Under the pieces are notes generated by a model. That model saw only the letters and a program-made list of their open reading frames with translations, was not told the origin of the DNA and made no database searches. Position numbers and translations under genes: made by a program. From assembly GCA_034766995.1 (NCBI GenBank), contig CM068325.1:7928825-7992824 (forward strand): a stretch of 64,000 nt of DNA, given 5' to 3'. Shown here one piece after another: positions 1 to 64,000 of the stretch (position 1 is the first letter of the stretch; each line of letters starts with the position of its first letter). Source of the stretch: Acanthacorydalis orientalis. Taxonomy: Eukaryota > Arthropoda > Insecta > Megaloptera > Corydalidae.

Positions 1-1870
1 CTAGCTCGCACATCGAGCTATTTCCTAGAAAAATAACTCCGAAGTTTCCGCATTAGGCTTATGAGAGAAAAATTTCGAAACGTTGTCAACAATGTTCACA
101 GCTGAGCGTTAGCGAGTAGTCTTCGAGTGTATGACGTGTCAGCTTCAAGTCTCGCTCGATTCATGCAGTATCTGTTTCTTCATTGAATTATTATTTAATG
201 CATTTTATTAAAAAAAAGTATTTAAATACAGACGAAATTATATTTTCCCGCAATTTTCTTTCGGAAAACGCTCTTTTCTAAATGTTTACAATTTTATTTT
301 AGAAAATGATTTCTTCTCGATTTTTTTTTAATTTTTAGCATTATTTAACAAACATATTCGTATATTAAAATGTTCTAGTATGTAAAATAATGCAAAAAAT
401 TAAAAAATATCGTGAAAAAATCATTTTCTGAAATAAAATTGTCAAAAGTTAGAAAAGAGCGTTTTTCGAAAGAAAATTGCGAGAAAATGTAATTTCGTCT
501 GTATTTAAATACTTTTTTCAATAAAATGCATTAAATAACAATTCAATGAAGAAAAAAAAACTGCATGAATCGAGTGAGGCTCGAACCTGACAACGTCAGA
601 CACTTCAAGCCTGCGCGTTACCGCACAGCTATCAATTCTTTCAAAAAATCCTCTTTTAAATTTTGACAATTTAATTTCAGAAAATGATATTTTCACTTTT
701 TTTAATTTTTTGCATTATTTTACAACAAGAACACTCTAATATACGAATATGTATGCAAAATGATGCTAAAAATTAAAAAAAATCGAGAGAAAAACATTTT
801 CTGAACTAAAATTGTAAAAATTTAGAAAAGAGCGTTTTCCGAAAGAAAATTGCGAAAAAATGTAATTTCATCACTATTTAAATATTGTTTTCAATAAAAT
901 GCATTAAATAATTACTCTACCACCGTACTGCACCGCCTACTATCCTATTGTGAACCAGGCATTAGCTTCAAATGTCTGACGTATCAGGTTCCAGTCTCGC
1001 TCGATTCATGCAGGTTTTTTTTCTTCAACTGAATAATTATTTAATGCATTTTATTGAAAATAATATTTAAATAAAGATGAAATTTCATTTTCTCGCAATT
1101 TTTTTTCAGAAAACGCTATTTTCTAAATTTTTACAATTTTAGTTCAGAAAATGTTTTTTTCTCGATTTTTTTAACTTTTAGCATTATTTTGCAAATATAT
1201 TCGTATATTAGTGTTCTTGTTTGTAAAATAATGTAAAAAATTTAAAAAAATCGTGAAAAAATCATTTCCTGAAATTAAATTGTCAAAATTTGAAAGAGGA
1301 TTTTTTGAAAGAATTGATAGCTGTGCGGTAACGCGCAGGCTTGAAGTGTCTGACGTTGTGAGGTTCGAGTCTCGCTCGGTTCATGCGGGATTGTTTTCTT
1401 CACCTGTACAATTATTGGATGCCTTTAATAGATTTTAATAAAAAAAAATATTTAAATAATGATAAAATAACATTTTCTTGCAATTTTCTTCAAAAAACGC
1501 GCTCTTGTAAATTCTTATAATTTTATTTCAGAAAATGCTTTTTTCACGATTTTTCTTTTCAATTTTTAGCATTGTTTTGCAAATGTATTCGTATATCAAA
1601 GTGTACATGTTTGCAAAACAATGCAAAAAATTGAAAAAAAATCCTGAAAAAATCATTTTATGAAATAAAATTGTAAAAATTTGAAAAACACATTTTTTTC
1701 TAAAGAAATTTGCAAGAAAATGTAATTTCATCTTTATTTAAATATTTTTTTTTAATAAAATGCATTAAATAATTATTCAGTGAAGAAAAAAACAGCCTGA
1801 ATCAATTGAGACTCGGAACCTGACACATAAGACACTCCTGCACGTTACTGCTTAGTTATCAAGCTAGTTG
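1..1870. repeat. AT-rich array of inverted/direct units with tRNA-like modules
   Basis: An AT-rich unit of roughly 300-450 bp recurs in both orientations. It contains runs such as AAATCATTTTCTGAAAT and GAAAGAAAATTGCGA, and their reverse complements occur a few hundred bases away, so adjacent units could pair. Between the AT-rich units sit short GC-richer modules at about 98-166 (+), 563-640 (-), 960-1010 (+), 1312-1388 (+) and 1796-1862 (-) that look tRNA-derived. Short open frames here (for example at 505-696 and 1253-1438) only reflect the repeat and are not called as genes. It could be a satellite-like array or a cluster of fold-back or SINE-like elements. Confidence 0.6.
1312..1388 (+). 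repeat. tRNA-like module, best preserved copy
   Basis: The module contains an A-box-like stretch (TAGCTGTGCGGTAACGCGC) and a B-box-like stretch (GAGGTTCGAGTCTCG). Between them lies a possible 5-bp anticodon stem CAGGC/GTCTG around a 7-base loop TTGAAGT, whose central triplet GAA would be a Phe anticodon. The T stem does not pair cleanly and no good acceptor stem is visible, so this is not a convincing functional tRNA gene. It recurs in degenerate form and both orientations elsewhere in 1-1870, which fits a tRNA-derived SINE head or a tRNA-derived satellite. Confidence 0.45.
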
Positions 1871-4800
1871 AATCTCTAAGAATTAATTTCTCTTAAAAGA
1901 TGCAGAAACTTTGGAGCCTTTTTTCTCGAAAATGGCTCGATAGTGCGCTAACTTATTAATACCTTTGGGATACCTTACCACTGTACGAAGTTCGGTGCCA
2001 AAGTCACTTTCCGAAGCCGTATCATCCCCTTGTATGTTCAATTATATGTATTCAGAAAAGCAGATCACCATATATTGATACAGAGATGATGATGATTTTA
2101 TTAGTAAAACGATATAAAGTACTTACGTGACGAAATCGAATAAAAATCTGCTGCGAAGCAACTGGAAACCTTCAAGGACGAACTGAGCAGCTAACTCTTT
2201 TCTTCGAATATTCGAATCTACGAATATTGAACACCTATGAAAAATCATAAGAGTGTGCGTTTAGTATTGAGTATTTACTTCATAGTCGATCGAAGAATAC
2301 TCACTTATTTGTTTAACAATCGGAGACGGAAACCTCAACAAAAGCGATAAATGATAAATTCACTGCGAATGTAAAAAAAATACAAATCGAAACAGAACGA
2401 TTGACTAATCGTCAGAACGCTGAAAAGTCGAAACGATAATCGTAAATCACAAGATTTTTACTTACACGTTTGTGAAATTTTTTCACAAGGATTTTTTCAA
2501 ATCGTAGAATTTCTGAAGCCGCCACACCACATGTGTGTGGCGATTGTGTAGATTGTATTTGTTTTAAAAGAAATCAAAAAAATTTACGACTTATCATTGT
2601 TGAAAATAATGTCTGCTAGATGTTCAGCTTACAGATACAAAAAAATCATACAAGAGAAGAAAAGAAAAAATAATTATCAAGTAAATTTAAATTTATATCT
2701 TGCTGTAGTTATTTTTTCACAATGTATAAAATACACATCAAACACCCGAATATGCCACCATAAAAGTAAAAATCACTGAAAACTACAGAAAAAAACTAAA
2801 TTCAAGCTGAAAAATAGGCAGTGAAAAACAAAATAATCTGATTATTTATTAAAAACTCTAACCATAAGGAAACAGATCGGGAGAAACGAAAAAAGCTCTC
2901 GTATTTTATGAAAAATCGTTACTTTTTAAATATAAATTGGATTCTACGTTAACTATCAGCACAGTAGGCGCTAGAAATGGCTATAATCTCGATTTGATTT
3001 ATACATTATAATTCCGTCGGTTCAATCAAGAATATCGTTATTCTATTCACTTGCGTTTAGTGGACATGATTTTCGGTTCATTTAACACCACAAGTGCGAG
3101 TGATACAATATACGATTGTCGCTATTAGTCTTTTTCAAATAAATTACGAAAGCTTAACGATTATGTTTTATATAATTGATTTTAAACAATATATTTTAGC
3201 CATTTGAGTTCCAACAATCACTATATATCTGCCACGCATCAATGAGAAATCGAGCCGTGTTAATTGACAGTGTTAAGAACACCCGTTTCCCTATGTTCGA
3301 TGACGTGTATTCAGAAAAGCAGATCAGCATATATAAATCTTTTATTATTAAGACGTGATAAAAGTACTTACCTGACGAGATTGAAAAAAAATCTGCTGCG
3401 AATCAACGGGAAAACTTCAAAGACGAACCGAACGGCTGATTATTGTCTTCAAATATTCGAATTTAAGAATATTTAAACTCTAAAAAATCATGAAAGGGTA
3501 TTTCAGTACTTCAGTGTATTTACATTTTTGTTCAAGTATTTACTTCATAGCTGATAGAACCAATACTTACTTACTTGTTTAATAGGAGACAGAGGACTCA
3601 ACAGAAATCACAAGCGATCTGGAAAATTCACTGCGAATTGTAAAAAAAAAATACAAATCGAAACGGAATGATAGATAATTCGATAAGAGGTTAAAAAGTC
3701 GAAGCGATGATTGTAAATCACAAGATCTTTACTTGGATGTATGTAAAAAAAAATCACGAGAACTTTTTCAAATCGTAGATTTGCTCAAGCCGCCGCAATT
3801 ATTTAATTTCTGAAGATTAATATGTCTTCAAAAAAGAGAAATAAAATAAAGGAATCACTTGAAATGACACCGAACCGAACAGAAATTATTCACTGTGAAA
3901 TAATATTCTATTTATGTATCGATTTAGATAATAAATGATTTTCTTTCTATGTACCTGCTGGTTTTTATCTTACTTGGCACGGCCGCGATAAATATGTATC
4001 GAACATTTTCAAGTACTTTCAATCTTATCTGTTCGGATCGTTAGAAATGTTTGACGGTGATTGAATTAACCCTCTCGGTGTGCGCGGGTGCTGATTCAAA
4101 ACGAATGTTGAGAGACGGATAATTTCAGTGGAGACACTTTTTATTAGTACACCCTCAGAAACAAATATAAAAATAAGTAATAACGTCCCGAATGACTCTC
4201 AAATATTTGATAGAGTATGCCACGCCTTAGAAAAAGACAGAAATCTATATATTTTCGATTGTAAATTTATGAAGATAAGGATGTTGTCCAAAAGATAGTC
4301 GAAACACCTATATACTAATCCACATAAACTACTTGTTCATATCAAAAAATGATTAATGAATTTAAAGCGATATCAAAGTGCGCAGTATTTCTCACTTGAA
4401 ATTTCCTTAATTTTTCATTAAAAATTGTATTAAAGCTAATTATTCTGCATGCAGAATAAATAGAAACCGTTACGATATTTTTTAACGAATGCGTGAGAAT
4501 ATTGTCTTATTTGTGTTTGATAATTGAAGACACTGCTGCAGAAAGGATGTAACCCCAAACTTGCTACCCGTGAGATAAATCAGGAAAAAAACACATTTTA
4601 TGAATTTTCTCTTCGGAATTTTTAATTGATTTCACGCCACGATTAACGTAGTAAACAGTCAGTAACATATTTTTCATAAGACTAGGTGAAAATACTAAAC
4701 ACACGACCCGCTCACAGGACGAATCGATTAACTCCATAAAACAAAAAGTGAAGAATTGTAATGAAATAGTGTACACTGTCTTTTTAGAAAAAATCCTTCT

Positions 4801-5089
4801 ACAAAATAAATCTAAATAAACATTGTAGAATGCATAAATGCAGATGTAACTCTTACGAAACTGTATTTAAAACGAATCAGATAAAATAGCCTTAGAGTAA
4901 TCGCCGCTACTTTCGCAATTTTTGTGTGAATAGGGGAGTTAATCGATTTGGCAAGTGAAAAAATGTAATAACGTTAAACTCAGTGTTCAAATTATTATTA
5001 TCCTTATTACGGAAAAAGTTATTTATCATAGATTTCTTCTTAAAAATTTTCCGTAAGAATAAATAATAACTGTTCTGTTACAAAATATT
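1871..5089. other. Non-coding region with a duplicated ~0.5 kb block
   Basis: No coding sequence is supported. The stretch near 2030-2540 is repeated in the same orientation near 3300-3800 (shared landmarks TATTCAGAAAAGCAGATCA, AATCTGCTGCGAA, AATCACAAGAT, TTTTTCAAATCGTAGA). Both copies carry, on the minus strand, GTAAGTAC, a splice-donor-like sequence, at 2119-2126 and 3364-3371. In the second copy it follows CTCGTCAG and looks like a good exon/intron boundary. The rest is AT-rich with stop codons in all frames. Confidence 0.5.
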
Positions 5090-6957
5090 ATTTATCGTCG
5101 ATTGATCGAATATAAATGATGTCTTCTTCGTCAGCTGTATGCGTGCCGCTCACGTCGGACAACAGGGACATGATCGCCACCAGGAACATGGCGCGTAGGC
5201 TCTGGCAGAGGACCCGGATAGACGAGTACCGGCTGATCCGGAATCGTCTCTCAGAGAAGATCACAAAGAGGTGAACAAAATCAGGAACGATCAATGGAAG
5301 AACAGACTTGCCCAGATGTCGGAGAGAGGGAAGGACGTCTGGGGACCGGTCGGAAGGATCGAGCGCTCCGGAAAGGAGATCCTCCCGCCTCTGAAGACCG
5401 TCACTCCGAACGTGTTCGTATCGAACGACGCCGGTAAAGCTGAACTCCTGTCGAGAGCGTCCATCGCGTTACCGAGCAGATAGCGACCGACCCGGCCACC
5501 ACCATTACGGTCGAGGAAGCCATTGAGGCCTGGCGATCGTCACCTAGCCCCGATACCGAGAGCGTAGTCTGGACGTCGCTCCGGGAGTTCATGTCGATCA
5601 TTAAGGGCACGGAGGCCGACAAGGCCGCCGGCGATGACGGTATCCAGTGCAGAGTGCTGCGCCGGCCGCCGACTGAGGGACTAGTGGCGCTCACGAACAT
5701 TTGTAACGCGGCGCTGAGATTACATCACTTCCCCTCGACATGGACTCACGCCAAGATCCTGGCCTTAAGCAAGATTGGCAAACGAGGCGATGAGGCGGCC
5801 AGCTATCGGCCCATCAGCTTCTTGTCCATTGCCAACAAGGTGCTGGAGAACGTCGTGCCGCGACGCGTCCGCGACCACGAGGCGGTCGACAACACCATCA
5901 GGCCTGAACAGTTCGGTTTCAGGCGTAAGCACTCGACGGCTCTCCAGCTGGTCAGGATCGTAGAGACCATCACTGGCAGATTCGGCAGGAACTACACGGG
6001 TATGATTCTGCTTGACATCCTCGAGGCGTTCGACACTGTCCGGCACGACGGACTAGCGTTCAAACTCATCGGATACAAGGTGCCCGACTACCTAGTCCGT
6101 CTGATGGACCACCACATATGCCAGCGAACGTTTCAGGTCGACGTCTACGGTGCACTGTCGTCCGTCAAGCAGATCGCCGCCGGCGTTCCGCACGGATCGA
6201 CACTGGGTCCAGTTCTGTTTATTTATTTTATTAACGACATACCGAGCACTAAAGGTGTCGAACTGGCACTATTCGCTGACTATACGGCCATCTTCATCCA
6301 AGCCTCGCTAGACGCTATAGCCGACCAGTTCCGCAGACGGCGGTTGAAGATCAACGAGGACAAGACCGAAGCTATAGTGTTCTCGAGGAGGAGGGAGACG
6401 GTGCAGCTACCGTCACTCCATGTCGACGGGGTGACGGTTACGTGGGAGGATCTTCGGCGGACCTTCAGATACCTCGGCGTGCATCTGGATCGGAAACTAA
6501 ATTTCAACGCCAACACACAGATCGCGCGCCGGACAGCGCACGGAGCCATGCGTCGATTGCACAGCGTGCTGATCAACTACAGTGGACTGGACACTGCCAA
6601 TAAAATCGCGCTGTGCAAGATGGCCATACGACCCATCATTACGTATGCTGCTCCCGTCGTGACGGCGGAACACGTCACCGCGTAACCTGGCGCTGCTCCA
6701 GCGAGTGCAAAACAAGGCACTGAAGATGGCGCTCAACCGGCAACGCTGGTTTCCTACGGCACAACTTCACATTGACGCCAACGTAGAAACGGTTGCACAG
6801 TTCACTGAAAATCTAAGCTTGAACTTTTATAAGAACAAGCCGCTTGCTGATCGACTCATCGAACGGCCTCGACCACATGAGTTTCTGCCGGGTGCCAACC
6901 ATGTCGCCAAGCACAGACGTAAGAACAGGTTCGTGCAGCCGTTCTATTTTACTTGAC
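5090..6957 (+). pseudogene. Jockey-type non-LTR reverse transcriptase, 5'-truncated and decayed
   Basis: The main open stretch is 5591-6685, preceded by frames around 5135-5483 and followed by 6686-6957, so at least two frameshifts or stops interrupt it. Reverse-transcriptase motifs are recognisable in order: AGDDGIQ, KIGKRGDEAASYRPIS, EQFGFRRKHST, LLDILEAFDTVRHDGL (first catalytic Asp region), GVPHGSTLGPVLFIYFIND, and RYLGVHLDRKLNF followed by the C-terminal thumb. The catalytic box reads FADYTAI rather than the usual FADDTAI, so the second catalytic aspartate is lost. No endonuclease domain is left. The family (Jockey-like) is inferred from motif wording; the copy is dead. Confidence 0.85.
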
Positions 6958-7980
6958 GGCATTCTCGCACCAAGAGCGATCGTAAATTTTCATAACGATG
7001 TGTCGTCACAGGACTCTCGACTGACCTACGACTCGGACTCGGTTTGACTATTGTGTTTCTATCTCTATGCTTCGTTTATCTCTCCTCTCTGATCCTTCCT
7101 CCTTCCCTGCCCTCTTTTCTCTGATTTTCGAGTCTTTTATGGCCCCCGGCACTGTAGCAACGCTCAGCGTTCTCATTAGTTATCACCACACGGCAAGATC
7201 TTGCCCAAATTTTGGCGTCAAAAAAAAAAAACGTCAACTGTATGCGAGGTTCCATCGATCTAAAGTTTTTATTGTAAGCATGTTTAACCGAAGGAATGAA
7301 TTTGAGCAGGTCCGTCATGTCTTTCCTCTTTTCTCTTGTAACAGTTCTTTCTATAGGATATAACAAAGGCTGGTCCACATTTTTCAGACCTAGTCTTCTA
7401 CCTGCTCCGGATTTTTCTATACTAACGGTATTAAATTCTGAATCTTCGTTAAAGTCATATTTGAATCATATGAGGTGCAGTTTGGACATTTCTAATTTTA
7501 TCCAGTGCATTTTAAGCCACTTTACTGGAAACCCTGTAACATGACTTGAGTCCATGCCAATCAGACTGCAACTTACTGATATATTTTACTTTATTTTTGA
7601 ATAAACACTCCTAACCAATTTACCGTTACCGTTGAGCACTCGCTGCTGCATTTGAATAATTGCAGCGATTCACATTTACATTTAGACTACGGAGTTAATC
7701 AGGTTGGCTTCTGAAATAAATTATTAATTATTCAATGGCCAAATTAAATAGTCATTAATTGATGTCAATACTTACTATTAGGGAGATCTGTTATAGCTAT
7801 AAAAAGTAAAGACGGAATCAAGTACTCTGAAGCTCAAATTTGAAAAAATTAAAAAAGTGTAGTTGATCGATTTGTGCCATGAACGGCTCATATAGCAAAT
7901 ATAATTCAAAATGACCGAGACCTATCTCCATTCTGCACGAAAGAATTGTTTCTGGTAAAAATATATTTTAGTGAAATTAA
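6958..7980. other. Non-coding; possible 3' UTR of the Jockey-type copy then unique sequence
   Basis: After the Jockey-type frame ends there is a pyrimidine-rich stretch and a run of A at about 7219-7231 that could be the element's 3' tail. Matching target duplications were not found. The remainder to the MITE is AT-rich and shows no gene. Confidence 0.35.
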
Positions 7981-8692
7981 GGGGACCCGGTGGTCTAGCG
8001 ACCTAAAATTTAAGCTATTTTAAAATTTTTTTTTCTATATGAGGGTAATGAATAATGATTTCAATTTTTTTTACACTTATTTTATTACTAATAAACTACA
8101 CAAAAATGAAAATAAAGATAAAAAAAAAATTTTTTTTTAAATTAGAAAAATGATGCTGAAGTCTCCCTCTCTAAAAAAATGGAATTGCGTGGTGAATGAT
8201 GATTTATCTCTCCCTCTGATCTGAAATAAAACAATTGACAAATTTTTAATTAGTATAAGTATAGATATCGCAGGAAGTAGAATAAAAAAAAAAATTTGAC
8301 AAAATGGCGCGTAGTCAAAAGTACAAGTTTGAAAACGACCAGTATTTTTGAATGTTTTGTTAATAAAAAAAATATAAATATTTTACGGAAACTATTAGTT
8401 TTACTTCCAGCGAGAGCTAGTACTATTCAGAATAACATATTAAAATTTCAGACAAATCGGTCAAGTAGTTTTTTTTTTCTGGCCCCCGCAAGACGAAAAA
8501 AAGTAGTTTCGAGATAAACGCGTGTCAATAGAGCCGACTCCACTTATTCTTCTACCTACCTGACCTTCTAATGGGCTGTAGATCCTGAAATACTCTGAAT
8601 TTCGTCATCAAATTTTAACAGTATATTTTTAAGATACTATACTTGCGAAAAAAAATATCGATTTTTCGACAATTCTAGACCACCGGGTCCCC
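7981..8692. mobile_element. MITE with 18-bp perfect terminal inverted repeats and TTAA flanks
   Basis: The left end GGGGACCCGGTGGTCTAG at 7981-7998 is matched exactly by its reverse complement at 8675-8692. Both ends are flanked by TTAA (7977-7980 and 8693-8696). The 712-bp interior is AT-rich and non-coding. TTAA target duplications are characteristic of piggyBac-type transposases, so this is probably a non-autonomous piggyBac-like element. Because TTAA is itself palindromic, a 3-bp TWA duplication (Harbinger type) cannot be excluded from one copy. Confidence 0.85.
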
Positions 8693-9412
8693 TTAATAGA
8701 AACGTCTTGTCAGAAAATATTTATTTCTTAAATCGAAAATAAATTTACAATGTATTTAAATTATATTATGCAATACAAAATATCTTAATAGTACTTTTTA
8801 TTCTTATTCATTATGGTCATCATCAGTTGCGTCAGTATTATCGTCTTTTGTTTCGTCTGATCGAAGATTTCTATAGAACCATGTTATAACATTGTGGGAC
8901 ATATTTGCTGCCAGAATATCAGCAAAAAAATGTAGAAAACAATGACAATTATTTGGTACAATGAATGATTTTATTTTAATAAAATTACTTAGTCTATTTT
9001 TCAATCAAGAAGGCCATGGAAACTTTTGCACTTACCAAATATTTGGCAATAAAAAATGGTTTAGTTGGAAAAAAATGCATTTAAGTTGTTAATAGAAGAA
9101 ATTAGATCGTTATTAAGAACATTGGTCTAGGAGTTTCCATATCCTACGTTACCGGAATTAAAAAGCAAAGAAGTATCACTACGGTCAAGCAACCTGTCAC
9201 AAACATGAACAGAAAAACCAATTAGTTTGGTTAATTTGCTGCAGGCAATATGACGATGATGTGACGTCCTGAATTCAATAACAAATTGATACTTAACATG
9301 GTTTATAACAACCAACAACTGATCAGCATGTAGATCCTAAATATACTTTGTGACTGAGTTCAGTTATATTATATGAGATGGCGACGTCACAGATAAATTC
9401 TGGTCAATTAAT
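8693..9412. other. AT-rich intergenic sequence, nothing recognised
   Basis: Two short minus-strand open frames (8804-9004 and 9127-9318) have no recognisable domain, and their codon usage matches the AT-rich background. No repeat or RNA gene was recognised. Confidence 0.3.
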
Positions 9413-10704
9413 CAGGTTGGTGCAAAAATAATTGCGTTTTTTACATATAGATCATAAAGAAGCAAAAATCAGTTAAAATATATATTTATTAATCAAACTA
9501 AAAAACCTTGTCCTGTACACAATTCTCCCGTCTGGAAACATGTTTCGTTCGCGCTTTTTTCTGTGATCCAATTCAGCAGACCACAGTTGTACGCGAATAA
9601 GGAAATGATAACTGGAGTTAATTAAAATCACTATATTCTGCCGCACATGTGATGCTAAAGGTAAAACAAGGAATTAACAATGGAATGAAATGTGAATGCT
9701 CCGTCTGCCCCGCGGTTCAGTGATTCACTGGAGTTCTAACCAACTTCACTTTCCTCTGGCATCCGACAATGTGTGACACACGGCCTGACCGGCAGGGATG
9801 GGAATAGACCAGTCTTAGGCCGTTCGGGATTCTCAGAATCCCGAACAAGTTTGTTTATTCCTACAAGATGGAATTCTGGAGTCCTGGAATTAACGAATTC
9901 ATCGAAAGCGCTTCGAGCTGATGTTTGATCTTTGAAAACGTTCTCTCGTAGCAAATGACTCGAATGTTTAAAAAAATGATAATATGTCGAAGACAGGTCC
10001 GGAGAGTAAGCTGGGTGATGTGAGGTTTCATTAGCGAGTCCATTTATGTTTTTTAACGACATAATAATTGGTCCTCTTCGATCGACTAATGCTGGCCGTA
10101 AACAATGCAAATTCTCATGTATTTTTTCAATTTCCTGACAATATTTTTCTGCTGTTATTGCTTCGCCAGGATTTATGAAGTTCTGGAGAATAATTCCACT
10201 TGTCGACCATCGAACAGTGACCGTAATATTTCTTTCATTAAGCTTCGGTTTAAGAAACTGTTTCGGTGCTTCTCCTCGGTCCAGCCACTGTGCTGAACTT
10301 TTCCGATTGTTGTGGAGAGTACACTTTTAATTACATGTGACAATGCGATCAAGAAAGGGATCATTTTTTGTCTCAAAAGTAGCGCAGAGCAGACTTCGTA
10401 CCGGCGAATTTCTTGATGTTCGTTTAGTTCATACGGCGCCCATGCATCCAGCTTTTTTGTTTTTCCAATTAGGATCAAATGTCGAACAACTATTTGTAGA
10501 ACAAGAGTGAGATCTTCTACCACCTTTCGAGTTGTTTAAAGTCGATCTGCTTCAATAATGGTTCTTAAATCATTACTGTCTAATAGCTGAAACACGTCCA
10601 CGACCCTCCTCATCATAGAGGCTTTCGTTTCCATTACGACATGTTTGGAACCAGTGTTGAGATGTAAGTATAATAATTGACTCTCCATCAAAAACAAATT
10701 TAAT

Positions 10705-10720
<16 letters not shown>
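9413..10720 (-). pseudogene. Decayed mariner element (Hsmar1-like end)
   Basis: The lower-coordinate end begins CAGGTTGGTGCAAAAATAATTGCG at 9413-9436, the familiar terminal repeat shared by mariners of the Hsmar1/cecropia group. On the minus strand, about 10173-10523 reads as transposase with WAPYELNEHQEIRRYEVC (the WVPHEL region) and LLLRQKMIPFL. About 9736-10070 carries HHPAYSPDLSSTYYHFFKH and a typical C-terminal FDEFVNSRTPEFHLVGINKL. The third catalytic Asp (usually in the SDYHLF context) is replaced by Tyr and there are frame breaks. The other terminal repeat is not found; the 5' side runs into TA microsatellites. Confidence 0.85.
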
Positions 10721-10724
<4 letters not shown>

Positions 10725-10784
<60 letters not shown>

Positions 10785-10790
10785 AATATA
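10725..10790. repeat. (TA)n microsatellite
   Basis: Alternating TA tract at the 5' side of the mariner relic, interrupted by short non-TA spacers. Confidence 0.9.
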
Positions 10791-10932
10791 TTACAGTGAA
10801 ATTAAATTCATATCTAAATTGGAATATTTGTGATCATTTTTAATAATCATGCACTTGAGATTAGTCAAAATTTATCAACAGGTGAATAGTACTTGGTGAT
10901 AAATTTCTTAGAACTGAATAAATATAATTATC

Positions 10933-10974
10933 ATATCTGCAAAATAAGTAATTCAAAATGTGAATATTCTTACG

Positions 10975-11032
<58 letters not shown>

Positions 11033-11078
11033 TTATCGTAAGAATATTCAAATTTTAACTTATTTATTTTGCAGATAT
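10933..11078. repeat. Inverted repeat with (TA)n core
   Basis: Two arms of nearly 50 bp, starting ATATCTGCAAAATAA and ending TTATTTTGCAGATAT, are near-perfect reverse complements. They enclose a TA dinucleotide tract (about 10981-11029). The inner arms read GAATATTCTTACGATAAAT and its complement. It could extrude as a cruciform. A short open frame across it only encodes Tyr-Ile repeats. Confidence 0.8.
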
Positions 11079-11177
11079 ACTAATTTATGTTGTATGATTT
11101 TTTAATCAAATGCATGATTCATAAAATTGATAACAAATATTTCAATTCAGATACGACATTAATTTCACTTTATTATA

Positions 11178-12420
11178 CGAGGGTGGTCCCGGAAGTACCC
11201 GACCCAACAAAGAAAACACAAAAATTTTGGAAAAAAATATATTTATTTTTCAACATAATCTCCTTTCAGCTCTATACAATTTTCCGAGCGATGTTCAATA
11301 AGTTCGATACCCTTTTTATAATAAGAACTGTCTTGCTCCTCAAAATACCCATCAACTGCCGACATCACTTCTTCATCGTTGGGAAATCTTTGACCACTGA
11401 GCCATTTTTTTAAGTTTGGGAACAGAAACTAATCCGAGGGGGCTAAATCTGGCGAATAGGGTGCATGAGGTAGCAATTCAAACTTTAATTCATTAATTTT
11501 GACCATTGCAATGACGGATTTGTGAGCTGGTGCATTGTCTTGATGAAACAACACTTTCTTCTTAGCCGAATGGGGCTGTTTTCGCTCGATTTCTTCGCTC
11601 AAACGTTGCAATAAGTTCGCATAATACTCGCCGTTGTTAGTTTTTCCTTTTTCAAGATAGTCAATGAAAATTATCCCACGCGCATCCCGAAAAACCGACG
11701 CCATGACCTTGCCTGCAGATGAAACGTTCTTCGTCTTCTTTGGAGCCGGTTCTCCCTTTCCAGTCCATTGTTTTGATTGTTCTTTTGCCTCGGGTGTGAA
11801 GTGACGGACCCATGTTTCATCCATGGTTATCACGACATCATCTTCACGACACTGTTTTTGCTCGAGTGTGAGCGAACGCGGCACACATCTTGCACACAGC
11901 TCTCTCATGTCCAAATTTTCAGATAATATGCGATGTACCGCACTTTTTGAAATGCCTACTATGTCTGCTAGCTCGCGCACTTTCAGTCGACGATCATCCA
12001 GTACGGCTTTGTGGATTTTCTTCACCGTTTCTGGAGTCGTCACCTCATTTGGTCGACCACTGCGATGCTCGTCTCGGCAGCTCGTACGGCCTCGTTTAAA
12101 CTCTGCTACCCGATATTTCACTGTTGTAGACGAAGGAGCAGACTCACCCAGAGTAGAATGCAGTTCAGCTTTTATATTGGTCGGGCTGAAGCCTTTCAAA
12201 TAAAAGTATTGTATCACGTAACGATGACCAATTTTCTCCATTTTCACAAATTCACTGAAAACGTTCACTATTGATGGCTGCCAAACAAATACTAAACAAC
12301 GTGGCATCCTAGAACTTGAAACATATGCTTTATAGATTGTGTACTTTCTAATACAGTGATATTTTTCAAACAACTACCGCCATCTGTAGGTCAGGCCGGG
12401 TACTTCTGAGACCACCCTCG
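11178..12420 (-). mobile_element. Mariner transposon, copy 1 (terminal repeats, TA duplication)
   Basis: The ends are CGAGGGTGGTCCCGGAAG at 11178 and, in inverted orientation, CGAGGGTGGTCTCAGAAG ending at 12420, flanked by TA at 11176-11177 and 12421-12422. The 1243-bp size is normal for mariner. It is the defective sister of the copy at 16792-18085 and shares terminal repeats and coding sequence with it. Confidence 0.95.
11234..12241 (-). pseudogene. Mariner transposase, interrupted (copy 1)
   Basis: Compared with the intact sister, this frame starts at the same methionine (MEKIGHRYV, ATG at 12241-12239). It has lost about 20 codons just before the first catalytic Asp (the CREDDVVITMDETW junction). 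It stops at an in-frame TAG after YSPDLAPSD (codon at about 11429-11431), where the sister has Tyr. The sequence downstream still resembles the C-terminal part. First Asp (MDETW), second (HQDNAPAHKS) and third (APSD) are present, but the internal deletion and stop make it inactive. Confidence 0.9.
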
Positions 12421-12422
12421 TA

Positions 12423-14880
12423 CAATTACTTATATTTTGATAACCTATAAAAAGGTTTTTAAAAAATGTACCGTTTGATGACCTTGAAAAGTTGATCGGT
12501 AAACGTAATTTTGTTTTCGTTTATTTTGATAGTGGACCAAATCACTTACTTTCCGGTAGACTCTGGTTTTCTGGAAAAATGCATGTACCTATCTGATTTA
12601 TGCATAAAACTACTATAATATTTTGAAGGTAAATAGCCCTTTTAAGTTAAGTCAACTTCTTCGCCTAAAGTTCTCAAACGAACAATTATATTGCAATTGG
12701 AAAAAAATCTCTAGGGAAATAAATTACAAAGGGAACGAAAAATATTAAGGGAGAATCTGTTTATTGGTTGAAAATGAAATTGATCAGATTTCTGAAAGAT
12801 ACCCTTTATCAGATGTTTTACCAAAACATCTTTAGATGATCGAACAGAATTTCAGATTTTCGAACTTTCGCCCAAAAAAGAAAGGCCGAAAATATACAGA
12901 AAAAATTCAATTATTTCCACTTTATGCCAATATCCGATCACTTATAAAGGAAAAATATAAGGACATAATGGATCTGTTACTGTACATTCCGACAATTTTC
13001 CATTAAAATTTTTGTACACTCAAAACATCAAAAAAGGAATACTGGAAAATTTGTTAAACCCCGACTTAACGTGATTTAACTGGTTGTTTATTGTTTATAT
13101 GAAAAGGTCTTGATGTATTTACTGCTCTTTTATTACTGAGTAAAAAACATCAATAGTTCAAATATAATTGCTGTATTTATTTATAAATATGAGGAAATAA
13201 TGATGTTACAGTATGATTATAATTATCGAAAGAATACAAGTTGACAATTAAACTACGCGATACAAATGTGCTTTGTTTTTCGATGTTTCAACAACTCGAC
13301 CGGTTCGTTCGAGTTGTTCGATGCGACTGACTTGTTTCCCATCGCTGAGAAACATCGTCCGAATTTTTCTTTCCTTGGCCAGCCTGCTGTAGACAGACCG
13401 TTTATTGCTCCTGCCATAAAAAAGGGATCCGAGCGCATCGATAGTCTCGTTTGTAAGTGCCGACTCAATTGTTTGTCACGTACAAAAATTTCCCCGAGAG
13501 GTTATCTGCGCTGCTTTAGACCATTATTTTATTGCGGGGTATTTTAAAAGATGCACTGCGGGTTCGGCTGGCGAAAGGCAGCGTACTTAATTACTATAGT
13601 TTAAATATTGCCAGATGTTTGGTAAATATAAATGTCCGTTTTGAAATACAAAACTGAATAATTGTTGTACATTTTAAGATAATATAAATAACATCTGGCA
13701 ACAAGGTATTCTGCATTCGACATACAATATTTTTCGTAAATGGGTTTTAAATGAGTTTATGCAGATGTACTGAACCTTTTTTTTGTAATAAAATGTACGA
13801 AATTTTATGAAGGACAAACGTAATTTTAGTTACTTTCAATATTTGGTGTATTTAAAATTGAATCAATATCATTCCGATTTTTGCTACGGAACAAATACCG
13901 TTATTGGAGAAGAAGAAGAAATCTCTAGTATTATTCTAAATTAACTTAACATGGTTATAATTACAAAATGTAAGTGAATACTATTGTTTATAACTTCCTT
14001 TTCGAATAAAACTGAAATGTTTTTGTTATGAATCACTTTTAAGATGTTTGAATAATTTTGAAAATAGTCCAAGTCAAATAGAGTATTAAAAAACACACAT
14101 TTTTCCATGATACTCGTAGAAATTCATAGTGACATAAAAGATTGACATTATAGCAGTAAGTACTTTCGAAAATATCTTGTTACATAATGGAAAAACATTT
14201 TTTATTACACACAAGCGCAAAAGTCTAAATATCTCAATACGAAAAATATGATATGACAGACCACACTGTCATAATTATCGGCACATACGCATATTTATAG
14301 TCGACACTTAAAAACAGCAATTAATTTTGCTCCAACTTGACACTATAAACGTTATAAAGTGATGGATTTTCACGCTGTACCTGTCAAATTTCACATGCAA
14401 ATACAAAATGCACAAAATGAAATAATATTCTTTTATAATGTCGACTTACCAATAAAGTGTCATACTTCGATAATTCAAACTTGATGAAATATAATTTCTT
14501 AAAAAATAACCTCAGCGATTTCGTACGAATTCGAACGCATACCATTTGATATAATGTTGGTTTTGAAGACAAAACAAGCGAGGTTTTTCGATATCGGTGG
14601 AGCACATTGAGTTTTTTCTAACCTGCATCTTGTTTACTTTTAATTTACGATAATCATCTTTTTTGTATGGATTTTTTTGTTGTTATTCATGTCTCGAGTT
14701 GTAGATAAACGATTTTCGATCTATTTTTATATGGTCTATGCGGTGTGTGTGTGGTTTGTGAATTTACAATTAGTTGTTATTATTTCGTCGGAATGAAAAA
14801 TAAATGCAAACCCGTAAATTTGATTCAAAATATTAAAACCCAAAGAATGTATAGGATGAACACACAGAGAGTGCCAAATA
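12423..14880. other. AT-rich intergenic sequence with one possible exon
   Basis: No transposon or RNA gene is recognised. The only coding-looking part is 13256-13490, annotated separately. A minus frame at 14384-14605 has no recognisable domain. Confidence 0.3.
13254..13485 (-). CDS. Possible terminal coding exon of an unknown gene
   Basis: This stretch has clearly higher GC than its surroundings. One minus-strand frame of about 75 codons ends in TAA and reads, in part, IDALGSLFYGRSNKRSVYS, then RKIRTMFLSDGKQVSRIEQ, ending AHLYRVV. The basic, dibasic-containing composition resembles neither the AT-rich background nor a transposase I know. A polyadenylation-like AATAAA lies about 70 bp downstream on the same strand near 13175-13180. 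Two other frames are also open here, so the frame choice is uncertain. No upstream exon was identified and no function is assigned. Confidence 0.3.
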
Positions 14881-16442
14881 CAGTGACTGACAGAATGATT
14901 CACACACTTAGAGATTTAAAGTGAAACGTTATTTAAAATATATATTTATAACAATCACAGTACATTTACTGTACGAAATTTTTCTTTTATTTATTATTTT
15001 TTTAAATTCTGCAAAAAAATAAACGAAATATAGTACAATCAAAAAAATGTACACACGTTTAAATTATAATCGATATTTTTGCTTGGACATATATTTTCAC
15101 ACAAAATTGTTTAAGTGTGTCGAAACCTGTACAAACACTCTTTTGAAAGAACAGATTGTGAAATCCACTTGACAGTCATTCTCGTTAATATTCCATAGAC
15201 AACATTCATTTAGTTCAGTAGTTTTGTGGCCTTTGTTTTAATAATGGTTCGTAGAGGAAAATAGACCGCCGAAACCGAAACAAAAATCATTTTAAGTTTA
15301 CGAAAAGAAAATAGAACCTATAGTGAGACTGGAAGAAGCCGTTATACTTCTTGCAGTATCGTAAAACGTTTTGCGAACAGTAAAAATTTACAAAGTCGTC
15401 CACATACCGGCCGGAGACGAATACTCAGTACAAGAGAAGAAGATATTATTGTTTGAAAAATAAAAAAAAAGAAAACAAAGTTATCTTCTTCATAAGTTTC
15501 TGCACAAATCGGCGGAGAATTTAACAAAGTAATATATCCGAAAACAGTACGCAGAACCCTTCATCGTGTCGGGTTTAAAGCAAGAGTCGCTGGAAGGAAA
15601 CCCCTTGTAAGTAAAGCATATTAAAAAGGAGAGTAGAATTTACAAATCAATGCGAAAATAAACCTGATCAATTTTGTACTCAAGTACCGTCTCCGGATGA
15701 AAGTAACTTCAATATTTTTCAGTGTGATAGCAGAACATCAGTGTCGATAAAACCCAATACAGAATTCGATGAAAAAAATATCAAAAGCACAATAATAAAG
15801 CACGGTGGTGGAGCAGTTATGATATGTGGCTATACGGCTGGAGTAAACAAGGGACAATGTTACTTATTTAAACATATTAGAAGATAACCTAAAGAAAAGT
15901 GTGCAAAAACTGGGTTCAGAGGAAAATTTCTATTTCCAACATGACAACGACCCGAAACATTCACCCATTGATGTTCGATTGTGAATCATTTACAACATTC
16001 CGCATGTCTAGCCAACTCCTCCCCCACAGTATCCCGATCTTAGTCCGATCGGACACTTATGGGAGGAACACGAATGTCGTGTAAGAAAGAATCATATTTC
16101 GAATAAATCCCAGCTTAACGAGTCGCCACTGAAGAATGACGAAATATAGGTTGAGATATAACAACAAAAAAAAAACTAGTTTCATCAATGCCAAATAGAT
16201 CAAACGAAGTGATCGAGAGAGAAGGGTTACCAACACGATATCAATACTTCGTGCAAACTTTTTTTCTTGCTCTGTTTTAAAATGTGCGAAAAAATGTGTC
16301 CGAACAAAATATGGTTATTATTGTAAATTTATGTATAATTTTTGAGTTTGTGCTTTATTTCGGTTCTTTCTTGTACAATTCGATAGATAATTCATAAATG
16401 AATAACTTCGTCGAGTAAAGAAATTAAATTTGTTATACACTG
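14881..16442 (+). mobile_element. Tc1-like transposon, decayed
   Basis: The element begins CAGTG at 14881 and ends CACTG at 16442, flanked by TA on both sides (14879-14880, 16443-16444). Beyond the first five bases the terminal repeats match only weakly. Inside, plus-strand fragments read as a Tc1 transposase: MVRRGK near 15244, SRRTLHRVGFKARVAGRKP-like sequence near 15550-15605, a CDSRTSV region near 15722, GGGAVMICGYTAG near 15807, and FYFQHDNDPKHSP near 15925-15968 (second catalytic Asp). These are followed by a remnant of the PDLSPIGHLWEE region near 16030-16065. Many stops and frameshifts make it dead. Confidence 0.75.
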
Positions 16443-16444
16443 TA

Positions 16445-16789
16445 GTGACTCTAACCCTATATATGTATCGTAGAATTAGCGCGCTGTACTTGATAATAAA
16501 TGCTTCATAATTGTTGTAAATATGTATTTGTTCTTTTCTTATTATTTTGATTATTGAAGCGAATCATTGTACATATGTCAACGAAATAATAAGTGAAGAG
16601 AACACACGCCTCGAGACAGAATGAAAGAGGCCGGACGCGCGAATTATGATCGTAATTTAGGAAAACACAATCAGAAAACAGAGTGCATTTATTATTGACG
16701 AAAATACACAATGACGAGAAACTGAGCAGTGACTAACACAGACAGAGACACCAAGTGAAGTGTCCGATACGGGACACCGTATTTATATG
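16445..16789. other. Short AT-rich gap between Tc1 and mariner, nothing recognised
   Basis: No gene, repeat or RNA was recognised in this 345-bp stretch. Confidence 0.3.
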
Positions 16790-16791
16790 TA

Positions 16792-18085
16792 CAAGGGTGG
16801 TCCCAGAAGTACCCGACCTAACAAAGAAAACACAAAAATTTTGGAAAAAAATATATTTATTTTTCAACATAATCTCCTTTCAGCTCTATACACTTTTCCC
16901 AGCGATGTTCAATAAGTTCGATACCCTTTTTATAATAAGAACTGTCTTGCTCCTCAAAATACCTATTAACTGTCGACATCACTTCTTCATCGTTGGGAAA
17001 TCTTTGACCACTGAGCCATTTTTTCAAGTTTGGGAACAGAAAATAATCCGAGGGGGCTAAATCTGGCGAATAGAGTGCATGAGGTAGCAATTCAAACTTT
17101 AATTCATTAATTTTGGCCATTTTTATAACGGATTTGTGAGCTGGTGCATTGTCTTGATGAAACAACGCTTTCTTCTTAGCCAAATGCGGCCGTTTTTGCT
17201 TGATTTCTTCGCTTAAACGTTGCAATAAGTTCGCATAACACTCGCCGTTGATAATTTTTCCTTTTTCAAGATAGTCAATGAAAATTATCCCACGCGCATC
17301 CAAAAAAACCGACGCCATGACCTTACCTGCAGATGAAACGGTCTTCGCCTTCTTTGGAGCCGGTTCTCCCTTTTCAGTCCATTGTTTTGATTGTTCTTTT
17401 GTCTCGGGTGTGAAGTGATGGACCCATGTTTCATCCATGATTATGAAACGGCGCAAAAATTCTGCTTTGTTGCTGTGAAACTTTGCTAAATACTCAATTG
17501 AAACATCTTCACGACACTGTTTTTGCTCGAGTGTGAGCAAACGCGGCACCCATCTTGCACACAGCTCTCTCATGTCCAAATTTTCAGATAATATGCGATG
17601 TACCGCACTTTTTGAAATGCCTACTATGTCTGCTAGCTCGCGCACTTTCAGTCGACGATCATCTAGTACCGCTTTGTGGATTTTCTTCACCATTTCTGGA
17701 GTCGTCACCTCATTTGGTCGACCACTGCGATGCTCGTCTCGGCAGCTCGTACGGCCTCGTTTAAACTCTGCTACCCAATATTTCACTGTTGTAAACGAAG
17801 GAGCAGACTCATCCAGAGTAGAATCCAGTTCAGCTTTTATATTGGTTGGGCTGAGGCCTTTCAAATAAAAGTATTGTGTCACGTAACGATGACCAATTTT
17901 CTCCATTTTCACAAATTCATTGAAAACGTTCAACATTGATGGCTGCCAAACAAATACTAAACAACCTGGCGTCCTAAAACTTGAAAAATATGCTTTATAG
18001 ATTGTGTACTTTCTAATACAGTGATATTTTTCAAACAACTACCGCCATCTCTAGGTCAGGCCGGGTACTTCTGGGACCACCCTCG
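16792..18085 (-). mobile_element. Mariner transposon, copy 2, structurally complete
   Basis: The terminal repeats start CAAGGGTGGTCCCAGAAG at 16792 and, inverted, CGAGGGTGGTCCCAGAAG ending at 18085. TA flanks lie at 16790-16791 and 18086-18087. The 1294-bp length is typical of full mariners. It encodes an uninterrupted transposase. Confidence 0.95.
16857..17906 (-). CDS. Mariner transposase, uninterrupted (349 aa)
   Basis: Cut-and-paste DDE/D transposase. The start is placed at the ATG at 17906-17904 (MEKIGHRYV), because mariner proteins normally begin here; the frame stays open 44 codons further upstream. The N-terminal half carries two helix-turn-helix regions (YLKGLSPTNIKAEL and VRELADIVGISKSAVHRIL). 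These are followed by the linker motif WVPRLLT. The catalytic triad is visible: MDETWVHHF (first Asp), HQDNAPAHKS (second) and YSPDLAPSDYFLF (third), with 34 residues between the second and third, the DD34D spacing of true mariners. Length matches the ~345-aa family norm and there are no stops, so activity is possible but unproven. Transcription would start from the promoter region inside the 17907-18085 end. Confidence 0.95.
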   Translation of the reverse strand: MEKIGHRYVTQYFYLKGLSPTNIKAELDSTLDESAPSFTTVKYWVAEFKRGRTSCRDEHRSGRPNEVTTPEMVKKIHKAVLDDRRLKVRELADIVGISKSAVHRILSENLDMRELCARWVPRLLTLEQKQCREDVSIEYLAKFHSNKAEFLRRFIIMDETWVHHFTPETKEQSKQWTEKGEPAPKKAKTVSSAGKVMASVFLDARGIIFIDYLEKGKIINGECYANLLQRLSEEIKQKRPHLAKKKALFHQDNAPAHKSVIKMAKINELKFELLPHALYSPDLAPSDYFLFPNLKKWLSGQRFPNDEEVMSTVNRYFEEQDSSYYKKGIELIEHRWEKCIELKGDYVEK

Positions 18086-18087
18086 TA

Positions 18088-19050
18088 TATGTTGTTATGT
18101 TTGTTTTGTTTTATTTAGCGGATGTTTTATCGATGCATTAGTGACTTGATATTCGGTACAAACAGATCATCATGAATATAATTATTATTAATATATGATG
18201 GCATAATACACAATGCTGAAACACGAATCATACACCACGGTGAAGAATCGAGCACTTGACACGCATTCAACACCCACATTCATGTATGTGTCGTGTCTGT
18301 ATTCAAAATGCACATCAATAGAGCTCGCTTTTACTTTCATTTTGCAGCAAAATCAGCCGACTTCCGACTCACATCCAGTGAGCATCTCTTCGCTATCAAT
18401 CTGTCTCGAAGTGGTCGAACGGTCAATTTAAACTAACACATGTAGTTTTCTTTAAATACTGGCGGTTCGCCCTGTATGGCGAACGTTCCCGCACTTCTCT
18501 ACGGATCGGTGACGGCGCCAGGTTCTCGAACACGCGACTCGGTGGAAAAGACGGTATAGCGTCTCGTTGCTGTGGGTAATAACTTTCGGCCCACACGGCT
18601 CTACGGACCCGCGACGACACCGGACATTGACTGATCGGTGGAGACGATACAGCGTCTCGCCGTTGTCGGCAGTAACGTTCCCACAGCCGCGATCAGTCTA
18701 GCCACCGTCTCAGTGTGCACAAAGTCGCGGACCATTCGATTATCTTTCGGAGTCAGATAGTTCACCGCCGCGACTAGCGGATAAATAACCGCGCGCCGCA
18801 GGTGCGCCCTCACATCAACCCGAAATACAAGATTTTTTAAATGCTGTTTTACTTTAAATTTCCAAGCGTATGAATGATTCTGTCCTTCACTGCATATCAT
18901 CATCGAAATATCGTCTTACGTTCGCTATAATCTTTCGCTCTCCGTTCGAATTATCCGAGTCCGTTCGTCAAAATTCAACGCTTTGTTGAGAGATGATGAG
19001 CGATGATGTTCAATACAAAGATAAAAAATAAAATCCTTTTAATATTTATT
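18088..19050. other. Gap containing a GC-rich direct repeat
   Basis: 18088-18440 is AT-rich with nothing recognised. 18450-18800 is GC-rich and contains two related units, about 18496-18583 and 18599-18677 (shared landmarks CTCTACGGA, ATCGGTG or GATCGGTGGA, and AGCGTCTCG). This may be promoter or 5' UTR sequence of the ankyrin gene downstream, since a splice acceptor precedes its ATG, but no donor was fixed. Confidence 0.35.
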
Positions 19051-19060
19051 TAACAAATTG

Positions 19061-19077
19061 TCGTTCTCCTTTCACAG
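19061..19077 (+). promoter_or_regulatory. Putative splice acceptor upstream of the ankyrin ATG
   Basis: The pyrimidine-rich TCGTTCTCCTTTCACAG ends 10 bases before the ATG at 19088, which fits a 3' splice site for a leader intron. The matching donor was not identified. Confidence 0.55.
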
Positions 19078-19087
19078 ACAAAGTACT

Positions 19088-20272
19088 ATGGAACCTGAAC
19101 AGCGCACTCTCGATAACACTCTGCTCTTGTTCAAAGCATCGAAGCAGGGCAATAGAGCAAGGGTAAGAATACTGATAGAAAACACGGACGCCAGTCGCAG
19201 AGATGCGTTCGTCAACGAGACAGACGAGGACGGAAACACGCCGTTGTACTATGCAACATCTCGAGGACACGTGTCTCTCTCGAAATATTTAATAGAAGAT
19301 ACAAACGTGAACCTCGCACACAAGTACGGCCCTAATGAAGACACCGTCCTACATGTGCTCGCACGTATGTCCGAAGAGCGAGACGACGTATTGGAAGTAG
19401 TGAAACTTTTATCAAGTGCGAATTTAATAAACTCGAGAAACAATCGTAACAAAACCCCGCTTCACTGTGCAGCAGAATTTGCGCCGAATTCTATATTCGA
19501 GTGTTTATTGAACGCAGAATGTGCGGATATTTTCGCCGTTGACGATCGAAACGACACGATTCTACATTCATTGCTGAAATCTCGCAACGAAGGAAAAATT
19601 CAACTTGTAAAAAAATTGGTTTCGATGGGCATCTCGATCGAAACTCGCGGCAAACACGAATTTACACCGTTCCTCGCCGCATGCAAGTTCGGCAGTCGGA
19701 CATTGTGCGAGTTTCTAATCACGGAGATGCGAGTAGACATCCGTGCAGTCGACTATAAAAACCGCACGGCCCTACATAAATTGGCGCTCAGTCGAAATGG
19801 AAACACCGTCGAAATTGTAGAATTGTTGGTATCTAAGGGTCTTTCGATCGAGGCACGAGATGAAGAAGGACATACGCCATTCCTCACTGCATGCGCATTC
19901 GGTACTCGAACATTCTGCGAGTGTTTAATCGCAGAGTTGCGAGCAGACATTCACGCAGTCAGCTATAAGAACCGCACAGCTCTACACAGTGTGGCATTAA
20001 ATAAAAATGAAAACGTCGTCGACATTGCGAAGATATCGATTTCCAAGGGTCTCTCGTTAGAAGCTAGTGATGTATTCGGATCGACACCGTTCCTGACCGC
20101 ATGCGTATTCGGCACTCGAACGTTCTGTGAGTATTTAATCACAACATTGGGAGTAGATATTCACGCCGTCGACTATAAAAATAACACGGCGTTGCGCAAT
20201 TTGAAACTGAATAAGAATGAAAACATCATCGCTATGGAAAAGTTGCTGCGTTCCAAAGGAGTCGATCGATGA
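19088..20272 (+). CDS. Ankyrin-repeat protein (394 aa)
   Basis: This is the one intact non-transposon protein gene. The protein is built almost entirely of ankyrin repeats (motifs DGNTPLYYATSRGH, NKTPLHCAAEF, YKNRTALHKLAL). The C-terminal half consists of three tandem ~71-residue units, each a pair of repeats beginning TPFL.AC.FG.RT.CE.LI. No signal peptide, membrane segment or second domain is seen. The start is the ATG at 19088: upstream lies a pyrimidine-rich tract ending CACAG at 19077, a good splice acceptor, so an upstream non-coding exon is likely. The frame extends to 19058 only through a TTG. An AATAAA sits at 20318-20323, 46 bp after the stop. Ankyrins mediate protein binding; the partner cannot be told. 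Such proteins are expanded in parasitoid wasps and their symbionts and viruses, so origin by transfer is possible but not shown. Confidence 0.85.
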   Translation: MEPEQRTLDNTLLLFKASKQGNRARVRILIENTDASRRDAFVNETDEDGNTPLYYATSRGHVSLSKYLIEDTNVNLAHKYGPNEDTVLHVLARMSEERDDVLEVVKLLSSANLINSRNNRNKTPLHCAAEFAPNSIFECLLNAECADIFAVDDRNDTILHSLLKSRNEGKIQLVKKLVSMGISIETRGKHEFTPFLAACKFGSRTLCEFLITEMRVDIRAVDYKNRTALHKLALSRNGNTVEIVELLVSKGLSIEARDEEGHTPFLTACAFGTRTFCECLIAELRADIHAVSYKNRTALHSVALNKNENVVDIAKISISKGLSLEASDVFGSTPFLTACVFGTRTFCEYLITTLGVDIHAVDYKNNTALRNLKLNKNENIIAMEKLLRSKGVDR

Positions 20273-20317
20273 ATTGTATGCACTGTTTCTCGTACTTTCA
20301 TGATTTAAATATATATG

Positions 20318-20323
20318 AATAAA
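20318..20323 (+). terminator. Polyadenylation signal of the ankyrin gene
   Basis: AATAAA lies 46 bp past the TGA stop, in an AT-rich 3' flank. Confidence 0.7.
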
Positions 20324-20329
20324 GAGCGC

Positions 20330-20815
20330 ATATGTTCGTCAATTGCAAACAATTTAGAATACGCATACGAACTTGTATAGAGACTGATTGATGGAAATCA
20401 AATAATTGCAAAATATTCACATTATATGCACGTGTTTGGCTCGAAAAGATAAAAGACGTTCAAGACAATTCAACAAAATCGAAAGCGAGTTTGTGCGTTT
20501 CTAATACTGTTATCAATCATTTGATCAGATATTGTTTCTCTTTATCGATCGAATATATTTTTTATTCCTGAATTCAACATAATAAGTCGATTATTTGTTC
20601 GAAAATAAATCTATACTTCTTTTAGAAGAAACAAGTATTAGTCACTAATTTGGATCAATCGATTTTCTGTTCAATTCTGAATATTATTTATTTATATTTT
20701 ATCTTTAGTTTCTTCGTTACACACAACTCATTCCCTGTATCCAAAAACTACAACGAATTTTATTTCATACGTTCTCTCTATCTCTCTCTTACTATATATA
20801 AATATATATACTATA
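20330..20815. other. AT-rich gap, nothing recognised
   Basis: No gene or repeat was recognised besides a short TCTC/TA-rich stretch at 20774-20818 just before the RTE fragment. Confidence 0.3.
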
Positions 20816-20817
20816 TA

Positions 20818-21290
20818 CTACCGGTCCTTACCTACGGCAGCGAAACATGGGTGCTTAACGCCAAAATAGTTCAAAGACTCCAAACAACACAACGAAGTTA
20901 TGGAACGATGCATGTTGGGAATAACAAGAAGAGATAGAAAGAGAATAGAATGGATACGAAAACAAACAGGAGTCACAGATATAATAAGAAGAGTAAAGAG
21001 TCTGAAATGGAAATGGGCGGGACATGTCGCAAGAAGAGAAGACAACCGATGGACAAGAGAAATTATTGACTGGGAACCAAGGAATATGAAAAGACCGAGA
21101 AAGAGACCAATGAACAAATGGGATAAGGATATTAAAAACTTTATTGGAAAACTGTGGAAAAGAGAGGCACTGAATCGAACAAAATGGAAAATCATGGAAG
21201 AGGCCTTTATCCAGCAGTGGATTGACAGGAGCTGAAGATGATTATGATGATATATAAATAAGTAAATAAATAAATAAATAATTTCTTGGG
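20818..21290 (+). pseudogene. RTE-type non-LTR retrotransposon, 3' fragment
   Basis: The fragment begins in the reverse-transcriptase thumb with [26 protein letters not shown]. It has a frameshift there and continues as [51 protein letters not shown] to a stop at 21235. This C-terminal signature (YGSETW, GHVARR) is typical of RTE-like elements of animals. A short GATGAT-type tail (GATGATTATGATGATATA) and AAAT repeats follow. It is 5'-truncated and dead. A longer copy lies on the other strand at 54288-55262. Confidence 0.85.
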
Positions 21291-21329
21291 TCTCTGTAGT
21301 TTCTGTAATATCTGTATGTCTCTCTTTAA

Positions 21330-21788
21330 CACTAGATTCACGTACATTTATTATATACCTATTTTTACTGAAATCCGTGTAAGTCATTTTGACGGATACA
21401 TTAAAATACAGTTTTTTGATAATAACAATTAATTTTATTTTATATCACTACATTTTTATTAACCGAGATTAACAGTACTTTTTTACACATAAATTCTATT
21501 TTGAGTGTACATTTTCCGTACACCAACTTTTTGCACACACGGAAAATATATTTGCATCTATTTTTTACAAAATCCGGTTTGGCAGGACTTCAGATTGTTA
21601 TTTTGGAATTTCCTATATCCGACAACTGTTTGTCGGTAGTCTTGCGATCATCTCTGTAATTCCTTTCTAATTCATCTCTGTAATCTCTCCCTAATTCTTA
21701 AGACAATTAAAAATTTTTTTTAATTGTCGGATAAATAGGTGTATTGTATACAGTTACACGAAAGTAGAAAGCTAGTGGATAAATTGAA

Positions 21789-21856
<68 letters not shown>

Positions 21857-21973
21857 TATCATTATACCAATAAAGGTCAATATAATGTTTCAAAAAATAA
21901 CATTTAATTTTTTTTTTATTTTTAAGCATGAAATCTGAAATCCGTTAAATTGGTGGGTTCCGTTAATCTAGTG
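21330..21973. mobile_element. piggyBac-like MITE with TTAA flanks
   Basis: The ends are CACTAGATTCACG at 21330 and, inverted, CACTAGATTAACG ending at 21973 (12 of 13 match). TTAA lies on both sides (21326-21329 and 21974-21977). TIRs starting C-C/A-C-T-A-G and TTAA duplications are standard for piggyBac families. The interior is non-coding and includes a long (TA)n tract. Confidence 0.75.
21793..21852. repeat. (TA)n microsatellite inside the MITE
   Basis: About 60 bp of uninterrupted TA dinucleotides. Confidence 0.95.
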
Positions 21974-21977
21974 TTAA

Positions 21978-22133
21978 TCCATTATCTCTATATCTCTATT
22001 TTTCTCCCCCTCTCCTTTCTCCTTTTTTCTCTTCCTGTCTCTTTCCGTCACTGCCCTTCTCACACCCCTTTTATCTCACACACACGCGTGCACGCAAATC
22101 CATATACACTTACACATACATACATACACACAC

Positions 22134-22181
<48 letters not shown>

Positions 22182-22920
22182 GTATGTATGTATACTACAC
22201 ACATGTAAGCATTTTTTTATTGTTCTCAACTTGTATTATTGAAAGTTTAATAAAAAGTTATCGCACTTATTCAAAGATATTTATTTTGTGAAATTTCACT
22301 ATTCCTAAGAATCTATCCAATAAAATATTGAAATTATTCGCTTGCAATGCATAACAGCGGATGGTGAACACAATCTATAAACGAAAATGTCTGCTTGGCA
22401 GCGAATAGAATTTAAAATAAATTTAAATTAATTGTATGATGCATCGTTTTAAATACATAAAAAAGTTTATTTGCTCACATGCTGCATAATTTTATTAAAC
22501 GGTATGTAGATGATTAAAAATATACGCTTTAAGAAGTGGCGAATGGTAATTGTCGAGCAAGTTATATTTTCACATAAGCCAGCTTCAGCTCTCTCTGAGA
22601 AGCTGACATAGACAGTTCCCATCAGTAACCAATAGACACAAACACATCCGGATCTGATAATGCCACTTAAGTTCTATGAGAAGATGGCAAAAATAGTATT
22701 TCGACAATGATCAACACACATAAACGTCAGAGGACTGGATAACGCCGATCGAAAACCCATTTAAAGAAATGCATGTTTAGATTTAAGTAGATTTGTTATA
22801 ATTACATTTATAGAGTAACGTCCATGATATTTTACAGTATACTTCATTCGTGTGTTCTTAAATAGAAGTTTCCGTTACACAAACACAAATCTAGCATTTT
22901 AAAGCAAATATCTTTCTATA
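21978..22920. other. Pyrimidine-rich and microsatellite DNA, then AT-rich unique sequence
   Basis: 22000-22080 is CT-rich, 22070-22135 is CA/CATA repeat, and 22137-22195 is TA/TATG repeat. The rest shows no gene. Open frames over the microsatellites are artefacts. Confidence 0.5.
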
Positions 22921-22924
22921 TATT

Positions 22925-23470
22925 GGATACACTTTCATCGGATGCAAGTCCGCTTTGGCGACTGGTTCTACGCCCTTCATTCGCGTATTTCCACGTTCGT
23001 CTACGTCGGATGTCGTTGTACATGATCCATTTCTCATCGTCAGTGATCAACCGATCGAGAAGAGGGTCCCTGTCGAGGCGTCCAAGCAAAGAATTCGTCG
23101 AAGAGACACGATCAGACTGTTTCTTTTTTCAGACAACGAGCGCGACAGTCACGTATCGAGCTTCAACGTGAACTCCAGCTTCTCTAAATGCCGAAATGCA
23201 GTCGATCTGTCAACGTTGGGTGTGTCGGCAACCTCTTCCGTCGAAATTCGTGAGTTATTGTCGACTAAAACGCACACACTACATCGTCGTCGGTCTATTG
23301 AACTTCGAGGTTAAAATAATCAAATCGAACTTCAGCAAACCATTTCCTCATAGATGGAAGTGATGGTGCATCGTCGAAATAAATCTCCCGAATATTTTTC
23401 ATTGGCGCGCTGATCGATACTCCTTTCCGAAACTCGTACAATGTGATGAAAGTATCTTTTGCATCTTTTA
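22925..23470 (-). pseudogene. Mariner transposase relic
   Basis: Minus-strand fragments in different frames read as a mariner: NNSRISTEEVADTPNVDRSTAFRHLEKL (second helix-turn-helix, about 23170-23255), then DPLLDRLITDDEKWIMYNDIRRRRTWKY (first catalytic Asp region, about 22980-23065). The C-terminal half and both terminal repeats are missing and the frame is broken. The wording differs from the other three mariners in the window, so it is a separate family. Confidence 0.7.
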
Positions 23471-23985
23471 GTTATCGATTTTCATTGTCGTTTTTCGTAC
23501 ATACAAATCGAATCAAAACAATTGTGTCTGCAGCTCGTATAACAGCTGCGACTGTCATCTTTCAAACTATATATAACATAGATACATTTGAATCACGAAC
23601 GCCGCCATACGGCATTGTTGAAGCTAGAGTAAGATAATTGATGATAGGAGACAGTAGTTTAATGAGAACAGTAATAAAGTTTTTCTATGACTATTCTATA
23701 CAGCTATTTTATAACGCGAGTGTCTTCGTCGACGGCTACACAAATTCTATATATCAAAGTGACTCCGCGCTAATTCGTTCTAGGGACGTCTGCGCACGGC
23801 GAGTCACTCACCACATCTGCTGTAGCGCGGGCCTGAAGGGCCCTTGCTGTCTTGAGCACCAAGCGATGTACGCTCATGGCTCGCGTTTCACGTATTTCCT
23901 GGAATGTAGCTGGGTACGGAAACTCTCTGTATTTGGAGCATTTCTACCCCCTCCAGGGGGTCGACTCTTGCTGTAGGGCCAGCGG
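23471..23985. other. Unassigned sequence upstream of the Jockey-like fragment
   Basis: 23471-23780 is AT-rich without genes. 23780-23985 is GC-rich. A plus-strand reading MARVSRISWNVAGYGN near 23877 resembles the start of a non-LTR endonuclease domain in opposite orientation to the neighbouring fragment, but it is too short to call. Confidence 0.25.
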
Positions 23986-23989
23986 AGCT

Positions 23990-24518
23990 CCAGGTCGACC
24001 AGTGAAGGCCGACCTCTTACTGGCCATTGGGGGGGAGGGCTGACGCCAGGTCACTGACCGTCGTCCACCTCGCGCTGCACCACCAGCAGGCTAGGCCGCT
24101 GATATCTGCAGTGCTCGGCGACGAGGTCGTTGTTTCCTAGTCCTCGGACTAGGGCGTTGTCGCTGGACCTCGCCCGCCCGTACAACCGGCTAGCCTATCG
24201 GCGGACAAACTCGTCGATTGTGGGGAGGCGGAGGTCCCGGTGAAGAGTGCGCATCGGTGATGAGGCGCATGACCCGGTTTTGGAACACCTGAAGCCGCTT
24301 GATGTTCGAAGGGTTGTAGGCCCAGGCAGTGCTCGCATACGTCACAATCGGCCGAATGAAGCTGAGGTAGAGCAGACGCTTACTTCTCAGCGACAGTTTC
24401 GACTTCCTGTTCAGCACGGGGTACAGCCTGCAGAGCTGGCCCTGAGCCTTCGCCAGCACGTGCGAGACGTGCTTGTTGAAGGTCAGGCGCCGATCGAGCA
24501 TGACCCCTAGGTACTTGT
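23990..24518 (-). pseudogene. Jockey/R1-type reverse transcriptase, C-terminal fragment
   Basis: The minus frame from about 24518 reads HHKYLGVMLDRRLTFNKHVSH, then LYPVLNRKSKLSLRSKRLLYLSFIRPIVTYAS and the thumb. After a frameshift near 24240 it continues RDLRLPTIDEFVRRLASRLYGRARSSDN to about 24110. These are typical of the region just past the catalytic core of Jockey or R1-like elements. The 5' part is missing because the fragment is joined directly to a Utopia 5' region at about 24519-24527. Confidence 0.8.
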
Positions 24519-24997
24519 GGTGGCCATCATCGATTAGTAGATTTACTCAGTATAACGAAAAATAAACCACAAAACAAACAGAACACGTTAAACGAGGCCA
24601 CGTAATGTTCTGGAAAATGTTCCAGAACAGACGTGACCTTTTAAAACTTTACAATAAAACCTTAAAGATTGTGCAACAGAAGGTTGCACAATCTCAGACG
24701 AACACGACGAACAACACGTTAAAATTTACGCCACGTAACAAAAAGTTACGTGGGTAATAGAAAAGAATTTAAAATGAATCTATAATATTGATCGAACCTA
24801 TCGAAAAATACGACGGTTCGGCCAATATTTAAGATATAAAACAAAAAATAGAAAAATAAAAATATATGACACGAACACGTACTGAGAAATCTAGTAGTCG
24901 ACGATGGCTTACCCGACTGTCCTGCTGGTCCTGGTGGAGGCGGATGACGGTGCCTCCTGGAACCGACCGTGGCTCACGCGCGAGGAAGATGGAAAAT
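24519..24997 (-). mobile_element. Utopia-type element, 5' UTR fragment (F)
   Basis: Sequence matches the 5' leader of the full Utopia copy (shared landmarks CGCGCGTGAGCCACGGTCGG, AGGTCACGTCTGTTCTGG-like, ACGTTTAACGTG). It ends on the initiator region ATGGCCACC at 24527-24519, where it switches into the Jockey-like fragment. Its 5' boundary (24997) abuts a degenerate U2 target-site copy. The coding region and 3' end are absent. Confidence 0.85.
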
Positions 24998-25018
24998 ATT
25001 AGGCTGGCAAGAACAGAT
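24998..25018 (-). repeat. Degenerate U2 target-site copy between two Utopia fragments
   Basis: The 21-bp sequence (minus strand ATCTGTTCTTGCCAGCCTAA plus T) matches the Utopia target duplication seen at 34523-34543 with two substitutions. It shows that fragments C and F were a head-to-tail pair in a former U2 target. Confidence 0.8.
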
Positions 25019-25462
25019 TAAGCAGTTTTTATTAGTAAATAATAATTTGTACAAAGTAATATATAGCACAATAGAAATGTCGCAGATCAAATGAAGTTTT
25101 AAAATTAAATAACATAACATATTAAAAATAATTTTAAAATATTATACATAACAAAAATAAATTAAAAATCCTTGTTCTTATACAGCTGCTTCCTCGAAGA
25201 GATGTTGGGCCAGGATCAGCGCTGCCGCTGGTGGAGGCGGGGTGTTGTCCGGCGGATGATATTGCCGGACCCCGGACACGTGTTCAATATATACATCTCG
25301 GGACCAGCGGATCGTGTCGGCCACCATCAGCTTGGCCATGGTGGACAGGTATCGGTGTGCGATGCCCAGGGACGGCGCGACCTTGTCGTTCGACGAGAGC
25401 CAACCGCCGAGTGAACCGACGACGAATGCATCCACGGACACTGTGAAACCCTGCAGGGTGAG
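25019..25462 (-). mobile_element. Utopia-type element, 3' fragment (C)
   Basis: It contains the 3' UTR (25019-25180) and the last ~90 codons of the Utopia protein (25178-25462, FTVSVDAFVVGSLGGWLSSND ... HLFEEAAV). Truncated at about 25462, it is joined to the 3' UTR of the next fragment (G). Confidence 0.9.
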
Positions 25463-25467
25463 GGGTA

Positions 25468-26503
25468 GTTTTATTTAAGCAAAATAATATAAATATAACA
25501 ATACAGAACTTAATTCAGATATATCGCAAGATCAAAGATGTAGAGAATAAAAAAAAAACTAATATAACATATTAAAAAGGCACTTAAAATATGGTACATA
25601 AGATTTATAAAAAACAAATTAAAATCTATGTTCTTATTCAGCTGTTTCCTCGCCAAAATTCTGTAGTTGGGCCAGGGTCGGCGCTGCCGCTGGTGGAGGC
25701 GGGGTAGTGTCCGGCGGATGGTATTGCCGGACCCCGGACACGTGTTCGATGTAGACATCACGAGACCAGCGGATCGTGTCGGCCACCATCAGCTTGGCCA
25801 TCGTGGACGGGTACCGAGGTGCGATGCCCAGAGAATCCGCGACCTTGTCGTTCGACGAGTGCCAACCGCCGAGCGAACCGACGACGAATGCATCCACGGA
25901 CACCGTGAAACACTGCAGGGTGAGCTGGGCAGCAAGACCGCTATACTGCTATTTTCTGCTGCCGAGCCCCCTTCAGGGCGTCACGGCATCCCTCAAATGG
26001 AATGCACACGTCGACGATCGTTATCCTCGGTGTCGGCCCACGCCAGTGGAGTCCGCTCCTCGCGGAAGCAGCGATTGAAAATATAAGTGATGACAACACA
26101 CCCCGGGTCGAGACGCTTCAAGAAAGATTATTTAATTCCGTCTCTTCCCGGGGCGGTGTCCTTCGTCCGGGCCAACCAGCGAAGTACAGATTCCGCCGAG
26201 AATTCTTCAACGAAGGAATCCTCGGCCACGTCGCACTGCGGGCGGTTAAACGCCTGTCGAACGAGATCGGGCATCTCCACCTCCTCCCGGTCCCGTTCGG
26301 CAAACATCCTACGGAAGTGGTCTTCTACCACCGCCGTGGGCGCCTCACAGTACGGCTTGCCGTTCTCTGAACGGAGAATCTGCACCATCGCTTTTCGCTT
26401 GTTGACCCGGTACAGTTTTTGGATTTTCGCTGCCTCCACGGGGTCGAAGTTCGGTACTTCGTTTACCGGTCGCCGACGCTCCCGGCGAACAGGTCTTGCG
26501 TTT
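25468..26503 (-). mobile_element. Utopia-type element with ~1.9 kb internal deletion (G)
   Basis: It carries the 3' UTR (25468-25633) and the protein C-terminus (25634-26027). At about 26028 it jumps to the N-terminal part of the reverse transcriptase (26029-26503; ARPVRRERRRPVNEVPNFDPVEAAKIQKLYRV at its start). The deletion removes the RT core, the CCHC finger and most of the endonuclease. The 5' side is lost at about 26503, where AT-rich sequence and microsatellites begin. It is dead. Fragment E in the other arm starts at the same breakpoint (GAGGATAAC). Confidence 0.9.
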
Positions 26504-26544
26504 TTCAATGATATTTAACAATAATAATTTATAGGAACATTGAT

Positions 26545-26547
26545 GAT

Positions 26548-26604
<57 letters not shown>

Positions 26605-26918
26605 AGGGTATATGTATATGTATATATATATATATGTCTGTGTATGTGTATGTGTGTATGTGTATGTGTATGCGTATGCGTGTATGTGTATGTGTGTATG
26701 TGTACGAGTATGTGTTTGTGTGTATGTGTTTGTGTGTGTTTGTGTGTATGTGTGTATGTGTATGTGTGTATGTGTATATGTGTATATGTGTATGTGTATG
26801 TGTTGATGTGTATGTGTGGATGTGAATGTGCGTATGTGTGTATGTGTACGTGTGTATGTGATGTGTGTGTGTGTTTGCGTGTGTGCGCGTGTTGTCGCGC
26901 GTGTGTGTGTGTATGTAT

Positions 26919-26955
<37 letters not shown>

Positions 26956-26984
26956 GTATTTATATATATATGTATATATATATA

Positions 26985-27019
<35 letters not shown>

Positions 27020-27045
27020 CATATATATATATATATATATATTCA
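26545..27045. repeat. Compound microsatellite (TA)n, (TGTATG)n, (TA)n
   Basis: About 500 bp of TA, then TG/TATG-type repeats, then TA again. Long Tyr-Ile or Cys-Val open frames across it are artefacts. A shorter version occupies the matching place in the right arm. Confidence 0.95.
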
Positions 27046-27484
27046 TGGTTGGTTGTGGAATTGAAAAAGAATTTGTGAAAGTGAATTAATTAGTGCCACA
27101 ATTATTTTGTGAGATTTCTTGTAGTAATCGCAATTTTATAATGCAAGTGTTTACTGTGTTGTTTTTTTCTATTTTAAATTGAGTGGCTGCTCGATACTAT
27201 GTTGGAATTTATATTTTTTTTTTTTTAGTTTTATAACTTCAGAAATATATTTCTTACTGGTTTATACATTTCTTTGTTGTATTATATATTATGGCTATTT
27301 AAATTATACGTATAACAAAAAATGACTGTCGTTAGAAAGATGGTTGTTCGGTGAGGGCTTTTCGAGAGAGACTCCCTGCAAGCTTGGATCGACTTCAGCA
27401 GAGGGACATTTCAAATCAAAGAGACCTTCTCTCTTTTTATGATTCTGAGAGACTTTTTTGATATGTTTGAATTAAAGTAATGAA
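27046..27484. other. 3' flank of the left U2 gene
   Basis: No coding sequence. The stretch is matched in reverse complement at 52700-53135. It includes the U2 3' flank, where a snRNA 3' box would be expected, but none was assigned. Confidence 0.5.
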
Positions 27485-27636
27485 GGCCGGACCCGGCGGT
27501 ACTGCAATACCGGGCCAACCCGCGGCGGAGGTGGAGCAAGCTCCTCTAAAAGCACTCCGCCATTTTGCAAAAATCAGTTTAATATACTGGTCCTGCAATG
27601 CAGAACGTATCAGATATTAAGCTGATAAGAACAGAT
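27485..27636 (-). ncRNA. U2 snRNA gene, 3' portion, left copy
   Basis: The minus strand from 27636 reads the U2 snRNA from ATCTGTTCTTATC (branch-site-proximal region) through the Sm-site region and stem III (GGAGCTTGCTCC) to stem IV (GGCCCGGTATTGCAGTACC), ending near 27485. This is U2 from about nucleotide 41 onward. With the 61-nt 5' portion it gives about 192 nt, the normal U2 length. It is separated from its 5' portion by about 6.9 kb of Utopia sequence, so this gene cannot give a functional U2. Confidence 0.95.
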
Positions 27637-29794
27637 TAAGCAATTTTTATTTAGGTAATAATTGTTACAAAAGAAATACAGAGCATAGTACAAAATGTCG
27701 CAGATCAAAGTGTAGATGATAATTAAAAAAAAATGACAAACATTAAAAGCCAATAGGACATTTAAAACAAGTTAAAATAAAAATCAGTGTTCTTGTACAG
27801 CTTGTTCGGTAGGATGTTGAGGCCGGGTCGGCGCTGCCGCAGGTGGAGGCGGGGTATTGTCCGGAGGATGATATTGCCGGACTCCGGACACGTGTTCGAT
27901 GTAAACATCTCGGGACCAGCGGATCGTGTCGGCCACCATCAGCTTAGCCATCGTGGACCGGTACCGGGGTGCGATGCCCAAGGACGCCGCGACCCTGTCG
28001 TTCGACGACAGCCAACCGCCGAGCGAACCGACGACGAATGCGTCCACGGACACCGTGAAACCCTGCAGGGTGAGCTGGGCAGCAAGACCGCTATATTTGG
28101 TTATTTTCTGCTGCCGGGCCCCCTCCAGGGCGTCACGGCATCCCTCAAATGGAATGCACACGTCGACGATTGTTACTCTCCTCGTCGCCTCGTCGATCCT
28201 CACGATGTCAGGACGCAGGTGACTGTCGACTCCCGGAACCTCCTTGTTGACCCTGATGGTGATGGGTCCGCCCACTTTGGCCGCACGCGACAGACGGTTT
28301 TGTACGTTGTTGTGTCTGTGCTGCCATGCTGCCGAATGGACCGTACAGTGGTTGAGGACGTGCGGCAACGTCTCGTTGGCGTAGCCGCAACGTCGGCACC
28401 GTTTATCCCCATGTCCGAACCGGCGCGTGCCATTAAGTGGCACGACGTCAAGCCGAGCACGGTGGATAAAGCGGTACTCGCAGAACCGCGTATACTTTCC
28501 ATTCAGTAGAAAGTGGTTGGAGATCGATGTCTTCCCGGTCGTTTCGATCACCTTGCCCTGATCACGTAGGCCGACGAGTCGGCGATGGTGGTATGCTCGG
28601 ACGGCCGCTCTTAACGAGCGAAGCGCAAAGGCGCGCGACGCCTCCGGGACCACCACACGATCCGGCACCTGTCCCGGGCGGCCGATGACGATCGACATAT
28701 CCGCTGTGATGTCCGACCACCGGAAGCTTACATCCAGCTTGGCCCTGAGGCGGCGGCAGGCGTTCCGAGCCTGGGTCCATAGGCTCGAGACATCCCCCCC
28801 GTCACGCCCCAGGGCGCCCTCCAGCGACCCGCTCAGGTACGCCGCCAACATAGAATTGTCAGGCTCGCCTCCAATCTTCCGCCTCGCTGCACGCCGAAGG
28901 CCCGCCCAAGCCACCGTCCTGACCACTTCGTCTGGGCAGGACAGCAGGCGGAAAGCATGTACCACCCGGCTCACGTCCGCGGAGTCGCCGAGTTGGAGCA
29001 AATTTGCACCCCCCTGGTACGATGTTATGTATAAAATATCGGCTGAGGCCCTCTGCGGTAAGTTCATCCACTTCTTCGCCTTGCTTCGAATGATCTTATC
29101 CAGCTCCGTGAGGGGACCCTTTCGGATATTGCACCCACGGAGCGCGAAGTCAAGACGGGAGAGGATGAACATATTGAGAGCCTCTAGTTTTTGCCAGGGG
29201 GCCAGGAGGGAGTGGTGTAACCGCATAACGTCCCCCCTAATGTTATTGATAGTTTGGAGGGGGGTCTGGGTTACGCGGAACCCAGTGGGTACACCAAGAT
29301 GTTCATAATGTTCTCCCTCCTGTAGAGCTTCCAACCGGTCTCCCAGGAGCGTGAATCGGGTGTCGCACGCCCTCCTCTTGCGCCGGCAGTCGACGTGGAG
29401 CGAGGCACACTTGGAGGCGTTAAACTTGATACCCATCCAGGCGGCAGCCGCGCCCACCTCGTCCAGCAAGGATTGCATGGACGAGGGGTCCTTGGCGAGG
29501 AGCACCACGTCGTCGGCGTACGCCAGGATCGAGAAATGTTGTTCGAATAGCTGGTAGCCGTGAGACCCAGCCATGCCGAGGGCCGCCCTCACCAGCGGCT
29601 CGATGGCCAAGTTGAACAGCATGGGGGAGAGCGGGCAGCCTTGCTTTACCCCGGCACGGATTGGAATCGGCTGGGTCTCCCCAGCCGATGTCCGAACCGT
29701 GGTAAAAGCTCGGGAGTAAAGTTCGGCAACCACGCCCTGTAGCTTCCCAGGCAAATTCAACAGGGAGAGCACCCGCCGTATATGACCGTGCGGA
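27637..29794 (-). mobile_element. Utopia-type element, 5'-truncated (B)
   Basis: It keeps the 3' UTR (27637-27783) and codons from the middle of the reverse transcriptase to the stop (27784-29794). It starts inside the RT at the PHGHIRRVLSLLNLPGKLQ region. Upstream it is joined to U2 sequence at 29795, at a position deeper in U2 (after GCAAAATG) than the normal insertion site. Its protein is practically identical to the C-terminal half of copy D in the other arm. Confidence 0.9.
27784..29794 (-). pseudogene. Utopia protein, C-terminal half (RT core to endonuclease)
   Basis: The open frame includes the RT catalytic box AYADDVVLLA, the thumb, the CCHC finger CRRCGYANETLPHVLNHC and the restriction-like endonuclease region RPDIVRIDEATRRVTIVDV. 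The N-terminal zinc fingers and the first RT motifs are missing and the frame has no native start codon. An ORF call beginning at 29832 would start inside U2 sequence. Confidence 0.9.
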
Positions 29795-29870
29795 CATTTT
29801 GCAAAAATCAGTTTAATATACTGGTCCTGCAATGCAGAACGTATCAGATATTAAGCTGATAAGAACAGAT
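29795..29870 (-). ncRNA. U2 snRNA internal segment between two Utopia copies
   Basis: 76 nt of U2 (ATCTGTTCTTATC to GCAAAATG, about nucleotides 41-116) lie between the 3' end of copy A and the truncated 5' end of copy B. The first 21 bp are the target duplication of copy A. The same U2 segment recurs intact at 27561-27636. Confidence 0.95.
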
Positions 29871-32800
29871 TAAGTAATTTTTATTTTCAGCAAATAATTA
29901 CAAATGTAGGAATACAGAACTTAGTTAAAATATCGCAAGATCAAATGTGTATAGGATTAAAAACCAAACTAACATAACATATTAAAAAAACAATTAAAAT
30001 ATGGTACAATAACATTTTCTTTTAAAACAAATTAAAATCATTGTTCTTATGCAGCTATGTCCTCGGCTAGGTGTTGGGCCAGGGTCGGCGCTGCCGCTGG
30101 TGGAGGCGCGGTATTGTCCGGCGGATGGTATTGCCGGACTCCGGACACGTGTTCGATATAGACATCACGAGACCAGCGGATAGTGTCGGCCACCATCAGC
30201 TTAGCCATCGTGGACAGGTACCGGGGTGCAATTCCCAGGGACGCCGCGACCTTGTCGTTCGATGACAGCCAACCGCCGAGCGAACCGACGACGAATGCAT
30301 CCACGGACACCGTGAAACCCTGCAGGGTGAGCTGGGCAGCAAGACCGCTATACTTGGCTATTTTCTGCTGCCGAGCCCCCTCCAGGGCGTCACGACATCC
30401 CTCGAATGGAATGCACACGTCGACGATCGTTATCCTCCTCGTCGTCTCGTCGATCCTCACGATGTCAGGACGAAGGCGACTGTCGACTCCCGGAACCTCC
30501 TTATTGACCCGGATGGAAATGGGTCCGCCCACTTTGGCAGCACGCGACAGACGGTTCTGTACGTTGTTATGTCGGTGCTGCCATGCAGCCGAATGGACCG
30601 TACAGTGGTTGAGGACGTGCGGCAACGTCTCATTGGCGTAGCCGCAACGTCGGCACCGTTTATCCCCGTGCCCGAATCGGCGCGTGCCATTAAGTGGCAC
30701 GACGTCGAGCCGAGCGCGGTGGATAAAGCGGTACTCGCAGAACCGCGTGTACTTTCCATTCAGCAGAAAGTGGTTGGAGATCGGTGTCTTTCCGGTAGTC
30801 TCGATCACCTTGCCTTGGTCGCGAAGGCCGACGAGGCGACGATGGTGATATGCTCGGACGGCCGCTCTCAACGAACGAAGTGCAAAAGCCCGCGACGCCT
30901 CCGGGACCACCACACGATCCGGCACCTGTCCAGGGCGGCCGATGACGACCGACAAGTCCGCTGTGTCGTCGGACCACCGGAAGCTGACATCCAGCTTGGC
31001 TCTGAGGCGGCGGCAGGCGTTTCGAGCCTGGGTCCATAGACTCGAAACATCCCCACCGTCACGCCCCAGAGCACCCTCCAGTGACCCGCTCAGGTACGCC
31101 GCCAGCATAGAGTTATCGGGCTCGCCTCCAATTTTCCGCCTCGCTGCACGTCGAAGGCCGGCCCAAGCCACTGTCCTGACCACTTCGTCTGGGCAGGACA
31201 GTAGGCGGAAAGCGTGCACCACCCGGCTCACGTCCGCGGAGTCACCTAGTTGGAGCAAATTTGCACCCCCCTGGTACGATGTTATATATAGAATATCAGC
31301 GGAGGCCCTCTGCGGTAAGTTCATCCATTTCTTCGCCTTACTTCGTATGATCTTATCCAGCTCCGTGAGGGGACCCTTTCGGATATTACACCCACGGAGC
31401 GCGAAGTCAAGACGAGAAAGGATGAACATGTTGAGGGCCTCTAGTTTTTGCCAGGGGGCCAGGAGGGAGTGGTGTACCCGCATAACGTCCCCCCTAATGT
31501 TTTTAATAGTTTGTAGGGGGGTCTGGGTTACGCGGAACCCAGTGGGTACACCTAGATGTTCGTAATGATCTCCCTCCTGCAGAGCTTCCAACCGGTCTCC
31601 CAGGAGCGTGAATCGGGTGTCACACGCTTTCCTCTTGCGCCGGCAGTCGACGTGAAGTGAGGCGCATTTGGAGGCGTTAAACTTGATACCCATCCAGGTG
31701 GCGGCCGCGCCCACCTCGTCCAGCAATGATTGCATGGACGAGGGGTCCTTGGCGAGGAGCACCACGTCGTCGGCGTACGCCAGGATCGAGAAATGATGAT
31801 CAAATAGTTGGTAGCCGTGTGACCCGGACATACTGAGGGCCGCCCTCACCAGAGGCTCGATGGCCAAGTTGAACAGCATGGGGGAGAGCGGGCAGCCTTG
31901 CTTTACCCCGGCACGGATCGGAATCGGCTGGGTCTCCCCAGTCGATGTCCGAACCGTGGTAAAAGCCCGGGAGTAAAGTTCGGCAACCACACCCTGCAGC
32001 TTCCTGGGCAAGTTCAACAGGGAAAGCACCCGCCGTATGTGGCCGTGAGGAACAGACCCGAACGCGTTGGCAAGGTCAAGCCATGCCAGCACGATCTGTC
32101 TGCCCTCACGACGTGCGTCATCAAGGGCACTCTGGACCACGAAGTTGTGTTCGTAACACCCCTCGTGCTCCAGGAATCCTTTCTGCACTGGCGAAATGTT
32201 CCTCGTTGTCTTCGCCCACGAAGCCACCCTGTCAGCCAGGACCCCAGCATACAACTTGGACATCGTGCCACCGAGCGTGAGCGGCCTCCAGTTGTCCAAA
32301 TCGTCACGGCTACCCTTTTTGTGCACGAGCACCGTCCGGGTGTCGGCCCACGCCAGTGGAGTCCTCTCCTCGTGGAGGCAGCGATTAAAAATATATGTTA
32401 GTACAACACACCCCGGGTCGAGACGTTTCAAGAAAGAATATTTAATTCCGTCTCTTCCCGGGGCGGTGTCCTTCGTCCGGGCCAACCGGCGAAGTACAGA
32501 TTCCGCCGAGAATTCTTCAACGAAGGAATCCTCGGCCACGTCGCACTGCGGGCGGTTAAACGCCTGCCGAACGAGATCGGGCATCTCCACCTCCTCCCGG
32601 TCCCGTTCGGCAAACATCCCACGGAAGTGGTCCTCGACCACCGCCGTGGGCGCCTCGCAGTACGGCGTGCCGTTCTCGGAACGGAGAATCTGCACCATCG
32701 CCTTACGCTTGTTGACCCGGTACAGTTTTTGGATTTTCGCTGCCTCCACGGGGTCGAAGTTCGGTACTTCGTGTACCGGACGCCGACGCTCCCGCCGAAC

Positions 32801-34522
32801 AGGTCTTGCGTTCGGGAAGCGTCGGTGCCGTGGACCTTCCACTGGCGTCGGTCGCAGCCGGGCGAGCTCGTGCGTGACGATCTCCAGTGCCCGTTCGAAG
32901 TCATCCCAATCGGCCGCCTCCCGCAGGAGACCGAGCCACCGAACCTGGTTGTCCGTCAACCGGACAGCCGGGTCGGCGGCTGGCTCCTGCGTGCGTTCCG
33001 CGACAGCGACGTCGGCGAGAGCGGGTGTTATAAAATCAATCACGCTCTCGTCGGCGCCGTCGTCTTGGGAAGACGTCGCCCGGGCACTGTGATCGCCACC
33101 TCGATCACCAGCGCACGCGACGGCATGGCGCTCCCCGCCAACCGGGCGTTCAGCCTCCAGCTGGATGGGAGCCTCGATGGTGTTATGATGGCTGGCGGCG
33201 ACCTGAAGCGGGACACCTGCTGCAGATGCCGCTTCCGGTGCTCCGCCGAGATGTCTAGTCCGGGAACCTCGCGCCTCCTGATCTTCCAGCGGCGTCGCTC
33301 CAGCAGGGCAATCGGCCGGTGGGGCAGTGATGGTGGTGTCGGTGCTGGCCTCCGTGATGCGTGAAACAAGAGCTGTGCCACGAAGACTCGCCTCCTGGGA
33401 CGCCAACACTGCTCGTCCGGTCGATGTTGTCGGTGGGGCTGTGGCCGGCTGCTGAGTAGGATGTTGAACGGCAGCCGGTTCAGGGACCCTCTGCTGGCGA
33501 CGTCTCGACCGCGAGGCGATACTCGTCGAGGCAGCCGGCTCGGGTGTTGTTTGCCGGCTGCCGATCGCTAGCTGTGTAGAAGCCTCTCCCTCGATGGTGA
33601 TTTCGGTCGCGGCTGCTTCCCCTGCCCGTCTCGTGGGGATCCACCATGTATCAATAGATTTTAGGTGGTGGATCCCCTGCGGGATTGTCGGGGCAGCCGT
33701 GACGACCGATACGGGAGAGGCTGGCGGTGAGGTTGGCGCCGGATGTTGTGGCGCCACGTCGCCGCAGGTCTTATGATGGATCTTCATCCTCTTCAGACTC
33801 GGGTCCTTGAGTCCACAGCCCGAGCAGGTAAAGATGAAAACAGGCGTCCCGTGAGTCTTCTTGATGTGCTTCTTGTAGTCGCTGTGCGATTTGTATATGA
33901 AAGAGTTTCTAATACCCGCACAGCGAACTACATTCCGTACAGAGTGGCACAGCTCACACGCAAATTCCTCCGGCAAAGGCACCGTAACATATATTCTTAC
34001 TTTGCCGGGGGATAACGGAGGCGATGCACCACCGGTGGCCATCGTCGGATAGTGGATTTCTCAGTTTAAATTAAGAAAAATTAAACACAAAACAATAAAA
34101 GAACACGTTAAAAGAGGCCACGTAATGTTCTAAAATATATTTTAGAGCAGATGTGACCTTTTAAAACTTAACAAATAAAACTAGGAGATTGTGTAACTGA
34201 AGGTTACACAATCTCAGACGAACACGACGAATCACACGTTAAAATTCACACCACGTAACAAGAGTTACGTGGGCAATACGAAAGAATTTAAAACAAATCT
34301 ATAATATTGATCGAACCTATCGAAAATTACGATGGCTCGACCAATATTTAAGATATATAAAAAAACAAAAATAGAAAAAAAAGAAAGAGAATGAAACACA
34401 CGAACACGTACTGAGAAATCAAGTAACCGACGATGGCTTGCCCGACTGTCCTGCTGGTCCTGGTGGAGGCGGATGTTGTTACCTCCAGGATCCGACCGTG
34501 GCTCACGCGCGAGGAAGATGAA
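29871..34522 (-). mobile_element. Utopia-type U2-specific non-LTR retrotransposon, full length (A)
   Basis: 4652-bp element inserted in U2. It has a ~480-bp 5' leader, one long ORF, and a ~175-bp 3' UTR ending AAAATTACTTA without a poly-A tail. It is bounded by a perfect 21-bp duplication of U2 sequence at 34523-34543 and 29850-29870 (starts ATCTGTTCTTATC, ends GCTTAAT on the minus strand). The single ORF with a restriction-like endonuclease and exact U2 targeting match the Utopia lineage. Copies are transcribed in the U2 sense direction, so U2 promoter read-through is plausible. Confidence 0.95.
30047..34042 (-). CDS. Utopia ORF: zinc finger, reverse transcriptase, restriction-like endonuclease (1331 aa)
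   Basis: Protein for target-primed reverse transcription. The start is the ATG at 34042 (MATGGASPP), preceded by CCGACG and conserved in copies D and F. Residues ~29-64 hold a first zinc finger (C29, C32, H59, H64), and ~73-93 a second (CSGC ... HHKTC). ~100-440 is a Pro/Ala/Thr-rich linker of low complexity. ~470-860 is the reverse transcriptase, with DTAPGRDGIKY, WRPLTLGG, AWLDLANAFGSV (first catalytic Asp), GVKQGCPLSPMLF and AYADDVVLLA near residue 755. ~1128-1145 is the CCHC finger CRRCGYANETLPHVLNHC. From ~1190 comes the restriction-like endonuclease (RPDIVRIDE ... IVDV). There are no stops or frameshifts, all key residues are present, and the copy may be competent. Confidence 0.95.
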   Translation of the reverse strand: MATGGASPPLSPGKVRIYVTVPLPEEFACELCHSVRNVVRCAGIRNSFIYKSHSDYKKHIKKTHGTPVFIFTCSGCGLKDPSLKRMKIHHKTCGDVAPQHPAPTSPPASPVSVVTAAPTIPQGIHHLKSIDTWWIPTRRAGEAAATEITIEGEASTQLAIGSRQTTPEPAASTSIASRSRRRQQRVPEPAAVQHPTQQPATAPPTTSTGRAVLASQEASLRGTALVSRITEASTDTTITAPPADCPAGATPLEDQEARGSRTRHLGGAPEAASAAGVPLQVAASHHNTIEAPIQLEAERPVGGERHAVACAGDRGGDHSARATSSQDDGADESVIDFITPALADVAVAERTQEPAADPAVRLTDNQVRWLGLLREAADWDDFERALEIVTHELARLRPTPVEGPRHRRFPNARPVRRERRRPVHEVPNFDPVEAAKIQKLYRVNKRKAMVQILRSENGTPYCEAPTAVVEDHFRGMFAERDREEVEMPDLVRQAFNRPQCDVAEDSFVEEFSAESVLRRLARTKDTAPGRDGIKYSFLKRLDPGCVVLTYIFNRCLHEERTPLAWADTRTVLVHKKGSRDDLDNWRPLTLGGTMSKLYAGVLADRVASWAKTTRNISPVQKGFLEHEGCYEHNFVVQSALDDARREGRQIVLAWLDLANAFGSVPHGHIRRVLSLLNLPRKLQGVVAELYSRAFTTVRTSTGETQPIPIRAGVKQGCPLSPMLFNLAIEPLVRAALSMSGSHGYQLFDHHFSILAYADDVVLLAKDPSSMQSLLDEVGAAATWMGIKFNASKCASLHVDCRRKRKACDTRFTLLGDRLEALQEGDHYEHLGVPTGFRVTQTPLQTIKNIRGDVMRVHHSLLAPWQKLEALNMFILSRLDFALRGCNIRKGPLTELDKIIRSKAKKWMNLPQRASADILYITSYQGGANLLQLGDSADVSRVVHAFRLLSCPDEVVRTVAWAGLRRAARRKIGGEPDNSMLAAYLSGSLEGALGRDGGDVSSLWTQARNACRRLRAKLDVSFRWSDDTADLSVVIGRPGQVPDRVVVPEASRAFALRSLRAAVRAYHHRRLVGLRDQGKVIETTGKTPISNHFLLNGKYTRFCEYRFIHRARLDVVPLNGTRRFGHGDKRCRRCGYANETLPHVLNHCTVHSAAWQHRHNNVQNRLSRAAKVGGPISIRVNKEVPGVDSRLRPDIVRIDETTRRITIVDVCIPFEGCRDALEGARQQKIAKYSGLAAQLTLQGFTVSVDAFVVGSLGGWLSSNDKVAASLGIAPRYLSTMAKLMVADTIRWSRDVYIEHVSGVRQYHPPDNTAPPPAAAPTLAQHLAEDIAA

Positions 34523-34583
34523 ATTAAGCTGATAAGAACAGATACTACACTTTGATCTTAGCTCGAAGGAGCCGAGAAGCGAT
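34523..34583 (-). ncRNA. U2 snRNA gene, 5' portion, left copy
   Basis: The minus strand from 34583 reads ATCGCTTCTCGG, a stem-loop I (GCTC CTTC GAGC), then AAGATCAAAGTGTAGTATC, which includes the branch-point recognition GTAGTA. It ends with ATCTGTTCTTATCAGCTTAAT, after which the retrotransposon begins. It matches insect U2 except for a slightly longer stem I. The gene is interrupted after nucleotide 61. Confidence 0.97.
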
Positions 34584-36909
34584 AAAGGAAAAGGATTTTC
34601 AATCGTTTTTCACACGGAACAACGTGCGGTTTTACTGCGAAAGGATCTCGCAGTCGTACGATACGATTAATCTCGTATGGGGAGAAATAGTCCGGAACCG
34701 CGAGCTAGATGGTACCGCGAGCATGTTCAGTTCCGCACTGAACGTACAGCGGAGACACAAACAGAGAGTACTCTAGAGAATGAATATTTCGGAAGGGATC
34801 GGTTACAATCGGTTCCCACTCGCAACACCGAACTTGCGACGAAAAACCGCATCTTAAAAAACTGAAAAATAAACGTGATTTAATTCGAAACGGACTGAAT
34901 ATCTAATAAAGAATGATTAAAATCGAAAAGTATATGGAAAAAACGAAATTTAAGATTTCGAAAAAGCGCGTATTTTTACATTCAATCGTCTATTGCTAAA
35001 ATAATCATTCATGTCATCAAATGCAAACACGTGTCATATAGAACGTGTTATATATTTTATTTTTAAATCCAAAATGTGTTTTATATCCGTTGATGAATTG
35101 CAGGTGTATATATTAACTGAACTAATTCATTAACATGAAAACAATTTATTAAATATTTAGCATCTACATAACCGAGAACAGATCGAGTGAATATCACACA
35201 ATAATGCCAGACATCTGCACGACAGTGTATCTATTAGTTTTATCTTTAAGATGACCATAGCTAGCAACCCTAACAACATACTTTATCTATGCTAGCAACT
35301 AGGTAAAAAGTAACATGAGGCAGCGTTATTAACTGTTAACATGTTGTAAAAGAACATTTAAATGTTTTACTTCAACAATATCAGTATTGAGTTCGTATCG
35401 AATCTATTCGAGAAAACAATAAAGTATCTGCGAATATAATAAGCGAAAACATATGTCTTCTACAAAACAAAAATTATCTTTGTTTTTAATCTGACTGATA
35501 TTTTTTATGTGACAAGCAACCATAATAATCAGTATTGATAAGTGACAGTTTCGACGTTACAAAATGAATGAGTGAGAATAATAATATAGAAGAGAAGAGT
35601 GCAAGTGGGAAAGAGATAGTTATAATATTTTAGAATCTGTTGCTCTTTCACTGTAATATTTTTTGGTTACAGTCGGACGGAAATTAATAACTGAAATTAA
35701 ATGTGATTAAAAAAAACGTACTTGTATTAGTTTTTGTGATAATTATTAAAAATAAATCTTATTCATTGCTAATATTCAACATATTTTTCGTGTGATGATT
35801 ACTATAATATCATTACTTGACAGCTGCACGTTGCGATTAGAATGAGTTCGAATAATACAAAAAAAAAGAGTGTGAGAAAGAAGGAATGTGTGTTAGTTAT
35901 ACAAATTTGTATGCTTTTGTTATATTATATTTATGACAATTATCGTTATTTAGTCATAACAATTACAATATTCAACATACTTTTCGGTGTGTTAAATGTG
36001 ACAACACTATACACAAAGATACTATAATAATACAAAGAGCGCACAATGATTGGTATAGTTAACAGCTTTGTATACTGTTCGAAAAATGAATTGGAAGAAA
36101 CTGTAGGAAATGAGCGAAAGAGGGAAAGAGCATTTATTTAATAAATTTTTAGTGTTTCGCGTTGGCGACTGTCTGTCGATGTTAATTTTGCCGAAGCGGT
36201 GTACAGGTAATTACAATGACATTTCAAAGAAACTCATCTGTTCATAAACTAAATACTCGAAGACTTAAAACAATTTTTAGTTTCGTTTTAAAATATTCTT
36301 CGAGATATTCGACAACGTGTGGCATTTCCCATGAGTGTAGGCGTAAAATATGAAAATATAAAAATCAAATTCTTTTCAATTGCACATAGAATCGATTCTA
36401 ATATTTATATGTCTTCCGAGTGACGAATAGAGAGAAATATAATTTTTCATTGACTCTTGATAGTTTTGAACAAATAAGATATTAAAATTGAAAAACTAGA
36501 TACAGAGACGTTCAGAAATTGGGGAAATTGATTGTAGATATATTTTAAACCCGGTTACATATTCGGGATCGGTATGTATTTGTTTGTTTTGTGAAATTCA
36601 GCGAAACTTTTCAAACTTATTTGTAAACAGAGATAGAGACGCCACGGTTTGTAGAATAAAGTATTGTTTTCTCTTTATTTTGAAATTGAATTCGAACAAA
36701 ATACTTAAAGAAAATTTAAATAAAAAAAAATTAGTGATACCTTCTCGTTATTATTGTCTGTATTTGTTATTTTCTCTATTGAAAGCAGACTTCATCGATT
36801 TTTTCACCGGCGGTTTATATGGTGATTTGATATCAGGTTTGTTCAGAGTTCAGTGACAAGACTAATATATCTATAACGAATGAAGAAAAAGAAATATTAC
36901 GGATTTAAA

Positions 36910-36958
<49 letters not shown>

Positions 36959-37560
36959 AATTTAGTATTAAATAAAATATTCGTACATATTCGCCGCAAA
37001 ACAAATCAATTATATTTAATCAAACATGTTTAATAATGATTTTTGGTTGTAGCTTTATTTCGATGGCGATGTTACCTTTAGACCTCTAAGGTATCAAAAA
37101 AAAAAAAAAAAAAAACAGATACTTTTCATTAAAAAGTTTTAAGCTAATATACAAAACGTTCCTTTAAAAAAAAAGTAACGATTACAGGATACAAGAATCT
37201 AATTTTACCATTTATTTTACCGGTTCTTTTAATTTCATCGGATTGTTTTTTTTCCGATTTAATTAAGTGTTGATTGTTTTATTGGACATTTTGGATTAGA
37301 AAAACAATTCATGGGTTGTGCGGTAAAAGAGAATTCATTTCTGAAAGTGATTTTTGACAATTTTGATGTTGATGTACAGGAGAATTTCGGCGAATGAGCG
37401 ACAATTAAAAAATATCAATAATGTTTTATTGAACATTTTCGACTAGAATAACATTTTGGGTGGTAAAAAAGAATTTTGGATTTGAATTTCTCTCTGTTAT
37501 TGCTAAGATCGAATCCCAATCGAAATACATATATAAGTTATAGCTAGAGCAATCAATATT
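34584..37560. other. U2 5' flank and non-coding arm sequence
   Basis: This is matched in the right arm by about 43400-46322. The first 100 bp upstream of U2 should hold its snRNA promoter elements, but no proximal sequence element could be assigned by eye. A 61-codon open frame (35842-36027, start MSSNNTKKK) with a hydrophobic middle is preserved in the other arm with three amino-acid changes; it is not called as a gene. A (TA)n tract lies at 36909-36956. Confidence 0.45.
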
Positions 37561-37564
37561 TTGA

Positions 37565-38285
37565 TCAGGATTTTTTTTTTACGATTCCGAAGAGTGAAAA
37601 TTCAACTCTGAATATAAATTTAAATACAACTTTCAACATTTTATGAAATAAATGTTAAAAAATCATAACCGGATTAAAAATACTTACCGACCGATCGAAA
37701 CTCCGCATTGTTTTAATTAAACTGCAAAAACTTCCAAACATACACAAACGCTTGCACTCTGATCGCTCGTTTTTAATATAAACTTTTATAATTAATATAA
37801 AACTGAACACTTTTTCATAAAACTTTCGATTATATTGAAAACGGGCATTTAAATACTGTTCGAATTACAGAGTAGATCCACGAACAAGTGCAAATAATCG
37901 TGCGAACGGGCGCGTGCTTCTTTGTACACTGATCAGTAGGGAGGATCTTGTGTTACATTCGGATGTTTAAAAATGGCTACCGATTCGAGGTATGAAACGG
38001 TAACTTTTCGAATTTTCCGCATTTACTGTTAAGTGACAGTGAAACGAATATTGGTATTTGTTCATTACTGATATTAGAACGGTAATATTATTCTTCGAAA
38101 ACTGTCTTTTTAAGCTTGAGAATTTAAAAATGTTAACTTTACAGGTATGAAAGTACTTGTCCCTTTAAATGATGGCCACATGTTATTCTTCGAAAACTGT
38201 CTCATTAGGCTTGGAAATTTAAAAACGGCAACTTAACAGGTATGAAAGTACTTGTCCCTTTAAATGCCTGGCCACATGTCTATCC
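37565..38285 (-). repeat. Leader/first-exon-like module, copy L1
   Basis: One of four copies. On the minus strand it runs through TTTAAAAATGGCTACC-type and GTGTTCAGTTTTATATT sequence, the latter containing an initiator-like TCAGTT. It continues to CAATGCGGAGTTTCG: an ATG at 37708 opens a 7-codon reading (MRSFDRS), followed directly by GTAAGTAT, a consensus splice donor at 37687-37680. Whether it is transcribed is unknown. Confidence 0.5.
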
Positions 38286-39174
38286 TATTCTTTAATTCAT
38301 GCGAATAGGTTCATTGCATTTCTTTAAATACAAAATATTTCTTAAATCCATTTAAAAGATATAAATGAAAATATCATAGATAAAGTTCATATATACTCTG
38401 AAAATATTTATATCAGTGTTTAAAATTATATAGAAATGTTATTTTTTTAAAAAAATATATTTGTTTCGAAAATTAAAAAAAATATTGTTCTTTATTTTAG
38501 TATTCTGATGATGATAATAACGAATGAAATGTGCATAAGCAATGATCAAAATTGATCAACAAACGTTTATTAAAATTATTTCATAGAACATGTTTTTTTT
38601 TGTAATTTATGGAAGGTGAAAAAGAATTTGTTTGCAAAAATGAATTTAGACAGTGTTAGACATGTGTTCGAACGGTATTTTGATAATTTCGATAGGAATA
38701 AGATAAACTTGTTTATAAAATATTAATCTTTTCAGTTGTTTCCTGATGATTTTTTGCATTTACAACACAAAATTATGTACTGAAAAAAATGTATCAATGA
38801 TTCTTTTTTAAACAATCAAAAATATTTTTTACTAGTGCACTGATGAATATGAACAATAAAAGAGCGGGACGGCCAGGGTTGCAGTACGTTTAGCATGGCT
38901 CTCAGAGGCGGTGTGACAGTATAATTACATATACTCTACCTCTGTAAAACATATTTTTTGTCTCTTTTTAATATTGAATTTCTTTCCTGTTGCAACAAAC
39001 ATGTTTATTAACGTTCTTAGATTTTTTGCTAATAACCGACCACTATCTCATTAATTATATCAACTATGACAAATAATTATTATTTGGTTTTCTTCCTGTC
39101 TTCTATCAGAATTTAATACAGAATCGTATTTGGGTATTTAATAGTGTCGTGATTTTTTAGCTAAAATAATCCAT

Positions 39175-39925
39175 ATTTTGATCGGAATGTAATTTTTTTA
39201 CGATTCCGAAGAGTGAAAATTCAACTCTGAATATAAATTTAAATACAACTTTCAACATTTTATGAAATAAGTGTTAAAAAATCATAACCGGATTAAAAAT
39301 ACTTACCGACCGATCGAACTCCGCATTGTTTTAATTCAACCGCAAAAACTCGCAAATATACACAAACACGTGCACTCTGATCGTTCGTTTTTAATATAAA
39401 CTTTTATGAATAATATAAAACTGAACACTTCTTCATAAAACTTTCGATTATATTGAAAACGGGCATTCGAATACTGTTCGAATTACAGAGTAGATCCACG
39501 AACAAGTGCAAACAATCGTGCGAACGGGCGCGTGCTTCTTTGTACACTGATCGGTAGTGAGGATCTTGTGTTACACTCGGATGTTTAAAAATGGCTACCC
39601 ATTCGGGTATGAAACGGCAACTTTTCGGATGTTCCGCGTTTACTGTTAAGTGACAGTGAAACGAATATTGGTATTTGTTCATTACTGATGATTAGAAAGG
39701 TAATATTATTCTTCGAAAACTGTCTTTTTAAGCTTGAGAATTTAAAAATGGTAACTTTACAGGTATGAAAGGACTTGTCCCTTTAAATGATGGCCACATG
39801 TTATTCTTCGAAAACTGTCTCATTACGCTTGGAAATTTAAAAACGGCAACGTAACAGGTACGAAAGGACTTGTCCCTTTAAATGCTGGCCACATGTCTGT
39901 CCCATCCTTTAAATGTTTTCGAGAA
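39175..39925 (-). repeat. Leader/first-exon-like module, copy L2
   Basis: Direct repeat of L1 on the same strand. The mini-exon (39307-39326) has lost one T, so the 7-codon frame is shifted, while the splice donor GTAAGT remains. Upstream sequence (Inr-like TCAGTT, GATCCTC..., TTAAAAATGGCTACCC) is retained. Confidence 0.5.
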
Positions 39926-39927
39926 AC

Positions 39928-41357
39928 CAGTGGCGGCACATCTACGTCTCTGACGCGCTCCGTCACTAAATGCCCCTCACCATCGAACGTATATCATCAG
40001 ATATCCTGCTAAATTTTAAAGACGACGGATGACCGAAATCGGACGGAATTTTTTTGAAATTTTGAAGATACGTTACAATTATTGAACGATGAAATTGTAA
40101 TTGTGATATATTGTGATTTTTTCCATGAGAAGCCATGATGGCATTCGTCGTTCGAGTGAATAGAGGCCAGTGCCATTTTTCACCTCGAGTACCGATACGG
40201 TAATATGATATATTCTCGTCGATTCTCTCGCCGCCGCCCATAAATGTATTATATTTGGCTATTAAACACGGCCGAGGAACACTTATCTTTTGTTCAATGT
40301 TTAATCAAAACTACAGATTTCAACCCGGCATACGCCTCCTACTGTGATCATACGAACGTGCTATGTTTTTTTTTTTAGCAATATATACCATCAAATAATT
40401 AATTCATTGAATATTTTACTAGACTACCAATAAAATAGTAATTCTAACTTGTATATTTCGTGTACATAATAATAAAATTTAATTAATTGAAACTTATACT
40501 TGTTAGAATTGCTTTCTGGGATTGATGAGGAAGAATAATGATTCACATTTTATATATCGCAACAATATTTATTTACATACTGATAATACATTCACTTTAA
40601 ATTCATTGCGCCACCACACGCGTACACTACAACAATAAACAGTCGACAACTGCGTTGCTATTCATATAAAACGACACCATCAGCATAGATAAAGTGTCTA
40701 TCCTGTATATAATAATCAGTATGTTAAGTGAAAATGTACCCAACACTCAACAATACTGTCTGTCGATTATAAAAAACTGCCAGTGTTCGCTTCCATGATG
40801 CACAAAGAACTAATATTCTAAATTTAAGCAGTGTCCGTGTTATTATCATCTCTAGTGTGTGTAGAAGCACAATTTATACAAACATATTCTGTGATCGTAT
40901 GATCCCGCGCGGCGTTAAAGGGTCAATTTTAGCAGCACGGCTTATGAACTGTTGCGTAAACGCTGACCGGTGATGTTACGGGGGCGCCGGTGCCGAGCGC
41001 CGCCACGGCGGTATTAAAATTTTCAATACACATGTGAAAAAAACACCGACGAAGTTGCGATATGTGATATTTCCGCAACGTGTTTCAATGCACACGATTA
41101 AATTAATTTACAGTAAGTTCTTAATACATGAGACCCGTGCATTTATTTGAACTATTAAATCTTGTTGTTTTTCCAAGATAGCGCGAGCAACGTCGCCACC
41201 TTATCCTGGTTGCAATAACAACGACAAACAAGTAACATAAACTCGAATAAAATGCATATTTGCATCTAAATTTATTTCATGTTAGTTCTAAATCAGTTTT
41301 CGAATAAGTTAGTTGGCTTTTTGCCCGTCAGCGCCAAGCATTGTAGTCACGCCACTG
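39928..41357. other. Spacer of the inverted repeat, possible TIR element
   Basis: Unique 1.43 kb between the palindrome arms. It begins CAGTGGCGGCACATCTACG at 39928 and ends, inverted, CAGTGGCGTGACTACAATG at 41357, so the first eight bases match as inverted ends. CAGTGGCG-type ends occur on some hAT-like transposons, but the 8-bp flanks do not match. The minus frame 39966-40241 (91 codons) has no recognisable domain. No other gene is seen. Confidence 0.4.
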
Positions 41358-41364
41358 CTTACGG

Positions 41365-41850
41365 TCGACATTTAAAGAGACAGTTTGTCACTTGACAGTA
41401 AATCCGAAAAGTTACCGTTTTATACCTGAACGGGTAGCCATTTTTAAACATCCGAGTGTAACACAAGATACTTACTGATCAGTGTACAAAGAAGCACGAC
41501 GCGACCGTTCACACAATTATTTGCACTTGTTCGTGGATCTACTCTGTAATTCGAACAGTATTTAAATGCCCGTTTTCAATATAATCGAAAGTTTTATGAA
41601 AAAGTGTTCAGTTTTATATTAAACATAAAATTTTATATTAAAAACGAACGATCAGAGTGCAAGTGTTCGTGTATATTTGCGAGTTTTTGCGGTTCAATTA
41701 AAACAATGCGGAGTTTCGATCGATCGGTAAGTATTTTTAATCCGGTTATGATTTTTTAACACTTATTTCATAAAATGTTGAAAGTCGTATTTAAATTTAT
41801 ATTCAGAGTTGAATTTTCACTCGTCGGAATCGTAAAAAAAATTACATTCC
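41365..41850 (+). repeat. Leader/first-exon-like module, copy R2
   Basis: Partner of L2, shorter at its start. The ATG at 41706 opens MRSFDRS, followed directly by GTAAGTAT at 41727, keeping the mini-exon in frame. Confidence 0.5.
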
Positions 41851-42759
41851 GATCAAAATATTGATTATTTTAGCTAAAAAAATCACGACACTATTAAATA
41901 CCCAAATACGATTCTGTATTAAATTCTGATAGAAGACAGAAAGAAAATCAAATAATAATTATTTGTCACAGTTAATATAATTAATGAGATAGTGGTCGGT
42001 TATTAGCAAAAAATCTAAGAACGTTAATAAACATGTTTGTTGCAACAGGAAAGAAATTCAATATTAAAAAGAGACAAAAAATATGATAGGTAGGAGGTAG
42101 AGTATATGTAATTATACTGTCACACTGCCTCTGAGAGCCATGCTAAACGTACTGCAACCCTGGCCATCCCGCTCTTTTATTGTTCATATTCATCAGTGCA
42201 CTAGTAAAAAATATTTTTGATTGTTTAAAAAAGAATCATTGATACATTTTTTTCAGTACATAATTTTGTGTTGTAAATGCAAGCAATCATCACGAAACAA
42301 CTGAAGAGATTAATATTTTATAAACAAGTTTATCTTATTAGTATCGAAATTATCAAAATACCGTTCGAACACATGTCTAACACTGTCTAAATTCATTTTT
42401 GCAAACAAATTCTTTTTCACCTTCCATAAATTACAAAAAAAAACATGTTCTATCAAAAAATGTCAATAAACGTTTGTTGATCAATTTTGATCATTGCTTA
42501 TGCACATTTCATTCGTTATTATCATCATCAGAATACTAAAATAAAGAACAATATTTTTTTTAATTTTCGAAACAAATATATTTTTTTAAAAAAATAACAT
42601 TTCTATATAATTTTAAACACTGATATAAATATTTTCAGAGTATATATGAACTTTATCTATGATATTTTCATTTATATCTTTTAAATGGATTTAAGAAATA
42701 TTTTGTATTTAAAGAAATGCAATGAACCTATTCGCATGAATTAAAGAATAGGATAGACA

Positions 42760-43380
42760 TGTGGCCAGGCATTTAAAGGGACAAGTCCTTTCATACCTGT
42801 AAAGTTACCATTTTTAAATTCTCAAGCTTAAAAAGACAGTTTTCGAAGAACAATATTACCTCTCTAATCATCAGTAATGAACAAATACCAATAATCGTTT
42901 CACTGTCACTTAACAGTAAATGCGGAAAATTCGAAAAGTTACCGTTTCATACCTCGAATCGGTAGCCATTTTTAAACATCCGAGTGTAACACAAGATCCT
43001 CCCTACTGATCAGTGTACAAAGAAGCACGCGCCCGTTCGCACGATTATTTGCACTTGTTCGTGGATCTACTCTGTAATTCGAACAGTATTCGAATGCCCG
43101 TTTTCAATATAATCGAAAGTTTTATGAAAAAGTGTTCAGTTTTATATTAATCATAAAATTTTATATTAAAAACGAACGCTCAGAGTGCAAGTGTTTGTGT
43201 ATATTTGGAAGTTTTTGCGGTTCAATTAAAACAATGCGGAGTTTCGTTCGGTCGGTAAGTATTTTTAATCCGGTTATGATTTTTTAACACTTATTTCATA
43301 AAATGTTGAAAGTTGTATTTAAATTTATATTCAGAGTTGAATTTTTACTCTTCGGAATCGTAAAAAAAATCCTGATCAAA
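42760..43380 (+). repeat. Leader/first-exon-like module, copy R1
   Basis: Partner of L1. The ATG at 43234 opens MRSFVRS, followed by GTAAGTAT at 43255. Inr-like GTGTTCAGTTTTATATT lies about 100 bp upstream. Confidence 0.5.
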
Positions 43381-46322
43381 ATATTGATTGCTCTAGCTAT
43401 AACTTATATATGTATTTCGATTGGGATTCGATCTTAGCAATAACAGAGAGAAATTCAAATCCAAAATTCTTTTTTACCACACAAAATGTTTTTCTAGTCG
43501 AAAATGTTCAATAAAACATTATTGATATTTTTTAATTGTCGCTCATTCGCCGAAATTCTCCTGTACATCAACATCAAAATTGTCAAAAATCACTTTCAGA
43601 AATGAATTCTCTTTTACCGCACAACCCATGAATTGTTTTTCTAATCCAAAATGTCCAATAAAACAATCAACACTTAATTCTCGACATATCAACACTTCCG
43701 ATGAAATTAAAAGAACCGGTAAAATAAATGGTAAAATTAGATTCTTGTATCCTGTAATCGTTACTTTTTTTTTAAAGGAACGTTTTGTATATTAGCTCAA
43801 AACTTTTTAATGAAAAGTATCTGTTTTTTTTTTTTTTTTTGATACCTTAGAGGTCTAAAGGTAACATCGCCATCGAAATAAAGCTACAACCAAAAATCAT
43901 TATTAAACATTTTTGATTAAATATAATTGATTTCTTTGCGGCGAATATGTACGAATATTTTATTTAATACTAAATTTGTATATATATATATATATAAATT
44001 TTAAATCCGTAATATTTCTTTTTCTTCATTCGTTATAGATATATTAGTCTTGTCACTGAACTCTGAACAAACCTGATATCAAATCACCATATAAACCGCC
44101 GGTGAAAAAATCGATGAAGTCTGCTTTCAATAGAGAAAATAACAAATACAGACAATAATAACGAGAAGGTATCACTAATTTTTTTTTATTTAAATTTTCT
44201 TTAAGTATTTTGTTCGAATTCAATTTCAAAATAAAGAGAAAACAATACTTTATTCTACAAACCGTGACGTCTCTATCTCTGTTTACAAATAAGTTTGAAA
44301 AGTTTCACTGAATTTCACAAAACAAACAAATACATACCGATCCCGAATATGTAACCGGGTTTGAAATACGTCTACACTCAATTTCCCCAATTTCTGAATG
44401 TTTCTGTATCTAGTTTTTCAATTTTAATATCTTATTTGTTCAAAACTACGAAGAGTCAATGAAAAATTATATTTCTCTCTCTTCGTCACTCGGAAGACAT
44501 ATAAATATTAGGATCGATTCTATGTGCAATTGAAAAGAATTTGATTTTTATATTTTCATATTTTACGCCTACACTTATGGGAAGTGCCACACGTTGTCGA
44601 ATATCTCGAAGAATATTTTAAAACGAAACTAAAAATTGTTTTAAGTCTTCGAGTATTTAGTTCATGAACAGATGAGTTTCTTTGAAATGTCATTGTAATG
44701 ACCTGTACACCGCTTCGGCAAAATTAACATCGACAGACAGTCGCTAACGCGAAACACTAAAAATTTATTAAATATATGCTCTTTCGCTCATTTCCTACAG
44801 CATCTTCCAATTTATTTTTCGTAGAGTATACAAAGCTGTTAACTATACCAATCATTGTGCGCTCTTTGTATTATTATAGTATCTTTGTGTATAGTGTTGT
44901 CACATTTAACACATCGAAAAGTATGTTGAATATTGTAATTGTTATGACTAAATAACGATAATTGTCATAAATATAATATAACAAAAGCATACAAATTTTT
45001 ATAACTAACACACATTCCTTCTTTCTCACACTCCTTTTTTTTGTATTATTCGAACTCATTCTAATCGCAACGTGCAGCTGTCAAGTAATGATATTATAGT
45101 AATCATCACACGAAAAATATGTTGAATATTAGCAATGAATAAGATTTATTTTTAATAATTATCACAAAAACTAATACAAGTATGTTTTTTTTTTATTCAC
45201 ATTTAATTTCAGTTATTAATTTCCGTCCGACTGTAACCAAAAAATATTACAGTGAAAGGAGCAACAGATTCTAAAGTATTATAACTATCTCTTTCCCACT
45301 TGCACTCTTCTCTTCTATATTATTATTCTCACTCATTCATTTCTTAACGTCGTAACTGTCACTTATCAATACTGATTATATTATAGTTGCTTATCACATA
45401 AAAAATATCAGTCAGATTAAAAACAGAGATAATTTTTGTTTTGTAGAAGACATGTGTTTTCGCTTATTATATTCGCAGATACTTTATTGTTTTCTCGAAT
45501 AGATTCGATGCGAAATCAATACTGATATTGTTGTAGTAAAACATTTAAATGTTCTTTTACAACATGTTAACAGTTAATAACGCTGCCTCATGTTACTTTT
45601 TACCTAGTTGCTAGCATAGATTAAGTATGTTGTTAGGGTTGCTAGCTATGGTTATCTTAAAGATAAAACTAATAGATACACTGTCGTGCAGATGTCTGGC
45701 ATTAGTGTGTGATATTCACTCGATCTGTTCTCGGTTATGTAGATGCTAAATATTTAATAAATTGTTTTCATGTTAATGAATTAGTTCAGTTAATATATAC
45801 ACCTGCAATTCATCAACGGATATAAAACACATTTTGGATTTAAAAATAAAATATATAACACGTTCTACATGACATGTGTTTGCATTTGATGATATGAATG
45901 ATTATTTTGGCAATAGACGATTGAATGTAAAAATACGCGCTTTTTCGAAATCTTAAATTTCGTTTTTCCCATATACTTTTCGATTTTAATCATTCTTTAT
46001 TAGATATTCAGTCCGTTTCGAATTAAATCACGTTTATTTTTCAGTTTTTTAAGATGCGGTTTTTCGTCGCAAGTTCGGTGTTGCGAGGAGGAACCGATTG
46101 TAATGGATCCTTTCCGAAATATTGATTCTGTAGAGTAATCTCTGTTTGTGTCTCCGCTGTACGTTCAGTGCGGAACTGAACATGCTCGCGGTACCATCTA
46201 GCTCGCGGTTCCGGACTATTTCTCCCCATACGAGATTAATCGTATCGTACGACTGCGAGATCCTTTCGCAGTAAAACCGCACGTTGTTCCGTGTGAAAAA
46301 CGATTGAAAATCCTTTTCCTTT
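43381..46322. other. Non-coding arm sequence and 5' flank of the right U2 gene
   Basis: Reverse complement of about 34584-37560. It contains the partner of the 61-codon frame (44874-45059, minus). No gene was assigned. Confidence 0.45.
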
Positions 46323-46383
46323 ATCGCTTCTCGGCTCCTTCGAGCTAAGATCAAAGTGTAGTATCTGTTCTTATCAGCTTAAT
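46323..46383 (+). ncRNA. U2 snRNA gene, 5' portion, right copy
   Basis: Same 61 nt as the left copy: ATCGCTTCTCGG, stem I, GTAGTA branch-point recognition, ending GCTTAAT. It is interrupted at exactly the same nucleotide by Utopia sequence. Confidence 0.97.
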
Positions 46384-47988
46384 TTTTTTTTCCATCTTCC
46401 CCGCGCGAGAGCCACGGTCGGAGGGAACAACACCCGCCTCCACCGCGACCAGCAGAACAGACGGGCAAGCCATCGTCCGAAAGGGTCCCCTCACGGAGCT
46501 GGATAAGATCATACGAAGTAAGGCGAAGAAATGGATGAACTTACCGCAGAGGGCCTCCGCTGATATTCTATATATAACATCGTACCAGGGGGGTGCAAAT
46601 TTGCTCCAACTAGGTGACTCCGCGGACGTGAGCCGGGTGGTGCACGCTTTCCGCCTACTGTCCTGCCCAGACGAAGTGGTCAGGACAGTGGCTTGGGCCG
46701 GCCTTCGACGTGCAGCGAGGCGGAAAATTGGAGGCGAGCCCGATAACTCTATGCTGGCGGCGTACCTGAGCGGGTCACTGGAGGGTGCTCTGGGGCGTGA
46801 CGGTGGGGATGTTTCGAGTCTATGGACCCAGGCTCGAAACGCCTGCCGCCGCCTCAGAGCCAAGCTGGATGTCAGCTTCCGGTGGTCCGACGACACAGCG
46901 GACTTGTCGGTCGTCATCGGCCGCCCTGGACAGGTGCCGGATCGTGTGGTGGTCCCGGAGGCGTCGCGGGCTTTTGCACTTCGTTCGTTGAGAGCGGCCG
47001 TCCGAGCATATCACCATCGTCGCCTCGTCGGCCTTCGCGACCAAGGCAAGGTGATCGAGACTACCGGAAAGACACCGATCTCCAACCACTTTCTGCTGAA
47101 TGGAAAGTACACGCGGTTCTGCGAGTACCGTTTTATCCACCGCGCTCGGCTCGACGTCGTGCCACTTAATGGCACGCGCCGATTCGGGCACGGGGATAAA
47201 CGGTGCCGACGTTGCGGCTACGCCAATGAGACGTTGCCGCACGTCCTCAACCACTGTACGGTCCATTCGGCTGCATGGCAGCACCGACATAACAACGTAC
47301 AGAACCGTCTGTCGCGTGCTGCCAAAGTGGGCGGACCCATTTCCATCCGGGTCAATAAGGAGGTTCCGGGAGTCGACAGTCGCCTTCGTCCTGACATCGT
47401 GAGGATCGACGAGACGACGAGGAGGATAACGATCGTCGACGTGTGCATTCCATTCGAGGGATGTCGTGACGCCCTGGAGGGGGCTCGGCAGCAGAAAATA
47501 GCCAAGTATAGCGGTCTTGCTGCCCAGCTCACCCTGCAGGGTTTCACGGTGTCCGTGGATGCATTCGTCGTCGGTTCGCTCGGCGGTTGGCTGTCCTCGA
47601 ACGACAAGGTCGCGGCGTCCCTGGGAATTGCACCCCGGTACCTGTCCACGATGGCTAAGCTGATGGTGGCCGACACTATCCGCTGGTCTCGTGATGTCTA
47701 TATCGAACACGTGTCCGGAGTCCGGCAATACCATCCGCCGGACAATACCGCGCCTCCACCAGCGGCAGCGCCGACCCTGGCCCAACACCTAGCCGAGGAC
47801 ATAGCTGCATAAGAACAATGATTTTAATTTGTTTTAAAAGAAAATGTTATTGTACCATATTTTAATTGTTTTTTTAATATGTTATGTTAGTTTGGTTTTT
47901 AATCCTATACACATTTGATCTTGCGATATTTTAACTAAGTTCTGTATTCCTACATTTGTAATTATTTGCTGAAAATAAAAATTACTTA
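46384..47988 (+). mobile_element. Utopia-type element with large internal deletion (A')
   Basis: A ~100-bp 5' leader start (46384-46482) is joined directly to the middle of the RT thumb (RKGPLTELDKIIRSKAKKW, from about 46483), then continues to the 3' UTR (to 47988). Its C-terminal protein is the same as copy A in the left arm. Its leader, however, matches copy D (CCGCGCGAGAGCCACGGTCGG) and not copy A. It sits between U2 nucleotide 61 and a second 21-bp target copy at 47989-48009. Confidence 0.9.
46483..47812 (+). pseudogene. Utopia protein, C-terminal third
   Basis: Open frame from the RT thumb to the stop, including CRRCGYANETLPHVLNHC and the endonuclease region RPDIVRIDETTRRITIVDV. It lacks the N-terminal fingers and all RT catalytic residues. 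It matches the left-arm full copy residue for residue over the compared part, showing recent common origin or conversion. Confidence 0.9.
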
Positions 47989-48009
47989 ATCTGTTCTTAT
48001 CAGCTTAAT
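47989..48009 (+). repeat. U2 target-site duplication between A' and D
   Basis: 21 bp of U2 (ATCTGTTCTTATC ... GCTTAAT) separate the 3' end of A' from the 5' end of D, proving that both were inserted at the same U2 position one after the other. Confidence 0.95.
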
Positions 48010-51000
48010 TTTTTTTTCCATCTTCCCCGCGCGAGAGCCACGGTCGGAGGGAACAACACCCGCCTCCACCGCGACCAGCAGAACAGACGGGCAAGCCATC
48101 GTCGGTTACTGGATTTCTCAACACGTGTTCGTGCCGTTCTTCTTTTCTTGAAGTGTCTTAAGTGTTTGTTGTGACTAAATTTCTTTTCCTTATCACCCAG
48201 TGCGTGCTTGTGTCGCCAAATTCTTTAGTGCCACCAACGACGAACCAACGTTCGCTCAAGTCTAAATTCTTTTTTGCCACCCACGTCGAACCATCGTTCA
48301 GTACGTGCTCACGTCTAAATTCTTTTGGCGCCACCCACGTAACCTCTTGACTACGTGACGTAAATTTCATCGTGCTCGCCGGAGATTGTAGTGACACAAT
48401 CTCTAAATTTTAATTAATAAATTTTCAACTGAGAACTCCAATAACCGACGATGGCCACCGGTGGTGCATCGCCTCCGCTATCCCCCGGCAGAGTGAGAAT
48501 CTACGTAAAGGTGCCTTTGCCGGAGGAATTCGCGTGCGAACTGTGCCGCGTCGAACGGACTGTAGTCCGCTGTGCGAGTATTAGGAACTGTTTCAAATAC
48601 AAATCGCACAGCGACTACAAGAAGCACGTAAAAAAGACCCACGGGACGCCCGTCTTCATCTTCACGTGCTCGGGCTGTGGACTCGAGGATCCAAGCCTTA
48701 AGAAGGTGAAAAAACACCACAGGACCTGCGACGACGTGGCGCCACAGCATCCGGCGCCGTCCTCACCGCCAGCCTCCCCCACATCAGTCGACACGGCTGC
48801 CCCGACAATCCCGCAGGGGATCCACCAGCTAAAATCTATTGTTACACGGCGGATCCCCACTAGACGGGCAAGGGCAGCAGCGACCGAAACCAACATCGAG
48901 GGAGAGGCCTCTGCACACCAAGCGATCGGCAGCCGGCAAACACCATCCGAGCCGGCTGCCTCAACGAGCATCGCCCCGCGGCTGAGACGTCGCCAGCAGA
49001 GGGTCCTCGAACCGGCTGCCACTCAACACCCGACTCAGCAGCCGGCCACAGCCCCGCCGGCAACATCGACCGGACAGGCAGCGTTGGCGTCCCGGAACGC
49101 GAGTCTTCGTGACACAGTACCTACGACACGCATCACGGAGGCTAACACCGACACCAACATCACTGCCCCACCGGCCGACTGTCCTGCTGGAGCGACGCCG
49201 CTGGTGGAACGGAATGCGCGGGGTTCACGGAACGGACATCACGGCGGAGCACCGGAAGCGACATCTCAAGTAGGTATCCCGCTTCGGGTCGCCGCCAGCC
49301 AGCATAAAACCATCGAGGCTCCCATCCGGCCGGCGGCTGAGTGCCCGGCTGGCGGGGGGCTCCGTGACGGCGCGTGTGCTAGCGATCGAGGTGGCGATCC
49401 CACCGCCCGGGCGACGTCCTCCCAGGACGACGGCACCGACGAGAGCGTGATTAATTTTATAACGCCCGCTCTCGCCGACGCCGCCGTCACGGAGCACGCG
49501 CGGGGGCCAGTTGCCGACCCGGCTGCCCGTCTTACGGACAACCAGGTTCGGTGGCTCGGTCTCCTGCGCGAGGCGGCCGATTGGGATGGCTTCGAGCGGG
49601 CGCTGGAGACCGTCACGCGCGAGCTCGCCCGGCTGCGACCGGCGCCGGTGGAAGGTCCGCGGCACCGACGCTTCCCGAACGCAAGACCTGTTCGACGAGA
49701 GCGTCGGCGACCGGTAAACGAGGTACCAAACTTCGACCCCGTGGAGGCGGCGAAAATACAAAAATGAACGGCACGCCGTACTGCGAGGCGCCCACGGCGG
49801 TGGTCGAGGACCACTTCCGTGGAATGTTTGCCGAACGGGATCGGGAGGAGGTGGAGATGCCCGATCTCGTTCGACAGGCGTTCAACCGCCCACAGTGCGA
49901 CGTGGCCGGGGATTTCTTCGTTGAAGAATTCTCGGCGGAAGCTGTACTTTGCAGGCTGGCCCGGACGAAGGACACCGCACCGGGAAGAGACGGAATTAAA
50001 TATTCTTTCTTGAAACGTCTCGACCCGGGGTGCGTTGTCATCACTTATATTTTTAATCGCTGCTTTCGCGAGGAGCGGACCCCACTGGCGTGGGCCGACA
50101 CCCGGACGGTGCTCGTACACAAAAAGGGTGGCCGGGAGGACTTGGACAACTGGAGGCCGCTCACGCTTGGTGGCGTGATGCCTAAGTTGTATGCTGGGGT
50201 CCTGGCGGACAGGGTGGCTTCGTGGGCGAAGGCGACGGAAAGCATCTCGCCAGTGCAGAAAGGGTTCATGGAGCACGAGGGGTGTTACGAACACAACTTC
50301 GTGGTCCAGAGCGCCCTTGATGACGCACGCCGTGCGGGCAAACAGATCGTACTGGCATGGCTCGACCTTGCCAACGCGTTCGGGTCTGTTCCGCACGGTC
50401 ATATACGGCGGGTGCTCTCCCTGTTGAATTTGCCTGGGAAGCTACAGGGCGTGGTTGCCGAACTTTACTCCCGAGCTTTTACCACGGTTCGGACATCGGC
50501 TGGGGAGACCCAGCCGATTCCAATCCGTGCCGGGGTAAAGCAAGGCTGCCCGCTCTCCCCCATGCTGTTCAACTTGGCCATCGAGCCGCTGGTGAGGGCG
50601 GCCCTCGGCATGGCTGGGTCTCACGGCTACCAGCTATTCGAACAACATTTCTCGATCCTGGCGTACGCCGACGACGTGGTGCTCCTCGCCAAGGACCCCT
50701 CGTCCATGCAATCCTTGCTGGACGAGGTGGGCGCGGCTGCCGCCTGGATGGGTATCAAGTTTAACGCCTCCAAGTGTGCCTCGCTCCACGTCGACTGCCG
50801 GCGCAAGAGGAAGGCGTGCGACACCCGATTCACGCTCCTGGGAGACCGGTTGGAAGCTCTACAGGAGGGAGAACATTATGAACATCTTGGTGTACCCACT
50901 GGGTTCCGCGTAACCCAGACCCCCCTCCAAACTATCAATAACATTAGGGGGGACGTTATGCGGTTACACCACTCCCTCCTGGCCCCCTGGCAAAAACTAG

Positions 51001-52547
51001 AGGCTCTCAATATGTTCATCCTCTCCCGTCTTGACTTCGCGCTCCGTGGGTGCAATATCCGAAAGGGTCCCCTCACGGAGCTGGATAAGATCATTCGAAG
51101 CAAGGCGAAGAAGTGGATGAACTTACCGCAGAGGGCCTCAGCCGATATTTTATACATAACATCGTACCAGGGGGGTGCAAATTTGCTCCAACTCGGCGAC
51201 TCCGCGGACGTGAGCCGGGTGGTACATGCTTTCCGCCTGCTGTCCTGCCCAGACGAAGTGGTCAGGACGGTGGCTTGGGCGGGCCTTCGGCGTGCAGCGA
51301 GGCGGAAGATTGGAGGCGAGCCTGACAATTCTATGTTGGCGGCGTACCTGAGCGGGTCGCTGGAGGGCGCCCTGGGGCGTGACGGGGGGGATGTCTCGAG
51401 CCTATGGACCCAGGCTCGGAACGCCTGCCGCCGCCTCAGGGCCAAGCTGGATGTAAGCTTCCGGTGGTCGGACATCACAGCGGATATGTCGATCGTCATC
51501 GGCCGCCCGGGACAGGTGCCGGATCGTGTGGTGGTCCCGGAGGCGTCGCGCGCCTTTGCGCTTCGCTCGTTAAGAGCGGCCGTCCGAGCATACCACCATC
51601 GCCGACTCGTCGGCCTACGTGATCAGGGCAAGGTGATCGAAACGACCGGGAAGACATCGATCTCCAACCACTTTCTACTGAATGGAAAGTATACGCGGTT
51701 CTGCGAGTACCGCTTTATCCACCGTGCTCGGCTTGACGTCGTGCCACTTAATGGCACGCGCCGGTTCGGACATGGGGATAAACGGTGCCGACGTTGCGGC
51801 TACGCCAACGAGACGTTGCCGCACGTCCTCAACCACTGTACGGTCCATTCGGCAGCATGGCAGCACAGACACAACAACGTACAAAACCGTCTGTCGCGTG
51901 CGGCCAAAGTGGGCGGACCCATCACCATCAGGGTCAACAAGGAGGTTCCGGGAGTCGACAGTCACCTGCGTCCTGACATCGTGAGGATCGACGAGGCGAC
52001 GAGGAGAGTAACAATCGTCGACGTGTGCATTCCATTTGAGGGATGCCGTGACGCCCTGGAGGGGGCCCGGCAGCAGAAAATAACCAAATATAGCGGTCTT
52101 GCTGCCCAGCTCACCCTGCAGGGTTTCACGGTGTCCGTGGACGCATTCGTCGTCGGTTCGCTCGGCGGTTGGCTGTCGTCGAACGACAGGGTCGCGGCGT
52201 CCTTGGGCATCGCACCCCGGTACCGGTCCACGATGGCTAAGCTGATGGTGGCCGACACGATCCGCTGGTCCCGAGATGTTTACATCGAACACGTGTCCGG
52301 AGTCCGGCAATATCATCCGCCGGACAATACCCCGCCTCCACCTGCGGCAGCGCCGACCCGGCCTCAACATCCTACCGAACAAGCTGTACAAGAACACTGA
52401 TTTTTATTTTAACTTGTTTTAAATGTCCTATTGGCTTTTAATGTTTGTCATTTTTTTTTAATTATCATCTACACTTTGATCTGCGACATTTTGTACTATG
52501 CTCTGTATTTCTTTTGTAACAATTATTACCTAAATAAAAATTGCTTA
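48010..52547 (+). mobile_element. Utopia-type element, near full length (D)
   Basis: 4538-bp element with a complete 5' leader, ORF start, 3' UTR and correct U2 junctions on both sides (21-bp duplication at 47989-48009 and 52548-52568). The ORF is broken once by a short deletion near 49764. Its C-terminal half matches copy B of the left arm. Confidence 0.95.
48451..52400 (+). pseudogene. Utopia ORF with one frameshift
   Basis: It starts at the conserved ATG (MATGGASPP) and reads N-terminal zinc fingers and linker to 49767. A deletion of about 50 bp in the VEAAKIQK region shifts the frame and creates a stop there. From about 49765 the second frame continues NGTPYCEAPTAVV through the complete reverse transcriptase (AWLDLANAFGSV, AYADDVVLLA), the CCHC finger and the endonuclease to 52400. 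All catalytic motifs remain, but on a separate frame from the DNA-binding region, so the copy is probably inactive alone. Confidence 0.95.
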
Positions 52548-52699
52548 ATCTGTTCTTATCAGCTTAATATCTGATACGTTCTGCATTGCAGGACCAGTAT
52601 ATTAAACTGATTTTTGCAAAATGGCGGAGTACTTTTAGAGGAGCTTGCTCCACCTCCGCCGCGGGTTGGCCCGGTATTGCAGTACCGCCGGGTCCGGCC
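52548..52699 (+). ncRNA. U2 snRNA gene, 3' portion, right copy
   Basis: U2 from ATCTGTTC (nucleotide ~41) to stem IV GGCCCGGTATTGCAGTACC, ending near 52699; same as the left 3' portion with small differences in the AGTACTTTTAGAGG part. Split from its 5' portion by about 6.2 kb. Confidence 0.95.
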
Positions 52700-53135
52700 T
52701 TCATTACTTTAATTCAAACATATCAAAAAAGTCTCTCAGAGTCATAAAAAGAGGTCTTTTTGATTTGAAATGTCCCTCTGCTGAAGTCGATCCAAGCTTG
52801 CAGGGAGTCTCTCTCGAAAAGCCCTCACCGAACAACCCTCTTTCTAACGACAGTCATTTTTTGTTATACGTATAATTTAAATAGCCATAATATATAATAC
52901 AACAAAGAAATGTATAAACCAGTAAGAAATATATTTCTGAAGTTATAAAACCAAAAAAAAAATATATATAAATTCCAACGTAGTATCGAGCAGCCACTCA
53001 ATTTAAAATAGAAAAAAACAACACAGTAAACACTTGCATTATAAAATTGCGATTACTACAAGAAATCTCACAAAATAATTGTGGCACTGTAATTAATTCA
53101 CTTTCACAAATTCTTTTTCAATTCCACAACCAACC
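52700..53135. other. 3' flank of the right U2 gene
   Basis: Reverse complement of 27046-27484; no gene seen. It includes a run of sequence conserved between arms right after U2 (CTTCATTACTTTAATTCAAA). Confidence 0.45.
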
Positions 53136-53136
53136 A

Positions 53137-53139
<3 letters not shown>

Positions 53140-53190
<51 letters not shown>

Positions 53191-53191
53191 C

Positions 53192-53233
<42 letters not shown>

Positions 53234-53355
53234 GCATATATATATATATGCATATATATACACATAGATTTACACTCACATACACACATACATACACACA
53301 CATCATATATAAACATATACATATACCCTTGTATATATATATATATATATATATT
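53140..53355. repeat. Compound microsatellite (TA)n and CATACA-type repeats
   Basis: TA tracts with a CACA/CATA interior; shorter partner of 26545-27045. Confidence 0.95.
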
Positions 53356-53397
53356 TGTATTTTGATCATCAATGTTCATATGAGGATAACGATCTTC

Positions 53398-53966
53398 AAT
53401 GAGGATAACGATCGTCGACGTGTGCATTCCATTTGAGGGATGCCGTGACGCCCTGGAGGGGGCTCGGCAGCAGAAAATAATAATAATAAAAGTATAGCGG
53501 TCTTCTTGCCCAGCTCACCCTCCAGGGTTTCACGATGTCCGTGGATGCATTCGTCGTCGGTTCGCTCGGCGGTTGGCTCTCGTCGAACGACAAGGTCGCG
53601 GCGTCACTGGGCATCGCACCCCGGTACCTGTCCACGATGGCCAAGCTGATGGTGGCCGACACGATCCGCTGGTCACGAGATATTTACATCGAACATGTTT
53701 CCGGGGCCCGGCAATACCATCCGCCGGACAACATCCCGCCTCCACCAGCGGCAGCGCCGACCCTGGCCCAACATCTTTCCGAGGAAGCAGCTGCTTAAGA
53801 ACATTGATTTTAATCTGTTTTTTAAAACGTTTATGTACCATATTTTAAGTTTCTTTAATATGTTATGTTAGTCTGCTTTTATTTTCTACCTTTGATCTTG
53901 CGATATTGTAATTAAGCTTTGTTCTATGGCATTTTTTCCACTTATTTTCTTAAATAAAATTTCTTA
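53398..53966 (+). mobile_element. Utopia-type element, 3' fragment (E)
   Basis: Starts at GAGGATAACGATCGTCGACG in the endonuclease region and runs to the C-terminal stop (53798) and the 3' UTR end (53966). A small ATA-repeat insertion near 53480 breaks the frame. It is followed by U2 sequence at the correct junction. Confidence 0.9.
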
Positions 53967-54071
53967 ATCTGTTCTTATCAGCTTAATATCTGATACGTCC
54001 TGCATTGCAGGACCAGTATATTAAACTGATTTTTTCAAAATGGCGGAGTGCTATTAGAGGAGCTTGCTCCA
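53967..54071 (+). ncRNA. U2 snRNA 3' fragment
   Basis: 105 nt of U2 from ATCTGTTC to GGAGCTTGCTCC, cut off by a TA microsatellite. This is the remnant of another U2 target, adjacent to fragment E. Confidence 0.9.
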
Positions 54072-54105
54072 TATGTATATATATATATGTATATATATAT
54101 GTATA

Positions 54106-54192
<87 letters not shown>

Positions 54193-54195
54193 GTG

Positions 54196-54238
<43 letters not shown>

Positions 54239-54280
54239 GTATATATATATATATAAATTTATACATACATATATATATAT
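54072..54280. repeat. (TA)n/(TATG)n microsatellite
   Basis: About 210 bp of TA-dominated repeat; long Tyr-Ile frames over it are artefacts. Confidence 0.95.
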
Positions 54281-54283
54281 ATA

Positions 54284-55262
54284 TCATCATTATCATCATC
54301 ATCGTCATCATCAGCCCCTGTTAATCCATTGCTGGATAAAGGCCTCTTCCATGATTTTCCATTCTGTTCGATTCAGTGCCTCTCTTTTCCACAGTTTTCC
54401 AAGAAAGTTTTTAATATCCTTATCCCATCTGTTCATTGGTCTCTTTCTCGGTCTTTTCATATTCCTTGGTTCCCAGTCAATAATTTCTCTTGTCCATCGG
54501 TTGTCTTCTCTTCTTGCGACATGTCCTGCCCATTTCCATTTCAGACTCTTTACTCTTCTTATTATACCTGTGACTCCTGTTTGTTTTCGTATCCATTCTA
54601 TTCTCTTTCTATCTCTTCTTGTTATTCCCAACATGCATCGTTCCATACTTCGTTGTGTTGTTTGGAGTCTTTGAACTATTTTGGCGTTAAGCACCCATGT
54701 TTCGCTGCCGTAGGTAAGGACCGGTAGTACACACTGATTGAATACTTTTTTCTTTAAACAGAGTCGGATTGTTGATTTAAATATCGAGGCGTTTCGTCCG
54801 AAAGAGCTCCATCCCATTTTTATTCTCCTGTTTACTTCTTCAGTGAATGACCCATCTCTGTTGATACGCTGGCCTAGATAGACATATTTCGTAACTTCTT
54901 CTATTTCCGTTCCTTTTATTTCAATTTTCTTCGGACATACAAACGCATTGAACAGTACTTTTGTCTTTGTATGATTCATGTTGAGGCCGATTTTTTGACT
55001 GGCATCGTTTAGTTCTTCTATTCTCTTTTGCAACTCTTCCGGAGTATTTGCGAAAATAACTATATCATCGGCAAACCTGAGATGGCTTAATCTTTCCCCT
55101 TTATTTCGATTCCTTTATCCTCCCAGTCGAGCGATTTGAATACTTCTTCCAAGGCCGCAGTAAACAATTTCGGAGAAATTGCATCTCCCTGTCTTACACC
55201 TTTCTCGATTTTTATCTTGTTAATGTTTAAGTTCTCGTGCTCTTCCGCTGAGAGCAGCACGT
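54284..55262 (-). pseudogene. RTE-type non-LTR retrotransposon, 5'-truncated
   Basis: On the minus strand: KGVRQGDAISPKLFTAALEEVF and SHLRFADDIVIFAN (RT catalytic box) at about 55050-55190. Then, after a frame change, an open frame 55033-54311 carries YVYLGQRINRDGS, LPVLTYGSETWVL and [11 protein letters not shown] to the end. A GATGAT-type 3' tail follows (54284-54312). The 5' part is lost; the end at about 55262 adjoins the Copia LTR. It is closely related to the fragment at 20818. Confidence 0.85.
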
Positions 55263-55265
55263 CAC

Positions 55266-55475
55266 TGTACTAGACCTACGTGCGTCGGCGCACAAGGTTC
55301 TGTACAGATTGATGTGGGTAGCGACGACGCTCGACGCGTCGGCGTCGGTCTGTTCGCTGCTCACAAGAATACGAAGAGGTTGTCTGTACTAAAATTGGAA
55401 ATAAATCGGAGATTCACTATTTTTATAACCAAGTGTTGTTCATTAAGTTTATCCCAGACTCATCCATCCTTATCA
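55266..55475 (+). mobile_element. Copia-type 5' LTR
   Basis: The 210-bp stretch starts TGTACTAGACC and ends TTATCA (TG...CA), and is followed directly by the primer-binding site. The left boundary is inferred from the TG start; no second LTR is found downstream. Confidence 0.6.
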
Positions 55476-55491
55476 GGTTATGGGCCCAGTC
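55476..55491 (+). promoter_or_regulatory. Copia primer-binding site
   Basis: GGTTATGGGCCCAGTC matches the half-tRNA (initiator Met) primer site used by Copia-type elements and sits right after the LTR end. Confidence 0.85.
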
Positions 55492-55633
55492 ACTCTATAG
55501 ACTGTGGATTTGTCTGGAAGAATGAATTTTTCTCTATTTTTTATTTCGAGCCACGTGGAACACGTTGTTAAGCGTGGTGTCGCCATTTTATTTTCTTCTA
55601 CAAACAGTATCGAGTAAAATAAAGGGAAACAAA

Positions 55634-57325
55634 ATGGCAGAAGAATTCTCCGTAAAACACATGATGAAGTTTAACGGAACGAATTTCCAAGCATGGAAAT
55701 TTCAGATAAGCCATATCCTCATCTCGTACAACATTTACGATATGGTAACTGGTACAAGACTGAAACCGTCTCCACATGGCGAGAGCGACAGCAAGGCAAG
55801 AATAGCAGAAAACAACTGGATAAGGGACAACTCGAGAGCTATGTCACTTATAGCGAACACGTTGGAACCTTCCCAGATGGAGTATCTGCTAACGTGTACA
55901 ACGGCTGCTGAGATGTGGAGGAAGCTCTTAAATATACACGAACAAAAGACCGCTTCAAACAAGTTCCTCCTCACACAGAAGTTTCACGAATACAGAATGA
56001 ACCCAACGGATTCTGTTGGCCAGCATATAGCCAAGCTGCAAAACATGGCCAGGCAGCTTGCGGACATAGGTGAGACAATGTCCGACGTACATATCATGTC
56101 GAAGATCCTGGGAAGTCTTCCCTCCAAATACAATGGCTTGCGGACGGCATGGGACAGCGTCGAACCAGACAGGCAAACCATCGACTATCTCCAGGAAAGG
56201 CTGATAAAAGAGGAAAGCCGGTTAACAGTCGATGACGAAACGACGAGTGCGTTCGCGGTCATGAGTCTCGGAAAAGGCAAGACAGCGAAACCAGGCATGA
56301 GAAATCAGAAACAACAGTCAAGTAAGAAAAATGATTTTGATTGTTTCTATTGTAAACGAAAGGGACACTACGCCAGAGACTGCCGAAAGAAGAAGCGAGA
56401 CAGAACAACCGATCAAGGCAGAAACGGACGGGACGACTTCGGAAATTGTGCATTCGTCGCAACCGCCTCAAGCGGACACAGCGACAGTTACGTCCGTAAA
56501 GCAGGGATCCCATCCAAAGGACAGATCGCACATATTCTAAGTCTAGATTGTAGTGAAATCTGGCTTACCGACAGTGGTGCATCGAGGCACACCAGTTACC
56601 GACGAGACTGGTTTAGTGACTTTCAACCTTGTCAGGGTGAAACAGTTTTGTTGGGTGATGACGGCGAGTGTCAAGTTCAGGGCACAGGGAGGATTTTCAT
56701 TGAAAAACTGATCGACAATGAGTGGCAGGAAGCCAGTATCGAAAATGTGTTATATGTTCCAAAAGTGCGAAAGAACCTGTTTTCAGTGGGAATGTGTACC
56801 AACAAAGGGTTTGGCGTACTGTTTAAAGAACAATACGTAGTGATTAAACGCAATGACTGTATCGTCGCTCGTGGTATCAAACAAACAAATGGCATATATA
56901 GAATGATGATAAAATCGAAACGTCTCACAGTTCATAGCGAAGCTAATGTGTCCATAACAAACTTTCAAACATGGCATGAGCGTATGGGCCATGTCAATAA
57001 AAGAACAATAAGCGACATGACCAAAAGGGGTGTAGTGCAGGGTGTGAAGTTCTCCAACAGTGATGACTTCTTTTGTGTCAGCTCGGCAAATCGCATCGGC
57101 TCCCGTTCAAGCAGAAAGCGGCGACGGAGATCAGAAAACCCGGAGAGTTCATCCACACAGATGTGGGTGGGCCAATGTCTGTGGATTCATTGGGTGGCGC
57201 GAGATATTATATCATTTTCAAGGACGATGCTTCGGAGTTCAGGCACATATACTTTATGAAACACAAATCGGATGTATATGAGAGGTTAGTAGCATTTGAG
57301 AAAATGATAAATAATAGTCAATGTC
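55634..57325 (+). pseudogene. Copia-type gag-pol, 5' part
   Basis: The ATG at 55634 (MAEEFSVKHMMKFNG) is preferred over an upstream in-frame ATG at 55565, because it follows the leader and starts the gag homology. Order: gag (to ~residue 240), CCHC zinc knuckle CFYCKRKGHYARDC, protease motif WLTDSGASRHTS, pre-integrase region TWHERMGHVNKRT, then a frameshift near 57074. The integrase continues as CQLGKSHRLPF ... FIHTDVGGPMSVDS ... YYIIFKDDASEFRHIYF. It breaks off near 57325, so most of integrase, RT, RNase H and the 3' LTR are missing. Confidence 0.9.
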
Positions 57326-57659
57326 TACTTTCATTAATTTTCTACGCACAGATTTTTTGTTTTAAAACGTAACAAAATATATTGTGCAAGTGGTTATTTA
57401 CTGCTTATACCACTAATTGTTTAGTGAAAATCCGTTTTTTGAGATAAAAAAGCCCCTTTTTGAGAAAAAAATACATATTTTGCAGTTTGTACTATCTGTC
57501 AGTGAGACACGTTTTTTACATTTTTTTCATATTATTTATTGAAAAAGTGTTACTTTACCGACTTTAAATCACGTTTTACATTGTAATTAATCGATTTAGC
57601 AAAAAATGTGATTTTTTAAGTGCGTTTTCACTAAAGTCCTTAAACTGAACTATTACCTA
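57326..57659. other. AT-rich gap between Copia and Gypsy remnants
   Basis: Nothing recognised in this stretch. Confidence 0.3.
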
Positions 57660-57990
57660 TATAAATTTGGAGACTTATCGCCGGGCGATTAGTCCCCTAA
57701 TTGTTATTAGCGCGAGGATGAGGATCGTGGGAGTGCAGGTTCTTAGTAAACGAAATGTTGATATATAAAAATATTTTATTGTGAAAACGCACACAAGACT
57801 CTAGAAACGACACGTGTGGCGGATTCCTATCTGGCCGAGCCGAGAGCGAGACGCGTGCTGCTCGTTAAGCGTGCTAAACGGAACTGGTCTTCTTGACGCA
57901 CCGCTTCCTATCGCGTAGATGGCGCGTGGTATCAGCGTCTGTTTATGCCGCCCTCTAGCGACGCTCGCAGGTGGCGGCGAAGCCCCTACA
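57660..57990 (-). mobile_element. Probable 3' LTR of the Gypsy-like element
   Basis: The minus strand after a purine-rich tract (GGGAGGGAAG, 58005-57996) begins TGTAGGGGC at 57990. It contains an AATAAA near 57770, as expected for an LTR polyadenylation site. The far end is not fixed because no second LTR lies in the window. Confidence 0.45.
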
Positions 57991-59487
57991 GCCACTTCCC
58001 TCCCAGTGATCTTGGCTGGGAGCGAAGAGAACGTGACCCGTCGTGGAGATCTCGTTGGCGCAATCGGCGCTGACGGAGCTTGCTGAAGTGGTGATTTTGC
58101 TCGTGCAATTGGCGGTGATGGAGGTGATGGTGGCGAAATTGCTCGTGGCTGACTCGTGACAGGGTATTCGCAGAGACGTAACGAAAACCATTTCATCCGG
58201 TGACTCTTGGAGGTCCTCTTTGAAAACCGTGCGGAGGCCAAACAGTACCGTTGGCAGCATTTGTGGCCATGGCGTTTCTGGACTGCATCGTAGCACGGCC
58301 TTGAGCGATCGATGCATTCGCTCAACCATCCCGTTCGACTGGGGGTGGTATGGTGTCGTGTGGATGTGCTCAGCTCCTACCAACTTGCGTTGTTGGGAAA
58401 AAAGCTGCGCCTCGAATTGCTTGCCCTGGTCCGAAGTGATCGTCAGAGGCGTACCAAAAAGGCAGATCCAATGTTCGTAGAGGGCCTGAGCTACTGTCGG
58501 CGCGCACACGTCTGTTAACGGCACGGCTAACGGCCAACGCGTGTAGCGGTCGATCACTCTCAGGCAGTGTTGATAACCCGCCACGAGCGGCATTTTGACC
58601 AAATCCACGTGGATGTAGGCGAAACGAGTGTCGGCCTTAGTGAAATTTCCCAACGCTGAGCGGTTGTGACGATGGACCTTCGCTTTCTGGCAAGGCTGGC
58701 ACTGACGCGCCCAGCGCTAGACGTCCTTCCGTAGGCCTGGACAAAAGTAAGTTCTGGAAAGGCGGTTGGCGGTGGCTCTGCCGCTCGGGTGGGCAGGCCC
58801 ATGCACCAGCTCGAAGGCTCGGCGACGAAGCGATTCCGGTAGATACGATTTGACGCGCTCGTTGACGATGATGCAATGCAGGTCGTTGTCATCCACCCTG
58901 AGATAGTGGAATGCGAGTTTTTCAAGAGGTGTGGTAGGTGAGCGTCGGTCTGCTGTGCAATGCTGATGGAGGTTGAGTCCAAGGCTTGTGGCATGGATAC
59001 TGTTTCACCCCTGAAAGTGCATCGGCCACGTGGTTCTCCGCACCCGGCGTGTAGGCAATTGTTGTGTTGCACTGGGCTATGAAATCCAACTGACGCTCTT
59101 GCCTGGGCGAGGCTTGCGCTGAACGTTGATCCAGCGGGTACGACAGGGGTTTGTGGTCTGTGTAGATGACGAATTCCCTGCCCTCGAGGATCCGAAAAAA
59201 GTACTTTATTGCGGAGTAAACGGCGAGAAGCTCCTTGTCGTACGTGCTGTAGCGCTGTTCAGTTGGCGACAGCTTCAGCGGGAAGAACGCTAGCGGGGTC
59301 CAGGAACCTTCCTGGAGCTGTTGGTCCAGTGCTGCTCCTATGGCCGTGCTCGAGGCGTCCGTGCGAAGTGCTAGCGGCGCGGATGGCGAGAGAAAAGCAG
59401 CCGTTGCTGCATCGTCGAGGCTACCTTTGCAGCGGTCGAAAGCGTCGTTTGCTTCCGGGGACCACTGAAGTTTCTGCTTCTTGGTGG
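57990..59487 (-). pseudogene. Gypsy-like pol: RNase H and integrase, decayed
   Basis: Minus strand, 59536-58990: LQWSPEANDAFDRCKGSL, LRTDASSTAIGAALDQ, YDKELLAVYSAIKYF, FVIYTDHKPLSY (RT-connection and RNase H). About 58653-58130: integrase with the DDE triad in the contexts RVIDRYTRWP, TITSDQGKQF and HPQSNGMVERMH. Frame changes and a stop near 58720 separate the parts, and the zinc-binding region lies in another frame. The RT and gag are not present because the 5' side is cut by the I-type element tail at 59488. Confidence 0.85.
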
Positions 59488-60835
59488 TGATTGATTGATT
59501 ATTGGGGGTTAAGGGCGCATCGACAACAGAGGTCATTAGCGCCCGAACACAAATTATAAATTAAAAACCCACCCCGTTTGCGCACTTGCATTCGAATCAC
59601 CCCTTAATTTGAAACGCTAATGTATGTGTGCCAAACGCTTAAGAATATTTCATTAAAGCAATATTTCTCTCAATGAGAGATAAAGATAAAACAAAACACA
59701 TGGAATGAACTGGACTGTAAAAATACCTAATCTTGATTCGACAATACGTATAAATATAATAAAAGAGATGAACTCTTGAGGGCGGTAAGACATTTAAAAT
59801 ACTGTGATCTGATATTAGGATTCACAGGGTTTTTTGTGTAAAAACACTTTAAAATAAGCCCAATGGCCTAACATGTATGACGACACAACATGTTAAAATA
59901 TATCAAGATTGGGAAGAACACTAAATCATGCTAAAAAGTCCAGTTTGCTTTACGAAAGTTAAAATGCGATCTGCGGCGTCGTTGTCGTCCCCTAAAATTA
60001 TGGAGATGTCCCCCGACAAACCCAGATTATTCCTAATCCTCGCATAACGATCGCATCGTGTTAAAAGGTGTGACACCGTCAGAGCGGTGCCACACGTGTC
60101 ACACATCGGCTGGCCCTCCTTTTTCAGGATAAAAGAGTGAGTTAGTCTGGTGTGCCCTATGCGAAGCCTCGTGAGAACGACTTGTTCTCTTCGGTTCGGT
60201 CGGACGGACGTCTTCCAGACACGTACCGAGTCCTTGAGGCTTCGTAACTTGTTAGCGGTTACCGTCACCCAGTCCCGCTGCCAAGCGTCGACGACATGAC
60301 GCTTGAAATGCTGTTTCAAGTCGTTGACTTGAACAGCCGGAACGTCCGTGAGGGCAAGATTGGACGCGTGACGGGCCGCTGCATCGGCTCTCTCGTTGCC
60401 TGCCACGCCAGCGTGGCCGGGCACCCAGCAAAAGACGATAGATTTACCGCACGAGACGATACCAGTCAAGCACTTGTGTATCTCTTGAACGAGATTATCC
60501 ATCGGATACATTCTGCGGATGGCAGAAAGTGCAGATTGTGAATCAGAACAGATGAGGTACCTCGAGTGAGCAGAAGAAGCGACGAAAAGCAGAGCTCGAG
60601 AGATGGCGTAGAGCTCCGCTGTAAATACGCTCGCTATCGGCGACAGTCGCCACTCGTGTATCTCATTCTCACATACAAACGCACATCCCACTGCGTCCCC
60701 AGATCGGGACCCATCAGTGAAGATGTGCTTGTATCCGGGATACATAGAGTATAATTCAAAGAAGCGTTGCTGGTACACCCCTGGACAGGTGTCTGACTTG
60801 TGGAGAAGTGTCAGATCGTCACGGTAACTCGTCTG
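59488..60835 (-). mobile_element. I-type non-LTR element, duplicated 3' segment (copy 1)
   Basis: It contains the 3' end with a CAATAATCAATCAATCA tail (59488), the 3' UTR and the RNase H to C-terminus coding part (59921-60778). At its 5' side it abuts directly the tail of copy 2. It is almost identical to 60836-62196. Confidence 0.9.
59921..60778 (-). pseudogene. RNase H domain and C-terminus of the I-type ORF2, truncated copy
   Basis: Reads HIFTDGSRSGDAVGCAF, TAELYAISRALLF, SDSQSALSAIRR and WVPGHAGVAGNERADAAAR: the D-E-D-D residues of RNase HI. A Cys/His finger region (CDTCGTALTVSHLLTRC) follows. RT and endonuclease are absent. It differs from copy 2 by a few residues (such as SNLALTD versus SDLALTD). 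Confidence 0.9.
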
Positions 60836-63800
60836 ATTGATTGATTGATTGATTATTGGGGGTTAAGGGCGCATCGACAACAGAGGTCATTAGCGCCCGA
60901 ACACAAATTATAAATTAAAAACCCACCCCGTTTGCGCACTTGCATTCGAATCACCCCTTAATTCGAAACGCTAATGTATGTGTGCCAAACGCTAAAGAAT
61001 ATTTCATTAAAGCAATATTTCTCTCAATGAGAGATAAAGATAAAACAAAATACATGGAATGAACTGGACTGTAAAAATACCTAATCTTGATTCGACAATA
61101 CGTATAAATATAATAAAAGAGATGAACTCTTGAGGACGGTAAGACATTTAAAATACTGTGATCTGATATTAGGATTCACAGGGTTTTTTTTTTTTTTTTG
61201 TAAAAAAACACTTTAAAATAAGCCCAATGGCCTAACATGTTTGACGTTCACATGTTAAAATATATCAAGATTGGGAAGAACACTAAATCATGCTAAAAAG
61301 TCCAGTTTGCTTTACGAAAGTTAAAATGCGATCTGCGGCATCGTTGTCGTCCCCTAAAATTATGGAGATGTCCCCCGACAAACCCAGATTATTCCTAATC
61401 CTCGCATAACGATCGCATCGTGTTAAAAGGTGTGACACCGTCAGAGCGGTGCCACACGTGTCACACATCGGCTGGCCCTCCTTTTTCAGGATAAAAGAGT
61501 GAGTTAGTCTGGTGTGCCCTATGCGAAGCCTCGTGAGAACGACTTGTTCTCTTCGGTTCGGTCGGACGGACGTCTTCCAGACACGTACCGAGTCCTTGAG
61601 GCTTCGTAACTTGTTAGCGGTTACCGTCACCCAGTCCCGCTGCCAAGCGTCGACGACATGACGCTTGAAATGCTGTGTCAAGTCGTTGACTTGAACAGCC
61701 GGAACGTCCGTGAGGGCAAGATCGGACGCGTGACGGGCCGCTGCATCGGCTCTCTCGTTGCCTGCCACGCCAGCGTGGCCGGGCACCCAGCAAAAGACGA
61801 TAGATTTACCGCACGAGACGATACCAGTCAAGCACTTGTGTATCTCTTGAACGAGATTATCCATCGGATACATTCTGCGGATGGCAGAAAGTGCAGATTG
61901 TGAATCAGAACAGATGAGGTACCTCGAGTGAGCAGAAGAAGCGACGAAAAGCAGAGCTCGAGAGATGGCGTAGAGCTCCGCTGTAAATACGCTCGCTATC
62001 GGCGACAGTCGCCACTCGTGTATCTCATTCTCACATACAAACGCACATCCCACTGCGTCCCCAGATCGGGACCCATCAGTGAAGATGTGCTTGTATCCGG
62101 GATACATAGAGTATAATTCAAAGAAGCGTTGCTGGTACACCCCTGGACAGGTGTCTGACTTGTGGAGAAGTGTCAGATCGTCACGGTAACTCGTCTGAGG
62201 AACTAGCCACGGAGATGGTAACAAAGAATGTTTAAAATTTGAAACTCTCGGGATAACAAGTCTCAATTCGGAAAGGATATCTTTTGCTCTGAGGCAAAGA
62301 GACTTGGTCGGTCGTATTCGGGATTCGTACAAACGTCTTCGGGGACAATCGAAGACGGCACTGTGGCTTATATGTTGGCGCTTACCGCTCATACCGGCAA
62401 CGTAGCTCAAGATGAGCTGCCGGCGGCGGACGCTGAGAGGCGGTTCGCCAGCTTCAGCACAGATGCTTGGGATCGGGCTGGTGCGGAATGCACCGGTAGC
62501 CAGGCGGATCCCTGCGTGATGTACGCTGTCGAGCGTGGAAATATACGAATCCCGGGCAGAAGAATAGACGATACTCCCGTAATCGAGTTTCGATCTAACT
62601 AATGACCTGTACAGAGTGAGAAGGACAGTGCGTTCTGCTCCCCATTTATTGTTGGAGAGCACTTTGATAATATTTAAGACCTTCTTGCATTTGACCTTCA
62701 AATCGGCGAGATGCTGTTTCCATGTCAATTTTTGATCGAACGTTAACCCTAGGAAACGGGCTGTTTCCTTGAAAACAAGTCGAGTGTCCCCAAGGAATAG
62801 ATTCGGATCAGGTTGAAGACTGCGAAACTTGTGGAAATGCACACACGTGGTCTTTTGTGTGCTAAACCTGAACCCGTTCTCTGTCGTCCAAGAGAGAAGG
62901 CGGTTGATGGAGAGCTGCAGCTGCCTCTCGGCTCTGACAATGCAGCTGGACCGGCAGTAAATTGCCAGGTCATCCACATACAGGCTAGCCTGTACGGGTG
63001 CACGGATGTTCTGTGCTATTCCATTAATCGCCACTGCAAACAGAGTTACACTCAATACAGAGCCCTGTGGGACACCGTTCTCCTGGGTGTGTGCGCAGGA
63101 GAAGGTGCTACCAACACGGACTCTGAACGTTCGATCCAACATGAAATTCTCCACGAACTGCGGTAGGTTACCTCGCAGCCCCCAATCGTGGAGTGTCTTC
63201 AAAATTCCGAACTTCCATGTCGTGTCATAAGCTTTCTCCAGGTCGAAGAACACAGCGATGAGGTGTTGCCTGGAGATGTAGGTGTCTTGTATTGCAGCTT
63301 CAAGGTTGACTAAGTGGTCGATCGCGGAACGGTTGTGGCGGAAACCACACTGCACGTTAGTCAACAAATCATTTGCTTCCAGATACCACATAAGCCTCCG
63401 ATTCACCATGCGCTCGAGCAACTTGCATAGACAGCAAGTTAAGGAGATGGGACGATAACTCGACGCATGTCTAAGATCCTTGTTTGGTTTTGGAATCGGG
63501 ACGACGATGGATTCTCGCCATTTGGCCGGAAAGACATTCTCGGTCCAAATCTTGTTGTACAGGTCTAAAATTTTTTGTTTAAAAAGGCACGGCAGGCGTC
63601 TGATCATTTCGTACGGAACGGTGTCTGGTCCAGGAGAGGTATCTTTACATTCTTTTAGAGAGTTTAACAATTCTGCATAGCTGAATCGGACATTGTACTT
63701 TTCATTTATGCCACCAGAGAAGTCGATGGCTGTCCGACGTTCCAGTTCTGTTTTCCGCTTCAAGAAGCGGAGGTCATAGCTGTCAGAACTGGCGACTGCC

Positions 63801-64000
63801 TGGAAAGTTGCGGCTAGTTCTTCAGCTATATGTAGAGGGGATACCTCGAGATCACCGTTTACGAAAATGCCTGTTGTATGAGATGGGACGTTTTTACCCG
63901 AAATTTTCCTTATTTTTTGCCAGACCTCCGATGACGGAGTGGCACTTGTTACAGTGGAGACGTATCTTTGCCAAGAAGACTTCTTGGCCTCCATTATTGT
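60836..64000 (-). mobile_element. I-type non-LTR retrotransposon, runs off window (copy 2)
   Basis: Tail CAATAATCAATCAATCAATCA at 60836, 3' UTR, and a long ORF2 that is open to the window edge. The 3' UTR poly-T/poly-A tract at 61180-61201 is longer than in copy 1. Confidence 0.9.
61283..64000 (-). CDS. I-type ORF2: reverse transcriptase and RNase H (partial)
   Basis: Over 900 codons open, reaching the window edge, so the endonuclease end is unseen; the first in-frame ATG at 63994 is probably not the native start. RT motifs: CKDTSPGPDTVPYEMI, IPKPNKDLRHASSYRPISLT, QCGFRHNRSAIDHLV, AVFFDLEKAYDTTWK (first Asp), GVPQGSVLSVTLF, ASLYVDDLAIY (catalytic box), RFLGLTFDQKLTWKQHL. RNase HI: HIFTDGSRSG, TAELYAIS, SDSQSALS, WVPGHAGVAGNERAD. 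Then a Cys/His finger and LTRCDRYARIRNNL to the stop. RNase H downstream of RT and the (TCAA)n-type tail place it among I-superfamily elements. No stop in the visible part. Confidence 0.9.
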   Translation of the reverse strand, partial: TIMEAKKSSWQRYVSTVTSATPSSEVWQKIRKISGKNVPSHTTGIFVNGDLEVSPLHIAEELAATFQAVASSDSYDLRFLKRKTELERRTAIDFSGGINEKYNVRFSYAELLNSLKECKDTSPGPDTVPYEMIRRLPCLFKQKILDLYNKIWTENVFPAKWRESIVVPIPKPNKDLRHASSYRPISLTCCLCKLLERMVNRRLMWYLEANDLLTNVQCGFRHNRSAIDHLVNLEAAIQDTYISRQHLIAVFFDLEKAYDTTWKFGILKTLHDWGLRGNLPQFVENFMLDRTFRVRVGSTFSCAHTQENGVPQGSVLSVTLFAVAINGIAQNIRAPVQASLYVDDLAIYCRSSCIVRAERQLQLSINRLLSWTTENGFRFSTQKTTCVHFHKFRSLQPDPNLFLGDTRLVFKETARFLGLTFDQKLTWKQHLADLKVKCKKVLNIIKVLSNNKWGAERTVLLTLYRSLVRSKLDYGSIVYSSARDSYISTLDSVHHAGIRLATGAFRTSPIPSICAEAGEPPLSVRRRQLILSYVAGMSGKRQHISHSAVFDCPRRRLYESRIRPTKSLCLRAKDILSELRLVIPRVSNFKHSLLPSPWLVPQTSYRDDLTLLHKSDTCPGVYQQRFFELYSMYPGYKHIFTDGSRSGDAVGCAFVCENEIHEWRLSPIASVFTAELYAISRALLFVASSAHSRYLICSDSQSALSAIRRMYPMDNLVQEIHKCLTGIVSCGKSIVFCWVPGHAGVAGNERADAAARHASDLALTDVPAVQVNDLTQHFKRHVVDAWQRDWVTVTANKLRSLKDSVRVWKTSVRPNRREQVVLTRLRIGHTRLTHSFILKKEGQPMCDTCGTALTVSHLLTRCDRYARIRNNLGLSGDISIILGDDNDAADRILTFVKQTGLFSMI

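Follow-up and report, generated by a model that had tools for sequence, protein, structure and literature searches.

The window analysed here is a 64,000-nucleotide stretch, free of N, of contig C13 (C13:7928825-7992824; C13 is 9,511,966 bp long) in a genome of 548 Mb and 27 contigs. It holds two U2 snRNA genes, each split by an inserted Utopia element, within an imperfect palindrome of about 28 kb. The original prediction of such a palindrome around a U2 gene and its parasite was borne out by self-blastn of the window, in which inverted blocks pair 26838-29794 with 53326-50390 (97.9% identity), 29795-34070 with 52623-48423 (88.7%), 29850-31383 with 48009-46476 (99.87%), 34429-38183 with 46477-42757 (95.8%) and 38180-39655 with 42856-41386 (94.9%), and by a control in which ten out of ten dinucleotide shuffles of the window contained no inverted match at E 1e-5. 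Inverted matches of at least 300 bp cover 13,640 of the 14,445 bases of the left arm and 12,094 of the 12,581 bases of the right arm. The U2 5' ends do face each other across ~11.7 kb, as had been claimed: the Rfam starts lie at 34583 (minus strand) and 46323 (plus strand), a gap of 11,740 bp. We refer to the palindrome in the window as P1 and use letters of our own (A, D, T, E, S, F1, F2, G) for segments in and around it. On the plus strand, starting from the left U2, the order is A-D-T-E-D-T, inverted S, then D-E-T-D-A, with the second D partial:

25468-39912, plus strand: left arm of the palindrome, including the outer Utopia arrays (self-blastn, coverage)
27477-27636, minus strand: U2 3' part, left arm (Rfam U2)
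34523-34583, minus strand: U2 snRNA 5' part, left arm, about nt 1-58 plus junction (Rfam U2)
34600-38036, plus strand: segments A and D, the U2-upstream DNA of the inner left arm
38037-38295, plus strand: segment T, with a 95-bp tandem repeat
38300-39150, plus strand: segment E
39155-39653, plus strand: second, partial copy of D, left arm
39654-39912, plus strand: second copy of T, forming the centre junction of the palindrome (T joined to inverted S)
39913-41386, minus strand: spacer S; most of it is collinear with DNA upstream of U2 at a single-arm locus on contig C2
41386-53966, minus strand: right arm of the palindrome (self-blastn, coverage)
41400-46306, minus strand: inner right arm, with D, E, T, D and A in mirror order
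46323-46383, plus strand: U2 snRNA 5' part, right arm (Rfam U2)
52548-52707, plus strand: U2 3' part, right arm (Rfam U2)

Judged by its sequence, the parasite is a Utopia-type retrotransposon at the published U2 site. The full-length copy in the left arm is open from stop to stop over 1337 aa (34060-30047); this frame has RVT_1 at residues 580-809, an alignment of residues 1079-1300 to the C-terminal portion of PDB R2 proteins, and an N-terminal zinc-finger stretch that aligns only weakly (2.5 bits). The frame therefore combines the reverse transcriptase, C-terminal restriction-like endonuclease and N-terminal zinc finger of Utopia, the finger match being weak; the motif names CCHC and PD..D are ones we presume to apply to it. 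The 3' flank begins at U2 nt 39, with junctions TTA/ATCTGTTC in which the A at nt 38 is ambiguous; for the numbering we assumed that of human U2, together with PMC4640811. Over residues 400-900, the 120 of 339 matches listed show 37-54% identity, and those named include turtles, a leafhopper and Nasonia. Keno, an APE-type U2 element, was rejected as an identification: the frame shows no apurinic-like endonuclease, its Pfam matches at E<=1 are RVT_1 and a weak zf-RVT only, and its C-terminus matches R2. A plasmid search with 301 bases of U2/Utopia DNA gave no match, and none of 73 pattern matches between the Utopia protein and viral contigs was confirmed.

Kojima and Jurka (2015, PMC4640811) described Utopia as a non-LTR retrotransposon of the restriction-like-endonuclease type whose 3' junction falls at U2 nt 39, and both class and junction are the same here. 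As far as that account goes, tandem copies in U2 are reported for Nasonia, and in the Phytophthora and Nasonia species it lists U2 genes are more often disrupted than intact, as they are at the present loci. The locus described here has target duplications of ~20 bp, a feature which that account gives for reptile families and denies for arthropod ones; it differs further in its truncated copies with 76- and 115-bp duplications and in its setting in a repeated palindrome, "palindrom" and "inverted" being absent from the main text of that article.

Both arms carry an array of a full-length and a 5'-truncated Utopia copy:

27637-29794, minus strand: 5'-truncated Utopia copy b, left arm
29795-29870, minus strand: target duplication of 76 bp that separates copy a from truncated copy b and comprises U2 from nt 38/39
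29871-34522, minus strand: full-length Utopia copy a, left arm, with a target duplication of ~20 bp
46363-46477, plus strand: 115-bp direct repeat, the target duplication of truncated copy a, identical to 47989-48103
46478-47988, plus strand: 5'-truncated Utopia copy a, right arm
48010-52547, plus strand: full-length Utopia copy b, right arm

The left arm thus reads U2(1-58), full copy a, 76-bp repeat, truncated copy b and U2 3' part, and the right arm U2(1-58) followed by ~95 bp from the 5' end of a Utopia, then truncated copy a, 115-bp repeat, full copy b and U2 3' part, the second copy of the 115-bp repeat being the start of full copy b. Target duplications measure ~20 bp (U2 nt 39-58) for the full copies and 76 and 115 bp for the truncated ones, the two repeat lengths including the ambiguous A at nt 38. 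These sizes suggest that a Utopia element can cleave the second strand at several distances (~20, 76 and 115 bp). Near 49765, full copy b is ~49 bp shorter than its relatives and its reading frame is interrupted. The two full-length copies are only 88.7% identical. Truncated copy b of the left arm differs from full copy b of the right arm by 2 mismatches in 2118 bp (27677-29794 compared), and truncated copy a of the right arm from full copy a of the left arm by 2 mismatches in 1511 bp; among the fetched loci, these opposite-arm copies are the closest sources, followed by P3 (7 mismatches and 2 gap positions) and P4 (4 mismatches), respectively. Each truncated copy may therefore derive from across the palindrome, a source that is not unique, since near-identical (99-100%) relatives of the left Utopia copy occur on C13 (2.44 and 0.25 Mb) and C8 (best 37 of 108 candidates). 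By these comparisons, the Utopia arrays were not copied along with the arms, each of which has its own full-length and truncated insertion. Of the matching landmarks that had been noted along the arms, those in the outer arrays stem for the most part from separate insertions at one U2 target site and do not belong to the mirror duplication.

Further Rfam U2 matches in the window lie at 27677-27477 and 29909-29738 on the minus strand and at 52507-52707 and 53959-54111 on the plus strand. Genome-wide, 25 of the best 46 U2 matches fall on C13 (46 of 45,346 first-look candidates scored). The fetched C13 loci contain ten U2 starts, in a count that allowed one mismatch and missed decayed starts; two are intact (P2-left and P5-left) and eight disrupted. 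Utopia follows nt 58 in five of the ten and a truncated Utopia follows ~nt 43 in one, while two (P2-right and P6-right) are broken near nt 50 by one common sequence. These last interruptions (L011 4286-4450, C13:7864286; L026 7132-7300, C13:8907132) carry a sequence that looks unlike the Utopia 5' ends of the window.

The palindrome, thought unusual from the window alone, is not unique, as spacer S marks at least nine sites on C13 (best 40 of 200 candidates scored). We inspected nine centres (P1, P2, P3, P4, P5, P6, P9, L035 and L036, the sequences of P5 and P9 being partial), and in every one a D piece leads into T, and T into inverted S. The D next to the centre is cut to its 262-503 part in four of them (P5, P6, P9 and L036). 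Beyond S, a mirror D-E arm follows in seven; in the remaining two, the match stops inside S at one common position. On one side of P4, A and the first D have been lost. Relatives of the U2-upstream DNA (34600-38090) on C13 are mostly 92-99% identical and often form inverted pairs, with a copy at 9.36 Mb at 82-87% (best 40 of 585 candidates scored; counts are lower bounds). Because the D-T-inverted S order is the same in all nine centres, a single origin of the palindrome, followed by copying, is most likely.

Likeness extends into the flanks. P1 has its left flank in common with P2, and its right flank, G, in common with P3; G is mostly dispersed mobile DNA (best 40 of 3888 candidates) and hence little informative, the sharing between P1 and P3 excepted. 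F1 and F2 lie on both sides of P6, whose arms reach ~20 kb, and F2 on both sides of P5. Save for short AT-rich pieces, F2 (21250-23812) is found on C13 only (best 40 of 2327 candidates), and the adjoining 23805-24500 is a dispersed repeat.

The U2 loci on C2 and C10 have one arm each, as far as fetched. There, relatives of the U2-upstream DNA, among the 40 scored candidates, are mostly 74-90% identical and, short AT-rich pieces aside, keep one orientation per locus. The single arm at 54.71 Mb on C2 reads A-D-S-T'-loop-T-E, in which T' and T form a 236-bp inverted repeat (95.8%), so that one single-arm locus has a short inverted repeat at the place of the palindrome centre. T'-loop-T-E was found at this single-arm locus only; the match at C2 54.62 ends before T, and the sequence of the C2 56.52 locus stops short of the T'/T region. 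The 54.71-Mb locus is not inversion-free, since another inverted repeat lies near its U2 (local 398-2634 versus 5360-4141, 77-81%), outside the segments shared with C13. On C13, the palindrome centre is inside T, which makes inverted-repeat-mediated recombination or template switching, with T' of one copy pairing with T of another, the likely origin. A centre at the edge of the second D and the spacer (~39.91 kb) had been considered and was dropped once the C2 locus was extended further. The D/T junctions on C13 share ACA with the C2 flanks, judged by eye, and resemble a loss of S-T'-loop. The D-T-E-D order in both arms points to a tandem D unit in the progenitor or to a later exchange between arms.

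We consider it probable that these features reflect a single T'/T inverted duplication, copying of the resulting palindrome along C13, and later, separate Utopia insertions in each arm. The short inverted repeat T'/T beside U2 would have mediated one inverted duplication of U2 and its upstream DNA, giving a palindrome with two divergent U2 genes that would then have been copied within larger segments to at least nine sites along the 9.5-Mb C13. Utopia would have inserted repeatedly at U2 nt 38/39, separately per arm and after the palindrome had formed; the intact U2 genes at P2-left and P5-left argue for this order, and could alternatively have been restored by exchange. Later copies, often 5'-truncated, would have landed beside earlier ones because each insertion leaves a duplicated target.

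In an alternative reading, a recent inverted duplication made the whole palindrome, Utopia arrays included, and arm-to-arm gene conversion keeps the arms alike. In its favour, the tracts 27500-29794/52623-50390 and 29850-31383/48009-46476 are ~99.9% identical, against ~97% (gaps excluded) for the arms outside Utopia. These tracts are the truncated copies, however, which have target duplications of their own (76 and 115 bp), and the full-length copies reach 88.7% only. Trees of the U2-proximal 1 kb (A1) and of A3-D each included the 10 of 14 arms from seven loci that passed the length cut, and all C13 arms in the arm alignments are 95-100% alike. For A1, P1-left groups with P2-left (99.1%, support 0.98) and P1-right with P3-right (99.4%, support 0.98), while P1-left and P1-right are 97.5% identical; the U2-proximal parts of P1 thus lie nearer to arms of other palindromes than to each other. 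A3-D is mixed: P1-left equals P2-left (100%), P1-right shows 98.5% identity to P1-left against 96.5% to P3-right, and the arms of P6 pair (98.7%, support 0.96), the latter two being what conversion would produce. In E, compared over 14 C13 arms and C2, P1-left pairs with P2-left (99.9%) and P1-right with P2-right (97.9%); the P5 arms pair with each other (99.4%, support 0.73), again in keeping with conversion, and the arms of P6 share 99.1% identity but are equally close to P5 and P9. Together with the intact U2 genes at P2-left and P5-left, the separate target duplications, the 88.7% of the full-length copies and the A1 groupings make a whole-palindrome duplication maintained by conversion unlikely in our view. 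The original prediction had said that such arms can undergo gene conversion; recent whole-arm conversion or homogenisation is not supported in the window, and local exchange between the P1 arms is possible, given the mixed A3-D segment.

That the mirror is an assembly artefact of collapsed or mis-joined haplotypes seems to us highly improbable: the related P4 does contain 5,000 N, but the window contains none, the arms differ in Utopia content, and the same centre order recurs at nine sites with private indels and insertions. The recurrence and the arm-private differences likewise speak against allelic haplotypes with one arm each, an outcome that had been named as fatal to the predicted palindrome. 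We also regard it as very unlikely that the single arms on C2 and C10 are remnants of broken palindromes and not ancestor-like. The C2 54.71 locus carries inverted repeats itself, as a remnant might, but on both C2 and C10 D runs straight into S, as expected without the D/T deletion, and their mostly 74-93% identity to C13 lies below the 95-100% among aligned C13 arms (82-87% for the 9.36-Mb copy).

A once-formed palindrome later colonised by Utopia, the history we favour, can be set beside known systems as far as the cited accounts describe them. Ampliconic palindromes of sex chromosomes, for example in willow (PMC7023750), likewise surround a multicopy gene with large inverted repeats and occur several to a chromosome, whereas here the arms are ~97% alike with little sign of whole-arm homogenisation, and the gene is an snRNA gene disrupted in eight of the ten copies seen with a 5' end in the fetched C13 loci. 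ODIRA-type inverted amplification (PMC4689423, PMC10766183) likewise creates a new inverted junction in a pre-existing short inverted repeat; the present case is evolutionary and not experimental, spread later to nine sites, and is compared by its junction. Among the papers listed, titles and abstract openings showed no precedent for a U2 palindrome. At the level of sequence, the locus would document how a palindrome can be born from a short inverted repeat, and the genome still contains its single-arm relatives. How several Utopia families are kept up on few U2 genes is described as poorly understood (PMC4640811), and palindromic amplification of the target gene would give Utopia spare U2 targets. 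U2 genes on B and sex chromosomes are a theme of the cytogenetic literature, which offers a lead on C13 but no test of its type. More speculatively, and with considerable doubt on our part, C13 may be a non-recombining chromosome (sex, B or similar) with a family of U2 palindromes whose arms serve as a mutual reservoir, Utopia reseeding the opposite U2 site; the palindrome would then favour the persistence of a parasite whose target gene is low in copy number.

Several smaller observations concern the window and its relatives. The stretch of C13 from 0.23 to 9.38 Mb repeats the same segments many times, in either orientation, and may belong to an ampliconic chromosome. At the point corresponding to window position 40485, the spacers of P2, P5, P6 and P9 carry an element of ~730 bp (copy 7974-8703) that P1, P3 and P4 lack. 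An ankyrin-repeat open frame (19043-20272), whose protein relatives are only 22-34% identical, lies inside F1, a segment found next to P2, P4 and P6 as well. Dense inverted and direct repeats fill 7-1947; a tRNA family matches weakly at 1311-1383 (32.8 bits), where ARAGORN called none. At 59488-62198, where an RT/RNase H element ends, there is a tandem duplication of ~1.35 kb, 98.2% identical.
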